From Glycomyces terrestris (lineage in GTDB: Bacteria > Actinomycetota > Actinomycetes > Mycobacteriales > Micromonosporaceae), in contig NZ_RSEB01000006.1 in assembly GCF_003933745.1 (NCBI RefSeq), positions 124,001-188,000 on the forward strand: a DNA stretch of 64,000 nucleotides, in the 5' to 3' direction. Both the position numbers and the translations under genes were made by a program. The notes beneath the pieces were generated by a model. It searched no databases. It saw nothing but the letters and a program-made list of their open reading frames with translations, and was not told the origin of the DNA. Each line of letters begins with the position of its first letter. The first letter of the stretch is position 1. Shown here piece after piece: positions 1-64,000 of the stretch.

Positions 1-916
1 GGGCCTCAACGGTGAAGTCGACCTCCTCGCGCAGCGCCTCGGCGAAGCCGTCGGCGAGCCCGAGCACGTCCATCGAACGGCCCCAGGAGGTGTGGCGGTC
101 GAGGCTGCGCGCCAGCCGCCGGATGATGTCGAGGTCGCGCTCGACGGTCTGGGCCGCGCCGGGCCGCCGCACCTTGACCACGACGGCCTCGCCGCCGTGC
201 AGGACCGCGGTGTGCACCTGCGCGATCGACGCGGCCGCGATCGGCTCGGGGTCGAAGCTCGCGAACACCTCGCCGATCGGCGCGCCCGCGGCGGCCTCGA
301 CCAGCCGCACCGCGCTCGTCCCGGGCACCGGCGCCGCCTGGTCCTGGAGCTTCGACAGCTCCGCGATGTACACGGCCGGAAGGAGGTCGCGCCGCGTCGA
401 GAGGATCTGGCCGAGCTTCACGAACGTGACGCCGGCGTCGTCCAGGGCCCGCCGCAGCGCCTGCGCCATCTCGGCGTCCTGCGCCGACAGGCGCCGCCCC
501 CGCAGCAGCCCGATGAGGCCGTGCCGGGCCGCGATCGCCAGGATCTGGAGGTACCTGCGGGTGCGCCGCGCCCGCGTGCGCAGCCCCTTGAACCAGGTGC
601 GGACCGGCGGCACCGCCCCGGTCGGGATCACCGCCTCCCACACCACCAGCATGATCATCGCGATCACCGGCGCGGTCACGAAGGACAGCGCCCACAGGGC
701 GAACGCGCCCGGGATCTCGTCGGCCGTCGGCTCGCGGTACCGGAACGGCTCCATCAGCGCCGGCACCAGCCCGTACTGGATCACCCCGTAGCCGCACCCG
801 CTCACCACAAGCAGGCGCCACACCGTGTACCGCACGTCCAGCAGCCGCGTCGCCACGTACGCCACGGCCGCGGTGTTCACGGCGATGCCCACCACCGACA
901 GGATCAGCTCGGTCAT
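1..916 (-). CDS. ABC1/UbiB (AarF) family atypical kinase, 3' part cut by window edge
   Basis: The 305 visible residues start at ATG 916 and run off the window, so the C-terminal catalytic part is missing. The N-terminus has about three hydrophobic segments within residues 1-100, then a basic linker. After it comes the ABC1 core: a KLGQ motif in [13 protein letters not shown] near residue 160, the Ala-rich nucleotide loop (AAASIAQVH) and the VVVKV lysine strand. The family (UbiB, AarF, COQ8) are atypical protein-kinase-like ATPases linked to isoprenoid quinone or lipid homeostasis; in actinomycetes the exact substrate is unknown. Membrane location is inferred from the N-terminal helices. It is divergent from the Nudix gene, with 158 bp between the starts. 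Confidence 0.85.
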
Positions 917-1074
917 GCGGATCGGCCTCTCAACGGACGGAACGGTGCTCGACAGCACAGGCTACGCCGCGACGGCCAGGGCCCGGCCGCCGCGCGCCGC
1001 GTGTCGGACCGCCGCGCAATCGGACGCGCGGTTCGAACGGCCGCATGTCGGACACGGCCTTTACGCTGAGTTCC

Positions 1075-1620
1075 ATGACCATCGCAGAAGCGCCGCGGCC
1101 GGCCGCGGCCCGCCCCGCCCCGGACGACCCCGGCCCCAAGGCGATCCGCCGCAACACCGCCCGCGCCCTCGTCCTCGACCCCGACGGCCGCATCCTCCTC
1201 TTCCACCGCGACGCGACGATCCGCGGCGTCGGCGACCGCTACTACTACACACCCGGCGGCGGCATCGAGCCCGGCGAGACCCCGGCCGAGGCCGCCGCCC
1301 GCGAACTCTTCGAGGAACTCCGCCTCCGCGTCGCGCCCGGCGACCTCGGCGACCCGGTCGCCACCTGCTACAGCCTCCAGCAGCGCATCGACACCGGCGC
1401 GTTCGTCGCCGCCGACGACGTCTTCTTCCTCCTGCGCGCCACCGCCGCCGACATCGCCTTCACCTCCCCGGCCCACGCCGCGCCCGCCGGGCACGCCTGG
1501 CTCGACCCCGACGCCATGGAGGCCGCCCCCGACCGCGTCCTGCCGCGCGGCCTCCCCGCGCTCCTGCGCCGCGTCCTCGCCGAAGGCCCGCCCGCGACCC
1601 CGATCCACATCCGCTGGTAG
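1075..1620 (+). CDS. Nudix hydrolase
   Basis: A complete Nudix box, GGGIEPGETP...RELFEEL, lies at about residues 61-82, with the G-x5-E-x7-RE-L-x-EE-L spacing that binds Mg2+ and the pyrophosphate. The protein is 181 aa, a normal length for a single-domain Nudix enzyme, predicted cytosolic. The substrate cannot be read from sequence (nucleoside diphosphate derivative or similar). I prefer ATG 1075 to the in-frame ATG 1045: neither has a Shine-Dalgarno, but a -10-like TACGCT at 1062-1067 lies exactly 7 nt before ATG 1075, which suits a leaderless mRNA. The stop abuts the stop of the convergent membrane gene. Confidence 0.88.
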   Translation: MTIAEAPRPAAARPAPDDPGPKAIRRNTARALVLDPDGRILLFHRDATIRGVGDRYYYTPGGGIEPGETPAEAAARELFEELRLRVAPGDLGDPVATCYSLQQRIDTGAFVAADDVFFLLRATAADIAFTSPAHAAPAGHAWLDPDAMEAAPDRVLPRGLPALLRRVLAEGPPATPIHIRW

Positions 1621-2235
1621 TCACCGCGGCCCGCGCCACGCGAACGCGACCCACCACGCCATGACCGGCAGATGGAGCAGGTACCCGGCCTGCTCCAGGA
1701 CCGGACCCGGACCGCCCGTCCCGGTCGTCCACGGCAGCGCCACCGCCGCCAGACCCGCGGCCGCGGCCGCGATGCCGGTGCGCCGCAACGATTTCGGGGC
1801 ACCCCATGCCGCCGCGGCGGTCGCGGCCGTCCACAGCAGCCCGGCCAGGTTCACCGTCCACTTCGCGGTCAGCAGCACCCCCGTCGCCGCCGTCGCCGCG
1901 CCCGGCACGACCGCGAGCTGCGTGACCGCGAGGTTCCCGGCGTCGTGCAGCATCCCCGCCGCCCCGGCGAGCGCCAGCAGCCCGGCCGCGACGACGTCCC
2001 CCCGCTGCCGCCCCGCTACCAGCCCCGCCGCGGCCAGCGCCAGCCAGCCGAGCACGTCCACAGCCAGCTCCACCAGGTGCAGCCCGGGACGCGCGGCGAC
2101 CGCGTCGAGCGCCGCCGCCGCATCAGCGGGATTCAGGGTCAGCCCGGCCGGGACGGCGACGGCCGCGCTCGCGGCCATGAGGACGACGGCGGCGGTGACG
2201 AGGGCGCCGAACGGACGCTTGTGCACAGTGCTCAT
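1621..2235 (-). CDS. Multi-pass membrane protein, function unknown, likely MerR-regulated
   Basis: This 204-aa protein has about six hydrophobic segments (near residues 10-33, 57-76, 82-103, 107-125, 128-145 and 155-172, with a further C-terminal one). It contains no motif I recognise; it resembles small DUF4386-like actinobacterial integral membrane proteins only in general character. It is divergent from a MerR regulator across 56 bp that hold a MerR-type operator and an elongated-spacer promoter reading into this gene, so it is probably the regulator's target. The -10-like TAGCGT lies 8 nt before the ATG and there is no Shine-Dalgarno, suggesting leaderless expression. A role in export or envelope response is only inference. 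Confidence 0.75.
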   Translation of the reverse strand: MSTVHKRPFGALVTAAVVLMAASAAVAVPAGLTLNPADAAAALDAVAARPGLHLVELAVDVLGWLALAAAGLVAGRQRGDVVAAGLLALAGAAGMLHDAGNLAVTQLAVVPGAATAATGVLLTAKWTVNLAGLLWTAATAAAAWGAPKSLRRTGIAAAAAGLAAVALPWTTGTGGPGPVLEQAGYLLHLPVMAWWVAFAWRGPR

Positions 2236-2243
2236 AGGCTGCG

Positions 2244-2275
2244 ACGCTAGAACCCTGACGCTGGGGGAAGGTCAA
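2244..2275 (-). promoter_or_regulatory. MerR-type elongated-spacer promoter/operator
   Basis: On the minus strand a -35 TTGACC (2270-2275) and a -10-like TAGCGT (2244-2249) are 20 bp apart, longer than the usual 17 bp, as in promoters activated by MerR-family DNA twisting. An imperfect dyad with ACC...GGT ends (2252-2272) fills the spacer. The site lies between the merR-like gene and the divergent membrane gene. Confidence 0.6.
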
Positions 2276-2291
2276 GCCCGGAGGTGGAACC

Positions 2292-3071
2292 GTGTGGCGC
2301 ATCGGCGAACTCGCGCGCATGGCCGGGGTCTCGGAGCGGACCCTGCGCCACTACGACCGCATCGGCCTGCTCGCCCCCGCGGCGGTGAGCCGCGAGACCG
2401 GGTACCGCTGGTACGGCGCGGCCGAACTCGCCCGCCTCGAACGCATCCGCGGCCTCCAGGACCTCGGCCTGTCGCTGCGCCGGATCGCCGAGATCGCCGA
2501 CGCCCCCGAGTCCCAGCTGCGGGACCTGCTCGGCGAGACGATCGAAGACCTGAGGCGCGACATCGCCGCCAAGACCGCCGCCCTCGCCGCCGCCGAGGAC
2601 CGCCTCGCGTCCGCCTCCTCGATCCTGCCCCAGCAGACCGCGGTGGGGGAGCGGCGCCTGCGCCTGCGCACCGTCCACATCGACCATCCCGCGGACCTCG
2701 CCGCCGTCTGCGGCCCGGACCCGACAGCGCTCCTCACCTGGCTGACCCGCGCCCCCGACGGCGCCTTCACCGCCGCCCACGCCGACGACGCCGGCGACCC
2801 CCTCATCCTCCCGCCGCGCCGCGTCGTCCGCGCGGTCGTGCCCCCCGGGATCGGCCTCGTCCCCGCCGGACGGGAGCTGTTCGCCTGGCTCGACCGCCGG
2901 CGCCTCGCCGTCGCCGGCCCCACCCTCGAAGAGCACCTCGCCGACGCCGACGGCTCCCGCGTCACCGTCCTCGAAGTCCCCGTCGCCCCCAACCGCGCCG
3001 AGACGCAGGCGGGGCCCGCCGGTCGCCCGGCAGGCCCCGCCTCCCCAGAAGGTGTCCGCGACACCGCCTAG
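2292..3071 (+). CDS. MerR family transcriptional regulator
   Basis: The N-terminal winged helix (IGELARMAGVSERTLRHYDRIGLL, then TGYRWYGAAEL) covers residues 3-70. A dimerisation coiled coil follows at about 75-115, then a C-terminal effector-type domain of about 120 residues that looks GyrI/BmrR-like and somewhat short. No metal-binding cysteines are visible, so a metal sensor is unlikely and a small-molecule ligand is more plausible. The GTG start is supported by GGAGG at 2280-2284, 7 nt upstream. It is divergent from the membrane gene and presumably binds the dyad between them. The C-terminus ends just before the convergent DUF418 gene, overlapping its stop by 4 bp. Confidence 0.9.
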   Translation: MWRIGELARMAGVSERTLRHYDRIGLLAPAAVSRETGYRWYGAAELARLERIRGLQDLGLSLRRIAEIADAPESQLRDLLGETIEDLRRDIAAKTAALAAAEDRLASASSILPQQTAVGERRLRLRTVHIDHPADLAAVCGPDPTALLTWLTRAPDGAFTAAHADDAGDPLILPPRRVVRAVVPPGIGLVPAGRELFAWLDRRRLAVAGPTLEEHLADADGSRVTVLEVPVAPNRAETQAGPAGRPAGPASPEGVRDTA

Positions 3072-4294
3072 CGCTCGGCCGCCTTGCGGACGTACACGAG
3101 CCGGCGCAGCAGCACCTCCGCCGGACCGCGGTACCGCAGGCGGCGCATCGCGTCGGCCGCGACCACCGTCGCCGCCCACACCAGCACCGCGCACAGCCCC
3201 GAGACCAGCAGCGGGCTCGCCGCGCGGTCGGCCAGCGCCAGCGCGAACGGCGCGGCCAGGACCAGCCAGGCCACCGACTGGAACAGGTACCCCGTGAGCG
3301 AGCGCTGGCCCAGGGCCGCCACGGCCGTGAGCACCGGGCCCGCGGAGCCGCGGCGGGCGACCGCGTGCGCGATCAGGCCGAACAGCGCGCCGTACCCGAG
3401 GCCCCCGAAGAACCCGGACGTCTCGTACAGCAGCTTCGCCGACGCGGCCGCGCCCTCGTCCATCTCGATCGCGCCCGCGGCGAGCAGCGCCATCGGCAGC
3501 CCCGCGGTCACCGCCACGGCGAGCCCGCCGATCGCGGTGGTGCGCAGCAGCTTCAGGTGCTCCTGCGGCGCCTCCAGGACGCGGTGCCGCGCCGCCCACG
3601 CGCCCACCCACACCATGAGGATCATCGGCAGGATCGTGAGCGTGTGTACCGGCCACTCGGCCGCCCGCTCCGCCAGCGACTCCAGATAGGACCCCGCCTG
3701 CGCTGACGGGAACGGCGACACCGGCACCGCCGCGCCGGTGCCGCCTCCGGCCAGGCCGGTGGCGGTCACGATCGCGAGGACCGCGACGTACACGCCGCCC
3801 ACCGCGAGGTACCAGGGCGCGAAGCGGTGCACGCGGTCGGACCGCTGGAGCAGCAGCAGCGTGAAGAGGATGCAGATGAGGCCGTAGCCGCCGAGGAAGT
3901 CCCCGGAGTAGAGCAGGACGCCGTGGACGGCGCCGAACGCGAACAGCGCCAGGCCGCGGCGCAGCAGCACGTTCCGCACCTGCCGCGGCGAGGCCCCGGA
4001 CCGCTCCTGGCGGCGCGAGAGCTGCACCAGCCCGTAGCCGAAGAGGAGTGCGAACAGCGGGAACGCCCGCGCGTGCACGAGCTCGACCAGGAGGAAGTTG
4101 TAGACGCGCTCGAAGCCGTGCGGCTCCACGGCGACGCCGGGGGCGCTGGCGAGGAAGTACCCGGCGCTGTTGGCGAGGGCGATGAGCAGGAGCATCGCCC
4201 CGCGGGCGAGGTCGGGGGCGAGGGCGCGCTCGCCGGGGCGGACGGGTCCGCGGGCGGTGCCGGGCCGGGGCGGCGCGGCGGTCGGGGTGGTCAT
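3068..4294 (-). CDS. DUF418 (YeiB-type) membrane protein
   Basis: This 408-aa polytopic protein has around ten hydrophobic helices. The C-terminal third (from about residue 250: YGALFGLI, then GQRSLTGYLFQSVAWLVL) matches the DUF418 signature, in which GQrSLTnYl is the characteristic motif. The N-terminal part has the DxaRGamLLliallN motif of this acyltransferase-3-related superfamily. Biochemical function is unknown. AAGGA lies about 8 nt before ATG 4294. It is divergent from a TetR regulator with a strong palindrome in between, so it is probably the gene that regulator represses. Confidence 0.85.
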   Translation of the reverse strand: MTTPTAAPPRPGTARGPVRPGERALAPDLARGAMLLLIALANSAGYFLASAPGVAVEPHGFERVYNFLLVELVHARAFPLFALLFGYGLVQLSRRQERSGASPRQVRNVLLRRGLALFAFGAVHGVLLYSGDFLGGYGLICILFTLLLLQRSDRVHRFAPWYLAVGGVYVAVLAIVTATGLAGGGTGAAVPVSPFPSAQAGSYLESLAERAAEWPVHTLTILPMILMVWVGAWAARHRVLEAPQEHLKLLRTTAIGGLAVAVTAGLPMALLAAGAIEMDEGAAASAKLLYETSGFFGGLGYGALFGLIAHAVARRGSAGPVLTAVAALGQRSLTGYLFQSVAWLVLAAPFALALADRAASPLLVSGLCAVLVWAATVVAADAMRRLRYRGPAEVLLRRLVYVRKAAER

Positions 4295-4323
4295 GTCGGG
4301 TTCCTTCGTTCGAAGCGTTCGAG

Positions 4324-4357
4324 ATAGTGTCTGAAGGATACTATACGAGGGACACTA
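4324..4357. promoter_or_regulatory. Candidate TetR operator, nested inverted repeats
   Basis: ATAGTGTC (4324-4331) and GATACTAT (4337-4344) form a palindrome with one mismatch per 8-bp arm. TAGTGTC (4325-4331) also pairs perfectly with GACACTA (4351-4357). Three half-sites thus sit in the otherwise AT-poor DUF418/TetR intergenic space and overlap a minus-strand -10-like TATAGT (4340-4345). Confidence 0.65.
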
Positions 4358-4413
4358 ATGGGGTGTGCGATGATGTCCCCGCATTCCCGCGGAGACGGAA
4401 CGGAGGCCAGGCC

Positions 4414-5160
4414 GTGGACGAGGACCGCGTGCCGCCCGCGCTGGCGCGGCTGTGGCGCCTCCCGCACGATTCGAGGCTCGGCCGCCCGGCCCGCCTCGAC
4501 GTCGGGACCGTCGTCGACGCCGCCGTCGCCCTGGCCGACCGCGAAGGACTCCCGGCCGTCACCCTCCCGCGGGTCGCCGAGGCCCTCGGCGTCACGAAGA
4601 TGTCCCTCTACCGGCACGTCGGCTCCAAGGACGAACTGCTCGACCTCATGCGCGACAGCGCGAGCGGGCCCGTCCCCGCCGCGCTCGCCGGCACCGGCCC
4701 CTGGCGCGAGCGCCTGCGGCTGTGGGCCACCGAGCAGCTCCGCGTCCTCGGCGAGCACCCCTGGCTCGCGCAGGTCCCGCCCTCCGGCCCCCCGAGCGGC
4801 CCCAACGGCATCGACTGGTTCGACGCCGGCCTGCGCGCACTGCGGGAGACCGGCCTCGACTGGGGCGCGAAGGTCGGCGCGCTCATGATCGTCTCCGGCT
4901 ACGTCACCAGCGCCGCCCAGCTCGCCCAGGCGCTCGCCACGGGCCGCGAGGGCACCGGCCTCGACCAGGCCGCCGCCGAGCGCGAGTACGGGCGCGCGAT
5001 GGCCCGCCTGGTCGACCCCGAGCGCTTCCCGGACGCGGCCGCGCTCTTCGCCGGCGGCCTCCTGGAGGACACCGGCCCCGACACCGGCGAGGCCGACTTC
5101 CGCTTCGGCCTCGAACTCGTCCTCGACGGCGTCGCGGCCGCCGTCGCCGCGGCCGACTGA
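4414..5160 (+). CDS. TetR/AcrR family transcriptional regulator
   Basis: The DNA-binding domain (DVGTVVDAAVALADREGLPAVTL, then VTKMSLYRHVGSKDELLDLM) lies at about residues 30-78, with the canonical SLYrHVgsKdeLl recognition segment. The C-terminal alpha-helical ligand domain resembles the TetR_C class seen with DUF418 partners. The start was set at GTG 4414, because CGGAGG at 4401-4406 sits 7 nt upstream; earlier in-frame codons would extend through the operator region. The protein is 248 aa. It is divergent from the DUF418 gene and probably autoregulates and represses it through the palindrome at 4324-4357. Confidence 0.9.
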   Translation: MDEDRVPPALARLWRLPHDSRLGRPARLDVGTVVDAAVALADREGLPAVTLPRVAEALGVTKMSLYRHVGSKDELLDLMRDSASGPVPAALAGTGPWRERLRLWATEQLRVLGEHPWLAQVPPSGPPSGPNGIDWFDAGLRALRETGLDWGAKVGALMIVSGYVTSAAQLAQALATGREGTGLDQAAAEREYGRAMARLVDPERFPDAAALFAGGLLEDTGPDTGEADFRFGLELVLDGVAAAVAAAD

Positions 5161-5260
5161 ACGGCCCCGCGGGAAGCACAGGGCCGCAACCGGTCACGCC
5201 CAGCGGCCCGGATGACGCCGCCCGCGGCAGGCACGTTAGGGACGGGTGTCGCGTCCGGAC

Positions 5261-6085
5261 TCATCCGTCCGCGGTGCGCTCCAGGAACGGCACCACGAGC
5301 GCGGCCAGCTCGTCAGGCGACGTGTAGTTCGCGTCGTGCGGCGCGCCGGGCACCACCGCGGTCTCGGCGTGCGGGAGCAGCCGGTCGAGTTCGCGGACCC
5401 ACCGCTGCGAGGCCACCGCCTCCTTCGCGCCGCGCGTGATGAGGACCGGGACCCGGACGTTCGGCAGGCGCAGGTCGATCCGGTCGTCGAGCGCGGCGTC
5501 GAAGGTCCGCCACGCGCGCCGCAGGCCCGCGTCGGCCAGGTCCCGCAGGATCACCGGCAGCTGCCCCGGGTCCTCGTACGCCAGGCCCCGCACCCAGTGC
5601 CACGTCTGCCGCAGCTTCGTCGGGTAGGCCGGGTCCATGGTCGGCCCCACCAGGACCAGGCTCCGCACGAGCGCCGGGTGCTCCTCGGCCAGGGCCGTCG
5701 CGACCTGCGCGCCGAAGGAGTTGCCGAGGACGGCCACCGGCCCCTCCTCGATCGTCTCCAGCCAGACCGCGATCCACTTCGCGAGGGCCGACACGTCCGC
5801 GGGCGCGCCCGGTTCGCCGCTGAGCCCGAAGCCCGGCATGTCCAGCGCCCGCACCGGGAACCGCCCGGCCAGCCGGGCCGCCAGCGGCATGAGGTACCGG
5901 TGCGAGACGGCCATCCCGTGGACCAGCAGCACCGGCGTCCCCGGCGGGTCCTCGCGGGTCGCCCGCCAGTGCAGGCGCACGCCGTCGACGCGGGCGAAGC
6001 GGCTCTCGAACACCCCGTCGGGCCGCGGCGCGGCGGCGGCCAGCCGGTGGCGCTCGCGCAGGCGCCGCCAGTTCCAGTCCCGCAT
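5261..6085 (-). CDS. Alpha/beta hydrolase
   Basis: This 274-aa single-domain protein has an oxyanion HGM motif (LLVHGMAVSH, about 54-62), a nucleophile elbow GNSFG with Ser123, and catalytic His250 in GAPHDAN. The acidic residue expected after strand beta-7 (usually GxxD) appears as RGAKEAV, so Glu222 may replace the common Asp. No signal peptide is seen, so it is cytosolic. The substrate is unknown; esterase, lipase or C-C hydrolase are all possible. Open frames in front of ATG 6085 on this strand continue for kilobases but look like antisense shadow. Confidence 0.88.
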   Translation of the reverse strand: MRDWNWRRLRERHRLAAAAPRPDGVFESRFARVDGVRLHWRATREDPPGTPVLLVHGMAVSHRYLMPLAARLAGRFPVRALDMPGFGLSGEPGAPADVSALAKWIAVWLETIEEGPVAVLGNSFGAQVATALAEEHPALVRSLVLVGPTMDPAYPTKLRQTWHWVRGLAYEDPGQLPVILRDLADAGLRRAWRTFDAALDDRIDLRLPNVRVPVLITRGAKEAVASQRWVRELDRLLPHAETAVVPGAPHDANYTSPDELAALVVPFLERTADG

Positions 6086-6205
6086 CGCACCCCCTCTCGC
6101 GACCACGAGGGTACCGTCACCCGCTCCCGGGACCGCTCCGAGTTTGGCTTCCGCGGCCCCGGGAACGCTCAGGGCAGGACAGCACGGCGGAAGGAGCGGT
6201 TCGAC

Positions 6206-6355
6206 ATGATGCCGATCATCAGGGGTCTGGCGTGGACCATCGGCCTGGCCGTGGCGAAGGCCCTGCTCGACTACGCCCTCGAGCACCACGCCGAGAAGCG
6301 GTCGGAGAAGCGGCTCGAATCCGAGCACCGCAAGGACCGCCTCCGCAGAGGCTGA
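6206..6355 (+). CDS. 49-aa single-pass membrane peptide
   Basis: This small ORF encodes one hydrophobic helix (residues about 4-24, IIRGLAWTIGLAVAKALLDY) followed by a highly charged basic/acidic tail (KRSEKRLESEHRKDRLRR). AAGGAG at 6191-6196 lies 9 nt before the tandem ATG-ATG, which supports real translation. Function is unknown. It lies just upstream of the STAS-MEDS stress operon and could be co-transcribed with it, separated by about 115 bp. Confidence 0.6.
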   Translation: MMPIIRGLAWTIGLAVAKALLDYALEHHAEKRSEKRLESEHRKDRLRRG

Positions 6356-6391
6356 GGGCCGCTCTCCCGACCGGTGAGCGGCGGCGCGACT

Positions 6392-6463
6392 CCCAATGGG
6401 GCCGCGACGGCCGGTGATAGCATTCGTCAGCGTCATCGTCCGGAGCAGCAGGAACCCATTGGG
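6392..6463. repeat. 9-bp inverted repeat flanking the STAS ribosome-binding site
   Basis: CCCAATGGG (6392-6400) and its exact reverse complement CCCATTGGG (6455-6463) bracket a -10-like TAGCAT at 6418-6423. The second arm overlaps the Shine-Dalgarno GGGAGG (6461-6466) of the STAS gene. It could act as paired operator half-sites or as an mRNA stem that hides the ribosome-binding site. Confidence 0.45.
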
Positions 6464-6470
6464 AGGTGTC

Positions 6471-6815
6471 GTGACGGCAGAACCCGCGGTCGACATCTGG
6501 CCATTGCGGATCGAAGAGTGTGAATGCCATACGGACGGCCTCGCCGTGTTCGGTGAGATAGATTTGAACGGCCACGACGAATGGGAACATGCGTTGCGGC
6601 TGGCCACCGGTCGGACGGCCGAGGCCCATGTGCACCTCGCCGAGCTCAGATTCATCGACGTTCGAGGAGTCACCTTGCTCGTGAACATCGCGGACGAACT
6701 GAGCGACGGGAAGCGCGTCGTCGTGCACGACGCCCCGCCCGGACTGCACCGTGTCATGGAAGTCCTCTGGCCCGACTCCGGGGCCGCTATCGAGATCGAG
6801 GGCGAACAACGATGA
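6471..6815 (+). CDS. STAS domain protein (anti-anti-sigma-like)
   Basis: This 114-aa protein has the STAS fold pattern: beta strands near residues 15-35 (LAVFGEIDLNG) and the conserved helix region LRFIDVRGVTLLVNIADEL at about 60-80. In SpoIIAA/RsbV-like proteins this loop is D-S-S-G with a phosphorylatable Ser; here it is D-V-R-G, so canonical phospho-switching is not expected. GTG 6471 was chosen for GGGAGG at 6461-6466. It overlaps the next gene by ATGA, implying translational coupling with a MEDS-HATPase protein. Its likely role is in a partner-switching stress pathway. Confidence 0.82.
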   Translation: MTAEPAVDIWPLRIEECECHTDGLAVFGEIDLNGHDEWEHALRLATGRTAEAHVHLAELRFIDVRGVTLLVNIADELSDGKRVVVHDAPPGLHRVMEVLWPDSGAAIEIEGEQR

Positions 6816-7774
6816 CCGCAGTCGCCGCAGAAGGCTCCCCAGAGACCCGGAACGGCTTCGAGCACCCGGCCCTGTTCTACTCCGGCCGCAGCGAGTACCT
6901 CGAAGGCACCGTCCCCTTCATCGAGGACGGCCTCAGCGCCGACGAGCCCGTCGCCGCCGCCGTGCCGCGCCACAACCTCGAGTCCCTGCGCACCGCCCTC
7001 GGCTCCGCCGCCGACCGCGTGATGCTCGTCGACATGGCCGACGCGGGCGCGAACCCCGGCCGCATCATCCCCGGCGTCCTGCGCTCCTTCGTCGACGCCC
7101 ACAAGGGCAGCCACCGCATCCGCATCATCGGCGAGCCGATCTGGCCCGGCCGCAGCGAACTCGAGTACCCCGCCTGCGTGCAGCACGAGGCCCTGCTCAA
7201 CCTCGCCTTCGACGGCCGCCCCGTCACCAAGCTGTGCCCCTACGACACCGACGGGTTGAGCGCGCAAGCGATCGCCGACGCCCGCGCCACGCATCCGCTC
7301 CTCATCGACCGCACCGGCCGCCACCCGAGCGAGCAGTACGACCCCGACCGCATCCTCGACGCCTACAACCTGCCGCTGGACCCGGCGCCGAGGCGGGCCG
7401 TCGAGCGCAGCGCCGACAGCTCCACACTGGACAACGCGCGGTGGTTCGTCACCTCGTACGCGCGCGCCGCCGGGATGACCAGCCTCCAGCTCGTCGACCT
7501 CGAGATCGTCATCACCGAGCTGCTCACCAACAGCATCTGGCACGGCGGCGGCACCGGCACGTTCCGGATCTGGACCGAGCCCTCGCACCTGGTGTGCGAG
7601 GTCAGCGACGCCGGGCACATCACGGACCCGCTCGCTGGCCGGATGCCGACCGACGAGTCCCAGTTCCACGGCAGAGGGCTGGTGCTCGTGAACCAGATCG
7701 TCGACCTGCTCCGCGTCCACACCAGCCCTCGCGGGACCACCGTCCGCTTCTACCTGCGGCTGCCCGCCGCCTGA
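6812..7774 (+). CDS. MEDS sensory domain - HATPase (RsbW-like) anti-sigma factor, copy 1
   Basis: This 320-aa protein has an N-terminal MEDS domain (about residues 15-185: HPALFYSGRSEYLEGTVPF, NPGRIIPGVL, EPIW, EYPACVQHEALLNLAF, CPYD). This is followed by an RsbW-type histidine-kinase-like ATPase domain (about 200-318). The ATPase has the N-box ITELLTNSIWHGGG, the G1 box VSDAGHITDPLAGR, and the final strand TTVRFYLRLP. In actinomycetes such proteins act as signal-responsive anti-sigma kinases for SigB/F-type factors. It is coupled by a 4-bp overlap to the STAS gene and converges with the sigma-factor gene 4 bp away. The binding partner is inferred. Confidence 0.88.
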   Translation: MTAVAAEGSPETRNGFEHPALFYSGRSEYLEGTVPFIEDGLSADEPVAAAVPRHNLESLRTALGSAADRVMLVDMADAGANPGRIIPGVLRSFVDAHKGSHRIRIIGEPIWPGRSELEYPACVQHEALLNLAFDGRPVTKLCPYDTDGLSAQAIADARATHPLLIDRTGRHPSEQYDPDRILDAYNLPLDPAPRRAVERSADSSTLDNARWFVTSYARAAGMTSLQLVDLEIVITELLTNSIWHGGGTGTFRIWTEPSHLVCEVSDAGHITDPLAGRMPTDESQFHGRGLVLVNQIVDLLRVHTSPRGTTVRFYLRLPAA

Positions 7775-7778
7775 GGCG

Positions 7779-8579
7779 CTAGACCTCCATCGAGTCGGCC
7801 AGCTCCTCGCGGAGCTCGTTGAGCGTCCTGCTCAGCAGCCGGGAGACGTGCATCTGCGAGATGCCCACCTCCTCCGCGATCTGCGTCTGGGTCATGTCGC
7901 CGAAGTAGCGCAGCGCCAGGATCTTGCGCTCGCGCTCCGGAAGCTCCTGGATGAGCGGGACCAGCGACTCGTGGTTCTCCACCAGCTCGAGCGCGGTGTC
8001 CTCGTCGCCCATCGTCTCGGCCAGCGGCAGTCGGCCGTCCTGCTCGAACGGCGACTCGTCGAGCGAGACCGGCCGGTACGCCTGGCGGGCCTCCAGCCCT
8101 TCCAGGACCTCGCGCTCGGTGACGCCGAGGTGCTCGGCGAGTTCGGCCTCCGTCGGGGGGCGGCCGAGGTTCTGGGAGAGCTCGGCGCTGGCGTTGTTGA
8201 GGGAGAGGCGAAGCTCCTGGAGCCGGCGCGGCACGCGCATCGGCCAGGTCGTGTCGCGGAAGTGGCGGCGCACCTCGCCCATCACCGTGGGGACGGCGAA
8301 GGAGAGGAAGTCCGAGCCCTTGGAGGGGTCGAAGCGGTCCACCGCGTGGATCAGCCCGACCGAGGCGACCTGCACCAGGTCGTCCTTGGCGATGCCCTTG
8401 CCGGAGTAGCGGCGGGCGATGTGCTCCGCGAGCGGCAGGTATCCGGTGACCAGCTCGTCCCTGACCTCCGACCACCTCGGGTCGTCCGGTTCGAGACGCC
8501 CGAGCTCCTCGAACAGCGGCTCCAGGTGGCCGTAGTCGTCCGATTTGGTCCTGCGCTGTTCCTGTCGTGTGTCGGTCAT
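7779..8579 (-). CDS. SigB/SigF-family RNA polymerase sigma factor
   Basis: This 266-aa sigma-70 factor has region 2 at about 40-110 (YLPLAEHIARRYSGKGIAKDDLVQVASVGLIHAVDRFDPSKG), region 3 at about 120-190 (RVPRRLQEL, PTEAELAEHLGV) and region 4 at about 210-262 (LPERERKILALRYFGDMTQTQIAEEVGISQMHVSRLLSR). This is the SigB/SigF/SigH stress type of high-GC Gram-positives, lacking region 1.1. ATG 8579 follows a GGGAGG on the minus strand (about 8589-8594). It lies between two MEDS-HATPase genes, which are its likely antagonists. The 263-bp AT-richer region upstream holds the divergent promoters. Confidence 0.93.
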   Translation of the reverse strand: MTDTRQEQRRTKSDDYGHLEPLFEELGRLEPDDPRWSEVRDELVTGYLPLAEHIARRYSGKGIAKDDLVQVASVGLIHAVDRFDPSKGSDFLSFAVPTVMGEVRRHFRDTTWPMRVPRRLQELRLSLNNASAELSQNLGRPPTEAELAEHLGVTEREVLEGLEARQAYRPVSLDESPFEQDGRLPLAETMGDEDTALELVENHESLVPLIQELPERERKILALRYFGDMTQTQIAEEVGISQMHVSRLLSRTLNELREELADSMEV

Positions 8580-8842
8580 TTTCGTCGTCCTCCCGTATCG
8601 CTTGTGGGCGGGGCGCAGACGCCGTGCGTGTCCGTCTATTTGCTCCTGTGGTCCGGAGGGCGGGGGTGCCCTCGGAACGTCGTTCTCCTCATAATAGGAG
8701 GGGTTTGCGGCAATGTCACCTACCGGATGGTAACCCATTTAATAAACCTATTTGTGGTACACATCACATGCTAATTTCACGGAATCACGACCGCGTTCGC
8801 CGGTAATGGTCCTGTGGCACTATTGAACCGAAGGAGGTGGAG
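8580..8842. promoter_or_regulatory. Divergent sigma-factor / MEDS-ATPase promoter region
   Basis: This 263-bp stretch has no credible gene. Its middle (8690-8790) is unusually AT-rich for the window (TTTAATAAACCTATTTGTGG, then TCACATGCTAATTTCACGG) and must hold promoters for both the sigma gene (-) and the second MEDS gene (+). I could not assign a clear GTTT...GGGTA SigB-type promoter. The plus-strand gene has AAGGAGG at 8831-8837, 5 nt before ATG 8843. Confidence 0.5.
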
Positions 8843-9784
8843 ATGACGACCGGGGCAGACCGTGCCACTGAGGAACCGTTTCACCACCCTGCGTTCTACT
8901 ACTCCGGGCCTGCCGAGTACCTCGAGGGCACCATTCCGTTCATCGAGTCCGCGCTCGCGGCCGGCGAGCCCGCCGCGGTGTCCGTCCCCGGGCCCAACCT
9001 CGAACTCATCCGCGACGCCCTCGGCGCCGCGAGCGAGCACGTCCTGCTGCTCGACATGACCGAGGAGGGCGCCAACCCCGGGCGCATCATCCCCGGCGTG
9101 CTCCGCGAGTTCGCCGACCGCCACCCCGGACGGCGCGTGAGCATCATCGGCGAGCCGATCTGGGCCTCCCGCAGCGAGGCCGAGTACCCCGCGTGCGCCC
9201 AGCACGAGGCGCTCATCAACCTCGCCTTCGCGGGCCGCGACGCCGCCATCCTGTGCCCGTACGACCTCGACGGCCTCGACGAGCGCGCGATCGCCGACTC
9301 CCTCGCCACCCACCCGGTCCTCATGGACGCCAAGGGCACCCGCGAGAGCGCCGAGTACGACCCCGCCCGCGTCATCGACGGCTACAACCGGCCGCTGCCG
9401 GCCCCGCCGCGCTCGGCCGTGGAGCGCGGCGTCGACCGCTACTCGGTCGACAACGCCCGCTGGTTCACGACCTCCTACGGCCGCAAGGCGGGCCTGTCCG
9501 CCCACCGCCTCGTCGACCTCGAGATCGCCGTCACCGAACTGGTCACCAACAGCATCCGCTACGGCGGCGGCTCCGGCCTGCTGCGCATCTGGACCGAGGA
9601 CGACCACCTCGTGTGCGAGGTCAGCGACGGCGGCCGCATCACCGACCCGCTCGTCGGCCGCCGCCCCGTGGACGACTACTCCCAGGGCGGCGGCCTCCTG
9701 CTCGTCAACCACGTGGTGGACCTGCTCCGCATGCACACCGGTCCCGAGGGCACCACGATGCGGGTCTACCTGCGGCTGCCCTAG
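8843..9784 (+). CDS. MEDS sensory domain - HATPase (RsbW-like) anti-sigma factor, copy 2
   Basis: This 313-aa protein has the same architecture as copy 1 and is clearly homologous along its whole length (HPAFYYSGPAEYLEGTIPFI; NPGRIIPGVL; EYPACAQHEALINLAF). The N-box is TELVTNSIRYGGG and the G1 box VSDGGRITDPLVGR. ATG 8843 is preferred over the GTG at 8837 because AAGGAGG (8831-8837) gives proper spacing only to the ATG. This copy has no STAS partner and its own promoter facing the sigma gene, so it may respond to a different signal or act on another sigma factor. Duplication within the locus is inferred from similarity and position. Confidence 0.88.
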   Translation: MTTGADRATEEPFHHPAFYYSGPAEYLEGTIPFIESALAAGEPAAVSVPGPNLELIRDALGAASEHVLLLDMTEEGANPGRIIPGVLREFADRHPGRRVSIIGEPIWASRSEAEYPACAQHEALINLAFAGRDAAILCPYDLDGLDERAIADSLATHPVLMDAKGTRESAEYDPARVIDGYNRPLPAPPRSAVERGVDRYSVDNARWFTTSYGRKAGLSAHRLVDLEIAVTELVTNSIRYGGGSGLLRIWTEDDHLVCEVSDGGRITDPLVGRRPVDDYSQGGGLLLVNHVVDLLRMHTGPEGTTMRVYLRLP

Positions 9785-9788
9785 CGCC

Positions 9789-11036
9789 TCAGCCGGCGCG
9801 CGTCAGCTCGCTCAGCAGCACCAGGTCGGGCACCGCCTGCGCCTGCGCCCGGGCGCCGGCCGGCATCTCGCCGACGTCCTCCCCGCACAGCCCCGCGATC
9901 AGGAACGACCCCAGCGCCCAGTTCAGCTCGGCCGGGTCCGCCGCGCCGTGCCGGTCGTCCACGTTCCACGTGAACGTCATCTGCCGCTCGCCGTCGGCGG
10001 AGTGGAACGAGTACGTCTGGTGGCCCAGGCCGCCGCCGGTGTGCCCGAGGAAGACCTCGCCCGGGTCGGCGGTGCAGCCGAGGACCAGCCCGATCAGGCC
10101 GAGGCCGTAGGAGTTGCCGGGCGCGATCTCCGTGAACTCGCGCATCTCGGCCAGCTCCGCCGCGTCGAGCAGGGTGCCGTCGAGGAGCGCGTCGTAGAAG
10201 TCGTTCACCTCCTCCATCGTGGACATGACGCCGCCGGCGGCCCACATCTGGTCGTTCGACAGGCGCGTCGTGTCGAAGTACGGGTCCCGCGGGTCGCCCG
10301 TGGTCAGGTACGGCACCGGGTTCGCGCCGCGGATGCCCGAGGTGCGGTCCCGCGGCAGGTAGGTGTCGCGCAGGCCGGCCGGGTCGAAGATCCGGTCGTC
10401 GAGCACCTCGCGCAGCTCGTCCCCGGTGAGCTCCTCGACCAGCAGGCCCAGCGCCAGGTACCCGGTGTTCGAGTACGACCAGCCCTCGCCGGGCGCGAAC
10501 AGCAGTGGGTCCTGCGTGCCGACCGCGATGAGCTCCTCGGGCGCGAAGTGGGTGCGGTGGTTCGCGTACACGTCGGTCATGTCGCCGGTGGCGAGTGAGG
10601 CGTACAGGTACTGGAAGTAGTCGTTCAGGCCGCTGGTGTGCCGCAGGACCTGCCGGACCGACGGCTCCTCGTCGTAGGGGAGGAGCCCGGGGAGGTAGTC
10701 GCTCAGGGGCCGGTCGAGGTCGACCTCCCCTTCGGACTGGAGCTGGAGGAGCACGGCGGCGACCATCGACTTGGTCAGGCTCGCGATCCGGACCCGGTCG
10801 TCCTCGTCGACGCGGCCGCCGCCGCCGTCGATCTCGCGCCTGCCGGCCGCCTCGGACCAGGTGTCGTCCCCGAGGCGGACCTCGGCGACGATCGAGTGGT
10901 CGGCGGCGTCGGCGAGGGCGTCGAGCTTGCGGTCGAGGAGGGACTCGTCGAGCCCGGGGTCGGAGGTCTGCGCCGCGGCGGCGCCGGGGACGGCGATGAG
11001 CGCGAGGGCGCTCAGGGAGGTAAGCAGTCTTCGCAT
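9789..11036 (-). CDS. Secreted class-C beta-lactamase/DD-peptidase-like serine hydrolase
   Basis: This 415-aa protein has a Sec signal peptide (cleavage near AAA-QT, residue 22). Family motifs are the catalytic S86-L-T-K89, the Y188-S-N motif, and H332-T-G in place of KTG, typical of serine beta-lactamase-like/D-alanyl-D-alanine carboxypeptidase (S12) enzymes. A distinctive TSGLNDYFQYLY segment follows HTS. It likely acts on envelope peptides outside the cell. A -10-like TAGCGT ends 7 nt before ATG 11036; GGAGG is only 1 nt from the ATG and so probably not used, which suggests a leaderless transcript. Open frame upstream of 11036 is not supported. Confidence 0.88.
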   Translation of the reverse strand: MRRLLTSLSALALIAVPGAAAAQTSDPGLDESLLDRKLDALADAADHSIVAEVRLGDDTWSEAAGRREIDGGGGRVDEDDRVRIASLTKSMVAAVLLQLQSEGEVDLDRPLSDYLPGLLPYDEEPSVRQVLRHTSGLNDYFQYLYASLATGDMTDVYANHRTHFAPEELIAVGTQDPLLFAPGEGWSYSNTGYLALGLLVEELTGDELREVLDDRIFDPAGLRDTYLPRDRTSGIRGANPVPYLTTGDPRDPYFDTTRLSNDQMWAAGGVMSTMEEVNDFYDALLDGTLLDAAELAEMREFTEIAPGNSYGLGLIGLVLGCTADPGEVFLGHTGGGLGHQTYSFHSADGERQMTFTWNVDDRHGAADPAELNWALGSFLIAGLCGEDVGEMPAGARAQAQAVPDLVLLSELTRAG

Positions 11037-11341
11037 GCCTCCGACGCTAGGAGATCGCGCGGCCCGGAACCACCGCAGAACGGCGGAAATCCGCCTCTGT
11101 CCACAGGAGGACGTGCGCCGCCGCGCCTCCTCCGAACGGCGGAGACGCCGAGGGGCGGCACGACCGCCCGGCCCCAACCGCGCCCCAGGGCACTTCTCGA
11201 GGCACACCGGCACCGCCTGGAACCGTTGCGCCCCAATGTCAAGAATGACGTGGAAACGGGGACGGAAATGATCTTCCGATTCGCATAGAATTCGTTCGCA
11301 GAGCCAGGAATTTCCAGTCCGAACCACACTGGGAGCAATGG
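11037..11341. promoter_or_regulatory. 305-bp divergent regulatory region, serine hydrolase / BTAD regulator
   Basis: No gene is seen here. It contains two copies of GAACGGCGGA (11078-11087 and 11134-11143, 56 bp apart, same orientation). The first is part of a 14-bp palindrome GGCGGAAATCCGCC (11082-11095). The minus-strand -10-like TAGCGT (11044-11049) is next to the hydrolase start. The right half is more AT-rich and leads to GGGAG (11331-11335), the RBS of the BTAD gene. The repeats are candidate SARP or repressor sites. Confidence 0.5.
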
Positions 11342-12109
11342 GTGGAGTTTCGGTTGCTAGGTCCCTTTGAAGCGCGTCATGAGGGCCGACCCGTGGAGAT
11401 CCGCGGGATGACGTATCCGAAGATACTGACGCTGCTCCTGCTGGGCGAAGGAGCGGCGGTCTCGATCGAGCGCATCGTGGAGGCGCTGTGGGACGACGAT
11501 CCCCCCGCGACCGCGCGCAGGCAGGTCCGCAACCGCGTCGCCTCCCTGCGCAGAGTCCTCAAGGGTCACGGATTCGATCCCGTTCAGACTGTCGCGCAAG
11601 GCTACCGGATCGCCTCCGGCGATGTGCAGTGCGACTGCTGCGATTTCAACCGACTCGCCGAACGGGCGCGAATGCACGCCGCCGCGGAGCGATTCGACGC
11701 GGCCGTGCAGTCGATGGACGACGCGCTCGCGGTCTGGAGCGGGCCGGCGCTCATGGGACTCACCGGAAAGGTCTTCGAAGCGTCCTCGCACCGCCTCGAG
11801 GAATCGCGTTTCGGCGCGATCGAATCGCGCGCGGCCTGGCAGTTGCGCCTCGGCCGCTCCGACGTGATCATCGGCGAGCTCTCGGAGCTCGTGGCCGCGA
11901 AACCGGACCGGCAGCGGCTGCTCTACCTGTACATGTCCGCGCTCCAGTCGAGCGGCCGGGCCGCCGAGGCCCTGAAGGCGTATGAGATCCACCGGCTCCG
12001 CCTGAGCGAGGAGCTCGGCATCGAACCGGGCCAGGCGCTCCAGCGGCTCCACGTCTCGATCCTGCGCGACGAGCAGCCGTTCGCCGACAGCCGGTACCCG
12101 TCCCCCTGA
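11342..12109 (+). CDS. AfsR/SARP-type (BTAD) transcriptional regulator
   Basis: This 255-aa protein starts MEFRLLGPFEA, the hallmark of SARP proteins. The OmpR-like winged-helix DNA-binding domain (residues about 10-95) is followed by the bacterial transcriptional activation domain (about 97-242; HRLEESRFGAIESRAAWQLRLGR, then SGRAAEALKAYEIHRLRLSEELGIEPG). There is no NB-ARC or TPR extension, so it is a small SARP. GTG 11342 has GGGAG 6 nt upstream. It is not next to an obvious antibiotic cluster; its divergent neighbour is a secreted serine hydrolase, the simplest candidate target. Confidence 0.9.
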   Translation: MEFRLLGPFEARHEGRPVEIRGMTYPKILTLLLLGEGAAVSIERIVEALWDDDPPATARRQVRNRVASLRRVLKGHGFDPVQTVAQGYRIASGDVQCDCCDFNRLAERARMHAAAERFDAAVQSMDDALAVWSGPALMGLTGKVFEASSHRLEESRFGAIESRAAWQLRLGRSDVIIGELSELVAAKPDRQRLLYLYMSALQSSGRAAEALKAYEIHRLRLSEELGIEPGQALQRLHVSILRDEQPFADSRYPSP

Positions 12110-12116
12110 ACGCGAA

Positions 12117-12146
12117 GCGCCCGGGCCCCGCGAGAGGCCCGGGCGC
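12117..12146. terminator. Bidirectional hairpin terminator
   Basis: A perfect 11-bp stem GCGCCCGGGCC / GGCCCGGGCGC with an 8-nt loop lies between the convergent BTAD and secreted-protein genes. It has no U-run, as is common in high-GC actinomycetes. Confidence 0.7.
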
Positions 12147-12167
12147 GTGCGCAGCGCTAGTGCCGGA

Positions 12168-12560
12168 TCAGCACCGGATGGCCGCCCCGTTGTCGTAGAG
12201 GAGGCTGTCCTTGATCCAGCCCGAGACCCCGGTGTTGTAGTCGTAGATGTGCGACCAGGTGCCGCCGGTCCCGTAGTCCCAGCAGTCGTACCGCAGGTCG
12301 TGCGCGATCTGGGCCTGCCCGACGATGGTGCACGCCGGGCTCGAGTTGTGCGGTCCGGTGCGGATGTTCACGCCGTTGCTCAGGGTCCAGCCGATGCTGC
12401 CGTCCTTGACGGACCACGCGTGGTTGCAGCTGCTCTGGGCGCCGACGTCGGACGCCGCGGTCTCCTGGGCGCCCGCCTGCGCGGACGAGAAGCCGACGGT
12501 GGCGACGACCAGCATGGCGCTCGCCGCGAATCCCGCGAGCCTTCTGGCGAAGGGTTTCAC
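12168..12560 (-). CDS. Small secreted SH3-like protein
   Basis: This 130-aa protein has a Sec signal peptide (cleavage near AGA-QE) and a mature part of about 95 residues resembling a bacterial SH3 domain (GVNIRTGP, then VSGWIKDSLL) with four cysteines that could form disulfides. Such proteins bind cell wall or are small exported effectors; no enzyme motif is visible. The start was moved to GTG 12560: AAGGAGG lies 7 nt upstream of this GTG but only about 1 nt before the in-frame ATG at 12566. Confidence 0.75.
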   Translation of the reverse strand: MKPFARRLAGFAASAMLVVATVGFSSAQAGAQETAASDVGAQSSCNHAWSVKDGSIGWTLSNGVNIRTGPHNSSPACTIVGQAQIAHDLRYDCWDYGTGGTWSHIYDYNTGVSGWIKDSLLYDNGAAIRC

Positions 12561-12719
12561 TGGCATTCCTCCTTGGGTATGGAGCCTACGCATCCATGGT
12601 CGGACCGTCGCGCACAGTGACGGCACCGGCGGCGAACACCGCGTGCACAACGCCCGCACAACGGCCGCAACGGGAAACGCGGTTGCCCCGCGCGCGCTCC
12701 CGGTGGCAGGCTGCCGGAC

Positions 12720-13280
12720 ATGCCCTCCCAGTACGAGATCCGCGCCGACTACGACGCCCGCACCATCGTGGTCTACCAGGCGTACGCGCCCGCGATCGCC
12801 GACGCGGCACTGCGCGCCGGCCGCTTCACCGCACCGTTCTCGTTCAACCGGATGACGTGGATCAAGCCCTCGTTCCTGTGGCTCATGCACCGCAGCAACT
12901 GGGCCCGCAAATCCGGCCAGGAGCGGATCCTCGCCGTGCGGATCACCCGCGACGGCTGGGAGGAAGCGCTGGCGAACGCCGTCCTCACCACCGGCGACCC
13001 GGCCGCGCTCGCCGGCGCGCCCGTGCACGTCCAGTGGGACCCCGAGCGCTCGGCGCGCGGCGCCGCGCTCAACCACTACAGCATCCAGGTCGGCGTCGGC
13101 CGCCACCTGATCCGCGCCTTCGCCGAGGAGTGGGTCGTCGGGCTCACCGACCTCACGCCGACCGTCCGCAAGGCCGCCGACCAGATCCAGCGCGGCGGCG
13201 CCGCCAAGGCCCAGCGGCTGCTGCCGCCCGAGCGCGTCTACCCGCTCCCGCAGGACCTTGAACGGCGCCTGCGCCCGTGA
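12720..13280 (+). CDS. DUF4291 family protein
   Basis: This 186-aa protein matches the DUF4291 pattern: [16 protein letters not shown] at the start, [25 protein letters not shown] in the middle and VQWDPERS near residue 103. The family is widespread in bacteria and some fungi, with no established activity. It has no signal peptide or membrane helix. There is no Shine-Dalgarno; a weak -10-like CAGGCT lies 7 nt before the ATG. Confidence 0.85.
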
Positions 13281-13296
13281 CCAGCGCGGGCGCGCC

Positions 13297-14343
13297 CTAG
13301 CGCTTGACGATCTCCCGGACCGTCTCGTCCACCGTCCACGCCGAGTCGTTGACGTTGCTGAGCACCACCGTGTTCACGTCGAGCACCGGGTAGCGCCGGA
13401 TGAGCGCCTCCGCCCCCGGGTCGCCGCCCTCCGCGCCGAACGCCCGCTTGTCGTCGTCGCCGAACAGGTACACGCCCAGGCCCATCGAGGTGATCCTCCC
13501 GATGTGGACCTGCGGGCCCAGCGCCTGCTCCAGCAGTGCCGGCCGCACCAGTTCCCCTGCGCCGTAAGCGGTCAGGAACCGGTCGAGATCGCGCGCCGAG
13601 GAGAACGCGCCGCCGTCCGGCGCGCCGACCGACGGCATCGCGAACACGTTCGTCCGCCACGCCCCGCCCGGCTCGGACGGGCGCAGGTACCCCGTCGCCA
13701 CGTCCGGGCGGACCTCGTCGGCGGCGAAGAACCCGCTCTCGTCCATGCCGGCGGGGGAGAAGACCCGCTCCCGGACCGCCGTGACGTAGTCGGTTCCCGA
13801 GACGTCCTCGACCACCAGGCCCAGCAGGATGAACCCCGCGTTCGAGTACTGGAAGCGCCCGCCCGGGGCCCGGTACGGCGGCAGCGAGCCGAACAGCGGC
13901 AGGTAGTCGGCCGGCGTGAGCACCCGGTACACCGGCAGGTCGCGCCACAGGGCCGCGAACTCCGCCGCCCAGTCGTCGGAGGCGGTCTCCTCCTCGAAGT
14001 AGTCCGCGATCCCCGAGGTGTGCGTCAGCAGGTGCCGGACTGTCACGTCCTCCCGCAGCGTGGCCGGGCGCCGCTCCGGCGGCAGGACCGAGGCCACCGG
14101 CGCGTCCAGCGCCAGCCGCCCCTCCGCCACGAGGTCGAGGACCGCGACCGCGGTGAAGATCTTCGTGACCGACCCGAGCCCGAACCGGGTCCGGCCGCCG
14201 ATCGGCGCGCCCCAGGCGCGGTCGGCGAGCCCCCGGTGCGCCTCGTACACCGTCCGGCCGCCCCGCGTGATGAGGACCGACCCGGAGAAGTCGCGTTCGG
14301 ATTCGAGCCGGTCGAGCACGGCGTCGACGTCGCTGGTCTGCAT
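13297..14343 (-). CDS. Cytosolic class-C beta-lactamase-like serine hydrolase
   Basis: This 348-aa serine beta-lactamase-fold protein has catalytic S58-V-T-K61 and a Y-S-N motif (FQYSNAGFILLGL). The third KTG/HTG motif is degenerate (AEGGDPG). It has no signal peptide, so it likely acts inside the cell, perhaps as an esterase or intracellular peptidase. A GAGACT hexamer sits 6 nt before ATG 14343 with no Shine-Dalgarno. It is divergent from the LacI gene and could be controlled by it; its stop faces the DUF4291 stop. Confidence 0.85.
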   Translation of the reverse strand: MQTSDVDAVLDRLESERDFSGSVLITRGGRTVYEAHRGLADRAWGAPIGGRTRFGLGSVTKIFTAVAVLDLVAEGRLALDAPVASVLPPERRPATLREDVTVRHLLTHTSGIADYFEEETASDDWAAEFAALWRDLPVYRVLTPADYLPLFGSLPPYRAPGGRFQYSNAGFILLGLVVEDVSGTDYVTAVRERVFSPAGMDESGFFAADEVRPDVATGYLRPSEPGGAWRTNVFAMPSVGAPDGGAFSSARDLDRFLTAYGAGELVRPALLEQALGPQVHIGRITSMGLGVYLFGDDDKRAFGAEGGDPGAEALIRRYPVLDVNTVVLSNVNDSAWTVDETVREIVKR

Positions 14344-14442
14344 CCCGACAGTCTCGGCGCTGCCGGCCGCCGCCGCAACTGGGTATCGTCGTATGCGGTG
14401 CGCGGGCGACCCGAGGTGCGGAGAACTTGAAATGAACTCTTA

Positions 14443-14468
14443 TGATCAGCTTGCCCGGACGGTGATCA
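14443..14468. promoter_or_regulatory. Paired TGATCA sites upstream of lacI-type gene
   Basis: Two palindromic TGATCA hexamers (14443-14448 and 14463-14468) are spaced exactly 20 bp, about two helical turns. The first overlaps a -10-like TATGAT (14441-14446). They could be autoregulatory sites; evidence is only the spacing. Confidence 0.3.
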
Positions 14469-14507
14469 ACACCCATGCGAGGCGATCGACGATCCGAAGG
14501 GGGACGC

Positions 14508-15527
14508 GTGGGTGACAAGGCCCGTCCGGCGCCGAAGAGCAAGGCTCCCGCGACCATCTACGACATCGCCCGGATCACGGGCGTCAACCCCTCCACGGTC
14601 TCCCGGGCCCTGAACCAGCCCGGCCGCGTGAGCGCCAGCACCGAGCGGCGCATCCGCGAGGCCGCCGCCGACCTCGGCTACCGCACCAACCCCATGGCGC
14701 GGGCCCTCCCCACCGGCAAGACCGGCACCCTCGGCCTCCTCGTCTCCGACCTCACCAACCCCGTCTACTTCGACCTCGTGCGCGGCGCCGAGCGCATCGC
14801 CCGCGAGCACGACGCCATGCTCGTCTTCGCCGACTCGCAGGAGTCCGCCGAACTCGAGCGGTCCACGGCCGAGCGCCTCCAGATCGCCGTCGACGGCCTC
14901 CTCCTGGTCGCCTCCCGACTCGAGGACGCCCAGATCCAGGAGCTCGCCGCCGCCAAGCCCCTCGTCGTCGTCAACCGCCCCGTCCCCGGCGTGCCCTCGG
15001 TCGCGCCCGACGTCCGCCCCGGCATGGTCGAGGCCCTCGACCTGCTCCACGGCCTCGGCCACCGCCGCATCGCCTACCTCGCCGGCCCCGAGGCCTCCTG
15101 GATGAACGGCATGCGCTGGGTGACCGCCCACGACCTCGCCGCCGACCGCGGCATGGCCATCACCGAGATCCAGTCCTCCGCGCCCACCCGCGACGGCGGC
15201 ACCGACGCGTTCGCCGCCGTCATGGCCGCCGACGTCACCGCCGTCCTCGCCTACAACGACCTCGTCGCCCTCGGCCTCCTCGGCGCCTGCCTCGAACACG
15301 GCGTCGCGCTCCCGCGCGACCTCAGCATCATCGGCTTCGACGACATCTTCGGCGCCGACCTCGCCGCGCCCGCCCTCTCCACCGTCCGCTGCTCCTGGGG
15401 CGACATGGGGGAGCGGGCCGTCACGAAGCTCCTCGCCGCCATCGAGGACGGCGACGCCAGCGGTGCCGAACTCAACCTGCCGACCGAGTTCGTCTCCCGC
15501 GCCTCGGTCGCCGCGCCCAGCCGGTAG
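14508..15527 (+). CDS. LacI family transcriptional regulator
   Basis: The HTH and hinge helix (TIYDIARITGVNPSTVSRALNQPGRVSAST) lie at about residues 16-50, followed by a periplasmic-binding-protein-like ligand domain (about 65-335; GTLGLLVSDLTNPVYFDLVRGAE, IIGFDDIFGADLAAPALSTV). GTG 14508 was preferred to ATG 14475 because AAGGGGG (14497-14503) precedes it, although spacing is short. The sugar ligand is unknown and no sugar operon adjoins. The only neighbour across the promoter is a serine hydrolase. It is a candidate, among others in the genome, for binding the LacI-type operators seen near 21.7 and 39.5 kb. Confidence 0.9.
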   Translation: MGDKARPAPKSKAPATIYDIARITGVNPSTVSRALNQPGRVSASTERRIREAAADLGYRTNPMARALPTGKTGTLGLLVSDLTNPVYFDLVRGAERIAREHDAMLVFADSQESAELERSTAERLQIAVDGLLLVASRLEDAQIQELAAAKPLVVVNRPVPGVPSVAPDVRPGMVEALDLLHGLGHRRIAYLAGPEASWMNGMRWVTAHDLAADRGMAITEIQSSAPTRDGGTDAFAAVMAADVTAVLAYNDLVALGLLGACLEHGVALPRDLSIIGFDDIFGADLAAPALSTVRCSWGDMGERAVTKLLAAIEDGDASGAELNLPTEFVSRASVAAPSR

Positions 15528-15661
15528 GCGGTGCCGCGGCCCCCTGACGGCCGGCGCCCGCTCGCCGCGCTGCCGGCCTCACCGACATCCCACCGGGATC
15601 GGGGCCTTCCGCCTTGCGAGCGGCCGCAGCGACTCGATCGGCTCGCCTGGGGTGCTACTGC

Positions 15662-16591
15662 CTACCGGACGCGGACCGCGTCCTCCTGCACTTCGACCGC
15701 GAACGACGCCGCCTCCCCGAGGTCGTCGCCGTCCACCTCCACCACCAGCGGCTCCGACAGCGCGACCGCAACTCGCCGCGCCCGCGCGTGCTCCGCGGTC
15801 TCGGCGCTGGCGGCCCGGTCCTGACCGGTGATCAGGCGCCGGACCCCGTTGTCCCACACGAAGGACCGGAGCGTGTCGAGCCACTGGCCGAGGCCCTCCG
15901 CGCTGAGCAGCAGCAGGTCCAGCTCGCCGTCGGCCGGGTCGGCGTCCGGCAGCAGGCGGATGCCGCCCTGGAGCGTCCCGCAGTTGCCGACCAGGAGCGT
16001 GTGCCCGATCGTGCGTACCGGCGCGCCGCCGTCCACGGCGAGGTCGATCTCGACCACCCGGGTCGCGTTCACCGCCCGCCCCAGCGACTCCACATAGGCC
16101 AGCCAGCCGACGCGGCTCTTCAGGTCGTCGTCGGTCTCCGCGATCATGTGCGCGTCGATCCCGAAGCCCGCCATCACGGTGAAGGCCCGCCGCACGCGCT
16201 CGCCGTCGATCTCGGCGTCGAGCCAGCCCAGGTCGAGCGGCGTCGCCGCGCCCTCGAAGGCCCGCGCGAACGCGCCCGGCAGGTCGTTGACCGGGACGCC
16301 GATGTTGCGCGCCAGCAGGTTCCCGGTGCCGATCGGCACGATGCCGAGTTCGGCCCTGGTGTCGGTGCGCGCGAGCCGCTCGGCCACGGCGCGGACCGTC
16401 CCGTCGCCGCCGGCCGCCACGATCACCTCCGCGCCGGTCCTGATCGCCTCGTCGGCCGCCCCGAACCCGGGGTCGTCGGGCGCGGTCTCGTGCCAGGTGA
16501 GCGCGGCGTCCGTGCCCGGAATCGCCTGCACGAGCTTCTCGCGCGCGGCCTTGGCCGGGTTCCACACGATCGCGATCCGGTCGCCCGCCAT
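15662..16591 (-). CDS. Diacylglycerol/lipid kinase family protein
   Basis: The 309-aa protein has the DAGK catalytic-domain motifs GGDGT (61-65) and IGTGN (87-91) near the N-terminus, and the usual C-terminal beta-sandwich (LVGNCGTLQGGIRLLPDADPADGELDLLLLS). It would phosphorylate a lipid such as diacylglycerol or a sphingosine-like substrate with ATP at the membrane face. ATG 16591 was chosen because AAGGAG (16598-16603, minus strand) is 6 nt upstream, better than the ATG seven codons earlier. It lies 52 bp after the oxidoreductase gene and may be co-transcribed with it. Confidence 0.9.
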   Translation of the reverse strand: MAGDRIAIVWNPAKAAREKLVQAIPGTDAALTWHETAPDDPGFGAADEAIRTGAEVIVAAGGDGTVRAVAERLARTDTRAELGIVPIGTGNLLARNIGVPVNDLPGAFARAFEGAATPLDLGWLDAEIDGERVRRAFTVMAGFGIDAHMIAETDDDLKSRVGWLAYVESLGRAVNATRVVEIDLAVDGGAPVRTIGHTLLVGNCGTLQGGIRLLPDADPADGELDLLLLSAEGLGQWLDTLRSFVWDNGVRRLITGQDRAASAETAEHARARRVAVALSEPLVVEVDGDDLGEAASFAVEVQEDAVRVR

Positions 16592-16643
16592 CACCTTCTC
16601 CTTGCCGCGCACGGAAAGCAGAGCCAGCGTCTGCCAACCCAGC

Positions 16644-17609
16644 CTAGCGGGACCCGGGCACCTCGACGACGACCTTCCCCCGATTGCGCCCCGACGCGAT
16701 CCGCTCGAAGGCCGCCCCGGCCTCGGCCAGCGGGTACACCCGGTCGATCACCGGCGCCACCGCCCCCGCGACGACGAGCTCGGTGACCGCCTCCAGGTCG
16801 GCGCGCGACTGCGGCACCGCCAGCACCCGGACCCGCTTGCCCGCGCGGGCTCCGGCGGCCGGGCCGGCGAGGAGCGTCGCGAGCAGGATGCGCGTGCGCC
16901 CGCCGACCATCAGGTAGCGCCCGCCGGGGCGCAGGGCCCGGTGCACCCGGAACGGCGACCGGTGCCCGATCAGGTCGACGACCCGGTCGTACCGGTCGCG
17001 ATGGTCGGCCCAGTCCTCGTCCTCGTACCCGATCGCCTCGTCGGCGCCGATCAGCCGCAGGTAGTCGGCCTTGTCGGCCCGGTCGACGGCCGTCACCTCC
17101 GCGCCCAGGTGCTTCGCGAGGCCGACGACGAACGCGCCCCCGGCGCCGCCCGCGCCGTTGACCAGCACCGCGTCGCCCTCCCGCACGCCCAGCGTGGCCC
17201 GGTAGGCGATGCAGCCCGACTGCGGGATCGCCGCCGCCTCCACGAAGGACAGTCCGGCCGGCTTGCGGGCCAGGAGCGCCGGCGGCGTCGCCACGTACTC
17301 CGCCAGCCCGCCCCGGTAGCCCGCGAGCTCCCCGAAGACCTCGTCCCCGGGCGCGAACTCGCCGACCGCGCTCCCGACCGCCGCGACGACGCCCGCCACA
17401 TCGGACCCCGGCACCGGGTGCCGCGGGCGCCGCAGGCCGCCGATCCTGGAGTAGAAGGGGCTCCCGGCGAGGTTCTCGCGGTCGGAGCCGTTCAGCGAGG
17501 CGGCCCTGACCTCAATCAGCACCTCGCCGTCCGCCGGCACCGGCTCCGGGAGCTCGCCGAGCTCGATGACGTCGGGGCTCCCGTACCGCTCCTGGATGAC
17601 GGCTCGCAT
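16644..17609 (-). CDS. Zinc-independent MDR oxidoreductase (quinone reductase-like)
   Basis: This 321-aa medium-chain dehydrogenase/reductase has an N-terminal GroES-like domain (AASLNGSDRENLAGSPF, then PVPGSDVAGVV) and an NAD(P)-binding Rossmann domain with VNGAGGAGGAFVVGLAKHLGAEVTAV near 148-173. Structural zinc cysteines are absent, as in the quinone oxidoreductase (NADPH) group. AGGAG lies 6 nt before ATG 17609. The substrate is unknown. It follows the response-regulator gene by 61 bp on the same strand. Confidence 0.88.
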   Translation of the reverse strand: MRAVIQERYGSPDVIELGELPEPVPADGEVLIEVRAASLNGSDRENLAGSPFYSRIGGLRRPRHPVPGSDVAGVVAAVGSAVGEFAPGDEVFGELAGYRGGLAEYVATPPALLARKPAGLSFVEAAAIPQSGCIAYRATLGVREGDAVLVNGAGGAGGAFVVGLAKHLGAEVTAVDRADKADYLRLIGADEAIGYEDEDWADHRDRYDRVVDLIGHRSPFRVHRALRPGGRYLMVGGRTRILLATLLAGPAAGARAGKRVRVLAVPQSRADLEAVTELVVAGAVAPVIDRVYPLAEAGAAFERIASGRNRGKVVVEVPGSR

Positions 17610-17670
17610 GGCGGACTCCTGTCTCGCGCCGGTCCGTCCAGCATAGACAGCGCCTGCCCGCCGGCCCGGC

Positions 17671-18327
17671 TCAGCGGTCCTCGACGAGCCCGTTCTCGTA
17701 GGCCCACACCACGGTCTGCACCCGGTCGCGCGCGCCGATCTTCGCCATCGCCCGGCCCAGGTGCGACTTCACCGTGCTGGTCTCCACGAACAGCTCCCGC
17801 GCGATCTCGGCGTTCGACATGCCGCGCGAGAGCAGCCGCACGATCTCCGCCTCCCGCGCCGTGAGCATCCCGGCCGCCGCCGGATCGGCCGCGACCCGGC
17901 GCCGCCGCGCGAACTCGGTGATGACCCGGTGGGTCACCGCCTGGTCCACCAGGCCCTTCCCCGCCGCGAGGCGGCGGACCGCGTCCACCAGCTCCTCCGG
18001 TTCGCAGTCCTTGAGGATGAACCCGCTCGCGCCCGCCTCCAGCGCCCCGAACACGTACTCGTCGGGGTCGAACGTGGTCACCACCAGGACCGCGGGCCGG
18101 TCGCCCTCCCGCGCCGCCGTGATCGCGCGCGTCGCCGCGAGCCCGTCGCCGCCCGGCATCCGCACGTCCATGCAGATGACGTCCGGCTGGAACCGCGCCG
18201 CGGCGGTCACCGCCGACGGGCCGTTCGACGCCTCGCCCACCACCTCGATGTCCCCGGCGTCCTCGAGCAGCACCCGGTAGCCCGCGCGCACCACCGCCTG
18301 GTCGTCCACCAGCAGCACCCTGATCAT
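17671..18327 (-). CDS. NarL/LuxR-family response regulator
   Basis: The 218-aa protein has a receiver domain with phospho-acceptor Asp54 (ICMDVRMPG), acidic pocket DD at 8-9 and conserved Lys in FILKD. It has a C-terminal LuxR HTH at about 152-210 (LTAREAEIVRLLSRGMSNAEIARELFVETSTVKSHLGRAMAKIGARDRVQ). The start overlaps the kinase stop by ATGA; AGGAGG is close to the ATG. It is partner of the histidine kinase immediately upstream. Target genes are unknown. Confidence 0.93.
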   Translation of the reverse strand: MIRVLLVDDQAVVRAGYRVLLEDAGDIEVVGEASNGPSAVTAAARFQPDVICMDVRMPGGDGLAATRAITAAREGDRPAVLVVTTFDPDEYVFGALEAGASGFILKDCEPEELVDAVRRLAAGKGLVDQAVTHRVITEFARRRRVAADPAAAGMLTAREAEIVRLLSRGMSNAEIARELFVETSTVKSHLGRAMAKIGARDRVQTVVWAYENGLVEDR

Positions 18328-19637
18328 CGTCCTCCTGTCCCGCTTGCCGATCCGTCGCCGCCCCCGGCCCGCCGCTCGCGGTCGGCCTCCCGCACCGGCA
18401 GCCGCAGCCGCACCGCCCAGCCGCCGTCGACGGTCGGCCCGGCCGTGAACTCGGCCCCCACGAGGTCGGCCCGCTCCCGCATCCCGACCAGGCCCGTGCC
18501 GCCGTGCCCGACCGCCGCCGGCTCGCGCCGCGGCCGCCCGTTCGCGGCCTCCAGGTCCACATGGTGCGGTTCGTACGCCAGCCGCAGCCGCACCACCGCG
18601 CCGGGCGCGTGCTGCCGCGCGTTCGTGAGCGCCTGCTGCGCGATTCGGTACAGCGAGATGTCGGCGATCGGCGGCAGCACCAGCGGCTCGCCCTCGCGTT
18701 CGAACCTGACGTCGTCGCCGAGCCGCCGCGACTCCTCCACCAGCGCGTCGAGCGCGGACAGGCCCGGCACGGGCGCGTTCCCCTCGCCGCTGCGCTCGCG
18801 CAGCAGCCCCACCACCTGCCGCAGGCTCGCCAGGGTCTCCTTGCCCTGCGCGCGGATCCACGCCGCCCCCTCGCGGGCCGCGGCCGGGTCGCGCTCGATG
18901 AGCCGCTCCACCGCCGCCGCCTGGACGACCATGCCCGACAGGTGGTGCGCCGCCACGTCGTGGAGCTCCCGGGCGATGCGGCCGCGCTCGGCGAGGATCG
19001 CGGACTCCTCGCGCTCGCGCGCGGCCCGCAGCACCGCCTCGCCGCGCTCGCGCTCCATGATCCGGTTGCGCCGCTTCGCGGCCACGTACGCGCCGATGAA
19101 GGAGGCGCCCGCGTACAGCATCGCGCTGGAGGCGAACTGGTTCGCGACCGTCGCGGCCGCGCCGGGCTCGCCCCAGGTCGCCGCGGCCGACATCGCCGTC
19201 TCCAGGACGACCGCGGCGACCGCGAAGCGCAGGACCGTGCGGGAGGCCGCGAGGCCCCCGAGCGTGTACGCCGCGATGGCCGGCCCGAAGCCCTGCGCCA
19301 TGATCTGCGGCGCGGTGGCGATGATCGCGAGCTGGAGCGCGACGATCGCGGTGAGGCACCACCGTGGCCGCACCCGCCGCAGGCACAGCAGGAGCGACTG
19401 CGCGGTGGCGAGCGCCCCCATCGTCCAGACGTCGCCGGCGCTCACCCGCAGGGCCGGGTCGGCCGGGGCGAGCCGGGCCATGACCGCGAACGAGCCGAGC
19501 GTCACCGCGGCGACCAGGAGTGCGAACAGGGCGTCCCTCGCGAACGGCCCGGTGGCCCCGAGCCGGGAGAGCGCGCGGTCGAGGCGCGCTCCCGGGCTCG
19601 GCCTGCGCCGGGCGGCCGCGGTGGCCGGTGCGGACAT
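18324..19637 (-). CDS. NarL-type sensor histidine kinase (HisKA_3)
   Basis: This 437-aa kinase has an N-terminal set of about five to six hydrophobic helices (residues 35-190), then a dimerisation helix with phospho-acceptor His226 in IARELHDVAAHHLSGM. A HATPase domain ends with HGGTGLVGMRERADLVGA. This is the DesK/LiaS/NarX class with few extracellular residues, so it probably senses a membrane-level signal. It overlaps the regulator gene by 4 bp and follows the lipoprotein hydrolase gene by 31 bp, suggesting a three-gene operon. Confidence 0.92.
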   Translation of the reverse strand: MSAPATAAARRRPSPGARLDRALSRLGATGPFARDALFALLVAAVTLGSFAVMARLAPADPALRVSAGDVWTMGALATAQSLLLCLRRVRPRWCLTAIVALQLAIIATAPQIMAQGFGPAIAAYTLGGLAASRTVLRFAVAAVVLETAMSAAATWGEPGAAATVANQFASSAMLYAGASFIGAYVAAKRRNRIMERERGEAVLRAAREREESAILAERGRIARELHDVAAHHLSGMVVQAAAVERLIERDPAAAREGAAWIRAQGKETLASLRQVVGLLRERSGEGNAPVPGLSALDALVEESRRLGDDVRFEREGEPLVLPPIADISLYRIAQQALTNARQHAPGAVVRLRLAYEPHHVDLEAANGRPRREPAAVGHGGTGLVGMRERADLVGAEFTAGPTVDGGWAVRLRLPVREADRERRAGGGDGSASGTGGR

Positions 19638-19668
19638 GCGGACCTCCAGTCGTCGGCCGCCGCGGCGG

Positions 19669-21603
19669 TCAGTAGGTGATGTCGGGCGAGAGCAGCTGGA
19701 ACTCGAACGCGAAGTCCGCGACCGCCGCCAGGGCCAGGAACACGACCACCGTACCGGTGACCGCCCGCCAGCCCGCCCTGCGGCGGATCTGGCCGACGAG
19801 GCGCACCGCCGCCGGGACCAGTCCGAGCACGCCGATCAGCTGGAGCGCCTGCACGGCGCGGATGAGCGCGGCCGAGGGGTCCTGGAGCGACATCGCCATG
19901 ACCACGATCGCGACCCAGCCGGCGACCGCCAGCACCGAGCAGGCGGCGCCGACGCGCACGAGCACCCGCCAGCGCCGGCCCTCGCGGCCCGGTCCGGGCC
20001 GGCCCCGCAGCTTCCGGTAGACCGCGCCGGCGGGCCAGGCGAGGAGCGCCAGCAGCAGGCCCGCCGTCGACGCGGCCAGGAGCGGCACGCCGAGCTTCCG
20101 TTCGGCGTCCAAGGGCAGCAAGGTGAACGCCGCGTCGTGGACGATGCCGGTGACCTCGCCGTCCTCGGTGCGGACGGCGATGGTGCGGTCGCCGCCGACC
20201 TCCTTCCAGACGCCGTCGCCGACGGGCGCGAAGACGCCCGGTTCGAGGGTGCCGGGATCGGAGGCGAAGTACAGGCGGCCGTCGTCGAGGGCGGTGACCT
20301 CGGTGGTGTTGAAGGCGTCGAGCGCCGACAGGAACGTGGACTGCGAGCCGCGCGAGGAGAAGTACGTGCCCGCGACCGCGGCCGCGTCCTCGCCCGCGGC
20401 GGCGGCCGTCGCGGTCTCGCCGGGGAAGTACCGGTCGGCGAACGCGGCCATGAGGTCGGCGCGCAGGCCGAGTGTCTCCGCGCCCTCGGTGCCGGAGCTG
20501 TTGAAGGACACGAAGATCCCGGCCCCGTCGTCGGGGTAGAGGTGCAGGTGCGAGTGGAACCAGTTGGTGTCGCCGCCGTGGCCGACGACGCGGCGGCCGT
20601 TCTGGTCCTCCTGGAACCAGCCGAGCGTCATCCGCTGCGCCCCGGCGAACTCGGCGAGGCTGCCCTCGTCGAGCGCGGGGGCGAACATCTGCTCGCGGGT
20701 GGCGTCCTGGAGCAGGTCGACGCCGCCGGCGCCGAGCTGCGCGAGCATGAACCGCGCCATGTCGTCGGCGGTGGCCGAGAGGGCCCCGGCAGGCGGGGTG
20801 CCGACGTGCTCGAACGGCTGCGCGGGTCCCTCGGCGCTCGCGTACCCGTTCGACATGCGGTCGGCGAGGTCCGGGGGCAGCGGCTGGGCGAACGAGGACG
20901 AGTCCATGCCGAGCGGGTCGAGGATCTCGCGGTCGACGTACGCCTCGAACGGGAGTCCGCTCGCGCGCTCCACGATGTACCCGGCGAGGGCGTTGCCGTA
21001 GTTGGAGTACGACGGCGTGGTGCCGGGCCGGAAGACCTGCCGGGGCGGGTCGGTCGCCAGGGCCTCGCGGAGGTCCACTTCGGCGCCGGCGACGCCGATG
21101 AGCCCGGCGATGCGCTCCTCGAAGCCGCCGGTGTGGCTGAGGAGGTGCCGCAGGGTCAGATCCTCCTCGTACTCGCGTGGTATGTCGAAGTCGAGGTACG
21201 CGGCGACGTCGGTGTCGAGGTCGAGCACGCCGTCCTCGACGAGCTGCATGACGGCGGTCGCGGTGAAGACCTTGGACACCGATCCGGGGCGGAACAGCGT
21301 CTCGGCGGGGTCGACCTCGGTCCCGGCGGCGGTGTCGGCGAGGCCGAAGCCGCGGGTGGTGAGGACCTGCCCGTCGCCGACGACGGCGACGGCGGCCCCG
21401 GCGATGCCGGAGTCCTCCAGCATCGTCGGAAGGGTCTCGTCGAGCCAGGCGTCGACGTTCGCGGCGGTGAACGCCTCCGGCGCGGCGGGCGGTTCGGGGT
21501 CGGGCAGGTCGGGATCGCCGGCGCCGCAGCCGGTCGCGATGATCGCGATCGCGGCGAGGGCGGCGGCCGCCGCGCCGGCGCGGACGGGTTGCGGGGCGGT
21601 CAT
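19669..21603 (-). CDS. Penicillin-binding-like serine hydrolase lipoprotein with C-terminal membrane domain
   Basis: This 644-aa protein begins with a lipoprotein signal (IIATGC, acylated Cys26). The extracellular S12/class-C domain has S108-V-S-K111, a YSN motif (PSYSNYGNALAGYIVERASG) and HGG (VGHGGDTNWF). A beta-rich middle region follows (about 400-540). Four hydrophobic helices after residue 540 anchor the C-terminus. AGGAG is 5 nt before ATG 21603. It is followed after 31 bp by the sensor kinase gene, hinting that the two-component system responds to the wall damage or peptides this protein handles. D-Ala-D-Ala carboxypeptidase or esterase activity is possible. Confidence 0.85.
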   Translation of the reverse strand: MTAPQPVRAGAAAAALAAIAIIATGCGAGDPDLPDPEPPAAPEAFTAANVDAWLDETLPTMLEDSGIAGAAVAVVGDGQVLTTRGFGLADTAAGTEVDPAETLFRPGSVSKVFTATAVMQLVEDGVLDLDTDVAAYLDFDIPREYEEDLTLRHLLSHTGGFEERIAGLIGVAGAEVDLREALATDPPRQVFRPGTTPSYSNYGNALAGYIVERASGLPFEAYVDREILDPLGMDSSSFAQPLPPDLADRMSNGYASAEGPAQPFEHVGTPPAGALSATADDMARFMLAQLGAGGVDLLQDATREQMFAPALDEGSLAEFAGAQRMTLGWFQEDQNGRRVVGHGGDTNWFHSHLHLYPDDGAGIFVSFNSSGTEGAETLGLRADLMAAFADRYFPGETATAAAAGEDAAAVAGTYFSSRGSQSTFLSALDAFNTTEVTALDDGRLYFASDPGTLEPGVFAPVGDGVWKEVGGDRTIAVRTEDGEVTGIVHDAAFTLLPLDAERKLGVPLLAASTAGLLLALLAWPAGAVYRKLRGRPGPGREGRRWRVLVRVGAACSVLAVAGWVAIVVMAMSLQDPSAALIRAVQALQLIGVLGLVPAAVRLVGQIRRRAGWRAVTGTVVVFLALAAVADFAFEFQLLSPDITY

Positions 21604-21744
21604 GTCGTCTCCTGTGGGTGCGCCGGTCCGGAGTGGACCGGGAGGCCGTTCGGGTCCGACCATCGTGTCCGGTTCGCGCGGTGCCCGGCATCTGGCGCGA
21701 GTCGGAATCCCGCTTGCGACCTTTGGGGGAGGCCGCCGCCACGG

Positions 21745-21793
21745 CATTCACATGAATGGATGTATTGACTTGCGCCCGCCGCTTGGTTACCGT
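21745..21793 (+). promoter_or_regulatory. GH43 promoter with upstream 14-bp palindrome
   Basis: A -35 TTGACT (21765-21770) and -10 TACCGT (21788-21793) are 17 bp apart. Seven bp upstream of the -35 is the perfect palindrome CATTCACATGAATG (21745-21758), a plausible operator or activator site for arabinose-polymer induction. Confidence 0.55.
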
Positions 21794-21852
21794 GAACATC
21801 ACCTGGTGGCCGCCATGTACCGTCCCGACCCGTCCCTTCCCTCGGAGGTCCA

Positions 21853-23307
21853 ATGCGCAGCACACCGTTCCACCGCCGGCGCCTCTTCCAAGCCGCGGGC
21901 GCGGCCGCCGTCGCCGCCGCCGTCGCCCCGTTCGGGCCCGCCGCCCCGGTCTCGGCGAGCCCGGGCGTCCTCTACTCCAACGCGCTCGTCCAGCAGCGGG
22001 CCGACCCGTTCATCGTGCGCCACACCGACGGCTACTACTACTTCACCGCGAGCGTCCCGGCCTACGACCGGATCGTCATGCGCCGCGCCACCACCATCCA
22101 GGGCCTCGCCACCGCGCAGGAGGTCACCGTCTGGCAGAAGCACGCCGGCGGCCCCATGAGCGCCCACATCTGGGCGCCGGAACTCCACTACATCGGCGGC
22201 AAGTGGTACGTCTACTTCGCGGCCGGCCGCGCCGACGACGTGTGGGCCATCCGCATGTACGCCCTCGAGAACGCGAGCGCCAACCCCCTGTCGGGGACCT
22301 GGACCGAGCGCGGCCAGATCACCACCCCGCGCGACTCGTTCTCCCTGGACGCCACCACGTTCACCAGCGGCTCCACCCGCTACCTCTGCTGGGCCCAGAG
22401 CGACCCCGAGCTCGGCAGCGGCACCAGCCTCTACCTCGCCGCGATGTCGAGCCCGTGGACGATCACCGGGACGCCGGTCCGCATCAGCAAGCCCACGCAC
22501 TCCTGGGAGACCATCGGCCACAAGGTGAACGAGGGCGCGGCCGTCGTCAAGCGCAACGGCCGCGTCTTCATGACCTTCTCCGCCAGCGCCACCGACGCGA
22601 ACTACGCCGTCGGCCTCCTCACCGCCGCCGAGGGCGCGAACCTCCTCAGCGCCTCCTCCTGGACCAAGAGCCCCCAGCCCGTCCTGCGCAGCAGCGACGC
22701 CACCGGCCAGTTCGGGCCCGGCCACAACTCCTTCACCGTCTCCGAGGACGGCCAGAGCGACCTCATCGTCTACCACGCCCGGCCGTACAAGGACATCAGC
22801 GGCGATCCCCTCTACGACCCCAACCGCCACACCCGGGTCCAGAAGTTCTACTGGAGGTCCGACGGCACCCCCGACTTCGGCATCCCGGTCGCCGACGGCG
22901 CCACCCCGTACCGCTTCGCCGCCCACGGCTCGTCCACGGTCTTCCTGAACCACTACGACTTCCGGCTCCGCGCCAACGCGACCCCCGCGATGCTCGCCGA
23001 CTCGCAGTTCCGGATCGTCGCCGGCCTGGCCGGCTCCGGCACGGTCTCGCTCGAGTCGGCGAACTTCCCCGGCCGCTACCTGCGGCACCGGAACTACGAG
23101 CTGTGGCTCGAGGCGGGCGACGGCTCGGCCCAGTTCCGCCAGGACGCGAGCTTCCACCGCCGCGCGGGCCTGGCCGACGCCGCCGCGGCCTCGTTCGAGG
23201 CCGCGAACTTCCCCGGCCGCTACCTGCGCCACGTGAACGGCCTGGTCAACCTGCTCACCGCCGCCACCGACGCCGAGCGCGCGGCCGCCACGTTCCGCCT
23301 CGAGTAG
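21853..23307 (+). CDS. Secreted GH43 alpha-L-arabinofuranosidase with CBM42 (AbfB)
   Basis: The 484-aa precursor has a twin-arginine type signal (RRRLFQAAG). The five-bladed beta-propeller GH43 domain spans about residues 38-345, with general base Asp51 (RADPFIV), pKa-modulating Asp166 (SLDATTF) and general acid Glu227 (NEGAAVV). A C-terminal AbfB/CBM42 arabinose-binding beta-trefoil follows (about 350-484), showing the repeated NFPGRYLRH motif twice. It probably releases arabinofuranosyl side chains from arabinoxylan or arabinogalactan. GGAGG lies 4 nt before the ATG. The regulator is not adjacent. Confidence 0.9.
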   Translation: MRSTPFHRRRLFQAAGAAAVAAAVAPFGPAAPVSASPGVLYSNALVQQRADPFIVRHTDGYYYFTASVPAYDRIVMRRATTIQGLATAQEVTVWQKHAGGPMSAHIWAPELHYIGGKWYVYFAAGRADDVWAIRMYALENASANPLSGTWTERGQITTPRDSFSLDATTFTSGSTRYLCWAQSDPELGSGTSLYLAAMSSPWTITGTPVRISKPTHSWETIGHKVNEGAAVVKRNGRVFMTFSASATDANYAVGLLTAAEGANLLSASSWTKSPQPVLRSSDATGQFGPGHNSFTVSEDGQSDLIVYHARPYKDISGDPLYDPNRHTRVQKFYWRSDGTPDFGIPVADGATPYRFAAHGSSTVFLNHYDFRLRANATPAMLADSQFRIVAGLAGSGTVSLESANFPGRYLRHRNYELWLEAGDGSAQFRQDASFHRRAGLADAAAASFEAANFPGRYLRHVNGLVNLLTAATDAERAAATFRLE

Positions 23308-23430
23308 CGCCGCTGGGCCAGCGCTTGCCGACCGCCGTGGTTTGGCGCGCCCGCCTTTCGGGCACCAGGGGGCGACAGCATGACGGCCGGCCGGGCCACC
23401 CCCGGCCGCCCCTGGATTGGAGCACCGACC

Positions 23431-23667
23431 ATGAGCGGACGCACCTACGACTGGAGCAACGGCGTCATCGAGTACGAACTCCGCTGCGACTCCTGCGGCC
23501 AGGTCTTCGAATGCGGGGACGACTCCTACTACAGCTGGCCGGTCCTGTGCGCGGCCGCCGAGGCCGAGGGCTGGTCCATCGGCTCGGGCTTCGACGGCGG
23601 CCACGAATGCGCCGGCTGCTCGTCGGTCTCGCCGCGGGCCGGCCTCGCCGCCGCGCGGGCGGCCTGA
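23431..23667 (+). CDS. Small zinc-ribbon-like hypothetical protein
   Basis: This 78-aa protein has two CxxC pairs (CDSCGQVFEC and CAGC) that could bind Zn2+, plus acidic and aromatic residues (DDSYYSW). No family was recognised. Start ATG 23431 has only a weak TGGAG upstream; an in-frame ATG at 23380 would add 17 residues. It is followed by a strong hairpin terminator, supporting it as a transcribed unit. Confidence 0.55.
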   Translation: MSGRTYDWSNGVIEYELRCDSCGQVFECGDDSYYSWPVLCAAAEAEGWSIGSGFDGGHECAGCSSVSPRAGLAAARAA

Positions 23668-23681
23668 ACGGACGCGGGGGA

Positions 23682-23709
23682 GGGGCGCCGCCGTGACCGG
23701 CGGCGCCCC
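23682..23709. terminator. Bidirectional hairpin terminator
   Basis: A perfect 12-bp stem GGGGCGCCGCCG / CGGCGGCGCCCC with a TGAC loop lies between convergent genes (small zinc-ribbon protein and LigD-PE protein). Confidence 0.75.
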
Positions 23710-23711
23710 GC

Positions 23712-24305
23712 TCACTGCTCCAGGTCCTCGTTCACGCGTCCGCTGAGCACCGACTCGGGCTGGGTCTTGGCGGGCTTGCGGCGGGCGTCGGCGCCTTCGT
23801 CGTCGAGCTTCACGAGGATCCACCGCTCGCCGTCATCGTCATCGTCGTCGCCGGTGCGCGTGAGCGCGAACGATCCGGTGAGCTTGTGGCCCTTGAGTTC
23901 CACCACCACGTGCCCGTCCTCGAGCGCCTCGTCCATCGGCACGGGGGCGTCGTCGTCCTCGCCGGTGCGGTTCTCGTACTCGCCCTCGTCCCAGACGATG
24001 ACGGTGCCCGCGCCGTACTCGCCGGGCGGGATGCGGCCCTCGAACCCGGCGTAGTCGAGGGGGTGGTCCTCGGTGCGGACGGCGAGGCGCTTTTCGCGCG
24101 GGTCGGTCGACGGGCCCTTCGGCACCGCCCAGGACGCGAGGACGCTCCCGACCTGGAGCCGGAAGTCGAAGTGCGGCGAGGAGGCGTCGTGCCGCTGGAT
24201 CACGAACCGGCGCGCGCCGGGCGCGGGCTCGCCGCCGGCCGGTTCCCCGGACCTGCTGAGCTTGCGCTTGGCCCGGTACTCCTTGAGTTCATCGCCGCGT
24301 GACAT
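23712..24305 (-). CDS. Stand-alone DNA ligase D 3'-phosphoesterase domain protein
   Basis: The 197-aa protein is a LigD phosphoesterase (PE) module: RRFVIQRHDASSPHFDFRLQVG at about residues 32-53 carries the HxxxxxHxDxR metal/active-site residues. It continues SWAVPKGPSTDP, EDHPLDYAGFEGRIPPGEYGAGTVIVWD. In multidomain LigD this module trims 3'-ribonucleotides or phosphates during end joining; here no ligase or polymerase domain is attached. A run of Asp (about residue 165) is notable. A -10-like TATTCC is 6 nt before ATG 24305, so leaderless expression is possible. No ku or ligD gene is nearby. Confidence 0.88.
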   Translation of the reverse strand: MSRGDELKEYRAKRKLSRSGEPAGGEPAPGARRFVIQRHDASSPHFDFRLQVGSVLASWAVPKGPSTDPREKRLAVRTEDHPLDYAGFEGRIPPGEYGAGTVIVWDEGEYENRTGEDDDAPVPMDEALEDGHVVVELKGHKLTGSFALTRTGDDDDDDGERWILVKLDDEGADARRKPAKTQPESVLSGRVNEDLEQ

Positions 24306-24340
24306 GCGGCGGGAATACCCCGGCCCGGTCCCGGAAAACA

Positions 24341-24370
24341 CCGCGGGCCCCGGCGCGCCGGGGCCCGCGG
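24341..24370. terminator. 30-bp perfect palindrome, terminator of methyltransferase gene
   Basis: A perfectly self-complementary 30-bp GC palindrome centred at 24355/24356 lies 5 bp beyond the methyltransferase stop. On the minus strand it is followed by TGTTTTCC, giving a hairpin plus short U-run, i.e. a rho-independent terminator. Confidence 0.75.
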
Positions 24371-24374
24371 GCAG

Positions 24375-25121
24375 CTAGCGGTCCATCAGTGCGAAGACGC
24401 CCCAGCCGAGGTATTCGCGCTGGTAGCGGGCGTGCTTGACGGGCGCTGTGTCGAGTTCGGCGCGCAGCTCCGCGTACAGCTCGTCCTCGGGGTTGGCGTC
24501 GAGCCACTGCCGCAGGTTGAGCCACTGGGCCGCGGAGTAGCGGTCCCAGCTGTCCTGGTCGGCCAGGACCATCTCGACCACGTCGCAGCCGAGGCCCTGG
24601 AAGTGCTCCAGCAGCTCGGGGAGCGCGAAGAGGTCCTCCTTCGAGGACATGTAGCAGCCCTCGACGGTGGCCTGGTCGGGCGGGTCGAGCCGCCAGTACG
24701 GCTCGCCGACGAGCATCATCCCGCCGGGGGCGAGGCTGCGGCGCAGCAGCTCGACCGTCCCGGCGGCGCCGCCGCCGATCCAGGTCGCGCCGATGCAGGA
24801 GGCGATGCCGACCGGTTCGTCGGCGACGTGCCCGGCGGCGTCGCCGTGCACGAACCGGACCCGCCCGGCGACGCCGAGCTCGGCCGCCCGCTCGCGCGCG
24901 GCGGCGATGAAGACGGTGCTGATGTCGACGCCGGTGCCGGTCGTGCCGTGGTCGCGGGCCCAGGTCGAGAGCATCTCGCCCTTGCCGCAGGCGAGGTCGA
25001 GCATCGCGGTGCCCGGCGCGGGCCTGATGGCGCGCCCGAGGGCCGCCATCTTCTCCGCGGTGAACGGGTTGATCAGCCGGTGGCTGCTCTCGCGGATCGC
25101 GAACGTGCGTGGAAGGTCCAC
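24375..25121 (-). CDS. SAM-dependent class I methyltransferase
   Basis: This 248-aa protein has the motif I glycine-rich loop LDLACGKGEM (41-50) and motif II acidic residue in GTGVDIS. Later it has VRFVHGDAAG and a LRRSLAPGGMMLVGEPYW post-motif, the class I Rossmann methyltransferase layout. The substrate is unknown; the N-terminal INPFTAEKM resembles small-molecule methyltransferases. Its start is GTG 25121, with AAGGA about 12 nt upstream, somewhat far. It is divergent from the DUF4132 gene. Confidence 0.85.
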   Translation of the reverse strand: MDLPRTFAIRESSHRLINPFTAEKMAALGRAIRPAPGTAMLDLACGKGEMLSTWARDHGTTGTGVDISTVFIAAARERAAELGVAGRVRFVHGDAAGHVADEPVGIASCIGATWIGGGAAGTVELLRRSLAPGGMMLVGEPYWRLDPPDQATVEGCYMSSKEDLFALPELLEHFQGLGCDVVEMVLADQDSWDRYSAAQWLNLRQWLDANPEDELYAELRAELDTAPVKHARYQREYLGWGVFALMDR

Positions 25122-25387
25122 TGTGTCTTTTCATCCTTCGTTCGGAAGCTGGTGGAAAGGCTCATGAGCGGCCGGTCGGAGCCGACCGCGGGAATCTGGG
25201 CGGGCATCAAATGCACCTGCTTCCGGTTTCGGGGCGTGCGAAGGACCCCGCGACGCTACTGCGCCGCACCGGACCTGTCCAGTGGATTCCCGAGGCCCGG
25301 GCGCGCACCGAGCGCGACCGCCCCAGACGGCTTCGTCCCTGCCTGATCACCCTGTGTGCCACAGAGGACCCTGTCACACCCGGTTCC

Positions 25388-25393
25388 TAGACT
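25388..25393 (+). promoter_or_regulatory. -10 element of a leaderless promoter (DUF4132 gene)
   Basis: TAGACT lies 7 nt before GTG 25401 and there is no Shine-Dalgarno, so transcription probably starts at the initiation codon itself. Confidence 0.5.
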
Positions 25394-25400
25394 GGCGCGC

Positions 25401-28400
25401 GTGAACGAATCTCAGACCCCGCTCCCCGACGAGAGCCGCCTCGCGTTCCCCGACTCCTGGCACCGGTTCGTGCGGCCGCGCCGCGGCTCCGGCAAGCCGA
25501 AGCGGATGCGGCTCGACCCCGAGGCCGGCCGCAAGCTCCTCGCCGAGTTCGACGCCGCCGTGCGCGAACGCCTCGACCACGAGGCCAACACCGAGTACCG
25601 CGAGGCGGGCCTCGCCTACCTCGCCGGCTCGCCCGACCTCCGCGGCGCCGCCGCCGTCGCGGCCCTGGCCCGCACCACCGCGAGCGCCGAACCGTACGTC
25701 CAGCGCCCCCTGTTCGACCTGGCCGCGGCCGAGCACGGCCTGCCGTTCGCCGCCGCCGCGCTCGCCGAGTTCCTCCTGCTCGACATCACCTCGCCCGACC
25801 GCGGCAGCGCGATCAGCCTGATCCCCACCAGCTTCCAGAACCACCGCTGGGCCCGCGCCAACGGCGCCGCCGCGCTCGACGCCGTCCGCGCGCACCTGGC
25901 CGCCCTCCCCGACGACGAGTACGCCGCCGTCTTGGACGCCCTCGCCGCCCTCCGCACCGACCCCATGCGCCGCTTCGCCGTGAGCCTCCTGGTCCCCGAC
26001 GAGACCGACTGGCTCGACCAGGTCTGCGCCGAGTTCCAGGCCCAGCGGCCCCGCATGGAGCTCGCCAACCTCCTCCTCGGCGTCATCACCACCCCCGGGC
26101 AGCTCGAAGGCGTCGACCACTCCGGCGCCTACCTCTACTGGTTCCGGACCGCCGGCCTCGCCGACCTCGTCCACCGCCTCGGCGTCCACGCCGTCCCCGT
26201 CGTCGAGTCCATGTTCACCACCTGGCTCGACGGCGACGACCGCAAGACCCTCTGCCGCACGCTCGCGATGATCCCCTCCGACGCCGCGTTCGACCGCCTC
26301 CTCGACCACCTCGACCGCGACCCGGGCGCGATCGGCCACGCCATGGAGGCCGCCGCGCGCTTCCCCCAGCGCGCCCTCCGCGCCGTCGCCGCCCGCCTTT
26401 CCGGCGCCGAACCGGCCGCGCGCAAACGGCTCCTGACCGTCCTCTTCTCCGACCCGCTCCTCCTCGGCGCCGCCCTGGAGCGCCAGTCCGAGGAGGTGCG
26501 CGAGACCATCGCCGCCGCCACCGGCCTCGCCGACCGCGTCCCGGCCGCGCCCGCCGAGGCCGTCCCGGCCCTGCTCGCCTCCCCGCCCTGGAAGCGCGCC
26601 AGGCCCGAGGCCGCACCGGTGGTCCTCAAGGGACTCATGCCCCTCCCGATCAGCCGCGTCGTCTGGGCCGAGGGCGAGCGCGAGGCGTGGGCCGAGGCCA
26701 GCGTGAGCGGCGAGCGCGACTGGACCGAGGACGCCGAGCGCATCGCCGAACTCGCCCCGCACCACCAGGTCCGGGTCCTCGCCTGCGCGCCGCCCGAACT
26801 CACCGCGCACTTCCTGCCCGAGTGGCAGCCCCAGCCGGGCTACATCTCCCCGGAGGTCCTCCAGCGCCTCCTCGCCGCCCACGGCGACGCCGCGGCCGAG
26901 CAGGTCGCCACGGCCGCCGGCTGGGACGCCTCCATGCGCGGCGTCCTCGCCCCGATCGCGAACCTCACCGCCGCCCGCCTCGTCGCCGACGCCCTCGTGC
27001 GCCTGAAGACCATGCGCCCCATGGCCTTCGCCTGGCTCGACCGGCACGCCGCGGACGCTGCCGCGCTCCTCGTCCCCGACGCGCTCGGCAAGGCGAAGAA
27101 GCCCCGCGCCGCCGCCGAGGCCGCGCTCCGCTACATCGCCGCGCACCGCGGCCCCGACACCGTCCGCGACGCGGCCGGCCGGTACGGGCCCGACGCGGCC
27201 GCCGCGATCGAACCCCTGGTCGACGTCGACCCGTTCCTGCCCGCCGGCGTCACGATCCCCGAGCCCGGCCCGTGGGTCTCCGCGTTCGCGCTCCCGCAGC
27301 TCCTCCTGCCCGGCGGCGAGCGCGCCCTCCCGGACAGCGTGGTCCGCGACGCCGCCACCGTGCTCGCCCTCGGCACGCCCGACTACGAGTACGCGGGCGT
27401 CGCCGTCCTCGCCGAGACCTGCGACCGGGCCTCGCTCACCCGCTTCTCCTGGGCCCTGTTCGAGCAGTGGCTCACCGCCGGCGCCCCCTGGGACCAGTCG
27501 TGGGCGCTCACCCAGCTCATGCACTTCGGCGACGACCGGACCGTGCGCGAGCTCCAGGCGCTCGTGGCCCGCTGGCCGGGGGAGAACCAGCACCACCGCG
27601 CCGTCAAGGGCCTCCAGGTCCTCGGCGCGATCGGCACCGAGACCGCCCTGCGCGCCATCCAGCACATCGGCGAGAAGGCCAAGTTCAGCGCCATCAAGGA
27701 GGAGGCCCGCGAGCAGATCACCGCGATCGCCCAGAACCTCGGCCTGTCCGCCGAGCAGCTCGCGGACCGGCTCGTGCCCGACTTCGGGCTCCGCGACGAG
27801 GCCGCGCTCGTCCTCGACTACGGGCCGCGGCAGTTCAAGGTCGGCTTCGACGAGCAGCTGAAGCCGTTCGTCACCGACGCGGACGGCAAGCCGCGCAAGT
27901 CGCTGCCCAAGCCCGCCGCGAAGGACGACGCCGACCTGGCCGAGGCCGCCTACCAGCGGTTCGCGGCGCTGCGCAAGGACCTCCGCACCGTCGCCGCCGA
28001 CCAGGTCAAGCGCCTGGAGCGCGCCATGGTCACCGGACGCGCGTGGACGCCGGCCGAGTTCCGCGAGCACCTCGTCGAGCACCCGCTCGTGTGGCACCTC
28101 GCCCGCCGCCTGGTGTGGACCGCCGACGACGGCGCCGGCCCGGTCGCGTTCCGCCTCGCGGAGGACCGCACCTGCACCGGCGTCGAAGAGGACGAGTTCG
28201 CCCTCGCCGACACCGCGCTCGTGCGCGTCGCGCACCCGGTGGTCCTCGGCGACGAGACCGCGGCCTGGGCCGAGGTCTTCGCCGACTACGAGATCGTGCA
28301 GCCGTTCCCGCAGCTGGGCCGCGAGACCGACGCGTTCACCGACGAGGAGGTCGCCACCGGCCACCTCACCCGCTTCGAAGGGGCCTCGGTGCCCGTCGGC

Positions 28401-28709
28401 GCCCTCCTCGGCCTGGTCAAGAAGGGCTGGACCCGCGCGCCCGCGCTCGACGCCGGCATCGAGAACGGCATGTGGTGCGCCCTGCCCGGCACCGGCTACC
28501 TCGTGCTCGACCTCGACCCGGGCATCACCGTCGGCGACGTCAACGACCACTGGATCCAGAACCTGAAGCAGGTCGTGCTCTCCCGCTCCGACATGGGCGG
28601 CTGGACCCGCGCCCAGGCCACCCCGGGCCTGACGATCGGCGACCCGGTGGCGGCCTCGGAGGCGCTCACCGCCCTCGCGAGGGCCGTCGCCGCCGGCGCC
28701 GACCGCTGA
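25401..28709 (+). CDS. Giant DUF4132 domain protein
   Basis: This 1102-aa protein is one of the longest genes here. The first about 780 residues are helical, Ala/Leu-rich, with HEAT/armadillo-like spacing. The C-terminal part from about residue 800 (LVLDYGPRQFKVGFDEQLKPFV, KRLERAMVTGRAWTPAEFREHLVEHPLVWHLARRLVW) is the DUF4132 domain, which also occurs in E. coli MolR/YehI-like proteins of unknown activity. Family members are often stress- or defence-associated, but nothing here proves that. It has no membrane segment. GTG 25401 is placed by the leaderless -10. A strong terminator follows. Confidence 0.85.
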   Translation: MNESQTPLPDESRLAFPDSWHRFVRPRRGSGKPKRMRLDPEAGRKLLAEFDAAVRERLDHEANTEYREAGLAYLAGSPDLRGAAAVAALARTTASAEPYVQRPLFDLAAAEHGLPFAAAALAEFLLLDITSPDRGSAISLIPTSFQNHRWARANGAAALDAVRAHLAALPDDEYAAVLDALAALRTDPMRRFAVSLLVPDETDWLDQVCAEFQAQRPRMELANLLLGVITTPGQLEGVDHSGAYLYWFRTAGLADLVHRLGVHAVPVVESMFTTWLDGDDRKTLCRTLAMIPSDAAFDRLLDHLDRDPGAIGHAMEAAARFPQRALRAVAARLSGAEPAARKRLLTVLFSDPLLLGAALERQSEEVRETIAAATGLADRVPAAPAEAVPALLASPPWKRARPEAAPVVLKGLMPLPISRVVWAEGEREAWAEASVSGERDWTEDAERIAELAPHHQVRVLACAPPELTAHFLPEWQPQPGYISPEVLQRLLAAHGDAAAEQVATAAGWDASMRGVLAPIANLTAARLVADALVRLKTMRPMAFAWLDRHAADAAALLVPDALGKAKKPRAAAEAALRYIAAHRGPDTVRDAAGRYGPDAAAAIEPLVDVDPFLPAGVTIPEPGPWVSAFALPQLLLPGGERALPDSVVRDAATVLALGTPDYEYAGVAVLAETCDRASLTRFSWALFEQWLTAGAPWDQSWALTQLMHFGDDRTVRELQALVARWPGENQHHRAVKGLQVLGAIGTETALRAIQHIGEKAKFSAIKEEAREQITAIAQNLGLSAEQLADRLVPDFGLRDEAALVLDYGPRQFKVGFDEQLKPFVTDADGKPRKSLPKPAAKDDADLAEAAYQRFAALRKDLRTVAADQVKRLERAMVTGRAWTPAEFREHLVEHPLVWHLARRLVWTADDGAGPVAFRLAEDRTCTGVEEDEFALADTALVRVAHPVVLGDETAAWAEVFADYEIVQPFPQLGRETDAFTDEEVATGHLTRFEGASVPVGALLGLVKKGWTRAPALDAGIENGMWCALPGTGYLVLDLDPGITVGDVNDHWIQNLKQVVLSRSDMGGWTRAQATPGLTIGDPVAASEALTALARAVAAGADR

Positions 28710-28712
28710 CGC

Positions 28713-28746
28713 GCGGGCGGGCCCTCCCCCCGGAGGGCCCGCCCGC
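28713..28746. terminator. Bidirectional hairpin terminator
   Basis: A perfect 15-bp stem GCGGGCGGGCCCTCC / GGAGGGCCCGCCCGC with a CCCC loop lies between the convergent DUF4132 and SDR genes. Confidence 0.8.
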
Positions 28747-28752
28747 CCCCCG

Positions 28753-29517
28753 TCAGCCGTTCAGCCGCTCGTTCGCGTTCAGCGCGTCCACGACCTGGTC
28801 GTAGTCGCCGCGGGCCTCGCCGTAGCGCAGGAACTTGACGCGCTCGACCTGGATCTCGCGCGCGTCCGGCCGGGACTCGATGAGCCCCATGACCTCCGCG
28901 ATGTAGTCGTCGAGCGGCATCGCGTGCGGGTCGTCGGCGTGCCCGGGCATGAGCTCGGTCTGCACCGACGGCGGCACCAGCTCCACGACCTCGACCGGCG
29001 TGTCCGCCAGCTGGAGCCGCAGCGACTCGCTGAGCATGTGGATCGCGGCCTTCGAGGCGTTGTAGCTCGGCGTCACGCGCAGCGGCGCGAACGCGAGCCC
29101 GGAGGAGACGGTCATGATCGTCGCGTGCGGCCGGGTCTGGAAGTGCTCCACGAACGCGCCGATGAGCCGGATCGGCCCGAGCACGTTCACGGTGACGACG
29201 GCCTCGGCCGACTCGAGGAAGCCCTCGGGCCGGCGCCAGTCCTCGGCGCGCATGATCCCGGCCATCGCGATGAGCACGTTCAGGTCCGGGTGGCGGTCGA
29301 GCACCTCCTTCGCGGCGGCCGCGACGCTCGCCGGGTCGGCGGTGTCGATCCTGACGGTGTCGAGGCCCGGATGCGCGGCGGCGATCCGCTCGAGCTCGGC
29401 CGTGCGGCGCCCGCCGACGATCACCGTGTTGCCCTTCGCCTGGAGCGCGAGCGCGAGCGCGAGGCCGATGCCGCCGGTCGAGCCGGGGATGAAGATGGTG
29501 TTCCCTGAAATGTCCAT
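28753..29517 (-). CDS. Short-chain dehydrogenase/reductase (DltE-like)
   Basis: The 254-aa classical SDR has a cofactor loop GSTGGIG (12-18), NAG-like AMAGI at about 84-88, catalytic Ser138/139 and Y152-N-A-S-K156. The PGSTGGIGLALAL start and overall layout resemble DltE-type oxidoreductases. NAD(P) is the cofactor; the substrate is unknown. A CAGACT hexamer sits 7 nt before ATG 29517 without a Shine-Dalgarno. It is divergent from an MmyB-like regulator across 101 bp, a common actinobacterial arrangement in which the regulator controls the SDR. Confidence 0.9.
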   Translation of the reverse strand: MDISGNTIFIPGSTGGIGLALALALQAKGNTVIVGGRRTAELERIAAAHPGLDTVRIDTADPASVAAAAKEVLDRHPDLNVLIAMAGIMRAEDWRRPEGFLESAEAVVTVNVLGPIRLIGAFVEHFQTRPHATIMTVSSGLAFAPLRVTPSYNASKAAIHMLSESLRLQLADTPVEVVELVPPSVQTELMPGHADDPHAMPLDDYIAEVMGLIESRPDAREIQVERVKFLRYGEARGDYDQVVDALNANERLNG

Positions 29518-29618
29518 GCCCCGAAGTCTGGGCGCTTCCGGCGCCGCTGTGCAGAGAGCGCTTGTCGGGGGATCGCCGGTCCCTGGTTCGCGGCCCGCGC
29601 CGGGCCGATACTGGACGC

Positions 29619-30458
29619 ATGGACCGCACCGCACTCGCCGAGTTCCTCCGCCGCCGCCGCGAAGGGCTCCAGCCGGGAGACGTCGGGCTCCCCCCGGGGG
29701 CGCGCCGCCGCGCCCCGGGCCTGCGCCGCGAAGAGGTCGCCGCGCTCGCCGCGATGTCGACCGACTACTACACCCGCCTCGAGCAGCGGCGCGGCCCGCA
29801 GCCGAGCGTCCAGATGCTCGCCTCGCTCGCCCGCGCCCTGCGCCTGACCGACCAGGAGCGCGACTATCTGTTCCGGCTCGCCGGCCACAACGCCCCGGCG
29901 CGCCTGGCGGACGCGACCCACGTCGCCCCCGCGCTCCTGCGCGTCCTCGACCGCCTCCAGGACACGCCCGCGCTCATCCTGTCGAACCTCGGCGAGGCCC
30001 TCGTCCAGAACGACCTCGCCAAGGCCCTGTTCGGCGACCGCACCTCGTTCACCGGCCTCGACCGCTACGACGCCTACCGCTGGTTCACCCGCCCCGGCGA
30101 GCGCGATAAGTACCCCGCCGACGACCGCGACCGCCAGGGCCGCGCCCTCGTCTCGGCCCTGCGGGTCGCCTACGGTGCCATGGGCCCGGCGTCGCGGGCG
30201 GGGGAGCTGGTGGCCGCGCTGCGGCGGCGGTCGGAGGAGTTCGCGGACCTGTGGGACCGGCACGAGGTCGCCAAGCGCTTCGCCGACCACAAGACCCTCG
30301 TCCACCCCGAGGTCGGCCCGATCGAACTCGACTGCCAGGTGCTGTTCACCGAGGACGAGTCGCAGGCGCTACTGGTGCTCACGGCCGAGCCGCGCAGTGA
30401 AGCGGAGGAGAAGCTGCGCCTCCTGGCGGTCCTCGGCCCCGCCGGAACCCGCCCCTGA
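29619..30458 (+). CDS. MmyB-like XRE family regulator
   Basis: The 279-aa protein has an N-terminal XRE helix-turn-helix (ALAEFLRRRREGLQP, RAPGLRREEVAALAAMSTDYYTRLEQRRG; residues about 4-62). Its C-terminal MmyB-type PAS-like ligand domain (about 105-270; RYDAYRWFTRP, HKTLVHPEVGPIELDCQVLF) is known in this family to bind fatty-acid-like ligands. ATG 29619 is preceded by GATACT at 6 nt, so it is likely leaderless. It probably controls the divergent SDR. Confidence 0.92.
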   Translation: MDRTALAEFLRRRREGLQPGDVGLPPGARRRAPGLRREEVAALAAMSTDYYTRLEQRRGPQPSVQMLASLARALRLTDQERDYLFRLAGHNAPARLADATHVAPALLRVLDRLQDTPALILSNLGEALVQNDLAKALFGDRTSFTGLDRYDAYRWFTRPGERDKYPADDRDRQGRALVSALRVAYGAMGPASRAGELVAALRRRSEEFADLWDRHEVAKRFADHKTLVHPEVGPIELDCQVLFTEDESQALLVLTAEPRSEAEEKLRLLAVLGPAGTRP

Positions 30459-30501
30459 ACGCAGAAAAGGAAGGGCCGAAGCACCTTCCCCCTACAAGAT
30501 A

Positions 30502-30541
30502 CCAGGGCGGCCCGACCGGCCCGCGGCCGGGTCCGCCCTGG
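30502..30541. terminator. Bidirectional hairpin terminator
   Basis: CCAGGGCGG (30502-30510) pairs with CCGCCCTGG (30533-30541), with further imperfect CCGGCC/GGCCGG pairing inside. It lies between the convergent regulator and permease genes. Confidence 0.65.
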
Positions 30542-30544
30542 CAC

Positions 30545-31717
30545 TCAAGGCGAGGTCAGCGCCTCGGTCGGCGACATCCTGGCGGCCTTCACCGCCGGGT
30601 AGAGACCCGCGACCGCGCCGATGACCGCGGTCGCCGCCACCCCGCCCCCGAGCGCCCACGCCGGGACCGTCGCCGGCCAGCCCTGCCACGCCGCGTACGC
30701 CGCGGTGATCGCCGCGCCGAGCGCCACCCCGCCCGCGCCGCCCAAGAGCGACAGCAGCAGCGACTCGGCGAGGAACTGCCCGCGCACGTCCGCCCGGGTC
30801 GCCCCGAGCGAGCGCCGCAGCCCGATCTCCCCGCGCCGCTCCAGGACCGAGACCACCATCGTGTTCGCGACCCCGACGCCGCCGACGAGCAGCGCCACGC
30901 CCCCGATCCCCAGCAGCAGCCCCGTGAACGACGCCTCCGCCGCCTCGGCCGCCACCAGCGCGTCCGACGGCCGCGAGACCTCGACCTCCTCGGGGTGCTC
31001 CGGGTTCGCCGTCGCCCCCAGCACCGCCTGCACGTCGGCCACGGCCGCCTCGGCCGCCCGCGCGTACACCTGCGTGGCGTGCAGGTCGAAGCCCAGGTAC
31101 GCCGCGGCGGCGTCCCAGCCGACGAGCGCGGCGTTGTCCAGCTCGGGCGCGAGCGCCACCGGTTCGAGCACCCCGACCACGGCGAACCACTGCCCGCCCA
31201 GCCAGATCTGCACGTCGGGGCCGGCCGCGACCCCGAGCGCCGCGGCCGCGTCCGCGCCGAGCACCGCCGCCGGGAAGTCCCCGGCCGCGCCGCCGATCCA
31301 CTGCCCCTGCGCGAGCGAGGCGCCCACGACGTCGAGCAGGTCGTCCTCGGCGGCCTTGACCGCGATCCCGCCCGACTCGTTCTCGGGGATGCGGTCGGTC
31401 CGGTACACCTTCGCGTCCGCCACCGTCCCGGTCGCCGCGGCCGACTCGACCGGCCCGATCCGCTCGATCATCGCGACCGCCTCGAGCGGCAGCTGCGACT
31501 CGCCGCCGAACAGCGCCTGCCCCGGCGCGACCGTCAGCAGGTTCGTGCCCAGCTCGTCCAGCTGCCGGTCGAGCTCGGCCGAGCTCGACGCCGAGATCCC
31601 CGCGACCGCCGTCATCGCCGCGATCCCGATCGCGATCCCCACGGCCGACAGCGCCACCCGCAGCGGCCGCGACCGCAGCCCGTGGACGCCGACGCGCAGC
31701 AGGTCAGTCCACCGCAT
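30545..31717 (-). CDS. MacB/FtsX-type ABC transporter permease
   Basis: This 390-aa permease has one N-terminal helix (about 20-42: [22 protein letters not shown]), a large extracellular MacB_PCD domain (about 45-260) and three C-terminal helices within the FtsX domain (about 268-385). That domain carries the conserved [35 protein letters not shown] segment. It overlaps the ATPase gene by 14 bp and is last in a four-gene operon with a lipoprotein and a HlyD-like adaptor. Its likely role is export of peptides, lipids or antimicrobials across the envelope. Confidence 0.92.
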
Positions 31718-32372
31718 CGCGCACCACCCGCCCGTCGCGCATCTCGATCCGCCGCGGCAGGCCCGCCGCGATGTCCCGGTCGTGCGTGATGACCACGACC
31801 GTGGTCCCGCCCTCGTGCAGGCCCCGCAGCAGGCCCATGACCGCCGCGCCGGACGCCGAGTCGAGGTTCCCGGTCGGCTCGTCGGCGAGCAGCAGCCGCG
31901 GCCCGCCCACGATCGCGCGCGCGACGGCGACGCGCTGGCGCTCGCCGCCGGACAGCTCGTGCGGGCGGTGCCCGGTCCGGTGCGCCAGGCCGACCGTCGC
32001 GAGGGCCGCGGCGGCGGCCTCGCGCCGCTTCGCGCGCGGCACGCCCCGGTACAGCAGGCCGTCGGCGACGTTGTCGAGCACCGGCACCCCCGGCGCGAGA
32101 TGGAACTGCTGGAACACGAAGCCCAGCTCCGCGGCCCGCAGGCGCGACAGCCGCCGGTCCGAGAGCGCCGAGACGTCCTCGCCCGCGACCCGCACCGTCC
32201 CCGACGTGGGCCGGTCGAGCGTCCCGGCGAGGTTGAGCAGCGTCGACTTCCCCGACCCCGAGGGGCCGACGACCGCGACGAGCTCGCCCTCGCCGATCTC
32301 CAGCGACACCCCGTCGAGCGCGGTCACGCCCGGATAGGCCTTCGCGACCTCCTCCAGCACCACGACGCTCAT
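31704..32372 (-). CDS. MacB/LolD-type ABC transporter ATP-binding protein
   Basis: The 222-aa ATPase has Walker A GPSGSGKS (36-43), Q-loop FVFQQFHL, signature [14 protein letters not shown], Walker [14 protein letters not shown] and switch ITHD. The DEPTGNLDS form is diagnostic of the MacB/LolD/FtsE group. It overlaps the adaptor gene by ATGA and the permease gene by 14 bp, so the products are translationally coupled. It energises the permease at 30545-31717. Confidence 0.95.
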
Positions 32373-33412
32373 TCGGGCACCGCCACTTCCATGCCGGCCT
32401 CCAGCGCGCCCGCGACCTCGACGCGGCCGTCGGCGAACACGCCGGTCTCGACCGGCACCAGTTCGGCGCCGCCGCCGTCGACGACCTCGACGCCGTACCC
32501 GCCCTCGCGGAGCGCCAGCAGCGCCTCGACCGGCACGGTCAGCACGTCCTCGCGCGTCTCCGACACCAGCTCCACCGTCACCGGCGCCGACACGAGCGAC
32601 CCGAGGGCCGCCTGGTCCGCGACCTCCACCGTGACCTCGACGGTCTCGGGCTCCTCGGACCCCTCCTCCTGCGAACCGGCGACGGTCTGCCCGATCGCGG
32701 ACACCGTGCCCGCGACCTCGGTCCCGTCCGGCAGCGCCACCGCGACCGCCTGGCCCTCGGCCGCCAGGTCCTGGTCGGCGACGTCGAGCTGCACCGTGAC
32801 CCGCCGCTCCCCGGAGGTGTACGACAGCACCGGCCCGCTCGCCGGATCGCCCACGGCCGCGACATGGTCGGCGACCCGCACCGCCGCGGGCGAGAACAGG
32901 ACGTCGCCGACGGCCACCGTCCCCGTCTCCGCCGCCCCGACGTCCTCCTGCCACGCCTCCACGGCCGCCGCGGTCGCGTCCGTGTACGCGTCGTCCTCGG
33001 TGAACCCCTCGTACCCGAGGTCCGCCAGGTTCGACTCCAGCTGCGCCACATCGGGGCCCTCGACCCCCGGCGCCAGATCCCTCCACAGGGGAAGGTCGCC
33101 GGTCATCGCGACGACCGGCGCGTTGTCGACGTCGTACACCGCGTCGCCCGCGCCGATCACCGTCCCCGGCTCCGGCAGCCACGTCACGGTCCCCGGCTTC
33201 GCGCCGCTGAGCGTGTGCGCCTCGCCGTACGAGAGCGTCCCCACGACCTCCTCCGACCGGGCCAGGTCCTGCACCTCCACCGTCGCCGTCGCGCCCGGGT
33301 CCTGCGCCGACGCGGCCGGCTCGTCGCCGCCGGCCCAGTACAGCGCCCCGGCCGCGGCCAGCCCGGCCGCCGCGGCCGACCCGGCCGCGATCGCCTTCGT
33401 CCGCCGCCTCAC
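32369..33412 (-). CDS. HlyD-like efflux adaptor with peptidoglycan-binding domain
   Basis: The 347-aa protein has an N-terminal membrane anchor ([22 protein letters not shown]). It then has a barrel-sandwich lipoyl-like strand region, an inserted PG_binding_1-type segment (about 110-165; [32 protein letters not shown]), and C-terminal beta-barrel domains ([43 protein letters not shown]). Such adaptors pair with MacB ABC transporters in Gram-positives. GTG 33412 overlaps the stop of the lipoprotein gene (GTGA). No separate outer-membrane partner is expected. Confidence 0.88.
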
Positions 33413-33909
33413 TGGTCGCGCGCCTGTCCGAGGTGCTCCTGGCACGCCTCGATCGCGGCGTCCCACTCCGGGTCCGCCTGGCCCTCCTCCAGCAGCGTCG
33501 GCCCGAAGCCCTCCTCGCCCGGGTCGGGCATGTCCTCGACCCCGTTGTCGCGCATGCACTGCGCGAACTCCAGCAGCGCCGCCTGGACCTCCGGGTCCGA
33601 CACGTCGTGCTCCCCGGACGCCAGGTGCTCCTGGCATGCCTCGACCGCCTCGGGCTCGTCCTCCAACAGCTCGCGCAGCTCCTCGGCTCCCGCGAAGCCG
33701 CCGTCCGGGTCGGGATCGGGGAAGTCCACCCCCTGGTCCCGCATGCACTCGGCGAAGGCCTGGAGGCCCTCCTCCTGGCCGGCCTCCCCGGTCGCCTCCG
33801 CGGAGGCCGTGCCCCCGGCGCTGGCGACCTCGTCGGCGGGCTCGTCGCCGCAGGCGGCGAACAGCGGCAGCGCCGACAGCGCGACCGCGGCGAGCAGTAC
33901 TCGTCTCAT
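33409..33909 (-). CDS. Duplicated four-cysteine lipoprotein of efflux operon
   Basis: The 166-aa lipoprotein has signal and lipobox LFAAC (Cys20). The mature part is a tandem duplication: unit 1 at about residues 50-97 ([16 protein letters not shown], then EACQEHL) and unit 2 at about 111-162 ([16 protein letters not shown], then EACQEHL). Cys55, 92, 118 and 156 are symmetrically placed and could form disulfides. Such CMRD...CQ proteins recur in actinobacterial MacB-type operons, but their role is undefined; substrate capture or sensing is a guess. AAGGAG is 8 nt before ATG 33909. First gene of the operon. Confidence 0.82.
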
Positions 33910-33984
33910 CGTGGCGTCTCCTTCGTTCTCGGATGGACGCCGCAAGTGAAGCCGCGCGCGCATGTGGCCCGCGTGAGCGCGGAT

Positions 33985-34001
33985 GCTTACGCCGCGCTTA
34001 C
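33985..34001. promoter_or_regulatory. OmpR-type direct repeat in divergent promoter
   Basis: Two GCTTAC hexamers (33985-33990 and 33996-34001) are spaced 11 bp start to start, the phasing bound by OmpR/PhoB-family dimers. They lie between the efflux operon and its divergent two-component genes, so they are a likely site for the adjacent regulator. Confidence 0.5.
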
Positions 34002-34044
34002 ACCGGACCTGGCAGCATCGACACTCGACGGGGGAGGAGCCGGG

Positions 34045-34713
34045 ATGCGCGTACTGGTGGTCGAGGACGAGCGGATGCTCGCCGACGCGATCGCGAAGGG
34101 CCTGCGGGCCGAGGGCATGGCCGTCGACGTCTGCTACGACGGCGACTCGGCGCGGCTGCGCCTGGCCGCGTACGACTACGACGTGGCGGTCCTCGACCGT
34201 GACCTGCCGCGCGTCGGCGGCGACGACCTCACCCGGAAGGTGGTCGCCGGGCCGCACTCGACCCGGGTCCTCATGCTCACGGTCTCCTCCGGCGTCGACG
34301 ACCGCGTCCGCGGCCTGTCCATCGGCGCCGACGACTACCTCGGCAAGCCGTTCGCGTTCAGCGAGCTCGTGGCCCGCGTCCGGGCCCTGGCGCGGCGCGC
34401 CGCCCCGGCCGCGCCGCCGGTCCTCGAACGGGCGGGGATCAGGCTCGACACCGCCGGCCGCCAGGCCTTCCGCGGCGGCCGGTACGTGCCGCTGTCCAAG
34501 AAGGAGTTCGGCGTCCTCGCCGAGCTGCTGCGCCCCGGCGCGGCCGTCGTCTCCTCCGAGCGCCTGCTCGAGAAGGTCTGGGACGAGCACATCGACCCGG
34601 CCACGAACGTGGTCCGGGTGACGATGATGACGCTGCGCCGCAAGCTGGGCGACCCGCCCGTCATCGAGACCGTCCCGGGTTCGGGCTACGTCGTCAGGGA
34701 GGACCGGCCATGA
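34045..34713 (+). CDS. OmpR/PhoB-family response regulator
   Basis: The 222-aa regulator has a receiver domain with acidic pair E7-D8, phospho-acceptor Asp51 (VAVLDRDLP) and conserved Lys in LGKPF. A winged-helix effector domain lies at about 130-220 (YVPLSKKEFGVLAELL, NVVRVTMMTLRRKLGDPPVIETVPGSGYVV). GGAGGAG is about 6 nt before the ATG. It is coupled to the kinase gene by ATGA. It is divergent from the MacB-type operon and likely controls it through the GCTTAC repeat. Confidence 0.94.
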   Translation: MRVLVVEDERMLADAIAKGLRAEGMAVDVCYDGDSARLRLAAYDYDVAVLDRDLPRVGGDDLTRKVVAGPHSTRVLMLTVSSGVDDRVRGLSIGADDYLGKPFAFSELVARVRALARRAAPAAPPVLERAGIRLDTAGRQAFRGGRYVPLSKKEFGVLAELLRPGAAVVSSERLLEKVWDEHIDPATNVVRVTMMTLRRKLGDPPVIETVPGSGYVVREDRP

Positions 34714-35858
34714 GGCTCCGCACGAGGCTCACCCTCTGGTACGGCGGCGCGTTCTTCGCCGCCGGCGCCGTGCTCGTCACCGTCGTGTACCTGATCGTGC
34801 GCAGCCGCATCGCCGACAACCTGCCGCAGTCGGACGACTCGCTCGACGCGATCATGGACGCCCGCGAGCACTTCGGCGCGTCCGGCGAGGAGCTCGCCGC
34901 CCTCGTCGAGACGGTCGTGCGGCGCCAGCAGGAGGCGAACGCCGCGACCCTCCAGGCGGTCCTGCTCGGCTCGATCGTCGCGCTCCTCGTCGTGGGCCTC
35001 CTCGCGGTCGCCTTCGGCTCCCTCATGGCCGGGCGGGTCCTGCGCCCGATCGACGCGATCACCGCCACCGCGCAGCGCGTCGCCGACCGCTCCCTCCACG
35101 AGCGCATCAACCTCGAGGGCCCGAGCGACGAGCTCAAGCGCCTCGCCGACACCTTCGACGGGATGCTGGCCCGCCTCGACCGCGCCTTCGAGGGCCAGCG
35201 CCGCTTCGTCGCCAACGCCTCCCACGAGCTCAAGACGCCCTTGGCGATCAACCGGACCCTCCTGGAGGTGGCCGCGGCCGAACCCGATGCGGGCCAAGGC
35301 GTGCGGAGCCTCGCCGCGAACCTCCTGGCCGTCAACGAGCGGCACGAGCGCCTCATCGACGGCCTGCTCACCCTCGCCGGCGCCGACCGGGCCCCCGCCG
35401 ACCCCGCGCCGGTCGACCTGGCCGACATCGCCGCCCACGTCGCGGCCCAGTTCGCCGCCGAGGCCGCCGCCTCCGGCGTGACCGTGGACCTCGACGCCGC
35501 CGAAGCGGTGGCCGTCGGCGACGCCGCCCTCCTGGAGCGCCTCGTCGCCAACCTCGTCGCGAACGGCATCCGCCACAACCACCCCGGCGGCACCCTCGCG
35601 GTCGCCACCGCGACCGCCGCGGGCCGCGCCCGCCTCACCGTCGCCAACACCGGCCCCGCCGTGGCCGCCTACGAGATCGACGCCCTCTTCCAGCCGTTCC
35701 GCCGCGGCGAGGGCCGCGACCGGATCGAGTCCGTCCGCGGCGTCGGCCTCGGACTCTCCATCGTGGAGTCGGTGGCTCGCGTCCACGACGCGGCGCTGAC
35801 CGCCGTCCCGAACCCGGGCGGCGGCCTGCGCGTCACCGCGGAGTTCCCCGCGCCCTAG
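34710..35858 (+). CDS. Sensor histidine kinase (HAMP-HisKA-HATPase)
   Basis: The 382-aa kinase has two membrane helices (about 12-31 and 84-105) bounding a short extracellular loop of about 50 residues, then HAMP (about 106-158). The phospho-acceptor is His172 in FVANASHELKTPLAINR. The ATPase N-box is NLVANGIRHNHPGG and the G2 region GVGLGLSIV. It is translationally coupled to the OmpR-type regulator. The small sensor loop suits detection of a membrane-active compound, consistent with the divergent efflux operon. Confidence 0.93.
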   Translation: MRLRTRLTLWYGGAFFAAGAVLVTVVYLIVRSRIADNLPQSDDSLDAIMDAREHFGASGEELAALVETVVRRQQEANAATLQAVLLGSIVALLVVGLLAVAFGSLMAGRVLRPIDAITATAQRVADRSLHERINLEGPSDELKRLADTFDGMLARLDRAFEGQRRFVANASHELKTPLAINRTLLEVAAAEPDAGQGVRSLAANLLAVNERHERLIDGLLTLAGADRAPADPAPVDLADIAAHVAAQFAAEAAASGVTVDLDAAEAVAVGDAALLERLVANLVANGIRHNHPGGTLAVATATAAGRARLTVANTGPAVAAYEIDALFQPFRRGEGRDRIESVRGVGLGLSIVESVARVHDAALTAVPNPGGGLRVTAEFPAP

Positions 35859-35979
35859 CGCGCGCCTCCGAGGCCGGTCGGCCGCGGCCCTCTTGTGACC
35901 GAACGCATTCCGAATGGTCTCGTTGATCCGCAAATGTATTGGTAGCGTGGCCCGCAAGTCTCGCAAAGGAGCTGTTCAC

Positions 35980-36351
35980 ATGGCACGAGCCGTTCGCACG
36001 ACCCGCACCATCGCCGCGCTCGCCCTCGCCCTCGGCGCCGCGTTCTCCCTCTCCGCCTGCGGTGAAGGGGAACTGCCGATCGACACGCCCACCTTCCCCG
36101 ACCTGGAGGACTCGCTCGAGAGCCTCGCCCCCGACTTCCCGACCGACGTCGCCGCCGACCTCCAGGAGCTCGCCCCCGACCTCTCGGCCGCCGAGATCGT
36201 CGACGGCGCGCAGCAGCTGTGCCAGTCCGCCGCCGAGGGCGCCGACGAGGAGCAGCTCGCCCGCGACGCCGCCTCCCTCTTCGGCGTCGAGGAGGCCGAA
36301 GGCCCCACCGTCGTCGAGACCGTCCAGCCCTACTGCGACGTGATCGGCTGA
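35980..36351 (+). CDS. Small acidic lipoprotein, unknown function
   Basis: The 123-aa precursor has a lipobox LSAC (Cys27) after a typical hydrophobic signal. The mature part is acidic and helical, with two more cysteines (QLC and PYC) that may pair. No family was recognised. ATG 35980 has AAAGGAG 8 nt upstream; the longer in-frame start at 35914 is not supported. It is followed by one of the strongest hairpins in the window. Confidence 0.75.
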   Translation: MARAVRTTRTIAALALALGAAFSLSACGEGELPIDTPTFPDLEDSLESLAPDFPTDVAADLQELAPDLSAAEIVDGAQQLCQSAAEGADEEQLARDAASLFGVEEAEGPTVVETVQPYCDVIG

Positions 36352-36390
36352 CCCCGCGCCGGCGCACGGCGCGCCGGCAGCAGACGCCGC

Positions 36391-36424
36391 GAAGCTCCGC
36401 ACTGTCCACTCAGTGCGGAGCTTC
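36391..36424 (+). terminator. Strong hairpin terminator
   Basis: A perfect 14-bp stem GAAGCTCCGCACTG / CAGTGCGGAGCTTC with a 6-nt loop (TCCACT) lies 40 bp after the lipoprotein stop. Confidence 0.8.
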
Positions 36425-36577
36425 AGTGCGTTTCCACCGTGAGGAGGGTAGAGCGCGCCAATTGACAACAAGCTTTCTAGCAGGGCGGAAATAGTCGGAA
36501 TACCGAATTCAACCGCGAAAACGCGTGACCGTATCATAATCCGATCGAACGCTCCTGTACTGGAAGGATCACTCCCG

Positions 36578-37249
36578 GTGCCCGACGCGCCCACCCCCCG
36601 GCTGGTGTACGACGCCTTTCTCATCACCGCATACCACGACTTCTACAAGCCCGCGGTCGCGCCTCGCGTGATCGGCCTGGGTCTCGGCGCGGCACTGCTG
36701 GCGGAGCTGGTGTTCTCGGGCCACCTCGCGGTGCGCAGCCACGAGGGCCGGGACCTGGTGCTCTCCGAGCCCCGCGGCGGCCCGCCGCGCGACTCGCTCG
36801 GCCTGTGGCTCACCGAACTCGTCCAAGGCGAGCCCGAGCACCTCGCGGTGCCCGACTGGCTCGAGTACCTCGCGATCGCCGACACCCAGACCAAGACCGC
36901 CGAGCACATGGTCGTGGCCGGCCTCATGGTGCGCGGGGAGCAGCGCAGCCGCTGGCTCGGGAAGGTCCAGGTCACCTACGACGCGGCCGACGCCCTCATC
37001 GCCCAGGCGCCGCTCGCCCGGCTGCGCCGCTACCTGTCCACGATGGACCGACGAATGCCCCTGCTCGACGCATTCCTCCTCGCCCTCACCGAGGCCGTCG
37101 GCCTGTCGAAATCGCTGTACTCCCAGATGCCCTCCGGCGCGCGCGAATACGCCGAGGGCCACCTGAGAGTGCTGCCCGCCCCGCTCCAGGCGATCCGCGG
37201 GCACCTCACCGCCGCGGTGGCGGACACCGCCATCACCGGCAACCTCTAG
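36578..37249 (+). CDS. GPP34 (Golgi phosphoprotein 3-like) family protein
   Basis: The 223-aa all-helical protein matches the GPP34 pattern: LVYDAFLITAYHD, VIGLGLGAALLAELVFSGHLAV, DSLGLWLTELVQ, LTEAVGLSKSLYSQM. Eukaryotic homologues bind phosphatidylinositol-4-phosphate; actinobacterial members are cytosolic with unknown roles, often in stress or development. GTG 36578 has GGAAGGA 9 nt upstream. The upstream 150 bp is AT-rich, with a -10-like TATCAT at 36532-36537. It is followed after 27 bp by an APC permease gene. Confidence 0.87.
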   Translation: MPDAPTPRLVYDAFLITAYHDFYKPAVAPRVIGLGLGAALLAELVFSGHLAVRSHEGRDLVLSEPRGGPPRDSLGLWLTELVQGEPEHLAVPDWLEYLAIADTQTKTAEHMVVAGLMVRGEQRSRWLGKVQVTYDAADALIAQAPLARLRRYLSTMDRRMPLLDAFLLALTEAVGLSKSLYSQMPSGAREYAEGHLRVLPAPLQAIRGHLTAAVADTAITGNL

Positions 37250-37276
37250 ATATTGCGAGATTAGGAGTCACGCCCC

Positions 37277-38776
37277 ATGTCAGCTCCCTCACCCGCAAGC
37301 GCGGTCCAGTCAGCGCTGGCCCGAGACAAGCTCGGAACGCTCAGCCTCCTCCACTTCTCCCTCACCGCCGCGACGCCGCTGACGGTGATCGCCGGCGGCG
37401 TCGTCGTCATGTTCGCCGTGGCCGGCCAGATCGGCATCCCGCTCGGGTACGTGATCATCGCGGTCTCCCTGTGGCTGTTCAGCGTCGGCTACACCGCGAT
37501 GGCCCGGCACATCGCCAACGCCGGCGCGATGTACGCGTTCGTCGCCCGGGGCCTGGGCCGGGTCCCCGGCGTCGCCGCCGCGTGGGTCGCCGCCACCTCC
37601 TACTGCGCCCTCCAGGCGAGCCTCTACGGCCTCCTCGGCTTCACCGCCCAGGGCCTGATCGCCCGCGCCGGCCTCGACCTGCCCTGGTGGGTCTGGGCAC
37701 TCGTCGCCTGGGCCCTGGTCGGCCTCCTCGGCACCCGCGCCGTCGACATCAACGCCAAGGTCCTGGCCGTGCTCCTCACCGTCGAGGTCGCGGTCATCCT
37801 CATGTTCAGCGCCTCGAACTTCGCCAACGCCGCCGACGGGCTCTCGTTCGGCGCGTTCGCCCCGACCGCCCTCAGCGGCGAGGCCGCCGGCGCCGTGCTC
37901 GCCCTCGCCGTCATCGGCTTCATCGGCTTCGAGTCGCCAACCGTCTACGGCGAGGAGGCGCGCGATCGCAAGCGCACCGTCGCCCGCGCCACCCTCGCCA
38001 CGATCGGCGTCCTCGCGTTCGTCTACATCGCCTCGTCCTGGTCGATCATCACCGCCGTCGGCGACGACCAGGTGGTCGCGGCCGCCACCGGCGACCTCGA
38101 CCTCATGTTCACCCTCGCCGGCGAGCAGCTCGGGAGCGCGTGGGTCACCATCGGCCAGGTCCTCCTCCTCACCTCGGTCACCGCCGCGGCCCTGAGCTTC
38201 CACAACACCACCGCCCGCTACCTGTTCGCGCTCGGCCGCGAGCAGGTCCTCTTCACCTGGCTCGGCCGCACCTCGGTGCGCACCTGCGCCCCCGTCGCCG
38301 CCTCGGTCACCCAGACCGTCGCCGGCGGCCTCGTGCTCGTGCTGTGGGCCGTCCTCGAACTCGACCCGGTGGTGCACCTCTTCTACTACCTCGGCACGGC
38401 CTCGGGCATCGGCCTCATCGCCCTCATCCTGACCTGCGCCGTCGCGGTCCTGGTGTACTTCGCGCGGGATCGGCGCGACGAGTCCGCCTGGTCCGCCCGC
38501 ATCGCGCCCGTCCTGGCCGTCCTGGCCATGGCCGGGGTCCTGTACCTGTCGGTCCTCCACTTCCACACCCTCCTCGGGGTCGAGAAGGGATCGCTCCTGC
38601 CCAAGCTGGTGCCGATCGTGTTCGCGGCGCTCGCGCTCCTGGGCGCGGCCTGGGGCCTGTTCCTCAAGCGCGCCCGCCCGGAGGTCTACGCGGGGATCGG
38701 GCACGGCGCGAAGGCGCCCCTGGTCCAGGCGGCCGAGCGGGCCGCCGTCCCGGTGGGGGCCGCCGGTGAGCGTTAG
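37277..38776 (+). CDS. APC superfamily amino acid permease
   Basis: This 499-aa protein has about twelve transmembrane helices and the APC N-terminal signature (TAATPLTVIAGGVVVMFAVAGQIGIPLGYVI). The helix-6 region contains GFIGFESPTVYGEEARDRKRTVARATL, typical of amino-acid/polyamine permeases. It probably imports an amino acid or amine by cation symport; the substrate is not predictable. It lies 27 bp after GPP34 and overlaps the GNAT gene by 11 bp. Confidence 0.9.
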   Translation: MSAPSPASAVQSALARDKLGTLSLLHFSLTAATPLTVIAGGVVVMFAVAGQIGIPLGYVIIAVSLWLFSVGYTAMARHIANAGAMYAFVARGLGRVPGVAAAWVAATSYCALQASLYGLLGFTAQGLIARAGLDLPWWVWALVAWALVGLLGTRAVDINAKVLAVLLTVEVAVILMFSASNFANAADGLSFGAFAPTALSGEAAGAVLALAVIGFIGFESPTVYGEEARDRKRTVARATLATIGVLAFVYIASSWSIITAVGDDQVVAAATGDLDLMFTLAGEQLGSAWVTIGQVLLLTSVTAAALSFHNTTARYLFALGREQVLFTWLGRTSVRTCAPVAASVTQTVAGGLVLVLWAVLELDPVVHLFYYLGTASGIGLIALILTCAVAVLVYFARDRRDESAWSARIAPVLAVLAMAGVLYLSVLHFHTLLGVEKGSLLPKLVPIVFAALALLGAAWGLFLKRARPEVYAGIGHGAKAPLVQAAERAAVPVGAAGER

Positions 38777-39338
38777 CGCGTACGGGGCCGTGGCGGCGAT
38801 GCTCGCCGACGAGTTCAACGACCTGCCGACCGCCAAGTGGCTCGTGGACGACCCGGAGGAGCGCCGCAAGGCGGTCCGGGGCCAGTTCGAGCTGCTCGTG
38901 GAGCACGCGCTCGGGCACGGCGGCGTGGTCACCGCCGGCGACCTCGACGGCGCGGTGGTGTGGTTCGACCACACCGCCGGCGCGCCGCCGTTCCCCGACT
39001 ACGACGACCGGCTCCAGGCCGCCTGCGGGGTCCACGTCGAACGCTTCCGCCACCTCGACCGGGTCATGGAGGAACACCACCCCGAGACCCCGCACCACTA
39101 CGTGGCGCTGGTCGGGGTGCGCAAGGAGCGGCGCGGCAACGGGATCGCGACCGCGATGCTCCGCCGCCACCACCGCATTCTGGACCGGGACGGCATCCCC
39201 GCCTACCTGGAGGCGGTCTCGCCCGAGACCGCGAGCCTCTACGGCACCCTCGGCTACGAGCCGCTCGGCGACCGCTACGGCCTCGAGGACGGCGGCCCCT
39301 GGCTCTACCCGATGTGGCGCGAGCCCCAGACCGCATGA
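38766..39338 (+). CDS. GNAT family N-acetyltransferase
   Basis: The 190-aa protein has the acetyl-CoA loop VGVRKERRGNGIATAML (about 117-132; the R/Q-x-x-G-x-G/A form is RRGNGIA) and a C-terminal PAYLEAVSPETASLYGTLGYEPLG segment typical of GNAT motif B. It begins with GTG inside the permease gene (11-bp overlap), so the two are coupled; it might acetylate the transported amine, which is inference. A strong hairpin follows. Confidence 0.88.
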   Translation: MSVSAYGAVAAMLADEFNDLPTAKWLVDDPEERRKAVRGQFELLVEHALGHGGVVTAGDLDGAVVWFDHTAGAPPFPDYDDRLQAACGVHVERFRHLDRVMEEHHPETPHHYVALVGVRKERRGNGIATAMLRRHHRILDRDGIPAYLEAVSPETASLYGTLGYEPLGDRYGLEDGGPWLYPMWREPQTA

Positions 39339-39342
39339 CCGA

Positions 39343-39372
39343 CGGCGGCGGGCCCGGTCGGGCCCGCCGCCG
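39343..39372 (+). terminator. Hairpin terminator of GPP34-APC-GNAT operon
   Basis: A perfect 13-bp stem CGGCGGCGGGCCC / GGGCCCGCCGCCG with a GGTC loop lies right after the GNAT stop. Confidence 0.75.
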
Positions 39373-39422
39373 CGTTCCGACCGACCGACGCCGTTCTCGC
39401 GCATCCGCTCTCCCCGTCGTCC

Positions 39423-39446
39423 GTTATATTGACAGTTATATTGACA
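39423..39446 (+). repeat. Tandem 12-bp direct repeat carrying -35 elements
   Basis: GTTATATTGACA occurs twice head-to-tail (39423-39434 and 39435-39446), each ending in a consensus TTGACA. With TTGACT at 39450-39455 this makes three -35-like hexamers in 33 bp. Confidence 0.7.
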
Positions 39447-39479
39447 CACTTGACTATACAAATACCGTCTTGCTATGCT
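39441..39479 (+). promoter_or_regulatory. Promoter(s) of CBM2-SGNH esterase gene
   Basis: Two overlapping promoters are visible: TTGACA (39441-39446) -16 bp- TACCGT (39463-39468), and TTGACT (39450-39455) -18 bp- TATGCT (39474-39479). The expected transcription start is just upstream of the CebR-like operator. Confidence 0.6.
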
Positions 39480-39492
39480 CTCCACATTGAAC

Positions 39493-39506
39493 TGGGAGCG
39501 CTCCCT
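39493..39506. promoter_or_regulatory. CebR-type (LacI family) operator
   Basis: TGGGAGCGCTCCCT differs at one end base from TGGGAGCGCTCCCA, the established binding site of the cellobiose-responsive repressor CebR in Streptomyces. The 12-bp core is perfectly palindromic. It lies about 15 bp downstream of the TATGCT -10, a classic repression position, and 30 bp before the start of a cellulose-binding esterase gene. Confidence 0.8.
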
Positions 39507-39535
39507 TGCTCCTGGAGCACCCGAAGGAGCATGGG

Positions 39536-40612
39536 ATGCGAAGAACGAGGATCACCGCCGTCGCGGCCGCCGCCGCGACGGCGTTCGGCGTCGGCGCCCT
39601 GGTGCTCGGCCCGGCGGACCTGGCACTCGCCGAGGACGGATGCGAGGTCGACTACACGGTGGTCGGCAGCTGGGGCTCGGGCTTCCAGGCCAACGTCGCG
39701 ATCACCGCGGGCGAGGCCATCGACGGCTGGGACCTGGAGTGGACCTTCCCGTCCGGCACGACCGTCTCCAGCGCCTGGAACGTGTCCTGGAGCCAGAGCG
39801 GCACCGCCTTCACCGGCGCCGACGTCGGCTGGAACGGCGCGATCGCCGCCGGTCGGACCCGCGAGGTCTTCGGCTTCATCGGCTCCGGCAGCGCCGCCGC
39901 CCCCACCGGGATCTCGATCAACGGCGACCTGTGCGACGGCCAGGTCGACCCCACCGACCCGCCCACCAGCGAGGACCCGACCGACCCGCCCGGCGGGCCC
40001 GTGACGATCATGCCGCTCGGCGACTCGATCACCGGCAGCCCCGGCTGCTGGCGCGGCAACCTCTGGCAGCTCCTCGACCAGGCCGGCCACGACGTCGACT
40101 TCGTCGGCTCGCTCTCCCAGGCGTGCAACCCGGCCGGCTCCGACCCCGACCACGAGGGCCACGGCGGCTTCCTCGTCACCCAGTCGGTGAACAACGGCAG
40201 CGTGCGTGGCTGGCTCGACCAGAACACCCCCGACGTGCTCCTGCTCCACTTCGCCACCAACGACGTCTGGTCCTCGATCCCGCCGGCCACCATCCTCGCC
40301 GCGTACACGACCATCGTGGAGGATCTGCGCGAGCGCAACCCCGACGCGATCATCCTGGCCGCGCAGCTCATCCCGCTGGCGCCGAGCAACTGCGCCGACT
40401 GCCCGCAGCGCACGGTGGACTTCAACGCCCAGATCCCCGCCTGGGCCGCCGCGCACTCCACCGCCCGGTCGCCGATCGTCGTGGTGGACCAGCACACCGG
40501 CTGGGTCCCCTCGGTCGACACCTACGACGGCGTCCACCCCGACGAGGACGGCTACGTCAAGCTCGCCGCCAACTGGTTCGCGGCCCTCGACCCGATCCTC
40601 GACGCCTCCTAG
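39536..40612 (+). CDS. Secreted SGNH/GDSL esterase (CE3-like) with N-terminal CBM2
   Basis: The 358-aa precursor has a signal peptide (to about residue 32). A CBM2 cellulose-binding domain (about 36-133) is bounded by the typical Cys pair with exposed Trp residues, followed by an acidic Pro/Thr linker (DPTDPPTSEDPTDPP). The SGNH hydrolase domain has GDSIT (Ser164), HFATND block III and DGVHPDEDGY (Asp331, His334). It is likely an acetyl xylan esterase or related deacetylase acting on plant cell wall. ATG 39536 was chosen for AAGGAG 6 nt upstream. It is probably repressed by a CebR-like regulator. Confidence 0.9.
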   Translation: MRRTRITAVAAAAATAFGVGALVLGPADLALAEDGCEVDYTVVGSWGSGFQANVAITAGEAIDGWDLEWTFPSGTTVSSAWNVSWSQSGTAFTGADVGWNGAIAAGRTREVFGFIGSGSAAAPTGISINGDLCDGQVDPTDPPTSEDPTDPPGGPVTIMPLGDSITGSPGCWRGNLWQLLDQAGHDVDFVGSLSQACNPAGSDPDHEGHGGFLVTQSVNNGSVRGWLDQNTPDVLLLHFATNDVWSSIPPATILAAYTTIVEDLRERNPDAIILAAQLIPLAPSNCADCPQRTVDFNAQIPAWAAAHSTARSPIVVVDQHTGWVPSVDTYDGVHPDEDGYVKLAANWFAALDPILDAS

Positions 40613-40621
40613 ACACCCCGG

Positions 40622-40664
40622 CGCCGACGGCGCCCGGTCCTTCGCCGGCCGGGCGCCGTCGGCG
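40622..40664. terminator. Bidirectional hairpin terminator
   Basis: A stem of 16 bp (40622-40637 with 40649-40664; core GACGGCGCCCGG / CCGGGCGCCGTC) and an 11-nt loop lies between the convergent esterase and GH30 genes. Confidence 0.8.
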
Positions 40665-40669
40665 TGCGC

Positions 40670-42127
40670 TCAGCGGCGCACGCCCTCGATCTCGAAGGTC
40701 ATGACCGTGTTCGCCGGGAACGCCCGGGAGAACCGCTTGGAGGCCACCGTGGTGTCGGTGTGCCGCGCGTAGCGCTCGGAGCCGTTCGTCTGCGTCGACC
40801 AGCGCACGGCCGTGCCGTTCGGCACCGTGCCGAACGCCGAGAGGTCGTACGTGATCGTCTGCGCCGTCCCGTAGTTCGTGGTGATGATGACGAGCTTGCC
40901 CGAAGCAGGGTCGTGCGCGGCGACCGTGTTCGCCTCGCCGCCGTCGATGATCGTCATGCCGGGCCGGATGTGCCGCGCGTACTGGGCGTACACGAAGTAC
41001 TTCGTGTTCACCGCGCCGAGCGTGCCGGTCTCGTTGTCGGCCTGGACGAGCCCCCAGCCGCCGCCGTCGAGGACCTGCCAGTAGCACCAGGCGGTCGGGT
41101 GCAGCCAGCGGAAGTCGAGGTTGAGGTTGCGCGCCAGGCGCAGGCCGGTGCCGTCGCTCTCGCCGTACTCGGAGTTCCACAGCCGCTTCCCGGCCGAGCG
41201 AACTGCGCTGTAGACGGAGTCGCGGCGACCGCCCTCGTACTGGTACCCGTGCACGTTGACCTTGGCGATCTTGCTCTTCGCGGACGCGGTGAGCCCGTTC
41301 CAGGTGCTCACGGCCTGGTCGTACAGCGACTCGTCGGAGGCGGTGATCGGCATCCACGACAATCCGCGCGCGTCGAGCTCGGTGCGCAGGTGGTCGATGA
41401 CGACCGACTGGGTCGCGACCGTGAAGTGGCACCCCTCCTGGGTCCCGGTCGCCGTCCACCAGTTGGCGATCGGCTCGTTGAACGGGTCCACGTAGTCGAA
41501 GTCGACGCCCCAGTTGTCGTGGGCGTACTTCGCGATCGTGGCCATGTAGACCGCGTGCTGCCGCCGGTTCCACGACTGGAGGTTGTCCGCGTTGCCGTCC
41601 GCGCCGCCCGCCGGGTTGTGGTTGACGCACATCCACCACATCGGGGAGTTCGAGAACAGCTCGAAGATGTTTGCGCCGCGGTCGCGGGCCTTCCACATGA
41701 GGTTGCGCTGGTTCGCGTCGACGTTCCAGTTCCAGCTCGCCGACGCCGGGTCGCTGGAGTTCCAGTCGAGCCAGTATCCGTCCATCTGCCTGGAGCGCAT
41801 CATGTTCGGGGAGACCACCATGGACTCGCCGTTGATCGAGTTCCACGAGCAGGCGCCCGCGTTGTACCGGACGATGTTCATCCCAAGGCCCGGCAGCGAG
41901 GCGCCGCCGTACGTGACGTTGTTGCGGGTGAACATCAGGTCGGCGAGGTCGTTCCGGTTCCCGAAGGCCCGGCCCCACCAGCACAGCGAGGTGCCCCAGC
42001 CCTCCCAGGTGCCCCAGGTGGTCGCCGGATTGACGGCGGTGGTGTAGTCGGCCCGGGCGGCGGCGGGCACCGCGCCCGCTGCCAGCGCCCCGGTCCCGGC
42101 GGCGGTGAAGAGTGTGCGACGGCGCAT
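40670..42127 (-). CDS. Secreted GH30 glycosidase, endo-beta-1,6-galactanase-like
   Basis: The 485-aa precursor has a signal peptide (RRRTLFTAAG, cleavage near ARA-D). The (beta/alpha)8 domain begins WGTWEGWGTSLCWWGRAFGNR, which I associate with endo-beta-1,6-galactanases of GH30. The acid/base is Glu218 (DPFNEPI) and the nucleophile Glu320 (LWNSEYGESDG). The C-terminal beta domain (about 400-485) completes the GH30 side structure. It probably hydrolyses beta-1,6-galactan side chains of type II arabinogalactan. GGAGG lies 5 nt before ATG 42127. With the GH43 arabinofuranosidase elsewhere in the window it could debranch and cut arabinogalactan. Confidence 0.85.
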   Translation of the reverse strand: MRRRTLFTAAGTGALAAGAVPAAARADYTTAVNPATTWGTWEGWGTSLCWWGRAFGNRNDLADLMFTRNNVTYGGASLPGLGMNIVRYNAGACSWNSINGESMVVSPNMMRSRQMDGYWLDWNSSDPASASWNWNVDANQRNLMWKARDRGANIFELFSNSPMWWMCVNHNPAGGADGNADNLQSWNRRQHAVYMATIAKYAHDNWGVDFDYVDPFNEPIANWWTATGTQEGCHFTVATQSVVIDHLRTELDARGLSWMPITASDESLYDQAVSTWNGLTASAKSKIAKVNVHGYQYEGGRRDSVYSAVRSAGKRLWNSEYGESDGTGLRLARNLNLDFRWLHPTAWCYWQVLDGGGWGLVQADNETGTLGAVNTKYFVYAQYARHIRPGMTIIDGGEANTVAAHDPASGKLVIITTNYGTAQTITYDLSAFGTVPNGTAVRWSTQTNGSERYARHTDTTVASKRFSRAFPANTVMTFEIEGVRR

Positions 42128-42142
42128 GCCGGCCTCCAATAC

Positions 42143-42186
42143 ATCGAGATTCGTCGATAATTTCAGACCTCGCCCCTTCAAGTCAA
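42143..42186 (-). promoter_or_regulatory. GH30 promoter with overlapping inverted repeat
   Basis: On the minus strand, -35 TTGACT (42181-42186) and -10 AATTAT (42157-42162) are 18 bp apart. An inverted repeat ATCGA-N6-TCGAT (42143-42158) covers the likely transcription start, a position suited to a repressor. Confidence 0.55.
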
Positions 42187-42299
42187 CCCCTTCGATAAAG
42201 CATGAGAATAAGTGAGCGGTCATCGGTTCGCGACTTTCCGTGACAATCCCTTGCGTTCTGTGCGACGGTGGTGACCGGTCACGAAAGGGGAGGTCAGCG

Positions 42300-42728
42300 A
42301 TGACGGACAGGACCGCGACCGCCGAAGGCGGGCCGCTCGCGAGCGACCACGGCAAGACCGTGATCGCCGACCAGGTGGTCGCCAAGATCGCCGGGATCGC
42401 CGCCCGCGAAGTCGAGGGCATCCACGAGCTCGGCGGCGCCGCCGGCCGCGCCGTGGGCGCGCTGCGCGAACGGATTCCCGGCTCGCGCAGCAACTACGGC
42501 CAGGGCGTCTCCGTGGAGGTCGGCGAACGTCAGGCCGCCGTGGACCTCGACGTCGTCGCCGAGTACGGCATCGCCATCGCCGACCTCGCGGCCGGCGTGC
42601 GCCGCAACGTGGTCGACGCGGTCGAGCGCATGACCGGCCTGGAGGTCACCGAGGTCAACATCGCCGTGCACGACGTGCACCTCGACGACCCCGACGCCGA
42701 ACCCGAGGGCGAACCGAGGGTCGAGTGA
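42300..42728 (+). CDS. Asp23/Gls24 family envelope stress protein, copy 1
   Basis: The 142-aa cytosolic protein contains a full Asp23/Gls24 domain (about residues 18-125: KTVIADQVVAKIAGIAAREVEGIHELGG, VSVEVGERQAAVDLDVVAEYGIAIADLAAGVRRNVVDAVERMTGLEVTEVNIAVHDVHL). In Gram-positives Asp23 proteins coat the inner face of the membrane through the anchor AmaP and respond to alkaline or wall stress. GGGGAGG is 6 nt before ATG 42300. First gene of a six-gene operon; overlaps the next by 4 bp. Confidence 0.93.
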   Translation: MTDRTATAEGGPLASDHGKTVIADQVVAKIAGIAAREVEGIHELGGAAGRAVGALRERIPGSRSNYGQGVSVEVGERQAAVDLDVVAEYGIAIADLAAGVRRNVVDAVERMTGLEVTEVNIAVHDVHLDDPDAEPEGEPRVE

Positions 42729-43255
42729 GCGCCGCCCAGGACTACGCCGCCGGCGTCGACGCGATCGCCGCCGTCGTGCTCGCCGTGCCCGGAGTCGCCG
42801 GCCTCCACGGCGGCGCCCGCGGCGAGGTCGCCGTCCTCCTGCCCGGCCGCCGCGTCCCGGGCCTGCGCCTGGACGACACCGCCTGCGAGGTGCACGTGGC
42901 CGTCCACTGGGGTACGGACATACCGAGGACCGCCGCCGCGATCCGCGCGGCGGTCGCACCGCTCGCCCCGGGCCGGCCCGTGGCCGTCACCGTCGAGGAC
43001 ATCGACCCCTGGAGCACTGCCGAGGACATCGACCTGCGGAGCACCGAGGAGGTCGATCGCAGCGGCACTGTCGAGGGCGTCGACATCGGTGGGACTGTCG
43101 AGGGCGTCGACATCGGAGCGGCCGCCGAAGACGTCGACCTCAGCGGCACGACCGAAGACGCCGGCTTCAGCGGCAGCGCCGAGGACGCCGACTTCGATGG
43201 CGCCGCGGGCCTCGCGACCGGTGCGGGCGGACCCGACCCGAGCAAAGGGGACTGA
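42725..43255 (+). CDS. Asp23-like protein with acidic nonapeptide-repeat tail
   Basis: The 176-aa protein has an N-terminal half (1-88; DAIAAVVLAVPGVAGLHGG, VPGLRLDDTACEVHVAVHWG) resembling a shortened Asp23 domain. The C-terminal half is eight imperfect 9-residue repeats (one of 8) at residues 89-159 with consensus T-x-E-D/G-x-D-x-x-G, strongly acidic. I know of no function for the tail; it could be a disordered interaction or spacing region. GTG start within the previous gene (4-bp overlap). The repeat DNA is 42989-43201. Confidence 0.75.
   Translation: MSAAQDYAAGVDAIAAVVLAVPGVAGLHGGARGEVAVLLPGRRVPGLRLDDTACEVHVAVHWGTDIPRTAAAIRAAVAPLAPGRPVAVTVEDIDPWSTAEDIDLRSTEEVDRSGTVEGVDIGGTVEGVDIGAAAEDVDLSGTTEDAGFSGSAEDADFDGAAGLATGAGGPDPSKGD
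42989..43201 (+). repeat. Degenerate 27-bp coding tandem repeat
   Basis: Eight in-frame copies of a roughly 27-bp unit encode the TxEDxDxxG nonapeptides. Two adjacent copies (TVEGVDIGG and TVEGVDIGA) are nearly identical, suggesting recent slippage. Confidence 0.7.
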
Positions 43256-43257
43256 CC

Positions 43258-43437
43258 ATGAAGGCTTCCTACGCCGGCCTGGTGGCCGGCCTGCTGCTGG
43301 CGCTGGCCGTCATCGGCGGCGGCTTCACCGGATTCCTCCTCGCCGTCATCCTCGGCGCGGTCGGCTTCGCCGTCGCGGGCCGGTTCAGCGGCGAGATCGA
43401 CGTGGTCGAGCGCTTCAGGGGCCGCCGTGACCGATGA
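43258..43437 (+). CDS. DUF2273-like small membrane protein
   Basis: This 59-aa ORF has two hydrophobic segments, about residues 5-20 (AGLVAGLLLALAVIGG) and 22-40 (FTGFLLAVILGAVGFAVA), followed by a charged tail. DUF2273 proteins are small integral membrane partners found in Asp23 operons. Its ATG is 2 bp after the previous stop, and the next gene starts inside it (11-bp overlap), so operon position supports it strongly. Probably helps tether Asp23 proteins at the membrane. Confidence 0.8.
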   Translation: MKASYAGLVAGLLLALAVIGGGFTGFLLAVILGAVGFAVAGRFSGEIDVVERFRGRRDR

Positions 43438-43795
43438 CGCCTTCGCCCTCGCCGACCTCCCCGGCTCCGGCGCCGACCGCCCGCCCGAGGAGCGCGGCGG
43501 CCTGCGCCTCTCCGACGCCGCCGTGGCGCACGTCCTCGAAGGCGCCGCCCGCGCCTGCGACGGCACCGCCGGGCCGAAGCGCCCGCGCGCCAAGGCCACC
43601 GTCAGGAACGGCCGCATCTGGGCCTCCCTCGACGTCGGTGTCACCTGGCCCGGCCCGGTCGCCGCGAACGCCCGCGAACTCACCCGCCGCGTCCGCGCCG
43701 AGACCGCCCGGATCACCGGCTACGACGTGGTCGCGATCGACGTCGCGGTCCATCTCGTCGACGCCCCCGAACGCGACCGGAGGCGGGTGCGATGA
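43427..43795 (+). CDS. Asp23/Gls24 family envelope stress protein, copy 2
   Basis: The 122-aa protein has an Asp23 domain with diverged N-terminus (LRLSDAAVAHVLEGAARACDG) and a good C-terminal half (GRIWASLDVGVTWPGPVAANARELTRRVRAETARITGYDVVAIDVAVHLV). It begins at GTG 43427 within the DUF2273 gene and overlaps the next by ATGA. It probably forms mixed membrane-associated assemblies with copy 1. Confidence 0.88.
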   Translation: MTDDAFALADLPGSGADRPPEERGGLRLSDAAVAHVLEGAARACDGTAGPKRPRAKATVRNGRIWASLDVGVTWPGPVAANARELTRRVRAETARITGYDVVAIDVAVHLVDAPERDRRRVR

Positions 43796-44313
43796 AGATC
43801 CGCGAACCCCGCCGCCGACCCGCCGCGGCCTGGCCCGCCGTCCTCGGCGCGGTCCTCCTCGCCGCGCTCGCGGTCCTCTTCGCCCAGCACACCGCGGCCG
43901 AGCGCGGCTGGACCGCGCAGCCCTCCTGGCTCCGCGAAGCCCTTGCGGCCCTGCACGACCGCGAACCGTCCGTCTGGGTGCTCGCCGCCGGCGTCGCCTC
44001 CGCCCTACTCGGCCTGTGGTTCCTCGTCGCCGCCTTCGTGCCCGCCCGCCGCAGCCACCTGTCCGCCGAAGGGCCAGGGGACCTGTGGATCTCGCCGCGC
44101 GCCGTCGAGGCCATGGCCGCGGACGCCGCCGAGCGCGCGCCCGGCGTCCTCCACGCCGCCACTGAGCTGCGGCGCCGCCGCCTCAAGGTGAAGGCCCTCC
44201 TCGCCCCCGGCCACGAAGCCGCCGTCGCCGACATCCTCGAATCGGTGGGGGACCGGCTCGCCGGCCTCGCCGACCTCGAAGTCGCCGTGCAGGCCAAGGA
44301 GGGCGGCCGATGA
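43792..44313 (+). CDS. DUF6286-type membrane protein of Asp23 operon
   Basis: The 173-aa protein has two transmembrane helices (about 14-31 and 62-83) and a C-terminal soluble domain (about 92-165; LWISPRAVEAMAADAAERAPGVLHAATELRRRRLKVKALLAPG) that is Asp23/AmaP-like in pattern. DUF6286 proteins sit beside AmaP in actinobacterial envelope-stress operons. Overlaps both neighbours by ATGA, showing tight coupling. Confidence 0.8.
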   Translation: MKIREPRRRPAAAWPAVLGAVLLAALAVLFAQHTAAERGWTAQPSWLREALAALHDREPSVWVLAAGVASALLGLWFLVAAFVPARRSHLSAEGPGDLWISPRAVEAMAADAAERAPGVLHAATELRRRRLKVKALLAPGHEAAVADILESVGDRLAGLADLEVAVQAKEGGR

Positions 44314-44873
44314 GACGACCCGCGATCGACCGGCCCGCCGGCGTCCTCCTCGGCCTGCTGCTCCTGGCCGCGGGCGCCGCCGTCGTGGACTGGCGCTTCG
44401 ACCTCGCCGGGGTCTGGGACCGCCTCGACCCGGACCGGGTCGACGCCGTCGTGGACGCCGACTGGTTCGCGTGGGCCGCCCTCGGCGCCGCCGCCGTCCT
44501 CGCCGTCCTGGCCCTGTGGTGGCTCCTCGCGCGGCTCCCGCGCCCGGCGGAGGGCCGCGTCGCCCTCGCCTCCTCCGGCGCGGACCGGATCGACCTCGAC
44601 GCCCGCTCGGTCGCCCCGCGCCTGCGCGCCGACCTCGAACGCCGCGCGCCCGTCGACCGCGTCACCAGTCGCCGCTTCGACGTGCGCGGCGGCCAGCTCA
44701 TCGAACTGCGGTCCCATGTCGACCCCCGCGCCGACGGCGAGTCGCTCCGCAACGCCGCGGCCGGCCTCGCCGACGAGGTCGCGGCCGCGTTCCCCGACGG
44801 CGAGGTCGCCGTCCGCGTCCTCGTCGACGGCCCGCGCCGCGAACGCGCCCGCAAGACCCCGCGCGTCCACTAG
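44310..44873 (+). CDS. amaP: AmaP-like alkaline shock response membrane anchor
   Basis: The 187-aa protein has two transmembrane helices (about 9-26 and 53-74) joined by a short loop, and a C-terminal cytosolic domain (about 85-172) with the RVDRVTSRRFDVRGGQLIELRSHVDPRADGESL pattern. AmaP anchors Asp23 to the membrane in Staphylococcus; the actinobacterial homologue presumably does the same. Last gene of the operon; its stop overlaps the convergent oxidoreductase stop by 4 bp. Confidence 0.82.
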   Translation: MRRPAIDRPAGVLLGLLLLAAGAAVVDWRFDLAGVWDRLDPDRVDAVVDADWFAWAALGAAAVLAVLALWWLLARLPRPAEGRVALASSGADRIDLDARSVAPRLRADLERRAPVDRVTSRRFDVRGGQLIELRSHVDPRADGESLRNAAAGLADEVAAAFPDGEVAVRVLVDGPRRERARKTPRVH

Positions 44874-45478
44874 AGCAGCGCGTCGACCGCCTCGTCCGCC
44901 TTCGCGAACAGCTCCCGGTAGTGCCGGTCCCGCTCGGCCCCGGCGAGCCCCTGCGCCTCCGAGTCGTACAGCGCGACCGCGGCCGCGTCAGGGATGCCGC
45001 AGTACGCCGAGATCCCGACCCGCAGCGGCCCGTCGAGGAACGCCCGCGTCAGCGCCGAGTTCGGGTCGTCCTCCGCCAGCCCGGCGAGCGCGATCCACAG
45101 CATCCGCTTGCCCGCCATCGGCGACCGGCTGCGCCCGTACGCGAGCCCGTAGTTCCACACCCGGTCGATCCAGCCCTTGAGGAGCGCCGGCAGCCCGTAC
45201 CACCACACCGGGAACACCGGGACGATCACGTCCGCGGCGTGCACGCGCGCGATGTGCTCGTGCACCTCTTCGCTGTACCGCTTGTCGCGGTTCCCGTAGT
45301 CGGGCTCGTCCGCGGTGTTCCCTCGCGGATCGAAGCCGGCCTCGTGCAGGTCGAGCACGTCGACGCGGTAGCCGCCGGCGGCGAGGCGCTTCGCGGCCCG
45401 CTCGGCGACGGCGGCGGTCAGCGAGTCGGACCGGTGGTGGCCGACGACGACGAGTGCGGTGGGTTCGGTTTCGCTCAT
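44870..45478 (-). CDS. NAD(P)H-quinone oxidoreductase/flavodoxin-fold reductase
   Basis: The 202-aa protein has the flavodoxin-like NQO1/MdaB/YwrO pattern: VVVGHHRSDSLTAAVAERA at the start, ADVIVPVFPVWWYGLPALLKGWIDRVWNYGLAYG in the middle (FMN-contacting PVWWYGLPA). FAD or FMN cofactor, two-electron quinone or electrophile reduction. ATG 45478 has no Shine-Dalgarno but a TGTACT hexamer 6 nt upstream. It is divergent from an AraC regulator across 80 bp, and is its probable target. Confidence 0.9.
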   Translation of the reverse strand: MSETEPTALVVVGHHRSDSLTAAVAERAAKRLAAGGYRVDVLDLHEAGFDPRGNTADEPDYGNRDKRYSEEVHEHIARVHAADVIVPVFPVWWYGLPALLKGWIDRVWNYGLAYGRSRSPMAGKRMLWIALAGLAEDDPNSALTRAFLDGPLRVGISAYCGIPDAAAVALYDSEAQGLAGAERDRHYRELFAKADEAVDALL

Positions 45479-45558
45479 GCCGCAAGTACACCCGACCCTG
45501 CGCAGACGTGCCATGGTCGAAACCGGGGGATACCTTCGCGAGCGTCTACGATGGGGCC

Positions 45559-46467
45559 ATGGACCCACTGAGCGACATGCTCCGCGGCATCCGCGCCGAA
45601 CGCGCCTCCGTCACCCGCGCCGCCCTCGAACCGGCCTGGCGCATCGGATTCCCCGACCGGGCGCCGCTCACCCTCATCACCGTCGTCCACGGCGGCGGCC
45701 GCCTCGTCCTCGCCGACGGCGAGGAGCACCCGCTCGGGCCCGGCTCGACCGCGCTCGTGCGCGACACCGAGCCGTTCCACCTCGTCGACCGCGACGCCGC
45801 TCCCGGCGCGAGCGGCCCCGCCTACCAGGTCTCGTGCTTCGACCCCGACGCCGAGTGCGAACCCAAGCGCGACCCGCACGGCCCCACCGCGCTCGTCGTC
45901 GGCGCCTACCGCGACCTGCGGCCCCGCCACGAACGCCTCCTGCGGACCCTCCCGAAGGCCCTCGTCCTCGACGAGAACCCCGCGGACGTGCTGTGGCTCA
46001 AGGCCCTCGACGACGCGCTGGCCCGCAGCCGCCGCCCCGGCGGCGGGTCCCTCGTGGACCGCGTCCTCGACTGGGGCCTCGTCTGCACGCTCAGCTGCTG
46101 GTTCGACCTCCAGGGCGCCGAGGCGCCCGCCTGGTACCGCGGCGTGCTCGACCCGGTGACCGGCCCCGCGATCGAGGCCATGCACGGCGACCCGGCGGCC
46201 CGCTGGACCGTGGAGGCCCTCGCCGCCGAGGCCGGCGTCTCCCGCGCCCACTTCGCCAAGCGCTTCACCGCGGTCATGGGCCGCCCGCCGCTGGCCTACC
46301 TCGCCGAATGGCGCATGTCGCTCGCCGAGGACCTCCTCGCCGACCCCGAGCTCCCGGTGGCGGCCGTGGCCCGCACGGTCGGGTACGCCGACCCGTTCGC
46401 GTTCAGCACCGCGTTCAAGCGCACGCAGGGCATGAGCCCCAGGGCGTTCCGCGACGCCTACGCCTGA
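45559..46467 (+). CDS. AraC family transcriptional regulator (cupin type)
   Basis: The 302-aa protein has an N-terminal AraC_binding-type cupin (about 1-170; LITVVHGGGRLVLADGEEHPLGPGSTALV) and two HTH motifs at about 205-300 (WTVEALAAEAGVSRAHFAKRFTAVMGRPPLAYLAEWRMSLAEDLL, PVAAVARTVGYADPFAFSTAFKRTQGMSPRAFR). ATG 45559 is preceded by TACGAT at 6 nt, so it is likely leaderless. Families of this build often sense electrophiles and control adjacent oxidoreductases. Confidence 0.92.
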   Translation: MDPLSDMLRGIRAERASVTRAALEPAWRIGFPDRAPLTLITVVHGGGRLVLADGEEHPLGPGSTALVRDTEPFHLVDRDAAPGASGPAYQVSCFDPDAECEPKRDPHGPTALVVGAYRDLRPRHERLLRTLPKALVLDENPADVLWLKALDDALARSRRPGGGSLVDRVLDWGLVCTLSCWFDLQGAEAPAWYRGVLDPVTGPAIEAMHGDPAARWTVEALAAEAGVSRAHFAKRFTAVMGRPPLAYLAEWRMSLAEDLLADPELPVAAVARTVGYADPFAFSTAFKRTQGMSPRAFRDAYA

Positions 46468-47099
46468 CCGTCCTCCAGGAAGCGCTCGCGTTCGGCCCGC
46501 CAGTTCGCCAGGTACGGCTTCGCGGCGTCGGCCGCGTGCGCCAGGCGCACCGCCCGCGCCGACTCGGCCAGCGCCTCGCCCGCGCCCTCGTCGGCCCGCC
46601 ACCCGTACGGGTAGGCCGAGGTGGTGCGGTAGTGGTCCATCCACATGAGCACCAGGTCGCCCTCGTGCTCCAGGGACGCCCACGGCCGCCGCGAGCCGCG
46701 CTCGTGCCGCTCGACCTCCCAGCCGCCCCCGGCCCGGGGGACCGCGGTGAAGTCGGGGTCGAACTCCCAGTTCCAGACCCCTTCGAGCTCGCGCGGTCCG
46801 AAGCGCTCGCGCGCCGCCAGGACCGCCGCGAGCGCGGCCGGCGTCCACGGCGCCGGGAAGAACGTCGCGAGGGCGACCGTCAGCTCCAGCGGCGACAGGT
46901 CCGGGCCCTGTCCCTGCCGGGCGAGCGTCTCGGAGAGGACCTTCGCCGCGAGCGAGGGCCCGCCGTCGTCGACGAGGGCCACGTGCAGTTGCAGGGCCCT
47001 GGTGAAGCGCACGTGCTCGTCTGGTGTCGCGAAGGGCGGCAGCGGGATCGTGTCGACCACGGGGCGGCCCCACGGGACCGAGGCGTCAGGATTGCTCAC
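46458..47099 (-). CDS. Conserved hypothetical protein
   Basis: The 213-aa protein has no recognised domain, signal or membrane helix. It is rich in Trp (WNWEFDPDF, WMDHYRTTSAYPYGW). The start is uncertain: GTG 47099 is preceded by CACAAT at 7 nt (leaderless), while an in-frame GTG at 47129 would add 10 residues. The stop overlaps the convergent AraC gene end by 10 bp. Confidence 0.65.
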   Translation of the reverse strand: MSNPDASVPWGRPVVDTIPLPPFATPDEHVRFTRALQLHVALVDDGGPSLAAKVLSETLARQGQGPDLSPLELTVALATFFPAPWTPAALAAVLAARERFGPRELEGVWNWEFDPDFTAVPRAGGGWEVERHERGSRRPWASLEHEGDLVLMWMDHYRTTSAYPYGWRADEGAGEALAESARAVRLAHAADAAKPYLANWRAERERFLEDGQA

Positions 47100-47135
47100 A
47101 CCCCCGATTGTGCCCGGCCCCTCCGACACGAAACG

Positions 47136-47789
47136 TCAGTCGCGGGCGGCGAGGGTCGCGATGCAGGCCTCGTTGCCCTCCGGGTCGGCCACGACCCACC
47201 ACTCAGGCGAGCGGTCCCGCACGAGCGTGCCGCCCGCGGCGAGCGCCGCCGCGAGCCGGGCCTCGACCTGCTCCTCGGGCAGGAACACGTCCACATGGAG
47301 GCGGTTGCGCTGCGGCCGCGGCGCGTCCATCTCCTGGAACCAGAAGGACGCGTTGCGCCCCTGCGGGTCGACCAGGTCCTCGCCGCCGCGCTCGTCGTAG
47401 CCGAGCACCGCCTTCCAGAACCGGATCACCGGCGGGTGCGACAGCGCGTCGACGCTGACCTGGACGGATTGGAGCCGCGAGGGGTTCGGCTCCAGTCCCC
47501 TCCCAGCCGCGAGGGCCGAGATCTCCCGCGCCAGTGCGACCTCAGCGGTCGTGAGGCCCCAGAAGTCCGGCTCCACCGCGACGAGCCGGACCGTCACCCC
47601 CTCGTGGCGCAGGTCGATGTCGGGCCGGTGCGGCCCGACGCCCGGCAGGGCCCCGACCGCGGCGGCGAACGCGGCGCCCTCCGCCAGCGACGCGGTCGCG
47701 AAGAACGCGCACGCGCCGTCGCCGAGCACCCGCCAATCGCCGGCGCCCTCGGCTGAGCGGAAGCCCTTGGGGCTGACCCTGTCGTCCAT
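47136..47789 (-). CDS. Pterin-4a-carbinolamine dehydratase-like / VOC (glyoxalase) fusion
   Basis: The 217-aa protein joins two domains. Residues about 12-100 follow the pterin dehydratase pattern (FFATASLAEGAAFAAAVGALPGVGPHRPDIDLRHEGVTVRLVAVEPDFWGLTTAEVALAREISALA). The catalytic H-H-P is H-R-P and the second active-site His is missing, so this part may be a binding fold only. Residues about 110-215 form one VOC module (VQVSVDALSHPPVIRFWKAVLGY, RLHVDVFLPEEQVEARL, WVVADPEGNEACI). ATG 47789 has TACGGT 6 nt upstream. Function unknown; perhaps resistance- or cofactor-related. Confidence 0.82.
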   Translation of the reverse strand: MDDRVSPKGFRSAEGAGDWRVLGDGACAFFATASLAEGAAFAAAVGALPGVGPHRPDIDLRHEGVTVRLVAVEPDFWGLTTAEVALAREISALAAGRGLEPNPSRLQSVQVSVDALSHPPVIRFWKAVLGYDERGGEDLVDPQGRNASFWFQEMDAPRPQRNRLHVDVFLPEEQVEARLAAALAAGGTLVRDRSPEWWVVADPEGNEACIATLAARD

Positions 47790-47937
47790 GCGGCCACCGT
47801 AACCCCGGGGTCCGACAACCCCGGCCGGCGACGCCGTGCGGCGGTATTGCCGGACAGTGCCGCCCTCGCCAACGGCGCGCTCCGCGCCCGGGCGCGCGTT
47901 AGGGTGGGGACCGTTGCCCAAGAGAAAGGGGTTTCAC

Positions 47938-48942
47938 GTGAGCATCAGCGTGCTGTTCATCGGCGGAACCGGTCGGATCTCCACCTCCTGCGTGCGCGAG
48001 GCCCTCGCCCAGGGCCTCGACGTCACCGTCCTCAACCGCGGCCGCACCAGCGAGCGCGCCGTCCCCGAAGGCGCCGAGGTCCTCACCGCCGACGCGGGCG
48101 ACCCCGCCGCCGTCCGCGCCGTCCTCGGCGACCGGACCTTCGACGCCGTCGTCAACTGGGTCGTGTTCACCCCCGAGCAGGTCCGCCGCGACATCGAGCT
48201 GTTCGCCGGCCGCACCGGCCAGTACCTGTTCATCTCGTCCGCCTCGGCCTACCAGACCCCGCCCACGCACCTGCCCGTCACCGAGTCCACGCCGCTGCGC
48301 AACCCGTTCTGGCAGTACTCGCGCGACAAGATCGAGTGCGAGGACATCCTCACCGCCGCCTACCGCGAGGACGCCTTCCCCGCCACCATCGTGCGGCCCT
48401 CCCACACCTACGACGAGACCCTGCTGCCCTTCGACGGCGGCTGGACCGTCGTCGAGCGCATGCGCGCCGGCAAGCCCGTCGTCGTCCACGGCGACGGCAC
48501 CTCACTGTGGACCATCACCCACGCCCGCGACTTCGCCGTCGGCTTCACCGGCCTCCTCGGCAAGGAGGCCGCGATCGGCGAGGCGTTCCACATCACCGGC
48601 GACGAGGCCCCCACCTGGAACCAGATCTTCCTCCACGTCGCCGCCGCCGCGGGCGTCCCGGACCCGAAGCTCGTCCACGTCCCCTCAGACGCGATCGCCG
48701 CCGCCGACCCCGACTGGGGCCCGGGCCTCCTCGGCGACAAGGCCCACTCGATGGTCTTCGACAACAGCAAGATCAAGGCGCTCGTGCCCGAGTTCGGGCG
48801 CCGCACCACGCCCTACAAGCTGGGCGCGCGCGAGGTGGTCGCCTGGTACGACGCCCACCCCGAGCACCAGGTCGTCGACGCGCAGCGCGACAAGGTCATG
48901 GACTGGCTCGCCGACCGCTACGCCCCGCGCCCGATCGCGTAA
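47938..48942 (+). CDS. NAD-dependent epimerase/dehydratase (extended SDR)
   Basis: The 334-aa protein has an N-terminal GGTGRIS nucleotide loop (9-15), VLNRG after strand beta-2, and active-site Y127-S-R-D-K131. The extended substrate domain includes TIVRPSHTYDETLLPFDGGWTVVERMRAGKPVVVHGDG. Substrate probably a nucleotide sugar or related alcohol. GTG 47938 has AAGGGG about 7 nt upstream. The last 258 bp are overlapped on the other strand by the extended 3' end of the serine hydrolase gene; its TAA stop is read there as TTA. Confidence 0.9.
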   Translation: MSISVLFIGGTGRISTSCVREALAQGLDVTVLNRGRTSERAVPEGAEVLTADAGDPAAVRAVLGDRTFDAVVNWVVFTPEQVRRDIELFAGRTGQYLFISSASAYQTPPTHLPVTESTPLRNPFWQYSRDKIECEDILTAAYREDAFPATIVRPSHTYDETLLPFDGGWTVVERMRAGKPVVVHGDGTSLWTITHARDFAVGFTGLLGKEAAIGEAFHITGDEAPTWNQIFLHVAAAAGVPDPKLVHVPSDAIAAADPDWGPGLLGDKAHSMVFDNSKIKALVPEFGRRTTPYKLGAREVVAWYDAHPEHQVVDAQRDKVMDWLADRYAPRPIA

Positions 48943-50691
48943 ATCGCGCACCCGCTCCCAGCCGACCGCCTCGACGCCGTCGCCGTCCTCCCACAGGACG
49001 GCGCGGCCCTCGCGGACCTCCGCGTCGTCCACGTACACGCCCCGGCCCTGGTACACCGGGTCCGACGTGTACCGCCAGCGCAGCAGCGCGGTGCCGTCCG
49101 GCAGCGCCGCCGACGCCCGGATCCACTGCCGCCCCGAGTACCCGGAGAACGCTCCCTCGGTGCGCCAGCAGTGGTCCTCGGTCCGCAGGTCGAGCGGCAC
49201 CGGCGTCCACACCGTCCCGTCGGGGCTCGTCTCCAGCACCGCCAGGTCGGTCGCCTCGGTGTCGTACCAGAGCGCGAACCCGACGGTGGCCCGGTCGGTC
49301 GGGCGCGGCAGCGCGGCCGTGAGCGTCGCGGTCGACGCGTCGACCTGCCCCGCGTACCACGCGTCCCGGCCCCGCTCGGGCCGCACCGGCACCGCCCGGC
49401 CCAGCGGCCGCGAGGCCGCCCGCCGGTAGGCGCTGGCCGTGCCCCGGTTGCGCGTCGGGTGGACCCGGTTCGTCAGAAGCACCAGCAGCGTGCCCGCGAG
49501 CGGGTCGAGCACGATCGACGTGCCCGTGTACCCCGTGTGCCCCACCGTGACCGGTGAGCTCATCGCGTCCATGTACCAGCGCTGCCCGAGCTGCCAGCCG
49601 ATCCCGCGGGCCGCCGACTCGCCCATGCCGGCGTTCATGTCCGTGAACACCAGGCGGGCCGTGGCCTCGCTGAGGACCTCCGCGTCGCCGTAGCGGCCCC
49701 CGTTGAGGATCATCTGCCCGAACACGGCCAGGTCCCACGCGGTCGCGAACACGCCCGCGTGCCCGGCGACGCCGCCGAACGCCCACGCGTTCTCGTCGTG
49801 GACCTCCCCGTGCACGGTGCCCCGGCCCGTCCACGGCTGGTACTCCGTGGCGGCCGTCCGCGACCGGTCCGCCGGGTTGTACCCGGTGTCCTTGAGCCCC
49901 AAGGGCTCGCACACGTACGCGGCCACCAGTTCGTCCAGGCGCTGGCCCGTGACGCGTTCGAGGACCTTGCCGAGGACGATGAGGTTGAGGTCGGAGTACT
50001 CGTAGCCGCTGCCGGGGACGCGGCGCAGCGGCTGCGCGTAGATGGCGGCCATCCGGGCCGCGTCGTCGGGCTTGTCGTACAGGTTGATGAACGAGATCAT
50101 CCCGGAGGTGTGCGAGAGCAGCTGCTCCAGCGTGATCGGGGACTTGGCGGGGTCGACGGAGTCGAACTCGGGCAGGTACTCGGCGACCGGGAGCTTCAGG
50201 TCGACCACGTGGTCGTCGATGAGGCGGCCGGTGACGGTGGCGGTGAACAGCTTCGAGATGGAGGCGAGGTCGTAGACCGTGCCGGTCTCGGCGGGGAGCC
50301 GCTCGGACTCGGGCAGCTCGACGGCGGTCTCGGTCGCGTCGTCCCAGCCCGAGTAGCGGAGCCGGTGGCCGCCGGCCTCGTGCTTCACGACCACGCCGCG
50401 CCGCGCGGCCAGGACGGTGAACCCGGGGAACGAGGGCGCAGAGCCCTCCATATAGGACTTCAGGCGGGGGGTGATGAGGTCGACGTGGGCGGCGGTCAAC
50501 CGCGCTTCCGAACAGGACCCGTACCGCAGTTCGCGCGGATGTTCGGGAAAGGTCACGTCGTACGGTCCGGCGCTCGGCGGGCCGGTCAGTTCGGGCATGG
50601 AGGGGCGCTCCTCGGCGTTGGCGGCGGAGGCGAGCGCGAACGCCGACCATAGCGCCCCCGCCGCGCCCCCGAGCATGGTTCGACGCTGCAT
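48685..50691 (-). CDS. Secreted beta-lactamase-fold muropeptide hydrolase (AmiE/YbbE-like) with run-on C-terminus
   Basis: The 668-aa precursor has a signal peptide (to about ANA-EE). The S12-type catalytic domain (about 60-430) has S144-I-S-K147, Y-S-D (GYEYSDLNLIVLGKVLERVTGQ) and HTG (VGHTGYTG). A beta-sandwich domain follows at about 440-585 (LRWRYTSDPVYQGRGVYVDDAEV, like immune-inhibitor-A C-terminal modules). The last about 85 residues are antisense to the epimerase gene and look non-native. It follows nagZ-namZ, as ybbE (amiE) accompanies ybbC/ybbD in Bacillus, where the product removes peptides from MurNAc. That function is inferred. Confidence 0.8.
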   Translation of the reverse strand: MQRRTMLGGAAGALWSAFALASAANAEERPSMPELTGPPSAGPYDVTFPEHPRELRYGSCSEARLTAAHVDLITPRLKSYMEGSAPSFPGFTVLAARRGVVVKHEAGGHRLRYSGWDDATETAVELPESERLPAETGTVYDLASISKLFTATVTGRLIDDHVVDLKLPVAEYLPEFDSVDPAKSPITLEQLLSHTSGMISFINLYDKPDDAARMAAIYAQPLRRVPGSGYEYSDLNLIVLGKVLERVTGQRLDELVAAYVCEPLGLKDTGYNPADRSRTAATEYQPWTGRGTVHGEVHDENAWAFGGVAGHAGVFATAWDLAVFGQMILNGGRYGDAEVLSEATARLVFTDMNAGMGESAARGIGWQLGQRWYMDAMSSPVTVGHTGYTGTSIVLDPLAGTLLVLLTNRVHPTRNRGTASAYRRAASRPLGRAVPVRPERGRDAWYAGQVDASTATLTAALPRPTDRATVGFALWYDTEATDLAVLETSPDGTVWTPVPLDLRTEDHCWRTEGAFSGYSGRQWIRASAALPDGTALLRWRYTSDPVYQGRGVYVDDAEVREGRAVLWEDGDGVEAVGWERVRDLRDRARGVAVGEPVHDLVALRVDDLVLGVGVVPGDHLARAQLVGRGAAPELGHERLDLAVVEDHRVGLVAEEARAPVGVGGGDRV

Positions 50692-50714
50692 CGTGTCTCC
50701 TGGTTATCGTGCCA

Positions 50715-51962
50715 TCACTGAGCGGTGCCGCGATAGAGCAAGTACGACTCTCTTTGCTCGGAAAACGCATCCAATTCGTCGGACCACAGCGCCGTGACCT
50801 CGTCGACGTCCGCGCCGGCCTCGATCGCGAGCCGGACCGCCTGGTTCCCGGTGAGCTTGTCCAGCCAGAACGACGTCACGTCCTGTGACCGCCAGCCGTA
50901 CTGCGGGAAGGCGCGCCGCTGCGCGACGATCATCGCCAGCGCCGTCCTGATCGGATCGAATTCATCCCTCCGGGTGACTTGCAGCTCGACGCCGCCGCAG
51001 ACCTTTCCGGACCATTTCGAGAACGTCGGGGTGAAATACGCCTCCCGGAAGGCGGTGCCCGGCAGCCCCTCCAGCTCCTCGGACCACGCGTGGTCGATCC
51101 CGGGCGCGCCGAGGAGCTCGAACGGCTTCGTGGTGCCGCGGCCCTCCGAGAGCGCGGTGGCCTCGAACAGGCACGTCCCCGGGTACACCACGGCCGTCGC
51201 GACCGTGGGCATGTTCGGCGACGGCGGCACCCACGGCAGCCCCGTCTCCTCGAAGTGCATGCCGCGCCGCCAGCCTTCCATCCGCACCACCGCGAGGTCG
51301 ACGGCGCCGCCGAGGAACTCGCCGTTGAACAGCCCGGCGAGCTCGCCCACGGTCATGCCGTGGCGCTGCGCGATCGGCTTGAGCCCCACGAAGGTCGCGT
51401 GCTCGGGGTGGAGCACCGGCCCGCTCGCGGCCAGGCCCGTGCCCGGGTTGGGCCGGTCGAGGACCACGAACCGCAGCCCGAGCTGCCCGGCGGCCTCCAT
51501 CGCGAGGTACATGGTCCAGATGTAGGTGTAGAACCGGGCGCCCACGTCCTGGATGTCGAAGACGACGGTCTCGATCCCGGTCTCGGCGAACAGCTCCGCC
51601 ATGCGGTCCATGTCGTTGTACGCGTTGTACACCGGCAGCCCGGTCTTCGGGTCGAGGAAGAACTCCTCGCCCTCGCCGGCCTGCGAGACGCCCCGGAAGC
51701 CGTGCTCGGGCCCGAAGACCGCCGCGAGGTCGACCTTCCCGCTGCCGTGCATGAGGTCCACTTCGTGGCTCAGGTCCGGGAGCACGCCGGTCGGGTTCGA
51801 CACGACGCCGACCCGCTGCCCGGCGAGGTCGCGGAAGTCGTCGCGGGCCAGCACCTCCGCGCCGGTCCTGACGCGCCTGCCGCGGGCGGCGGCGGGTGCG
51901 GCGGCGGTGGCCGCGAGCGCGGCTCCGGCGGCGGCGCCGCCGATGACGGTCCTGCGCTTCAC
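50715..51962 (-). CDS. namZ: Exo-beta-N-acetylmuramidase NamZ (GH171, DUF1343)
   Basis: The 415-aa precursor has a signal peptide (KRRTVIGGAAAGAALAATAAAPAAA). The DUF1343/GH171 Rossmann-like domain has FGPEHGFRG (Glu86), LPVYNAYNDMDRMAELF, VFDIQDVGARFYTYIWTM, DRPNPGTG and PSPNMPT. A C-terminal part completes the fold (GGVELQVTRRDEFDPIRTALAMI). NamZ cleaves MurNAc from the non-reducing end of peptide-free glycan chains. It is 9 bp after nagZ and 23 bp before the serine hydrolase gene, so the three form an operon for exolytic wall-glycan turnover. Confidence 0.92.
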   Translation of the reverse strand: MKRRTVIGGAAAGAALAATAAAPAAARGRRVRTGAEVLARDDFRDLAGQRVGVVSNPTGVLPDLSHEVDLMHGSGKVDLAAVFGPEHGFRGVSQAGEGEEFFLDPKTGLPVYNAYNDMDRMAELFAETGIETVVFDIQDVGARFYTYIWTMYLAMEAAGQLGLRFVVLDRPNPGTGLAASGPVLHPEHATFVGLKPIAQRHGMTVGELAGLFNGEFLGGAVDLAVVRMEGWRRGMHFEETGLPWVPPSPNMPTVATAVVYPGTCLFEATALSEGRGTTKPFELLGAPGIDHAWSEELEGLPGTAFREAYFTPTFSKWSGKVCGGVELQVTRRDEFDPIRTALAMIVAQRRAFPQYGWRSQDVTSFWLDKLTGNQAVRLAIEAGADVDEVTALWSDELDAFSEQRESYLLYRGTAQ

Positions 51963-51971
51963 GTCGCCCTC

Positions 51972-53750
51972 CTAGTAGCTCAGGCCGTGGCCGAACGGGA
52001 ACAGGACCGCGCCGGGGTCGTCGGCGCGCGGGATGTCGACCGGCAGGCGCCCCTGCGGGTTCACCGAGCCGAGGATCGCGCGGACGGCCGATTCGAGGCC
52101 GTCGAGCGAGTACGAGTAGGTCGCGAGGTAGGCGTTCACGTCGTCGGGGAAGGACGCGATGTCGTAGGGGTTCTGCACCCCGATCGCGACGAGCGGGACG
52201 CCGGTGGCGGCGAGCGCCCGCACGAGCGCGGCCTGGCCCGGGTTCGCCTTGGCGTTGTTGGTCGCCACCGCGATCAGGGCCTTCCCGTCGGCGGCGGCCA
52301 CGGCCGCGTCGATCTGCGCCTGCGTCGGCGCGGTGCCGGTGACCAGGCCCGTGGGGCTCCAGCCGCGGTTCGCGAACTCGGCGACGAGCCGCGCGTTCGT
52401 CGTCACGCCCCAGCCGGTGACCAGGACGGCCCCGCCGTCGGTCGCGACCGGCAGCGTCCCGTCGTTGACGACTAGGGTCGTGGTGCGGTCCGAGAGCGCC
52501 TGCGCCGCTTCGAGGCTGGCCGGGGCGCCGACCACGTCGTTGACCAGTTCCGGGTCGGCGTACGGGTTCCCGAACAAGCCGAGCCGGTACTTCAGGCCGA
52601 GGATGCGGGTGACGGACTCGTCGATGCGCCGCTCGGTGAGCTCGCCGGTCCCGACCGCGTCGAGGACGGCGTTGAACGCGACGTCGATGTGCTCGGGCAT
52701 GAGCAGGACGTCCGCGCCGGCCAGGAGCGCGAGGACGGGGATGCGGTCGTCGCCGTAGCCGTCGCGCACGCCCTCCATGCGCAGCGAGTCGGTGATGACG
52801 ACGCCGTCGTAGCCGAGCTCCTCGCGCAGCAGCCCGGTGAGGATCTCCTCCGAGAGCGTCGCGGGCCGCAGCGAGTCGTCCAGGGCCGGGAACTGGATGT
52901 GCGCGGTCATGACGAGGTCCACGCCGGAGGCGATCGCGGCGCGGAACGGCGGGGCGTCGATCGCCTGCCACTCCTCGTAGGTGTGGTCGATGCGCGGCAG
53001 CTCGGCGTGGCTGTCGTCCTCGGTGTCGCCGTGCCCGGGGAAGTGCTTGACCGTGGCGGCGAGGTCGCCCCGGGCCTGGTAGCCCTCGACCTGCGCGGCC
53101 ACGAACGCGGCGACGTGCTCGGCGTCGGACCCGAAGGAGCGCACCCCGATCACGGGGTTGGCGGGGTTGACGTTGACGTCGGCGTCGGGCGCGAAGTTCT
53201 GGTTCAGTCCCATGGCGCGCAGCTCGGTCCCGGCGATCACGGCCGCGGCCCGGGCGGCCTCGGGGTCGTGGGTCGCGCCGAGCGCCATCGCGCCGGGCAG
53301 CTGCGTGGCGGGCGGGCCGATGCGGGTGACGAGGCCGTGCTCCTGGTCGGTGGCGATGAACAGCGGCGTGCCGCAGTCGGCGAGGGCCGCGTCCTGGAGC
53401 CCGTTGGAGAGGGCCGTGATCTGGTCGGGGTTCGCGACGTTGTTCGACCAGGCGAAGTAGATGATCCCGCCGAGGTGGTAGGTCTCGATGAGCTCGGCGG
53501 CGTTGTCGACGCCGTGCGCGGCCCGGTTGGCGGCGACGTCGGCGGCGGCCGTGGTGTCGGCGGTCTGCCCGTACGCGTAGGTGGTGAACAGCTGTCCGAC
53601 CTTCTCCTCCAGGCTCATGGCCTTGAGGCGGCGCTTGACGAACCGGCGCTCGCCCCGGTCGCCGTGCGCGTGCGCGGTTCCTGCGGCGGCCGCCGCCGCG
53701 GCGGCGCCGAGGGCGGCGGCGAGCACGGTCCGGCGGGGATGCGTCTCCAT
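51972..53750 (-). CDS. nagZ: GH3 beta-N-acetylglucosaminidase NagZ, two-domain secreted type
   Basis: The 592-aa precursor has a signal peptide (to about AHAHG). The GH3 barrel (about 35-390) carries the NagZ-specific KHFPGHGDTEDDSH loop, with the Asp246-His248 acid/base dyad, and nucleophile Asp321 (VVITDSLRMEG). A C-terminal alpha/beta sandwich (about 400-592) is as in Bacillus NagZ (YbbD). It removes GlcNAc from muropeptides outside the membrane. ATG 53750 has GGAG 7 nt upstream. It starts the nagZ-namZ-hydrolase operon; a 135-bp AT-richer gap separates it from ldcA. Confidence 0.93.
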   Translation of the reverse strand: METHPRRTVLAAALGAAAAAAAAGTAHAHGDRGERRFVKRRLKAMSLEEKVGQLFTTYAYGQTADTTAAADVAANRAAHGVDNAAELIETYHLGGIIYFAWSNNVANPDQITALSNGLQDAALADCGTPLFIATDQEHGLVTRIGPPATQLPGAMALGATHDPEAARAAAVIAGTELRAMGLNQNFAPDADVNVNPANPVIGVRSFGSDAEHVAAFVAAQVEGYQARGDLAATVKHFPGHGDTEDDSHAELPRIDHTYEEWQAIDAPPFRAAIASGVDLVMTAHIQFPALDDSLRPATLSEEILTGLLREELGYDGVVITDSLRMEGVRDGYGDDRIPVLALLAGADVLLMPEHIDVAFNAVLDAVGTGELTERRIDESVTRILGLKYRLGLFGNPYADPELVNDVVGAPASLEAAQALSDRTTTLVVNDGTLPVATDGGAVLVTGWGVTTNARLVAEFANRGWSPTGLVTGTAPTQAQIDAAVAAADGKALIAVATNNAKANPGQAALVRALAATGVPLVAIGVQNPYDIASFPDDVNAYLATYSYSLDGLESAVRAILGSVNPQGRLPVDIPRADDPGAVLFPFGHGLSY

Positions 53751-53885
53751 GGCGCGACTCCAGTCTCTGCGGGGATTCGGGGGCGGTCCCTTCGCGACGG
53801 GTTGACCCGATCCGCCCATCCTGGCAGAAAGCTTCAAGTGAAGGCAAGACTACGGAGAGAATTTTCAGAAACTGGCGGGCGGCCG
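53751..53885 (-). promoter_or_regulatory. Promoter region of nagZ operon
   Basis: No gene. On the minus strand a -35-like TTGCCT (53842-53847) and CAGGAT about 18 bp downstream make a weak promoter. An imperfect palindrome around AAGCTT (53829-53834) lies between them. The regulator is unknown. Confidence 0.4.
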
Positions 53886-54803
53886 CTAGCGCAGCGCCGG
53901 CTCCGCGAACGCCAGCGTCCCCGCGTCCGCGTCCAGGGTCGCCTTGAGCCCCAACGGGACCGTGAGCGTGTTCGGGCAGTGGCCGAAGCAGAAGTCCCAG
54001 ACGACCGGCACGCCGAGGTCCCCGAGCAGGTCCTCGAACAGCGCGCGCACCTCCGCCTCGGGCCCGCATTCGACCCAGGAGCCGAGGACGACCCCGGCGA
54101 TCCCGTCGAACCAGCCGGCGCGCCGCAGCTGCGTCAGGGCCCGGTCGAGCCGGTACGGCGCCTCGCCGACGTCCTCCAGCAGCAGCAGGCCGCCCGCGAG
54201 GCTCTCGCGGTGCTCGGCGGTGCCGATCCCGGCGGCCAGGAGCGTCAGCGTCCCGCCGACGGTCACCCCGGTCGCCCTCCCGCCCGTGATCGGCTTCGCG
54301 AAGCGCGGCGCGAGGACCTGCACCCGCTCGGGCTCGAACAGCGTCAGCCGCAGGTGCTCGCGCATCGCCTCGTCGGCGGCGAACGCGGACCAGGCCGGCA
54401 TGGGGCCGTGGATCGTCGCCGTCCCCAGCTTGAGCGCGACCGCCTCGTGCAGGGCCGTCACGTCGCTGAAGCCCACGAGCGCCTTCGGCTCGGCCCCGCG
54501 CAGCCGGACCCAGTCGACGCGGTCGAGCATCCGCTGCGCCCCGTAGCCGCCGCGCGCGGCGATCACGGCCGCGAACGACGGGTCGGCCCAGGCCGCCTCG
54601 AAGTCCGCGGCCCGCTCGGCGTCGCCGCCGGCCAGGTACGCGCCCTGGGCCGCCGCGTGCGGCAGGAGCACCGGCTCCAGGCCCCACGAGCGCAGGACGC
54701 CAAGTCCCGCTTCGAGGTTCGCGGTGGGGGAAGGGCCCGCGGGGGAGACCACCGCGACCCGGTCGCCGGGGACGAGCCGCCGCGGCCGGCGCAGCGCCCT
54801 CAC
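53886..54803 (-). CDS. ldcA: LD-carboxypeptidase LdcA (S66)
   Basis: The 305-aa cytosolic S66 peptidase has nucleophile Ser113 (GFSDVTALH), Glu210 (LLLLEDVGE) and His275 (FGHCPNT), the LdcA triad. The N-terminal domain starts GDRVAVVSPAGPS. LdcA removes the terminal D-Ala from murein tetrapeptides after the diamino acid. GTG 54803 overlaps the S9 peptidase stop (GTGA). In Bacillus the equivalent ykfA lies in the dpp operon, matching this context. Confidence 0.92.
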   Translation of the reverse strand: MRALRRPRRLVPGDRVAVVSPAGPSPTANLEAGLGVLRSWGLEPVLLPHAAAQGAYLAGGDAERAADFEAAWADPSFAAVIAARGGYGAQRMLDRVDWVRLRGAEPKALVGFSDVTALHEAVALKLGTATIHGPMPAWSAFAADEAMREHLRLTLFEPERVQVLAPRFAKPITGGRATGVTVGGTLTLLAAGIGTAEHRESLAGGLLLLEDVGEAPYRLDRALTQLRRAGWFDGIAGVVLGSWVECGPEAEVRALFEDLLGDLGVPVVWDFCFGHCPNTLTVPLGLKATLDADAGTLAFAEPALR

Positions 54804-56779
54804 GGCTCCAGCCCCAGGTCGACGTCGGGGCCCGCGAAGCCGAAGACCGCCGCGTACAGGGCGTGCTCGGCGAGCACGGCGTCCACGATCGTCTCGGCCC
54901 GCCGGAACCCGTGCTGCTCGCCCTCGTAGGCCCGGTAGGCGTGCGGCACGCCCCTGCCCTTGACGCGCTCGAGCAGCAGCTCCGCCTGCGCGGGCGGGCA
55001 GATCTCGTCCTCCAGGCCCTGGAGCAGGACGAACGGCACCTCGATCCGGTCGGCGTGGTGCACCGGCGAGCGCTCCAGCGACCGCTCCTCGAGCCTCCCC
55101 GGCGGCCCCACGAGCGAGTACACGTACTGCGACTCGAAGTCGTGCGTGTCGTCGCCGCTCCACAGCGCCAGGTCCAGGATCGGGTACTTCACCACCGCGC
55201 ACGCGTACACCCCCTGCGCTGCAGGCGAGGTGAGCGAGGCCGCGGCTGTCCAGCCGCCGGCGCTGCCGCCGCGGATCGCGATCCGGCCCGCGTCCGCCGC
55301 GCCCTCGGCCGCCAGCGCCCTGGCGACGGCCGCGCAGTCCTCGACGTCGACCTCGCCCCACGCCTCGCGCAGCCGCTCCCGGTAGGCCCGCCCGTACCCG
55401 GTCGAGCCGCCGTAGTTCACCTCCACCACGCCGATGCCGCGGGAGGTGAAGTAGGCCAGTTCGAGGTCGAGCACGGCCCGCACGTGGCTGGTCGGGCCCC
55501 CGTGGACCCACACCGCGTACGGCGGCCGCTCGCCTTCGGGCCCTGCGAAACCGGGGTTACGGGGCGGGTAGACGTGGGCGTGGACCTCGCGCCCGCCCGG
55601 CCCGGTGAACGTGCGGTGCTCGGGGACCGGCAGGTACGCCGGGTCGACGGCGGGCACGTGCTCGGCCGCGACCGCCTTGGCCGCCAGCGAGAGCGAGTCC
55701 ACCTCGACCACCTCGTAGCCGGTGTGCGCGCTCGCGGCCAGGCCGTAGACCCGGTCGCCGACGGCGGTGATCCCGGGGGCCCAGTCGGTCCAGGGGCCCT
55801 CGACGAGGTTCATCCGCCGCTCCCACGCGTCGAAGACGCCCAGGCGCCCTTCGCCCCTGCCGTGGACGGCGGCGATGTCGCCGGAGGCGAGGATCTGGAA
55901 CCACTGCGACCCGAGCGTCCACAGGGGACCCGCGAACTCGGCCTCGGCCTCCAGGACCGGGCCGCGCTCGCCGGTGTGCGGGTCGCTCCAGTGCAGGTTC
56001 CACCAGCCGCCGCGGTCCCCGGCGAACACGAGGGTGTCGTCGCGGGTCCACTCGACCTGCGCGATCGACTCGCCGCCGCCTCCGGCGACGGTCCTCGCCC
56101 CGGTCAGGGCCCCGTCCGCGGTGATGTCGGCGACGCGCAGTTGGGTCTCGTCCCAGGGCATGTGCGGGTGGTTCCACGCGATCCACGCGATCGCGGCGCC
56201 GCTCGGGCTCACCCGCGGGCAGGCGAGGAACCGGTAGGCGTCGTCGGTCAGCTCCCGGTAGGCCGCCGCGTCGCCGTGCCGCGTCAGGTCGACCGCCGCG
56301 AGCACGCGCCGCACGTCGGTCGGGTTCGGCCCGGTGTGCTCCTCCAGGACCGCCCACGCCTCGGACCGCTCCAGGTCCACGACCGGCTCGGACCAGCGCA
56401 GCGCGCCGGGGAACGCCGGCGCGGGGCTGACCGGGAGCGGTTCGCGGTGCCGGTCCGGCGCGAACACGTACAGCCGCTGGTCCGCGTAGTTGGTGAACAC
56501 GACGACCGGGCCGCCGTCCTCGCCGACCGCGCCCGCCCACGGCCGGCCGCCGTACTCGTGCACCCGGTTGCGCACGTTCCACGGCTCGGGCAGCACGGTC
56601 TCGGTGGTCCCGTCCTCCTTGCGCCGCACCAGGGCCCGCCGCCCGCCCTCGTTCGGGCGCGGCTCGGTCCACCACAGCTCGCCGCCGACCGCGCCGAGGA
56701 ACCCGGGCCGCCCGTCCGAGGCGGCGACCAGGTCGGCGCCGATGGGGGAGTCCCAGGCGCCGTAAGGGGATCGCTTCAC
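54800..56779 (-). CDS. S9 family prolyl-oligopeptidase-type peptidase
   Basis: The 659-aa protein has an N-terminal beta-propeller-like part (about 1-400) and a C-terminal alpha/beta hydrolase with RGGSAGG (Ser506), Asp591 (GLEDEICPP) and His623 (GEQHGFRR). It also has the preceding HGGPTSHV oxyanion loop. It is the S9C acylaminoacyl-peptidase-like subgroup, with no signal peptide. It likely hydrolyses short imported peptides. It is 9 bp after the M20 gene and overlaps ldcA by 4 bp. Confidence 0.9.
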   Translation of the reverse strand: MKRSPYGAWDSPIGADLVAASDGRPGFLGAVGGELWWTEPRPNEGGRRALVRRKEDGTTETVLPEPWNVRNRVHEYGGRPWAGAVGEDGGPVVVFTNYADQRLYVFAPDRHREPLPVSPAPAFPGALRWSEPVVDLERSEAWAVLEEHTGPNPTDVRRVLAAVDLTRHGDAAAYRELTDDAYRFLACPRVSPSGAAIAWIAWNHPHMPWDETQLRVADITADGALTGARTVAGGGGESIAQVEWTRDDTLVFAGDRGGWWNLHWSDPHTGERGPVLEAEAEFAGPLWTLGSQWFQILASGDIAAVHGRGEGRLGVFDAWERRMNLVEGPWTDWAPGITAVGDRVYGLAASAHTGYEVVEVDSLSLAAKAVAAEHVPAVDPAYLPVPEHRTFTGPGGREVHAHVYPPRNPGFAGPEGERPPYAVWVHGGPTSHVRAVLDLELAYFTSRGIGVVEVNYGGSTGYGRAYRERLREAWGEVDVEDCAAVARALAAEGAADAGRIAIRGGSAGGWTAAASLTSPAAQGVYACAVVKYPILDLALWSGDDTHDFESQYVYSLVGPPGRLEERSLERSPVHHADRIEVPFVLLQGLEDEICPPAQAELLLERVKGRGVPHAYRAYEGEQHGFRRAETIVDAVLAEHALYAAVFGFAGPDVDLGLEP

Positions 56780-56788
56780 GGTCTGCTC

Positions 56789-58081
56789 CTAAGCGCTCAG
56801 CAGGAAGTCGTCCAGGACCCGCAGGCCGAACCGCAGCCCCTCGACCGGGACGCGCTCGTCGACGCCGTGCGCGAGCTTCCCGTACCCGAAGCCGGGCGGC
56901 AGCGCGAGCGGCGAGAACCCGTAGCCGGTGATCCCCAGGGGCGTGAACGGCTTCGCGTCGGTGCCGCCGGACATGCAGTACGGCACCGGGTGCCCCTCGG
57001 GGTCGAACTTCTCGATCGCCGCGCGCATCGCCCGGAACGTCGGCGAGTCGACCGGCGCGATGAGCGACGCGTCCCGATGCGCGTAGCGCCACTGGACGTC
57101 GGGCCCGCACAGCTCGTCCAGGGTCGCCTCGAACTCGGCCTCCCCGCCGGGCACCACCCGGCCGTCCACCTCGGCCCGGGCGTGCTCGGGGATGACGTTG
57201 ATCTTGTACCCCGCCTCCAGGACCGTCGGGTTCGCGCTGTTGCGCAGCGTCGACTCCACCAGCTGCGCCGCCTCGCCCAGGCCCGACAGGTCCTCGTAGT
57301 CGGGGGCGACGCCGTGCAGCTCCGCCAGCTCGCGCACCGCGGCCTCCACCACGGGCGTCACCCGCAGCGGCCACTCGTGCGCGCCGATGCGCGCCACGGC
57401 CGCCGCGAGCCTGCTCACCGCGTTCTCGGGGTTCCGCTTGGAGCCGTGCCCGGCCCGGCCCCGCGCCGTCAGCTCCAGCCAGGCCGTGCCGCGCTCGCCC
57501 GCCGCGATCGGGTAGATCCGCATCCCCTCGCTGTGGAAGGTGAACCCGCCCATCTCCGAGATCCCCTCGGTGCAGCCCTCGAACAGCTCCGCGTGCTCGT
57601 CCGCGAGGAACCGCGACCCGTAGTCGGCCTCGGCCTCCTCGTCCGCCAGGAACGCGAACACGATCGACCGCCGCGGCCGCACGCCCTCGCGCGCCCAGGA
57701 CCGCACGGCCGCGAGCATCATCGCGTCCATGCTCTTCATGTCGATCGCGCCGCGGCCCCAGAGCATCCCGTCGGCGTCGATCTCGCCCGAGAACGGGTCC
57801 ACGCTCCAGTCGGCGGCCTCGGCGGGGACCACGTCGAGGTGCCCGTGCACCAGCAGCGCCGGAGCGTCCGGATCGGCCCCCGCCAACCGGGCCACCACAT
57901 TGGACCGACCCGGGGCCTTCTCGAGGACCACCGGTTCCAGCCCGGCCTCCGCCAGCTTCACGGCCGCGTACTCCGCCGCCGCCCGCTCGTCCCCGTCGCC
58001 GCCGCCCCGGTTCGTCGTGTCGATGCGGATCAGGTCGCGAGTGAACTCGACGACCTCCTCGAACGACCGCTCGTCAGCCAT
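56789..58081 (-). CDS. M20 family metallopeptidase
   Basis: The 430-aa protein has the M20 zinc motifs HGHLDVVPAEAADW (about 78-91), GRGAIDMKSMDAM, DEEAEADYGS and the C-terminal GGTDAKPF, plus the inserted dimerisation domain. It cleaves a dipeptide or N-acyl amino acid; in this operon a murein dipeptide is a reasonable guess. Overlaps the M55 gene by 8 bp. Confidence 0.9.
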   Translation of the reverse strand: MADERSFEEVVEFTRDLIRIDTTNRGGGDGDERAAAEYAAVKLAEAGLEPVVLEKAPGRSNVVARLAGADPDAPALLVHGHLDVVPAEAADWSVDPFSGEIDADGMLWGRGAIDMKSMDAMMLAAVRSWAREGVRPRRSIVFAFLADEEAEADYGSRFLADEHAELFEGCTEGISEMGGFTFHSEGMRIYPIAAGERGTAWLELTARGRAGHGSKRNPENAVSRLAAAVARIGAHEWPLRVTPVVEAAVRELAELHGVAPDYEDLSGLGEAAQLVESTLRNSANPTVLEAGYKINVIPEHARAEVDGRVVPGGEAEFEATLDELCGPDVQWRYAHRDASLIAPVDSPTFRAMRAAIEKFDPEGHPVPYCMSGGTDAKPFTPLGITGYGFSPLALPPGFGYGKLAHGVDERVPVEGLRFGLRVLDDFLLSA

Positions 58082-58904
58082 ACTGCTCCTCCATCGCCGC
58101 GCTCGCCAGCGTCGTGACCGCCTTGAAGCAGCGGATCGCCTCGTACATCGTGGCCGCCTCGTACCCGACGCGCCGCTCCCCGCACACCGCCACGCCCGGG
58201 ACCACCGTCACCGCCCGCGCCAGGTGGTCCGCGTCGAACTCGACCTCGACCCGGTGCGGGAGGACGACCGGCTCGTGCCGCACCGCCAGCGCCACCGCCT
58301 CCGCGGCCCCGGCCGTGATCGCCTCGGCCGTCGCCTCGGGCGGGTCGCACCGCGCCGCGTACCGCGACACGCACTCCTTCACCTGCACGCCGACCGCTTG
58401 CGGCGCATAGCCCCTCGCGTCCTCGACGGTCTTGTCGTCGCCGATCACCATGATGACCGGGACCCCGAACTCGGCCGCCACCGCCGCGTTCAGGCGGCCC
58501 TCGCTCGCGCGCACCCCGTCGAGCCACACGCCCGTCACCGAGTTCGCCAGGTACGTGTGCGCCAGCACCCCCTCCTCGCCGGCGCCCGCGTGGTAGCCCA
58601 GGAACACCACGCCGTCCACGTCCCCGTGCTGCACGCCCTCCATCATGGACAGGTCCTTGTGCCGGCCGGTGATCATCGACGCCCGCGGGTCCAGCCGCTC
58701 CAGCAGCAGGTTCCGCATCGACCAGTGCGCCTCGTTCACCACCACCGCGTCCGCGCCCTGCATGAACAGGCCCTGCACCGCCGCGTTCACGTCGCCGGTG
58801 AACACCGGCCGCATCCGCTCCCAGCCCGGCCCGCCCGGCAGCACGTCCTCGGGGCACGTCACACCCGTCGCGCCCTCCATGTCGGCGCTGATGAGGATCT
58901 TCAC
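58074..58904 (-). CDS. dppA: M55 D-aminopeptidase (DppA-like)
   Basis: The 276-aa protein has all five M55 metal ligands at positions like Bacillus DppA: Asp8 and Glu10 (ISADMEG), His60 (NEAHW), His105 (LGYHAG) and Glu135 (ASEG), plus His116 (AHTYLANSV). The family forms decameric rings that release D-Ala from D-Ala-D-Ala and similar peptides. GTG 58904 overlaps the upstream ATPase stop (GTGA), tying it to the dpp-type importer. Confidence 0.93.
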   Translation of the reverse strand: MKILISADMEGATGVTCPEDVLPGGPGWERMRPVFTGDVNAAVQGLFMQGADAVVVNEAHWSMRNLLLERLDPRASMITGRHKDLSMMEGVQHGDVDGVVFLGYHAGAGEEGVLAHTYLANSVTGVWLDGVRASEGRLNAAVAAEFGVPVIMVIGDDKTVEDARGYAPQAVGVQVKECVSRYAARCDPPEATAEAITAGAAEAVALAVRHEPVVLPHRVEVEFDADHLARAVTVVPGVAVCGERRVGYEAATMYEAIRCFKAVTTLASAAMEEQYG

Positions 58905-59893
58905 GCCGCCATCCTCGCATGCACGAGATGGCACGCCGCCGCGTGCGCCCCGGACCCCAGCACCGGGTCCTCGCCCTCGCACCGCCCCAGCACCGCCAGG
59001 GCGGCCCCCGACGCCACCTCCTGGCACCGCGGCCGGAACCGGCACCCGCCCGGAATCCGCGACGCGTCCGGCAGCTCCCCGGCCAGCACCACCGGCTCCG
59101 CCGCGCCGTCCAGGAACGCGGCCGAGTTGGGCAGCACCGACACCAGCGCGCGCGTGTACGGGTGCCGCGGCTCGGTGAGCACCTGCTCCACCGGCCCCTG
59201 CTCCACGATCCGCCCCAGGTACATGATCGCGATCCGGTCCGCGATGCTCCACGCCAGCCCCAGGTCGTGCGTGATCACCAGCGCCCCGAGCCCCGCGTCC
59301 TCCTTGAGCCGCAGCAGGAGCGAGAGGATCTCCCCGCGCACCGACGCGTCCAGCGACGCCACCGGCTCGTCGGCGACCAGGATGCTCGGCTCCAGCACCA
59401 GCGCCCCCGCGATCACCACGCGCTGGCGCTGCCCGCCCGAGAGCTCGTGCGGGTACGCGAGGAAGAACCGCTCCGGCGGCCGCAGCCCCGCCCGCGCGAG
59501 CGCGTCCGCGACCCGCGCCGGCTCGTCGTCGCCGATCCCGTGGATCCGCAGCCCCTCGGCCACCGCCTCGTACACGGTGTGCCGCGGGTTCAGCGCCCCC
59601 GACGGGTCCTGGAGCACCAGCTGCACCTGCCGCCGGTACGCCTTGAGCGCCTTCGACGACCGCCCCAGCGGCCGCCCGCCGAACGCGACCTCGCCGCCGG
59701 TGGCCCGCTCCAGGCCCAGCAGCGTGCGCGCCAGCGTCGTCTTCCCGCACCCGGACTCCCCGGCCAGGGCCACGATCTCCCCGGGCCGGACCTCCAGGTC
59801 CACGCCGTCCACGGCCCGCGCGGTCCGCCCCCCGGGCAGTCCGAACTCGACCCGCAGGCCCCGCGCCGACAGCACCAGCTCATCCGATGACAA
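58901..59893 (-). CDS. Dipeptide/oligopeptide ABC transporter ATPase (DppF-like)
   Basis: The 330-aa ATPase has Walker A GESGCGKT (45-52), signature ELSGGQRQRVVIAGAL, Walker B SILVADEPVASLD and switch ITHD. The C-terminal oligo/dipeptide domain (HPYTRALVSVLPN, then GGCRFRPRC, with two further Cys in the tail) is typical of DppF/OppF. It starts inside the DppD-like gene (14-bp overlap). Second ATPase of the peptide importer. Confidence 0.93.
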   Translation of the reverse strand: MSSDELVLSARGLRVEFGLPGGRTARAVDGVDLEVRPGEIVALAGESGCGKTTLARTLLGLERATGGEVAFGGRPLGRSSKALKAYRRQVQLVLQDPSGALNPRHTVYEAVAEGLRIHGIGDDEPARVADALARAGLRPPERFFLAYPHELSGGQRQRVVIAGALVLEPSILVADEPVASLDASVRGEILSLLLRLKEDAGLGALVITHDLGLAWSIADRIAIMYLGRIVEQGPVEQVLTEPRHPYTRALVSVLPNSAAFLDGAAEPVVLAGELPDASRIPGGCRFRPRCQEVASGAALAVLGRCEGEDPVLGSGAHAAACHLVHARMAA

Positions 59894-60863
59894 CGGGCTC
59901 CCCTTCCTGGGCCACGAAGCACGCGCTCGACCGCGCGCCCCCGATGTGCAACAGCTCCGGCGCCGCCTCGCCGCACCGCTCGACCGCCACCGCGCACCGC
60001 GGCCGGAACGAGCAGCCCTCCGGCAGCCGCGCCGGGTCCGGCGGGTCGCCCGCCAGGCCGCCCGGGTTCCGGCGCGAGGCCGGGTCCCCGATCACCGGGA
60101 ACGCCGCCCCGAGCGCCGCCGAGTACGGGTGCCGCGCCTGCGCGAACACCTCCCGCGCCGGCCCCTGCTCGACCACCCGTCCCGCGTACATGACCGCGGC
60201 CGTGTCGCACACCGAGGAGAGCACCGACAGGTCGTGGCTGATCATCACCAGGCCCACGCCCCGCTCCGACACCAGCCCCGAGATCAGTTGCAGCACTTGG
60301 GCCTGCACCATGACGTCGAGCGCCGTCGTCGCCTCGTCGGCGATGATCAGGTCCGGGTCGCACGCCAGCGCCATCGCGATCATGACCCGCTGGCGCTGCC
60401 CGCCCGACAGCTCGTGCGGGTAGCTCCGCGCCCGCGACGCCGGCAGCCCGACCCGCTCGAGCAGGCCCTCGGCCCGCTTCGCGGCCGCCGCCGCGCTCAA
60501 GCCCTTGTCGTGCACCAGCATCGGCTCGGCCACCTGCCGCCCGATCCGCTGCACCGCGTTGAGCGAGTGCATCGCCCCCTGGAACACGATCGAGGCGCCC
60601 GTCCACCGCACCGCCCGCAGCCGGCCCCACCCCATCGCGAGCAGGTCCTCGCCGTCGAGCAGGATCTCGCCGGTGACCTCCGCGGTCTTCGGCAGCAGCC
60701 GCAGCACCGCCATCGCGAGCGTCGACTTCCCGCAGCCCGACTCGCCCGCGATGCCGAGCGTCGTCCCGGCCTCCACCGTCAGGTCGACGCCGCGCACGGC
60801 CGGGATGCGCCCGCGCGAGCCGGTGTACGTGACGTGCACGTCCCGGAACTCCAGGAGCGTCAT
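59880..60863 (-). CDS. Dipeptide/oligopeptide ABC transporter ATPase (DppD-like)
   Basis: The 327-aa ATPase has Walker A GESGCGKS (40-47), Q-loop SIVFQGAMHSLNAVQRIG (the Opp/Dpp-specific form), signature ELSGGQRQRVMIAMAL, Walker B DLIIADEATTALD and H-loop ISHD. The C-terminal extension is EGCSFRPRCAVAVERC. It overlaps the permease stop by 4 bp. First ATPase of the importer. Confidence 0.93.
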   Translation of the reverse strand: MTLLEFRDVHVTYTGSRGRIPAVRGVDLTVEAGTTLGIAGESGCGKSTLAMAVLRLLPKTAEVTGEILLDGEDLLAMGWGRLRAVRWTGASIVFQGAMHSLNAVQRIGRQVAEPMLVHDKGLSAAAAAKRAEGLLERVGLPASRARSYPHELSGGQRQRVMIAMALACDPDLIIADEATTALDVMVQAQVLQLISGLVSERGVGLVMISHDLSVLSSVCDTAAVMYAGRVVEQGPAREVFAQARHPYSAALGAAFPVIGDPASRRNPGGLAGDPPDPARLPEGCSFRPRCAVAVERCGEAAPELLHIGGARSSACFVAQEGEPVVIG

Positions 60864-61792
60864 GCGGACTCACCTCGCAGCCGGGGGTTGAACACGGCCT
60901 CCAGGGCCCGCCCGCACATCATGAACGCGAGCACGACCAGCAGGATCGCCAGGCCCGGCGGCAGCAGGTACCACCAGGCGTGCGCCGAGACCGCGCCGTT
61001 GTCGCTGGCGCGGTTGAGGATCGAGCCCCACGAGACCACGTTCGGGTCGCCCAGGCCCAGCCACGCGAGCGAGGACTCCATGAGGATCGCCGAGGGCACG
61101 AGCAGGGTCGCGCTGGCGAGCACCAGCGGGAGGACGTTGGGGAGAATGTGCTTGGTCATCTGGTGCCAGTGGCCCGCGCCGAGCGCGCGGGCGCGCTCGA
61201 GGTAGGGCCGGGACTGGACGGTGAGCGTCTGGGCCCGCACCAGGCGGGTCGTGCCCGACCAGGAGACGAGCGCGATGACGATGATGGTGGTGGCCATGCT
61301 CCGGCCGAGCACGGCCAGGAGTGCGATGGCCACGACCAGGCTGGGCAGCACCATGAACCAGTCGGAGACGCGCAGCGCGACCCAGCCGTACCAGCCGCCG
61401 ACGTGGCCGCTGGTGACGCCGACGGCGGTGCCGATGACGACGGCGACGACGGTCGCGGTGAGTCCGATGAGGAGGGAGATCCGCGAGCCCCACAGCGTCA
61501 GCGCGAGCACGGAGCGGCCGACCTCGTCGGTGCCGAGCGGGAACGCCGCGCTCGGCGGCTCCATGCGCCCGCCGGTGGCCTGCGTGACCGAGAGCGCGGA
61601 CTCGTCGACGAGGACGGGCGCGGCGATCGCCAGGACCACGATGGCGCCCAGGAGGACCAGGCCGATCATGCCGGTGCGCTGGGCCCGGTAGGCGGCCCAG
61701 GAGCGGGCGAGCGACTGCCGCCGCCGCGCCCGTGCCAGCCGGCGCCGCGCGGCGGAGGCCGCGGGCGCCGGGGTCGGTGTGGATGCCGTCAT
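60860..61792 (-). CDS. Dipeptide/oligopeptide ABC transporter permease (DppC-like)
   Basis: The 310-aa inner-membrane permease has about six helices. Its N-terminal OppC segment (RTGMIGLVLLGAIVVLAIAAPVL) and the PLGTDEVGRSVLALTLWGSRISLLIG signature are typical of DppC/OppC. The EAA loop is around YLERARALGAGHWHQMTKHILPNVLPL. Overlaps DppB-like and DppD-like genes by ATGA. Confidence 0.93.
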   Translation of the reverse strand: MTASTPTPAPAASAARRRLARARRRQSLARSWAAYRAQRTGMIGLVLLGAIVVLAIAAPVLVDESALSVTQATGGRMEPPSAAFPLGTDEVGRSVLALTLWGSRISLLIGLTATVVAVVIGTAVGVTSGHVGGWYGWVALRVSDWFMVLPSLVVAIALLAVLGRSMATTIIVIALVSWSGTTRLVRAQTLTVQSRPYLERARALGAGHWHQMTKHILPNVLPLVLASATLLVPSAILMESSLAWLGLGDPNVVSWGSILNRASDNGAVSAHAWWYLLPPGLAILLVVLAFMMCGRALEAVFNPRLRGESA

Positions 61793-62847
61793 GACTTCCG
61801 AATCCGTGGGTCGATGAACCAGTAGAGGATCTCGGCGGCGAGGACCGCGAGGATCGTGGAGGCCGAGAACAGCACGAACAGCGCCTGGAGGACCGGCCGG
61901 TCGGGGTAGAAGACCGCCTGCACGAACAGGCTGCCCAGGCCCGGCCAGGAGAACACCGCCTCGGTCACGATGGAGCCGTTGACGATCCCGCCGATGGCGA
62001 GGAACACCAGCGTCACGGTGGGCAGGAGCGCGTTCGGCACCGCGTGCCGGTCGCGCACCTGGTCGTCCCGCAGGCCCTTGGCCCGTGCCGTCGTCAGGTA
62101 GTCCGAGCCGATCTCGTCCAGGATGGACGAGCGCATGATCATGAGGTACCCGGCGTACACCACGGCCGTGTAGGTGAGCACCGGCAGCACCAGGTGGTGG
62201 GCGATGTCGAGCGCCTGCGGCCAGAACTGCGGCGGCGTGCTCGGCGAGCGCATCCCGTTGACCGGGAAGATCCCCAGGTACCGCGCGAAGACGAGGATGA
62301 CGATCATGCCGAGCCAGAACGTGGGCGCCGAGTACAGGAGCAGGCCGGCCGCGACGTGCCCGCGGTCGTAGCGGCTGCCCTGCCGCCAGCCGGTGCGGGT
62401 GCCGATCCAGAAGCCGAGCAGGACGGCGAGCACCATGCCGGTGCCGGAGAGCAGGATCGTGGCCGGCAGCCGCTCGACGATGAGGTCGAAGATCGGGCGC
62501 CGGTACTGGAACGAGTCCCCGAGGTCCATGGTGAGCGTTCCGATGATGTAGTCCCAGAACTGCTCCCACATGGGCCGGTCGAGGCCGAGCTCGGCCCGGA
62601 GCGCGGCGCGCTCCTCGGGCGAGACGGGCCGCTCCTTGGTGAGCTGGTCGATCGGGTCCCCGGCGATGAGCCGGAAGATGAAGAACGACGAGAACAGCAC
62701 CAGCAGGAGCGACACGGCGGCGCCGGCGACGTGCTTGCAGAGGTACCGCCCGAACCCGTTCGCGACGCGCCCGGGGCGGCGCCCCGCGGACGGGGCGGCG
62801 CCGGAGGGCGCCGCCGCGTCCGCGGGGGTCGGACCGTCGGCCGTCAT
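61789..62847 (-). CDS. Dipeptide/oligopeptide ABC transporter permease (DppB-like)
   Basis: The 352-aa permease has a long Pro/Ala-rich N-terminal tail, then about six helices. It has the DppB signature (SFFIFRLIAGDPIDQL, LGLDRPMWEQFWDYI) and EAA loop DYLTTARAKGLRDDQVRDRHAVPNALLP. The first about 35 residues are unusual for the family and could mean the true start lies further in, although the ATGA overlap with the binding-protein gene supports ATG 62847. Confidence 0.92.
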   Translation of the reverse strand: MTADGPTPADAAAPSGAAPSAGRRPGRVANGFGRYLCKHVAGAAVSLLLVLFSSFFIFRLIAGDPIDQLTKERPVSPEERAALRAELGLDRPMWEQFWDYIIGTLTMDLGDSFQYRRPIFDLIVERLPATILLSGTGMVLAVLLGFWIGTRTGWRQGSRYDRGHVAAGLLLYSAPTFWLGMIVILVFARYLGIFPVNGMRSPSTPPQFWPQALDIAHHLVLPVLTYTAVVYAGYLMIMRSSILDEIGSDYLTTARAKGLRDDQVRDRHAVPNALLPTVTLVFLAIGGIVNGSIVTEAVFSWPGLGSLFVQAVFYPDRPVLQALFVLFSASTILAVLAAEILYWFIDPRIRKS

Positions 62848-64000
62848 TCGCGCTCGTCCGCGGTCTTCCTGCGCCGCAGCGCGAACACGACGGCGCCGGC
62901 CACGACCACGACCGCGGCGCCCGCGACGGCGATCCACACCCAGGCCGGCGTCCCGGCCTCCTCGGCTGCGCCGACCGGCTGCGCGGTGACGTACGACCAC
63001 GCGTAGCCCTGCTGGCCGGTGATCATGCCGCCGTCGCTGGGCTGGAGCGTCATGCCGGTGATCTTGTCGCTGTTGTACGCCTCGAGCACGTTCTGGTAGT
63101 ACAGGTAGATCACGGGCGTGTCCTCGTAGAGCATCCGCTGCTGCTCCTTGATGAGCGCGGCGCGCGCGTCCGGGTCGGACTCGACCTTCTGCTGCTCGTG
63201 GAGCGCGTCGAACTCGGGGTTGCAGTAGTTGTTCTCGCTGGAGCGCTCGGTGCCGTCGGTCAGGGTCGGCAGGACCGCGCAGGTGTGCATGCCGAGCTGC
63301 TCGGTCGGGTTGGGGCCGACGCCCCAGCCGGAGAAGGCGATGTCGAACTCGCCCAGGTAGGCCATGTCGTTCAGGGTGCCCTGCTCGATGGCCTCGGGCT
63401 TGATCTCCAGGCCGAGTTCGGTCCACCACTCGGTCACGAACTGCACCACGGTCGCGTAGTCGGTGTTGTCGGCGTGCTGGAAGAACCGGAAGCTCAGCCG
63501 CTCGCCGGTGCCCGGCATGGTCCGGATCCCGTCCTCGCCGCGCACGTACCCGGCCTCGTCGAGGAGGGCGTTCGCCGCGTCGATGTCGAACTCCAGCAGG
63601 GAGTCCCCGCCGTCCCAGTGGTACTGCTCGAAGATCTCGGGGATGATCGAGGTCGCGGGCTGGCCGTTGCCGTCGAGGACCCGGTCGACCAGGGCCGCCT
63701 TGTCGATCGCCATGTGCATGGCCTGGCGGACGATCGGGTCCTTGAGCGCGGGGTGCCCGTCGCCGAACGCGGTGCCGTCCTGCGTCACCGAGTTGTAGTT
63801 GAGGGTGAGCGAGACGTACCGGCGGCCCTGCGCGTTGTTGACGGTGATGCCGTCCTGGCCGTCGAGGGCCTCGATCTGGGCCGGGTTGAGGCCGTTCACG
63901 ATGTCGACCTCGCCGGCTTCGAGCGCGGCCACGGCCGCGTCGGTCTCGGTGTAGTAGTCGAAGACGATCTCGTCGAACCCGGGCGCGCCGTCCCAGTAGT
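62844..64000 (-). CDS. Peptide-binding protein (SBP_bac_5), C-terminally membrane-anchored, 5' end outside window
   Basis: The 384 visible residues form the C-terminal part of a family 5 solute-binding protein (AVAALEAGEVDIVNGLNPAQIEAL, VRQAMHMAIDKAALVDRVLDG, EIFEQYHWDGGDS, DALHEQQKVESDPDARAALIKEQQRMLYEDTPVIYLYYQN). The end is a single membrane helix (TPAWVWIAVAGAAVVVVAGAVVFALRRRK), so it is anchored by its C-terminus. The start and any signal or lipobox lie beyond 64000. First visible gene of the transporter-peptidase operon. Confidence 0.9.
   Translation of the reverse strand, partial: YWDGAPGFDEIVFDYYTETDAAVAALEAGEVDIVNGLNPAQIEALDGQDGITVNNAQGRRYVSLTLNYNSVTQDGTAFGDGHPALKDPIVRQAMHMAIDKAALVDRVLDGNGQPATSIIPEIFEQYHWDGGDSLLEFDIDAANALLDEAGYVRGEDGIRTMPGTGERLSFRFFQHADNTDYATVVQFVTEWWTELGLEIKPEAIEQGTLNDMAYLGEFDIAFSGWGVGPNPTEQLGMHTCAVLPTLTDGTERSSENNYCNPEFDALHEQQKVESDPDARAALIKEQQRMLYEDTPVIYLYYQNVLEAYNSDKITGMTLQPSDGGMITGQQGYAWSYVTAQPVGAAEEAGTPAWVWIAVAGAAVVVVAGAVVFALRRRKTADERE

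Follow-up and report, generated by a model that had tools for sequence, protein, structure and literature searches.

The sequence makes it probable that the locus described here comprises two neighbouring operons, read in the same direction, which belong to a single regulon for peptidoglycan salvage; this is the best account of it. The window (the whole 64,000-nucleotide stretch of Glycomyces terrestris DNA that was analysed) holds 12 co-directional genes on the minus strand, the outermost of which, encoding the solute-binding protein (SBP), overruns the window end by 655 bp. Starts and stops were taken from the sequence, the start codons being the likeliest (predicted) choices, and the curated Pfam cut-off was passed by 10 of the 10 proteins scanned (DppD and DppF lay outside the scan). 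The gene chain of the original prediction is confirmed, with 12 same-strand genes and 10 Pfam assignments:

62844..64000 in the window (to 64655 in the contig), minus strand: family-5 SBP of a Dpp/Opp importer (SBP_bac_5 on 62844-63932)
61789..62847, minus strand: DppB-type permease (Pfam BPD_transp_1)
60860..61792, minus strand: DppC-type permease (Pfam BPD_transp_1)
59880..60863, minus strand: DppD-type ATPase (named by sequence reading)
58901..59893, minus strand: DppF-type ATPase (named by sequence reading)
58074..58904, minus strand: M55 D-aminopeptidase, DppA-like (Pfam M55 and alignment to 1hi9)
56789..58081, minus strand: M20 peptidase, PRK07906 subfamily (Pfam M20)
54800..56779, minus strand: S9 aminopeptidase (Pfam S9; closest PDB entry 3azo)
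53886..54803, minus strand: S66 LD-carboxypeptidase, LdcA/YkfA type (Pfam S66 N and C)
51972..53750, minus strand: NagZ, GH3 beta-N-acetylglucosaminidase with a signal-like N-terminus (Pfam GH3 N and C)
50715..51962, minus strand: NamZ, exo-N-acetylmuramidase family, with a signal-like N-terminus (PF07075 and PF20732)
48685..50691, minus strand: AmiE/PBP4B-type serine hydrolase with a signal-like N-terminus (PF00144, Beta-lactamase)

From SBP to S66 the junctions are, in order, overlaps of 4, 4, 4, 14, 4 and 8 bp, a gap of 9 bp and an overlap of 4 bp, followed by gaps of 135 bp (S66 to NagZ), 9 bp (NagZ to NamZ) and 23 bp (NamZ to hydrolase). The 135-bp gap holds a promoter/operator block of about 50 bp, which recurs before the SBP gene:

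53815..53867, minus strand: predicted composite promoter/operator of nagZ (a TTGCC -35 flanked by two 15-bp boxes with a spacing of 31 bp)
64785-64733 (outside the window), minus strand: predicted twin site before the SBP gene (same layout)

Since nagZ is preceded by a promoter/operator of its own and the SBP gene by its twin (-35/-10 spacing being judged by eye), two transcription units look likely. A pattern drawn from these two sites has two matches in the 5.24-Mb genome at up to 3 mismatches, namely nagZ and SBP (control 0), and a looser pattern has three at up to 2 mismatches, the third at a gene for a secreted GH25 muramidase (control 0); both patterns were composed with these sites in view and are to that extent circular. 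A less circular matrix, built from nagZ sites at 6 loci in which nagZ and dpp are not neighbours, was run over 160 kb of the genome's own DNA and scored 53.7 at nagZ, 38.0 at SBP, 20.6 at GH25 and 13.7 at murQ|rpiR, the top score among 30 random sequences of 160 kb being 9.3; nothing else exceeded the background, and 0 of 20000 letter shuffles reached each site's score.

The site also persists among relatives. It stands upstream of nagZ at 20 of the 22 loci tested, namely at 18 in Glycomyces (the window among them) and at those of G034 and G025; both misses (G050 and G040) fall in other families, and the count leaves out the distant NagZ loci L058-L060. Upstream of the SBP gene it stands at 16/16 (SBP matches of at least 500 bits, a set that leaves out distant SBPs of other families). 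The MurR loci come from the own genome and 20 of the 21 other Glycomyces genomes, and the GH25 site is the first or second match in 20 of these 21, the GH25 match being absent from the remaining one. The second box lies at 31 bp in 19/20 nagZ, 16/16 SBP, 20/20 listed GH25 and 21/21 murQ|rpiR sites, the GH25 second box of the own genome being degenerate. G003 gives no match within 3 mismatches, yet its nagZ site is recognisable; two 2-mismatch matches outside the genus (one in G027 and an additional one in G034) have no query genes in the fetched stretches. Gene content, the shared control sequence, and the rarity and persistence of that sequence are direct observations. A control sequence common to both operons and GH25, and weaker at the wall-sugar regulator, suggests that cell-wall scavenging is turned on as a single programme.

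That regulator is encoded on contig C11. The original prediction, seeing neither MurQ nor MurK, had supposed that the route might be novel or continue beyond 64 kb; MurQ and a BadF-type kinase lie on C11, where a MurR/RpiR regulator and an ABC permease of the sugar type are also encoded. The MurQ etherase exceeds its cut-off (TIGR00274, 352.7 bits against 302). The MurR/RpiR protein belongs to its family by its RpiR HTH and SIS domains and its position adjoining murQ, the NCBIfam models for it matching under their cut-offs. MurR is present in 22/22 Glycomyces genomes, and at least 14 genomes of the class, from at least 9 of the 22 NamZ-positive genera, have a murR-like gene no more than 5 kb from NamZ. 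Joined arrangements occur in other families, as nagZ-namZ-ami-rpiR-murQ (G050) and SBP-dppBCDF-rpiR-murQ (G042).

It is possible, though we consider it unlikely, that the regulon is real but answers to a regulator other than MurR and is not driven by MurNAc-6-phosphate. A second RpiR paralogue, 38% identical to MurR, adjoins the kinase, and MurR carries an internal stop in two genomes (G009 and G019). Moreover, the box centres at murQ|murR (TGAAGTAAAATTTCA) differ from those of the nagZ and SBP boxes (TGAAAACTTTCTTCA), so that another regulator could bind the latter. Nevertheless, the murQ|murR region keeps the two-box, 31-bp layout at every locus and is found by the nagZ matrix, and the proximity of MurR-like genes to NamZ in those other genera likewise speaks for MurR.

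The adjacency of the two operons was found in 14/22 Glycomyces genomes, all of one clade. The gene order is not a chance arrangement, as 13 further Glycomyces genomes share it (64-96% identity, best tblastn segment). Elsewhere in the class the genes lie far apart where judgeable: of the 17 genomes of the class in which one contig carries both NamZ and M55, the two are close only in the window, and in 45 others they lie on different contigs. Wide conservation of the adjacency is not supported.

A somewhat less likely alternative is that the adjacency reflects the shared ancestry of one Glycomyces clade, the importer being general or specific for non-murein substrates. The single clade, the distances elsewhere in the class, an equally conserved neighbour gene (epi) and an SBP that is not DppE-like are all in keeping with it. 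However, the promoter shared with nagZ is kept where the modules stand apart (G012, G015, G001 and, from another genus, G034), M55 and S66 sit in the importer operon, and NamZ and M55 co-occur in 62 of the 75 NamZ genomes of the class against about 21 expected, or by genus in 12/22 against about 5.7, both counts ignoring kinship. The same promoter in unlinked modules, the co-occurrence in the class and the murR-murQ joins make peptide and glycan salvage look tied in function; of the linkage first proposed, this tie is supported and the single integrated operon is not.

Least likely is the arrangement first suggested, a single transcript running from SBP through to the hydrolase, in which selection for co-expression would keep the genes adjacent: the genes share one strand throughout, no terminator-like site was found on the minus strand of 48500-64000, the S66-NagZ gap is short and transcription of operon 2 could well run on into operon 1, but this gap contains the conserved promoter-like block (for which the single operon was dropped as the main account) and varies from 114 to 2811 bp in the clade-restricted linked relatives, where the other junctions measure at most 98 bp except one of 1452 bp (sizes from tblastn match ends). 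A sigma-70 scan of 48500-64000 gave one weak promoter-like match elsewhere and missed the proposed nagZ promoter, the SBP promoter lying outside the scanned region. No RNA structure was detected in the 135-bp gap (z 0.37), and no tRNA was found.

In the two-operon regulon favoured here, operon 1 (nagZ-namZ-amiE-like) would supply exported enzymes, of which NagZ would remove GlcNAc, NamZ would take MurNAc off glycan ends and the AmiE-like hydrolase would release the stem peptide from MurNAc; the secreted GH25 muramidase, under its related site, could generate the fragments. Operon 2 (SBP-dppBCDF-M55-M20-S9-S66) would import peptides for intracellular trimming, in which S66 may remove the terminal D-Ala of the tetrapeptide, M55 may act on D-amino-acid peptides, and S9 and M20 on the remainder. 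Both operons would start from a promoter with its -35 between two 15-bp boxes, and MurR/RpiR, the likeliest regulator, would repress them until MurNAc-6-phosphate, which we take to be the inducer in this organism, accumulates. For MurNAc itself, uptake would be independent of this importer, and the BadF-type kinase and MurQ would process it. The binding by MurR, the repression, its inducer, the importer substrate and the enzyme activities are what we infer from the gene content and control sequence. A wider reading, which could equally prove right or wrong, is that a MurR-type regulon in Glycomyces brings together every arm of peptidoglycan consumption, with GH25 as an exported lysozyme, glycan hydrolases of exo type, and an importer dedicated to murein peptides whose intracellular peptidases do without an Ala-Glu epimerase, such that a MurNAc-6-phosphate sensor commands peptide uptake, possibly for feeding on the walls of other bacteria instead of recycling the own wall.

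Such a kind of system is already known, as a review counts NagZ and NamZ outside the cell, together with an ABC transporter of Dpp type, among the components of recycling in Gram-positives (PMC13204101). In the literature searched (titles and abstract beginnings, mostly of open papers), no combined NamZ/Dpp locus or actinomycete MurR regulon was found. For comparison with B. subtilis, ybbC is assumed to be namZ. The B. subtilis cluster murQ-murR-murP-amiE-nagZ-ybbC (excerpt of PMC5061867) resembles the present system in having NagZ, NamZ, an AmiE-family hydrolase, MurQ and MurR, with exported hydrolases (predicted here). In Glycomyces, however, the triad is separated from murQ-murR and neighbours a peptide importer, a BadF-type kinase and sugar-type ABC permease are found where B. 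subtilis has MurP near murQ, and a GH25 muramidase carries the same control sequence. The B. subtilis dppA-dppBCDE-ykfABCD cluster (excerpt of PMC2954226), whose DppE binds murein tripeptide (excerpt of PMC10009517), likewise combines a Dpp importer with M55 DppA and S66 YkfA, whereas the Glycomyces operon has M20 and S9 instead of the YkfB epimerase and YkfC NlpC/P60, a promoter common with the glycan operon and an SBP unlike DppE. The E. coli murQP-yfeW divergon with its MurR repressor (excerpt of PMC5061867) shares a murR divergent from murQ and a PF00144-type PBP4B, but uptake there is by PTS and the operon has no peptide importer.

Past 64 kb, where an epimerase, NlpC/P60, MurQ or MurK had been sought, none was encountered and the salvage cluster stops at the SBP gene, upstream of which lies a divergent AspT-type / class-I aminotransferase-fold / AspT-type cluster. 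The PF00155 neighbour gene presumably encodes an aspartate decarboxylase. A YkfB-type Ala-Glu epimerase and YkfC NlpC/P60 were not found in the operon or its flanks, and of 9 genomic matches to Pfam MR_MLE_C, 8 were classified with 0/8 above the epimerase cut-off (the ninth match being weak); only 3/8 of these enolase-superfamily proteins exceed the cut-off of any model at all, and an unusual epimerase is therefore possible. With no epimerase recognised for this step, L-Ala-D-Glu seems to be processed by a route not yet known. Furthermore, whereas wall-sugar and wall-peptide salvage occupy separate clusters in B. subtilis, the operator appears to tie both to a muramidase here. Being short and highly specific, it offers a testable handle on actinomycete peptidoglycan feeding, singles out a probable regulator and provides evidence from function, beyond sequence similarity, on the cargo of this class of Dpp importer.

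In sharing its operon with M55 and S66, the importer resembles the dpp-ykf type. The SBP has a hydrophobic C-terminal stretch resembling a membrane anchor, and its N-terminal 551 of 603 aa have as best matches among solved structures Lmo0135, AppA and a peptide-binding protein, DppE (8ay0) ranking about thirtieth (E 1.7e-26), well below Lmo0135 and AppA; its nearest solved relative is thus neither DppE nor MppA. Solved structures were set aside as a guide to SBP specificity, which they do not decide, the importer substrate being unreadable from sequence. The M55 protein, aligned to 1hi9, conserves the Asp, Glu and His positions that we take to bind the metal and to supply the catalytic His in DppA. 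For the S66 comparison, the LdcA active-site positions are assumed, and PA5198 is presumed to be an LD-carboxypeptidase. The S9 aminopeptidase is closest to 3azo (806 bits), presumably a puromycin hydrolase. NagZ, NamZ and the hydrolase each show twin arginines near the N-terminus. Full-length matches to PF07075 (249.6 bits, cut-off 26.9) and PF20732 (173.5 bits, cut-off 25) argue for NamZ as an exo-N-acetylmuramidase family member. A GH3 N domain and B. subtilis YbbD/NagZ among the nearest solved relatives (3bmx, E 7.9e-88, second after 6k5j) point to GH3 membership for NagZ, which scores 172.8 against the NCBIfam beta-N-acetylhexosaminidase model PRK05337, under its cut-off of 207. The hydrolase, adjoining NagZ-NamZ, matches PF00144 at 211 bits, and its amidase role is a prediction, the best NCBIfam model being PBP4B at 159 bits against a cut-off of 385. 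Its ORF runs about 86 aa beyond the end found in 10/14 relatives, antisense to a convergent gene.

The tie between glycan and peptide salvage, originally predicted as one integrated peptidoglycan-salvage block, is supported by a control sequence shared by the two modules even where they lie apart; their adjacency, as two neighbouring operons, is confined to a single clade. Since this sequence ties modules that are not neighbours, the connection is better supported than by adjacency alone. The parts of the locus are of known kinds; the new element would be joint control of the glycan module (nagZ, namZ and an AmiE-like hydrolase gene, Ami) and the peptide module (SBP-dppBCDF-M55-M20-S9-S66) with a muramidase.

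All 12 genes of the block (minus strand) were found at the positions and of the kinds claimed, those of DppD and DppF coming from a reading of the sequence and not from a family library. The window corresponds to C12:124001-188000 in a genome of 5.24 Mb, and the SBP gene is complete just beyond it (at 64655). Past 64 kb, where the route might have continued, the locus does not lead on to an epimerase, NlpC/P60, MurQ or MurK gene; a divergent cluster comes next, in which a PF00155 aminotransferase-fold enzyme stands between two AspT-type exchangers (window 64886 onward; L002:1886-6920 in the fetched locus), parts of it being retained in several relatives. At the opposite border, the AmiE-like gene runs ~86 aa (window 48685-48942) beyond the point where its counterpart stops in 10 of 14 relatives (579-582 aa) and overlaps a convergent epimerase-like gene by 258 bp; an identical 258-bp overlap exists in the relative G019, and in G013 the AmiE-like gene reads on to 985 aa.

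The M55 protein aligned full-length to DppA (1hi9), keeping the Asp, Glu and His positions that are presumably ligands, and the S66 protein aligned to PA5198 (1zl0) with Ser, Glu and His, taken here to be catalytic. The best S66 matches include 6uuk, whose chain name is muramoyltetrapeptide carboxypeptidase. NagZ has a relative in B. subtilis YbbD and NamZ in two solved proteins that have no function assigned, S9 is close to an aminopeptidase (3azo) and M20 belongs to PRK07906, a family without a named function. No L-Ala-D-Glu enzyme was recognised among the eight enolase-superfamily proteins scanned; sugar-acid dehydratase models fit these better than epimerase models, and only three of the eight pass any model's cut-off.

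Within Glycomyces, the full order (epimerase-like gene / Ami-NamZ-NagZ / S66-S9-M20-M55-DppFDCB-SBP) occurs in 14 of 22 genomes, the window's own counted; G019, whose contigs end within the region, stands outside this call. The modules are separated in G012 and G021 (where the epimerase-like gene adjoins S66), the peptide module is present with the NamZ match absent in G009 and G020, and NamZ is present with the M55 match absent in G001, G003 and G015. G015 retains SBP-DppBCDF-M20-S9-S66 without M55, and G001 retains S9-S66 with a promoter-like site upstream. Because a branch of support 1.000 in the MurR+MurQ tree splits the 14 linked genomes, with G019 falling among them, from the rest, the juxtaposition would most simply be one event. 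Among individual loci, that of G001, a small genome (L204, G001:C46:55000-69500), carries an SBP-type promoter upstream of S9-S66, with importer, M55 and M20 matches absent within the 14.5 kb examined; in L103 (G009:C55:18000-37900), the AmiE-like gene directly follows S66, and NagZ and NamZ were not found at the locus.

Beyond the genus, the modules lie ~0.7 Mb apart in G034, a second genus. A set of 394 class genomes contains 75 with NamZ, 111 with M55 (110 of them over the cut-off) and 62 with both, vs. ~21 expected; by genus, M55 is found in 12 of the 22 NamZ genera (Fisher p 0.0025, phylogeny not corrected). Both lie on one contig in 17 genomes and are close only in the window (6.9 kb), the other same-contig pairs being 0.4 to 5.9 Mb apart; in the remaining 45 they are on separate contigs, where a contig end could conceal a neighbour. 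Among the named NamZ loci (best 80 of at least 585, flanks up to 10 kb), Dpp/M55/S66 genes occur only at the two Glycomyces loci, with a distant DppF-like ATPase (31-35%) at five others and a distant S9 on the opposite strand at two, one of which also has a distant SBP.

The 135 bp preceding nagZ include an A+T-rich block within a 73% G+C region; the block is kept in linked and unlinked relatives and has a twin upstream of the SBP gene. As laid out by eye, the site comprises a 15-bp box 1 (TGAAAAyTyTCTyCr) and then a -35 element (TTGmC), a -10-like hexamer 18 nt past the latter, and a 15-bp box 2 (GAAGnnTTyC core) 31 bp after box 1. The nagZ and SBP sites of G. terrestris are identical at 31 of 53 positions, ungapped. 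Of 22 upstream regions, 20 have the nagZ site (G050 and G040 lack it), a count that leaves out L043 and L048 (contig end) and L058-L060; in L036 and L046, it was located upstream of the gene via a whole-locus search. The SBP site is present in 16 of 16 upstream regions, a set outside which fall distant SBPs of other families as well as L049 and L038 (where the stretch ends, and in whose genomes a pattern search shows the site). A pattern written from the sites matched only the nagZ and SBP sites in the G. terrestris genome (up to three mismatches) and gave matches in 30 of 61 genomes vs. one match for a reversed control pattern. Matches outside the genus have two or three mismatches, bar the G034 SBP site, and near the two 2-mismatch matches that were fetched the query genes are absent. 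Going by approximate tblastn ends, the S66-nagZ gap spans 114 to 2811 bp in linked relatives, and none of the remaining junctions exceeds 98 bp in these genomes, bar M55-M20 of G006 (1452 bp). In L038 (G005), ~2.8 kb of extra sequence lies between S66 and NagZ.

A less circular test was provided by a weight matrix from the nagZ sites of six loci with nagZ away from dpp (four Glycomyces, G034 and G025). It was run on 160 kb of G. terrestris DNA (98 kb around the window plus other pieces, one around MurQ) rather than genome-wide. The top four scores were those of nagZ (53.7), SBP (38.0), the promoter of a GH25 muramidase with a signal-like N-terminus (L119:13158; 20.6) and the murQ/murR divergent region (L119:10513; 13.7); random sequences of 160 kb reached 9.3 at best (n=30), and letter shuffles never attained the real score (0/20000 per site). 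Across 21 MurR loci (that of G. terrestris and those of 20 of the 21 further Glycomyces genomes, all but G019), the first or second best match is the GH25 promoter in 20, the GH25 match being absent from the 21st (G001). Box 2 lies at 31 bp in 20/20 listed GH25 sites (degenerate in G. terrestris) and in 21/21 murQ/rpiR sites; as part of box 1 was already set by the search string that chose these sites, the evidence from box 2 is the fairer. The GH25 site also guided the writing of a looser pattern, which finds GH25, nagZ and SBP alone in the G. terrestris genome (up to two mismatches) and does not reach the murQ/murR site.

MurR, with an RpiR HTH and a SIS domain, would be the regulator binding these sites, as judged from sequence, and the murQ/murR boxes are unlike those of the other sites in their centres. 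Box 2, between -35 and -10, would be compatible with repression; E. coli MurR is a repressor when MurNAc-6-phosphate is absent (PMC5061867). The gene occurs in 22/22 Glycomyces genomes, its frame holding one stop codon in L223 (G009) and L210 (G019) that may reflect sequencing error or decay. In other families, a MurR-like gene neighbours NamZ: it lies within 5 kb in at least 14 class genomes and at least 9 of 22 NamZ-positive genera, these matches being 42-52% identical and some possibly paralogues. The order is nagZ-namZ-ami-rpiR-murQ in G050; a dpp importer of G042 (SBP 24% identical) leads straight into rpiR-murQ.

In G. terrestris, murR is divergent from murQ and has the GH25 gene and a second GH3 enzyme close by; also in the vicinity are a BadF-type kinase, an RpiR paralogue and a sugar-type ABC permease. 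The second RpiR-type regulator (L119:7483-8301 on contig G000:C11; 38% identical to MurR) is divergent from the kinase. The second GH3 enzyme (L119:13229-14827, same contig) is NagZ-like (59% identical) and is encoded upstream of the GH25 muramidase gene beside murR; of the 20 other Glycomyces MurR loci, 19 have a NagZ-like match, that of G001 (without GH25) among these.
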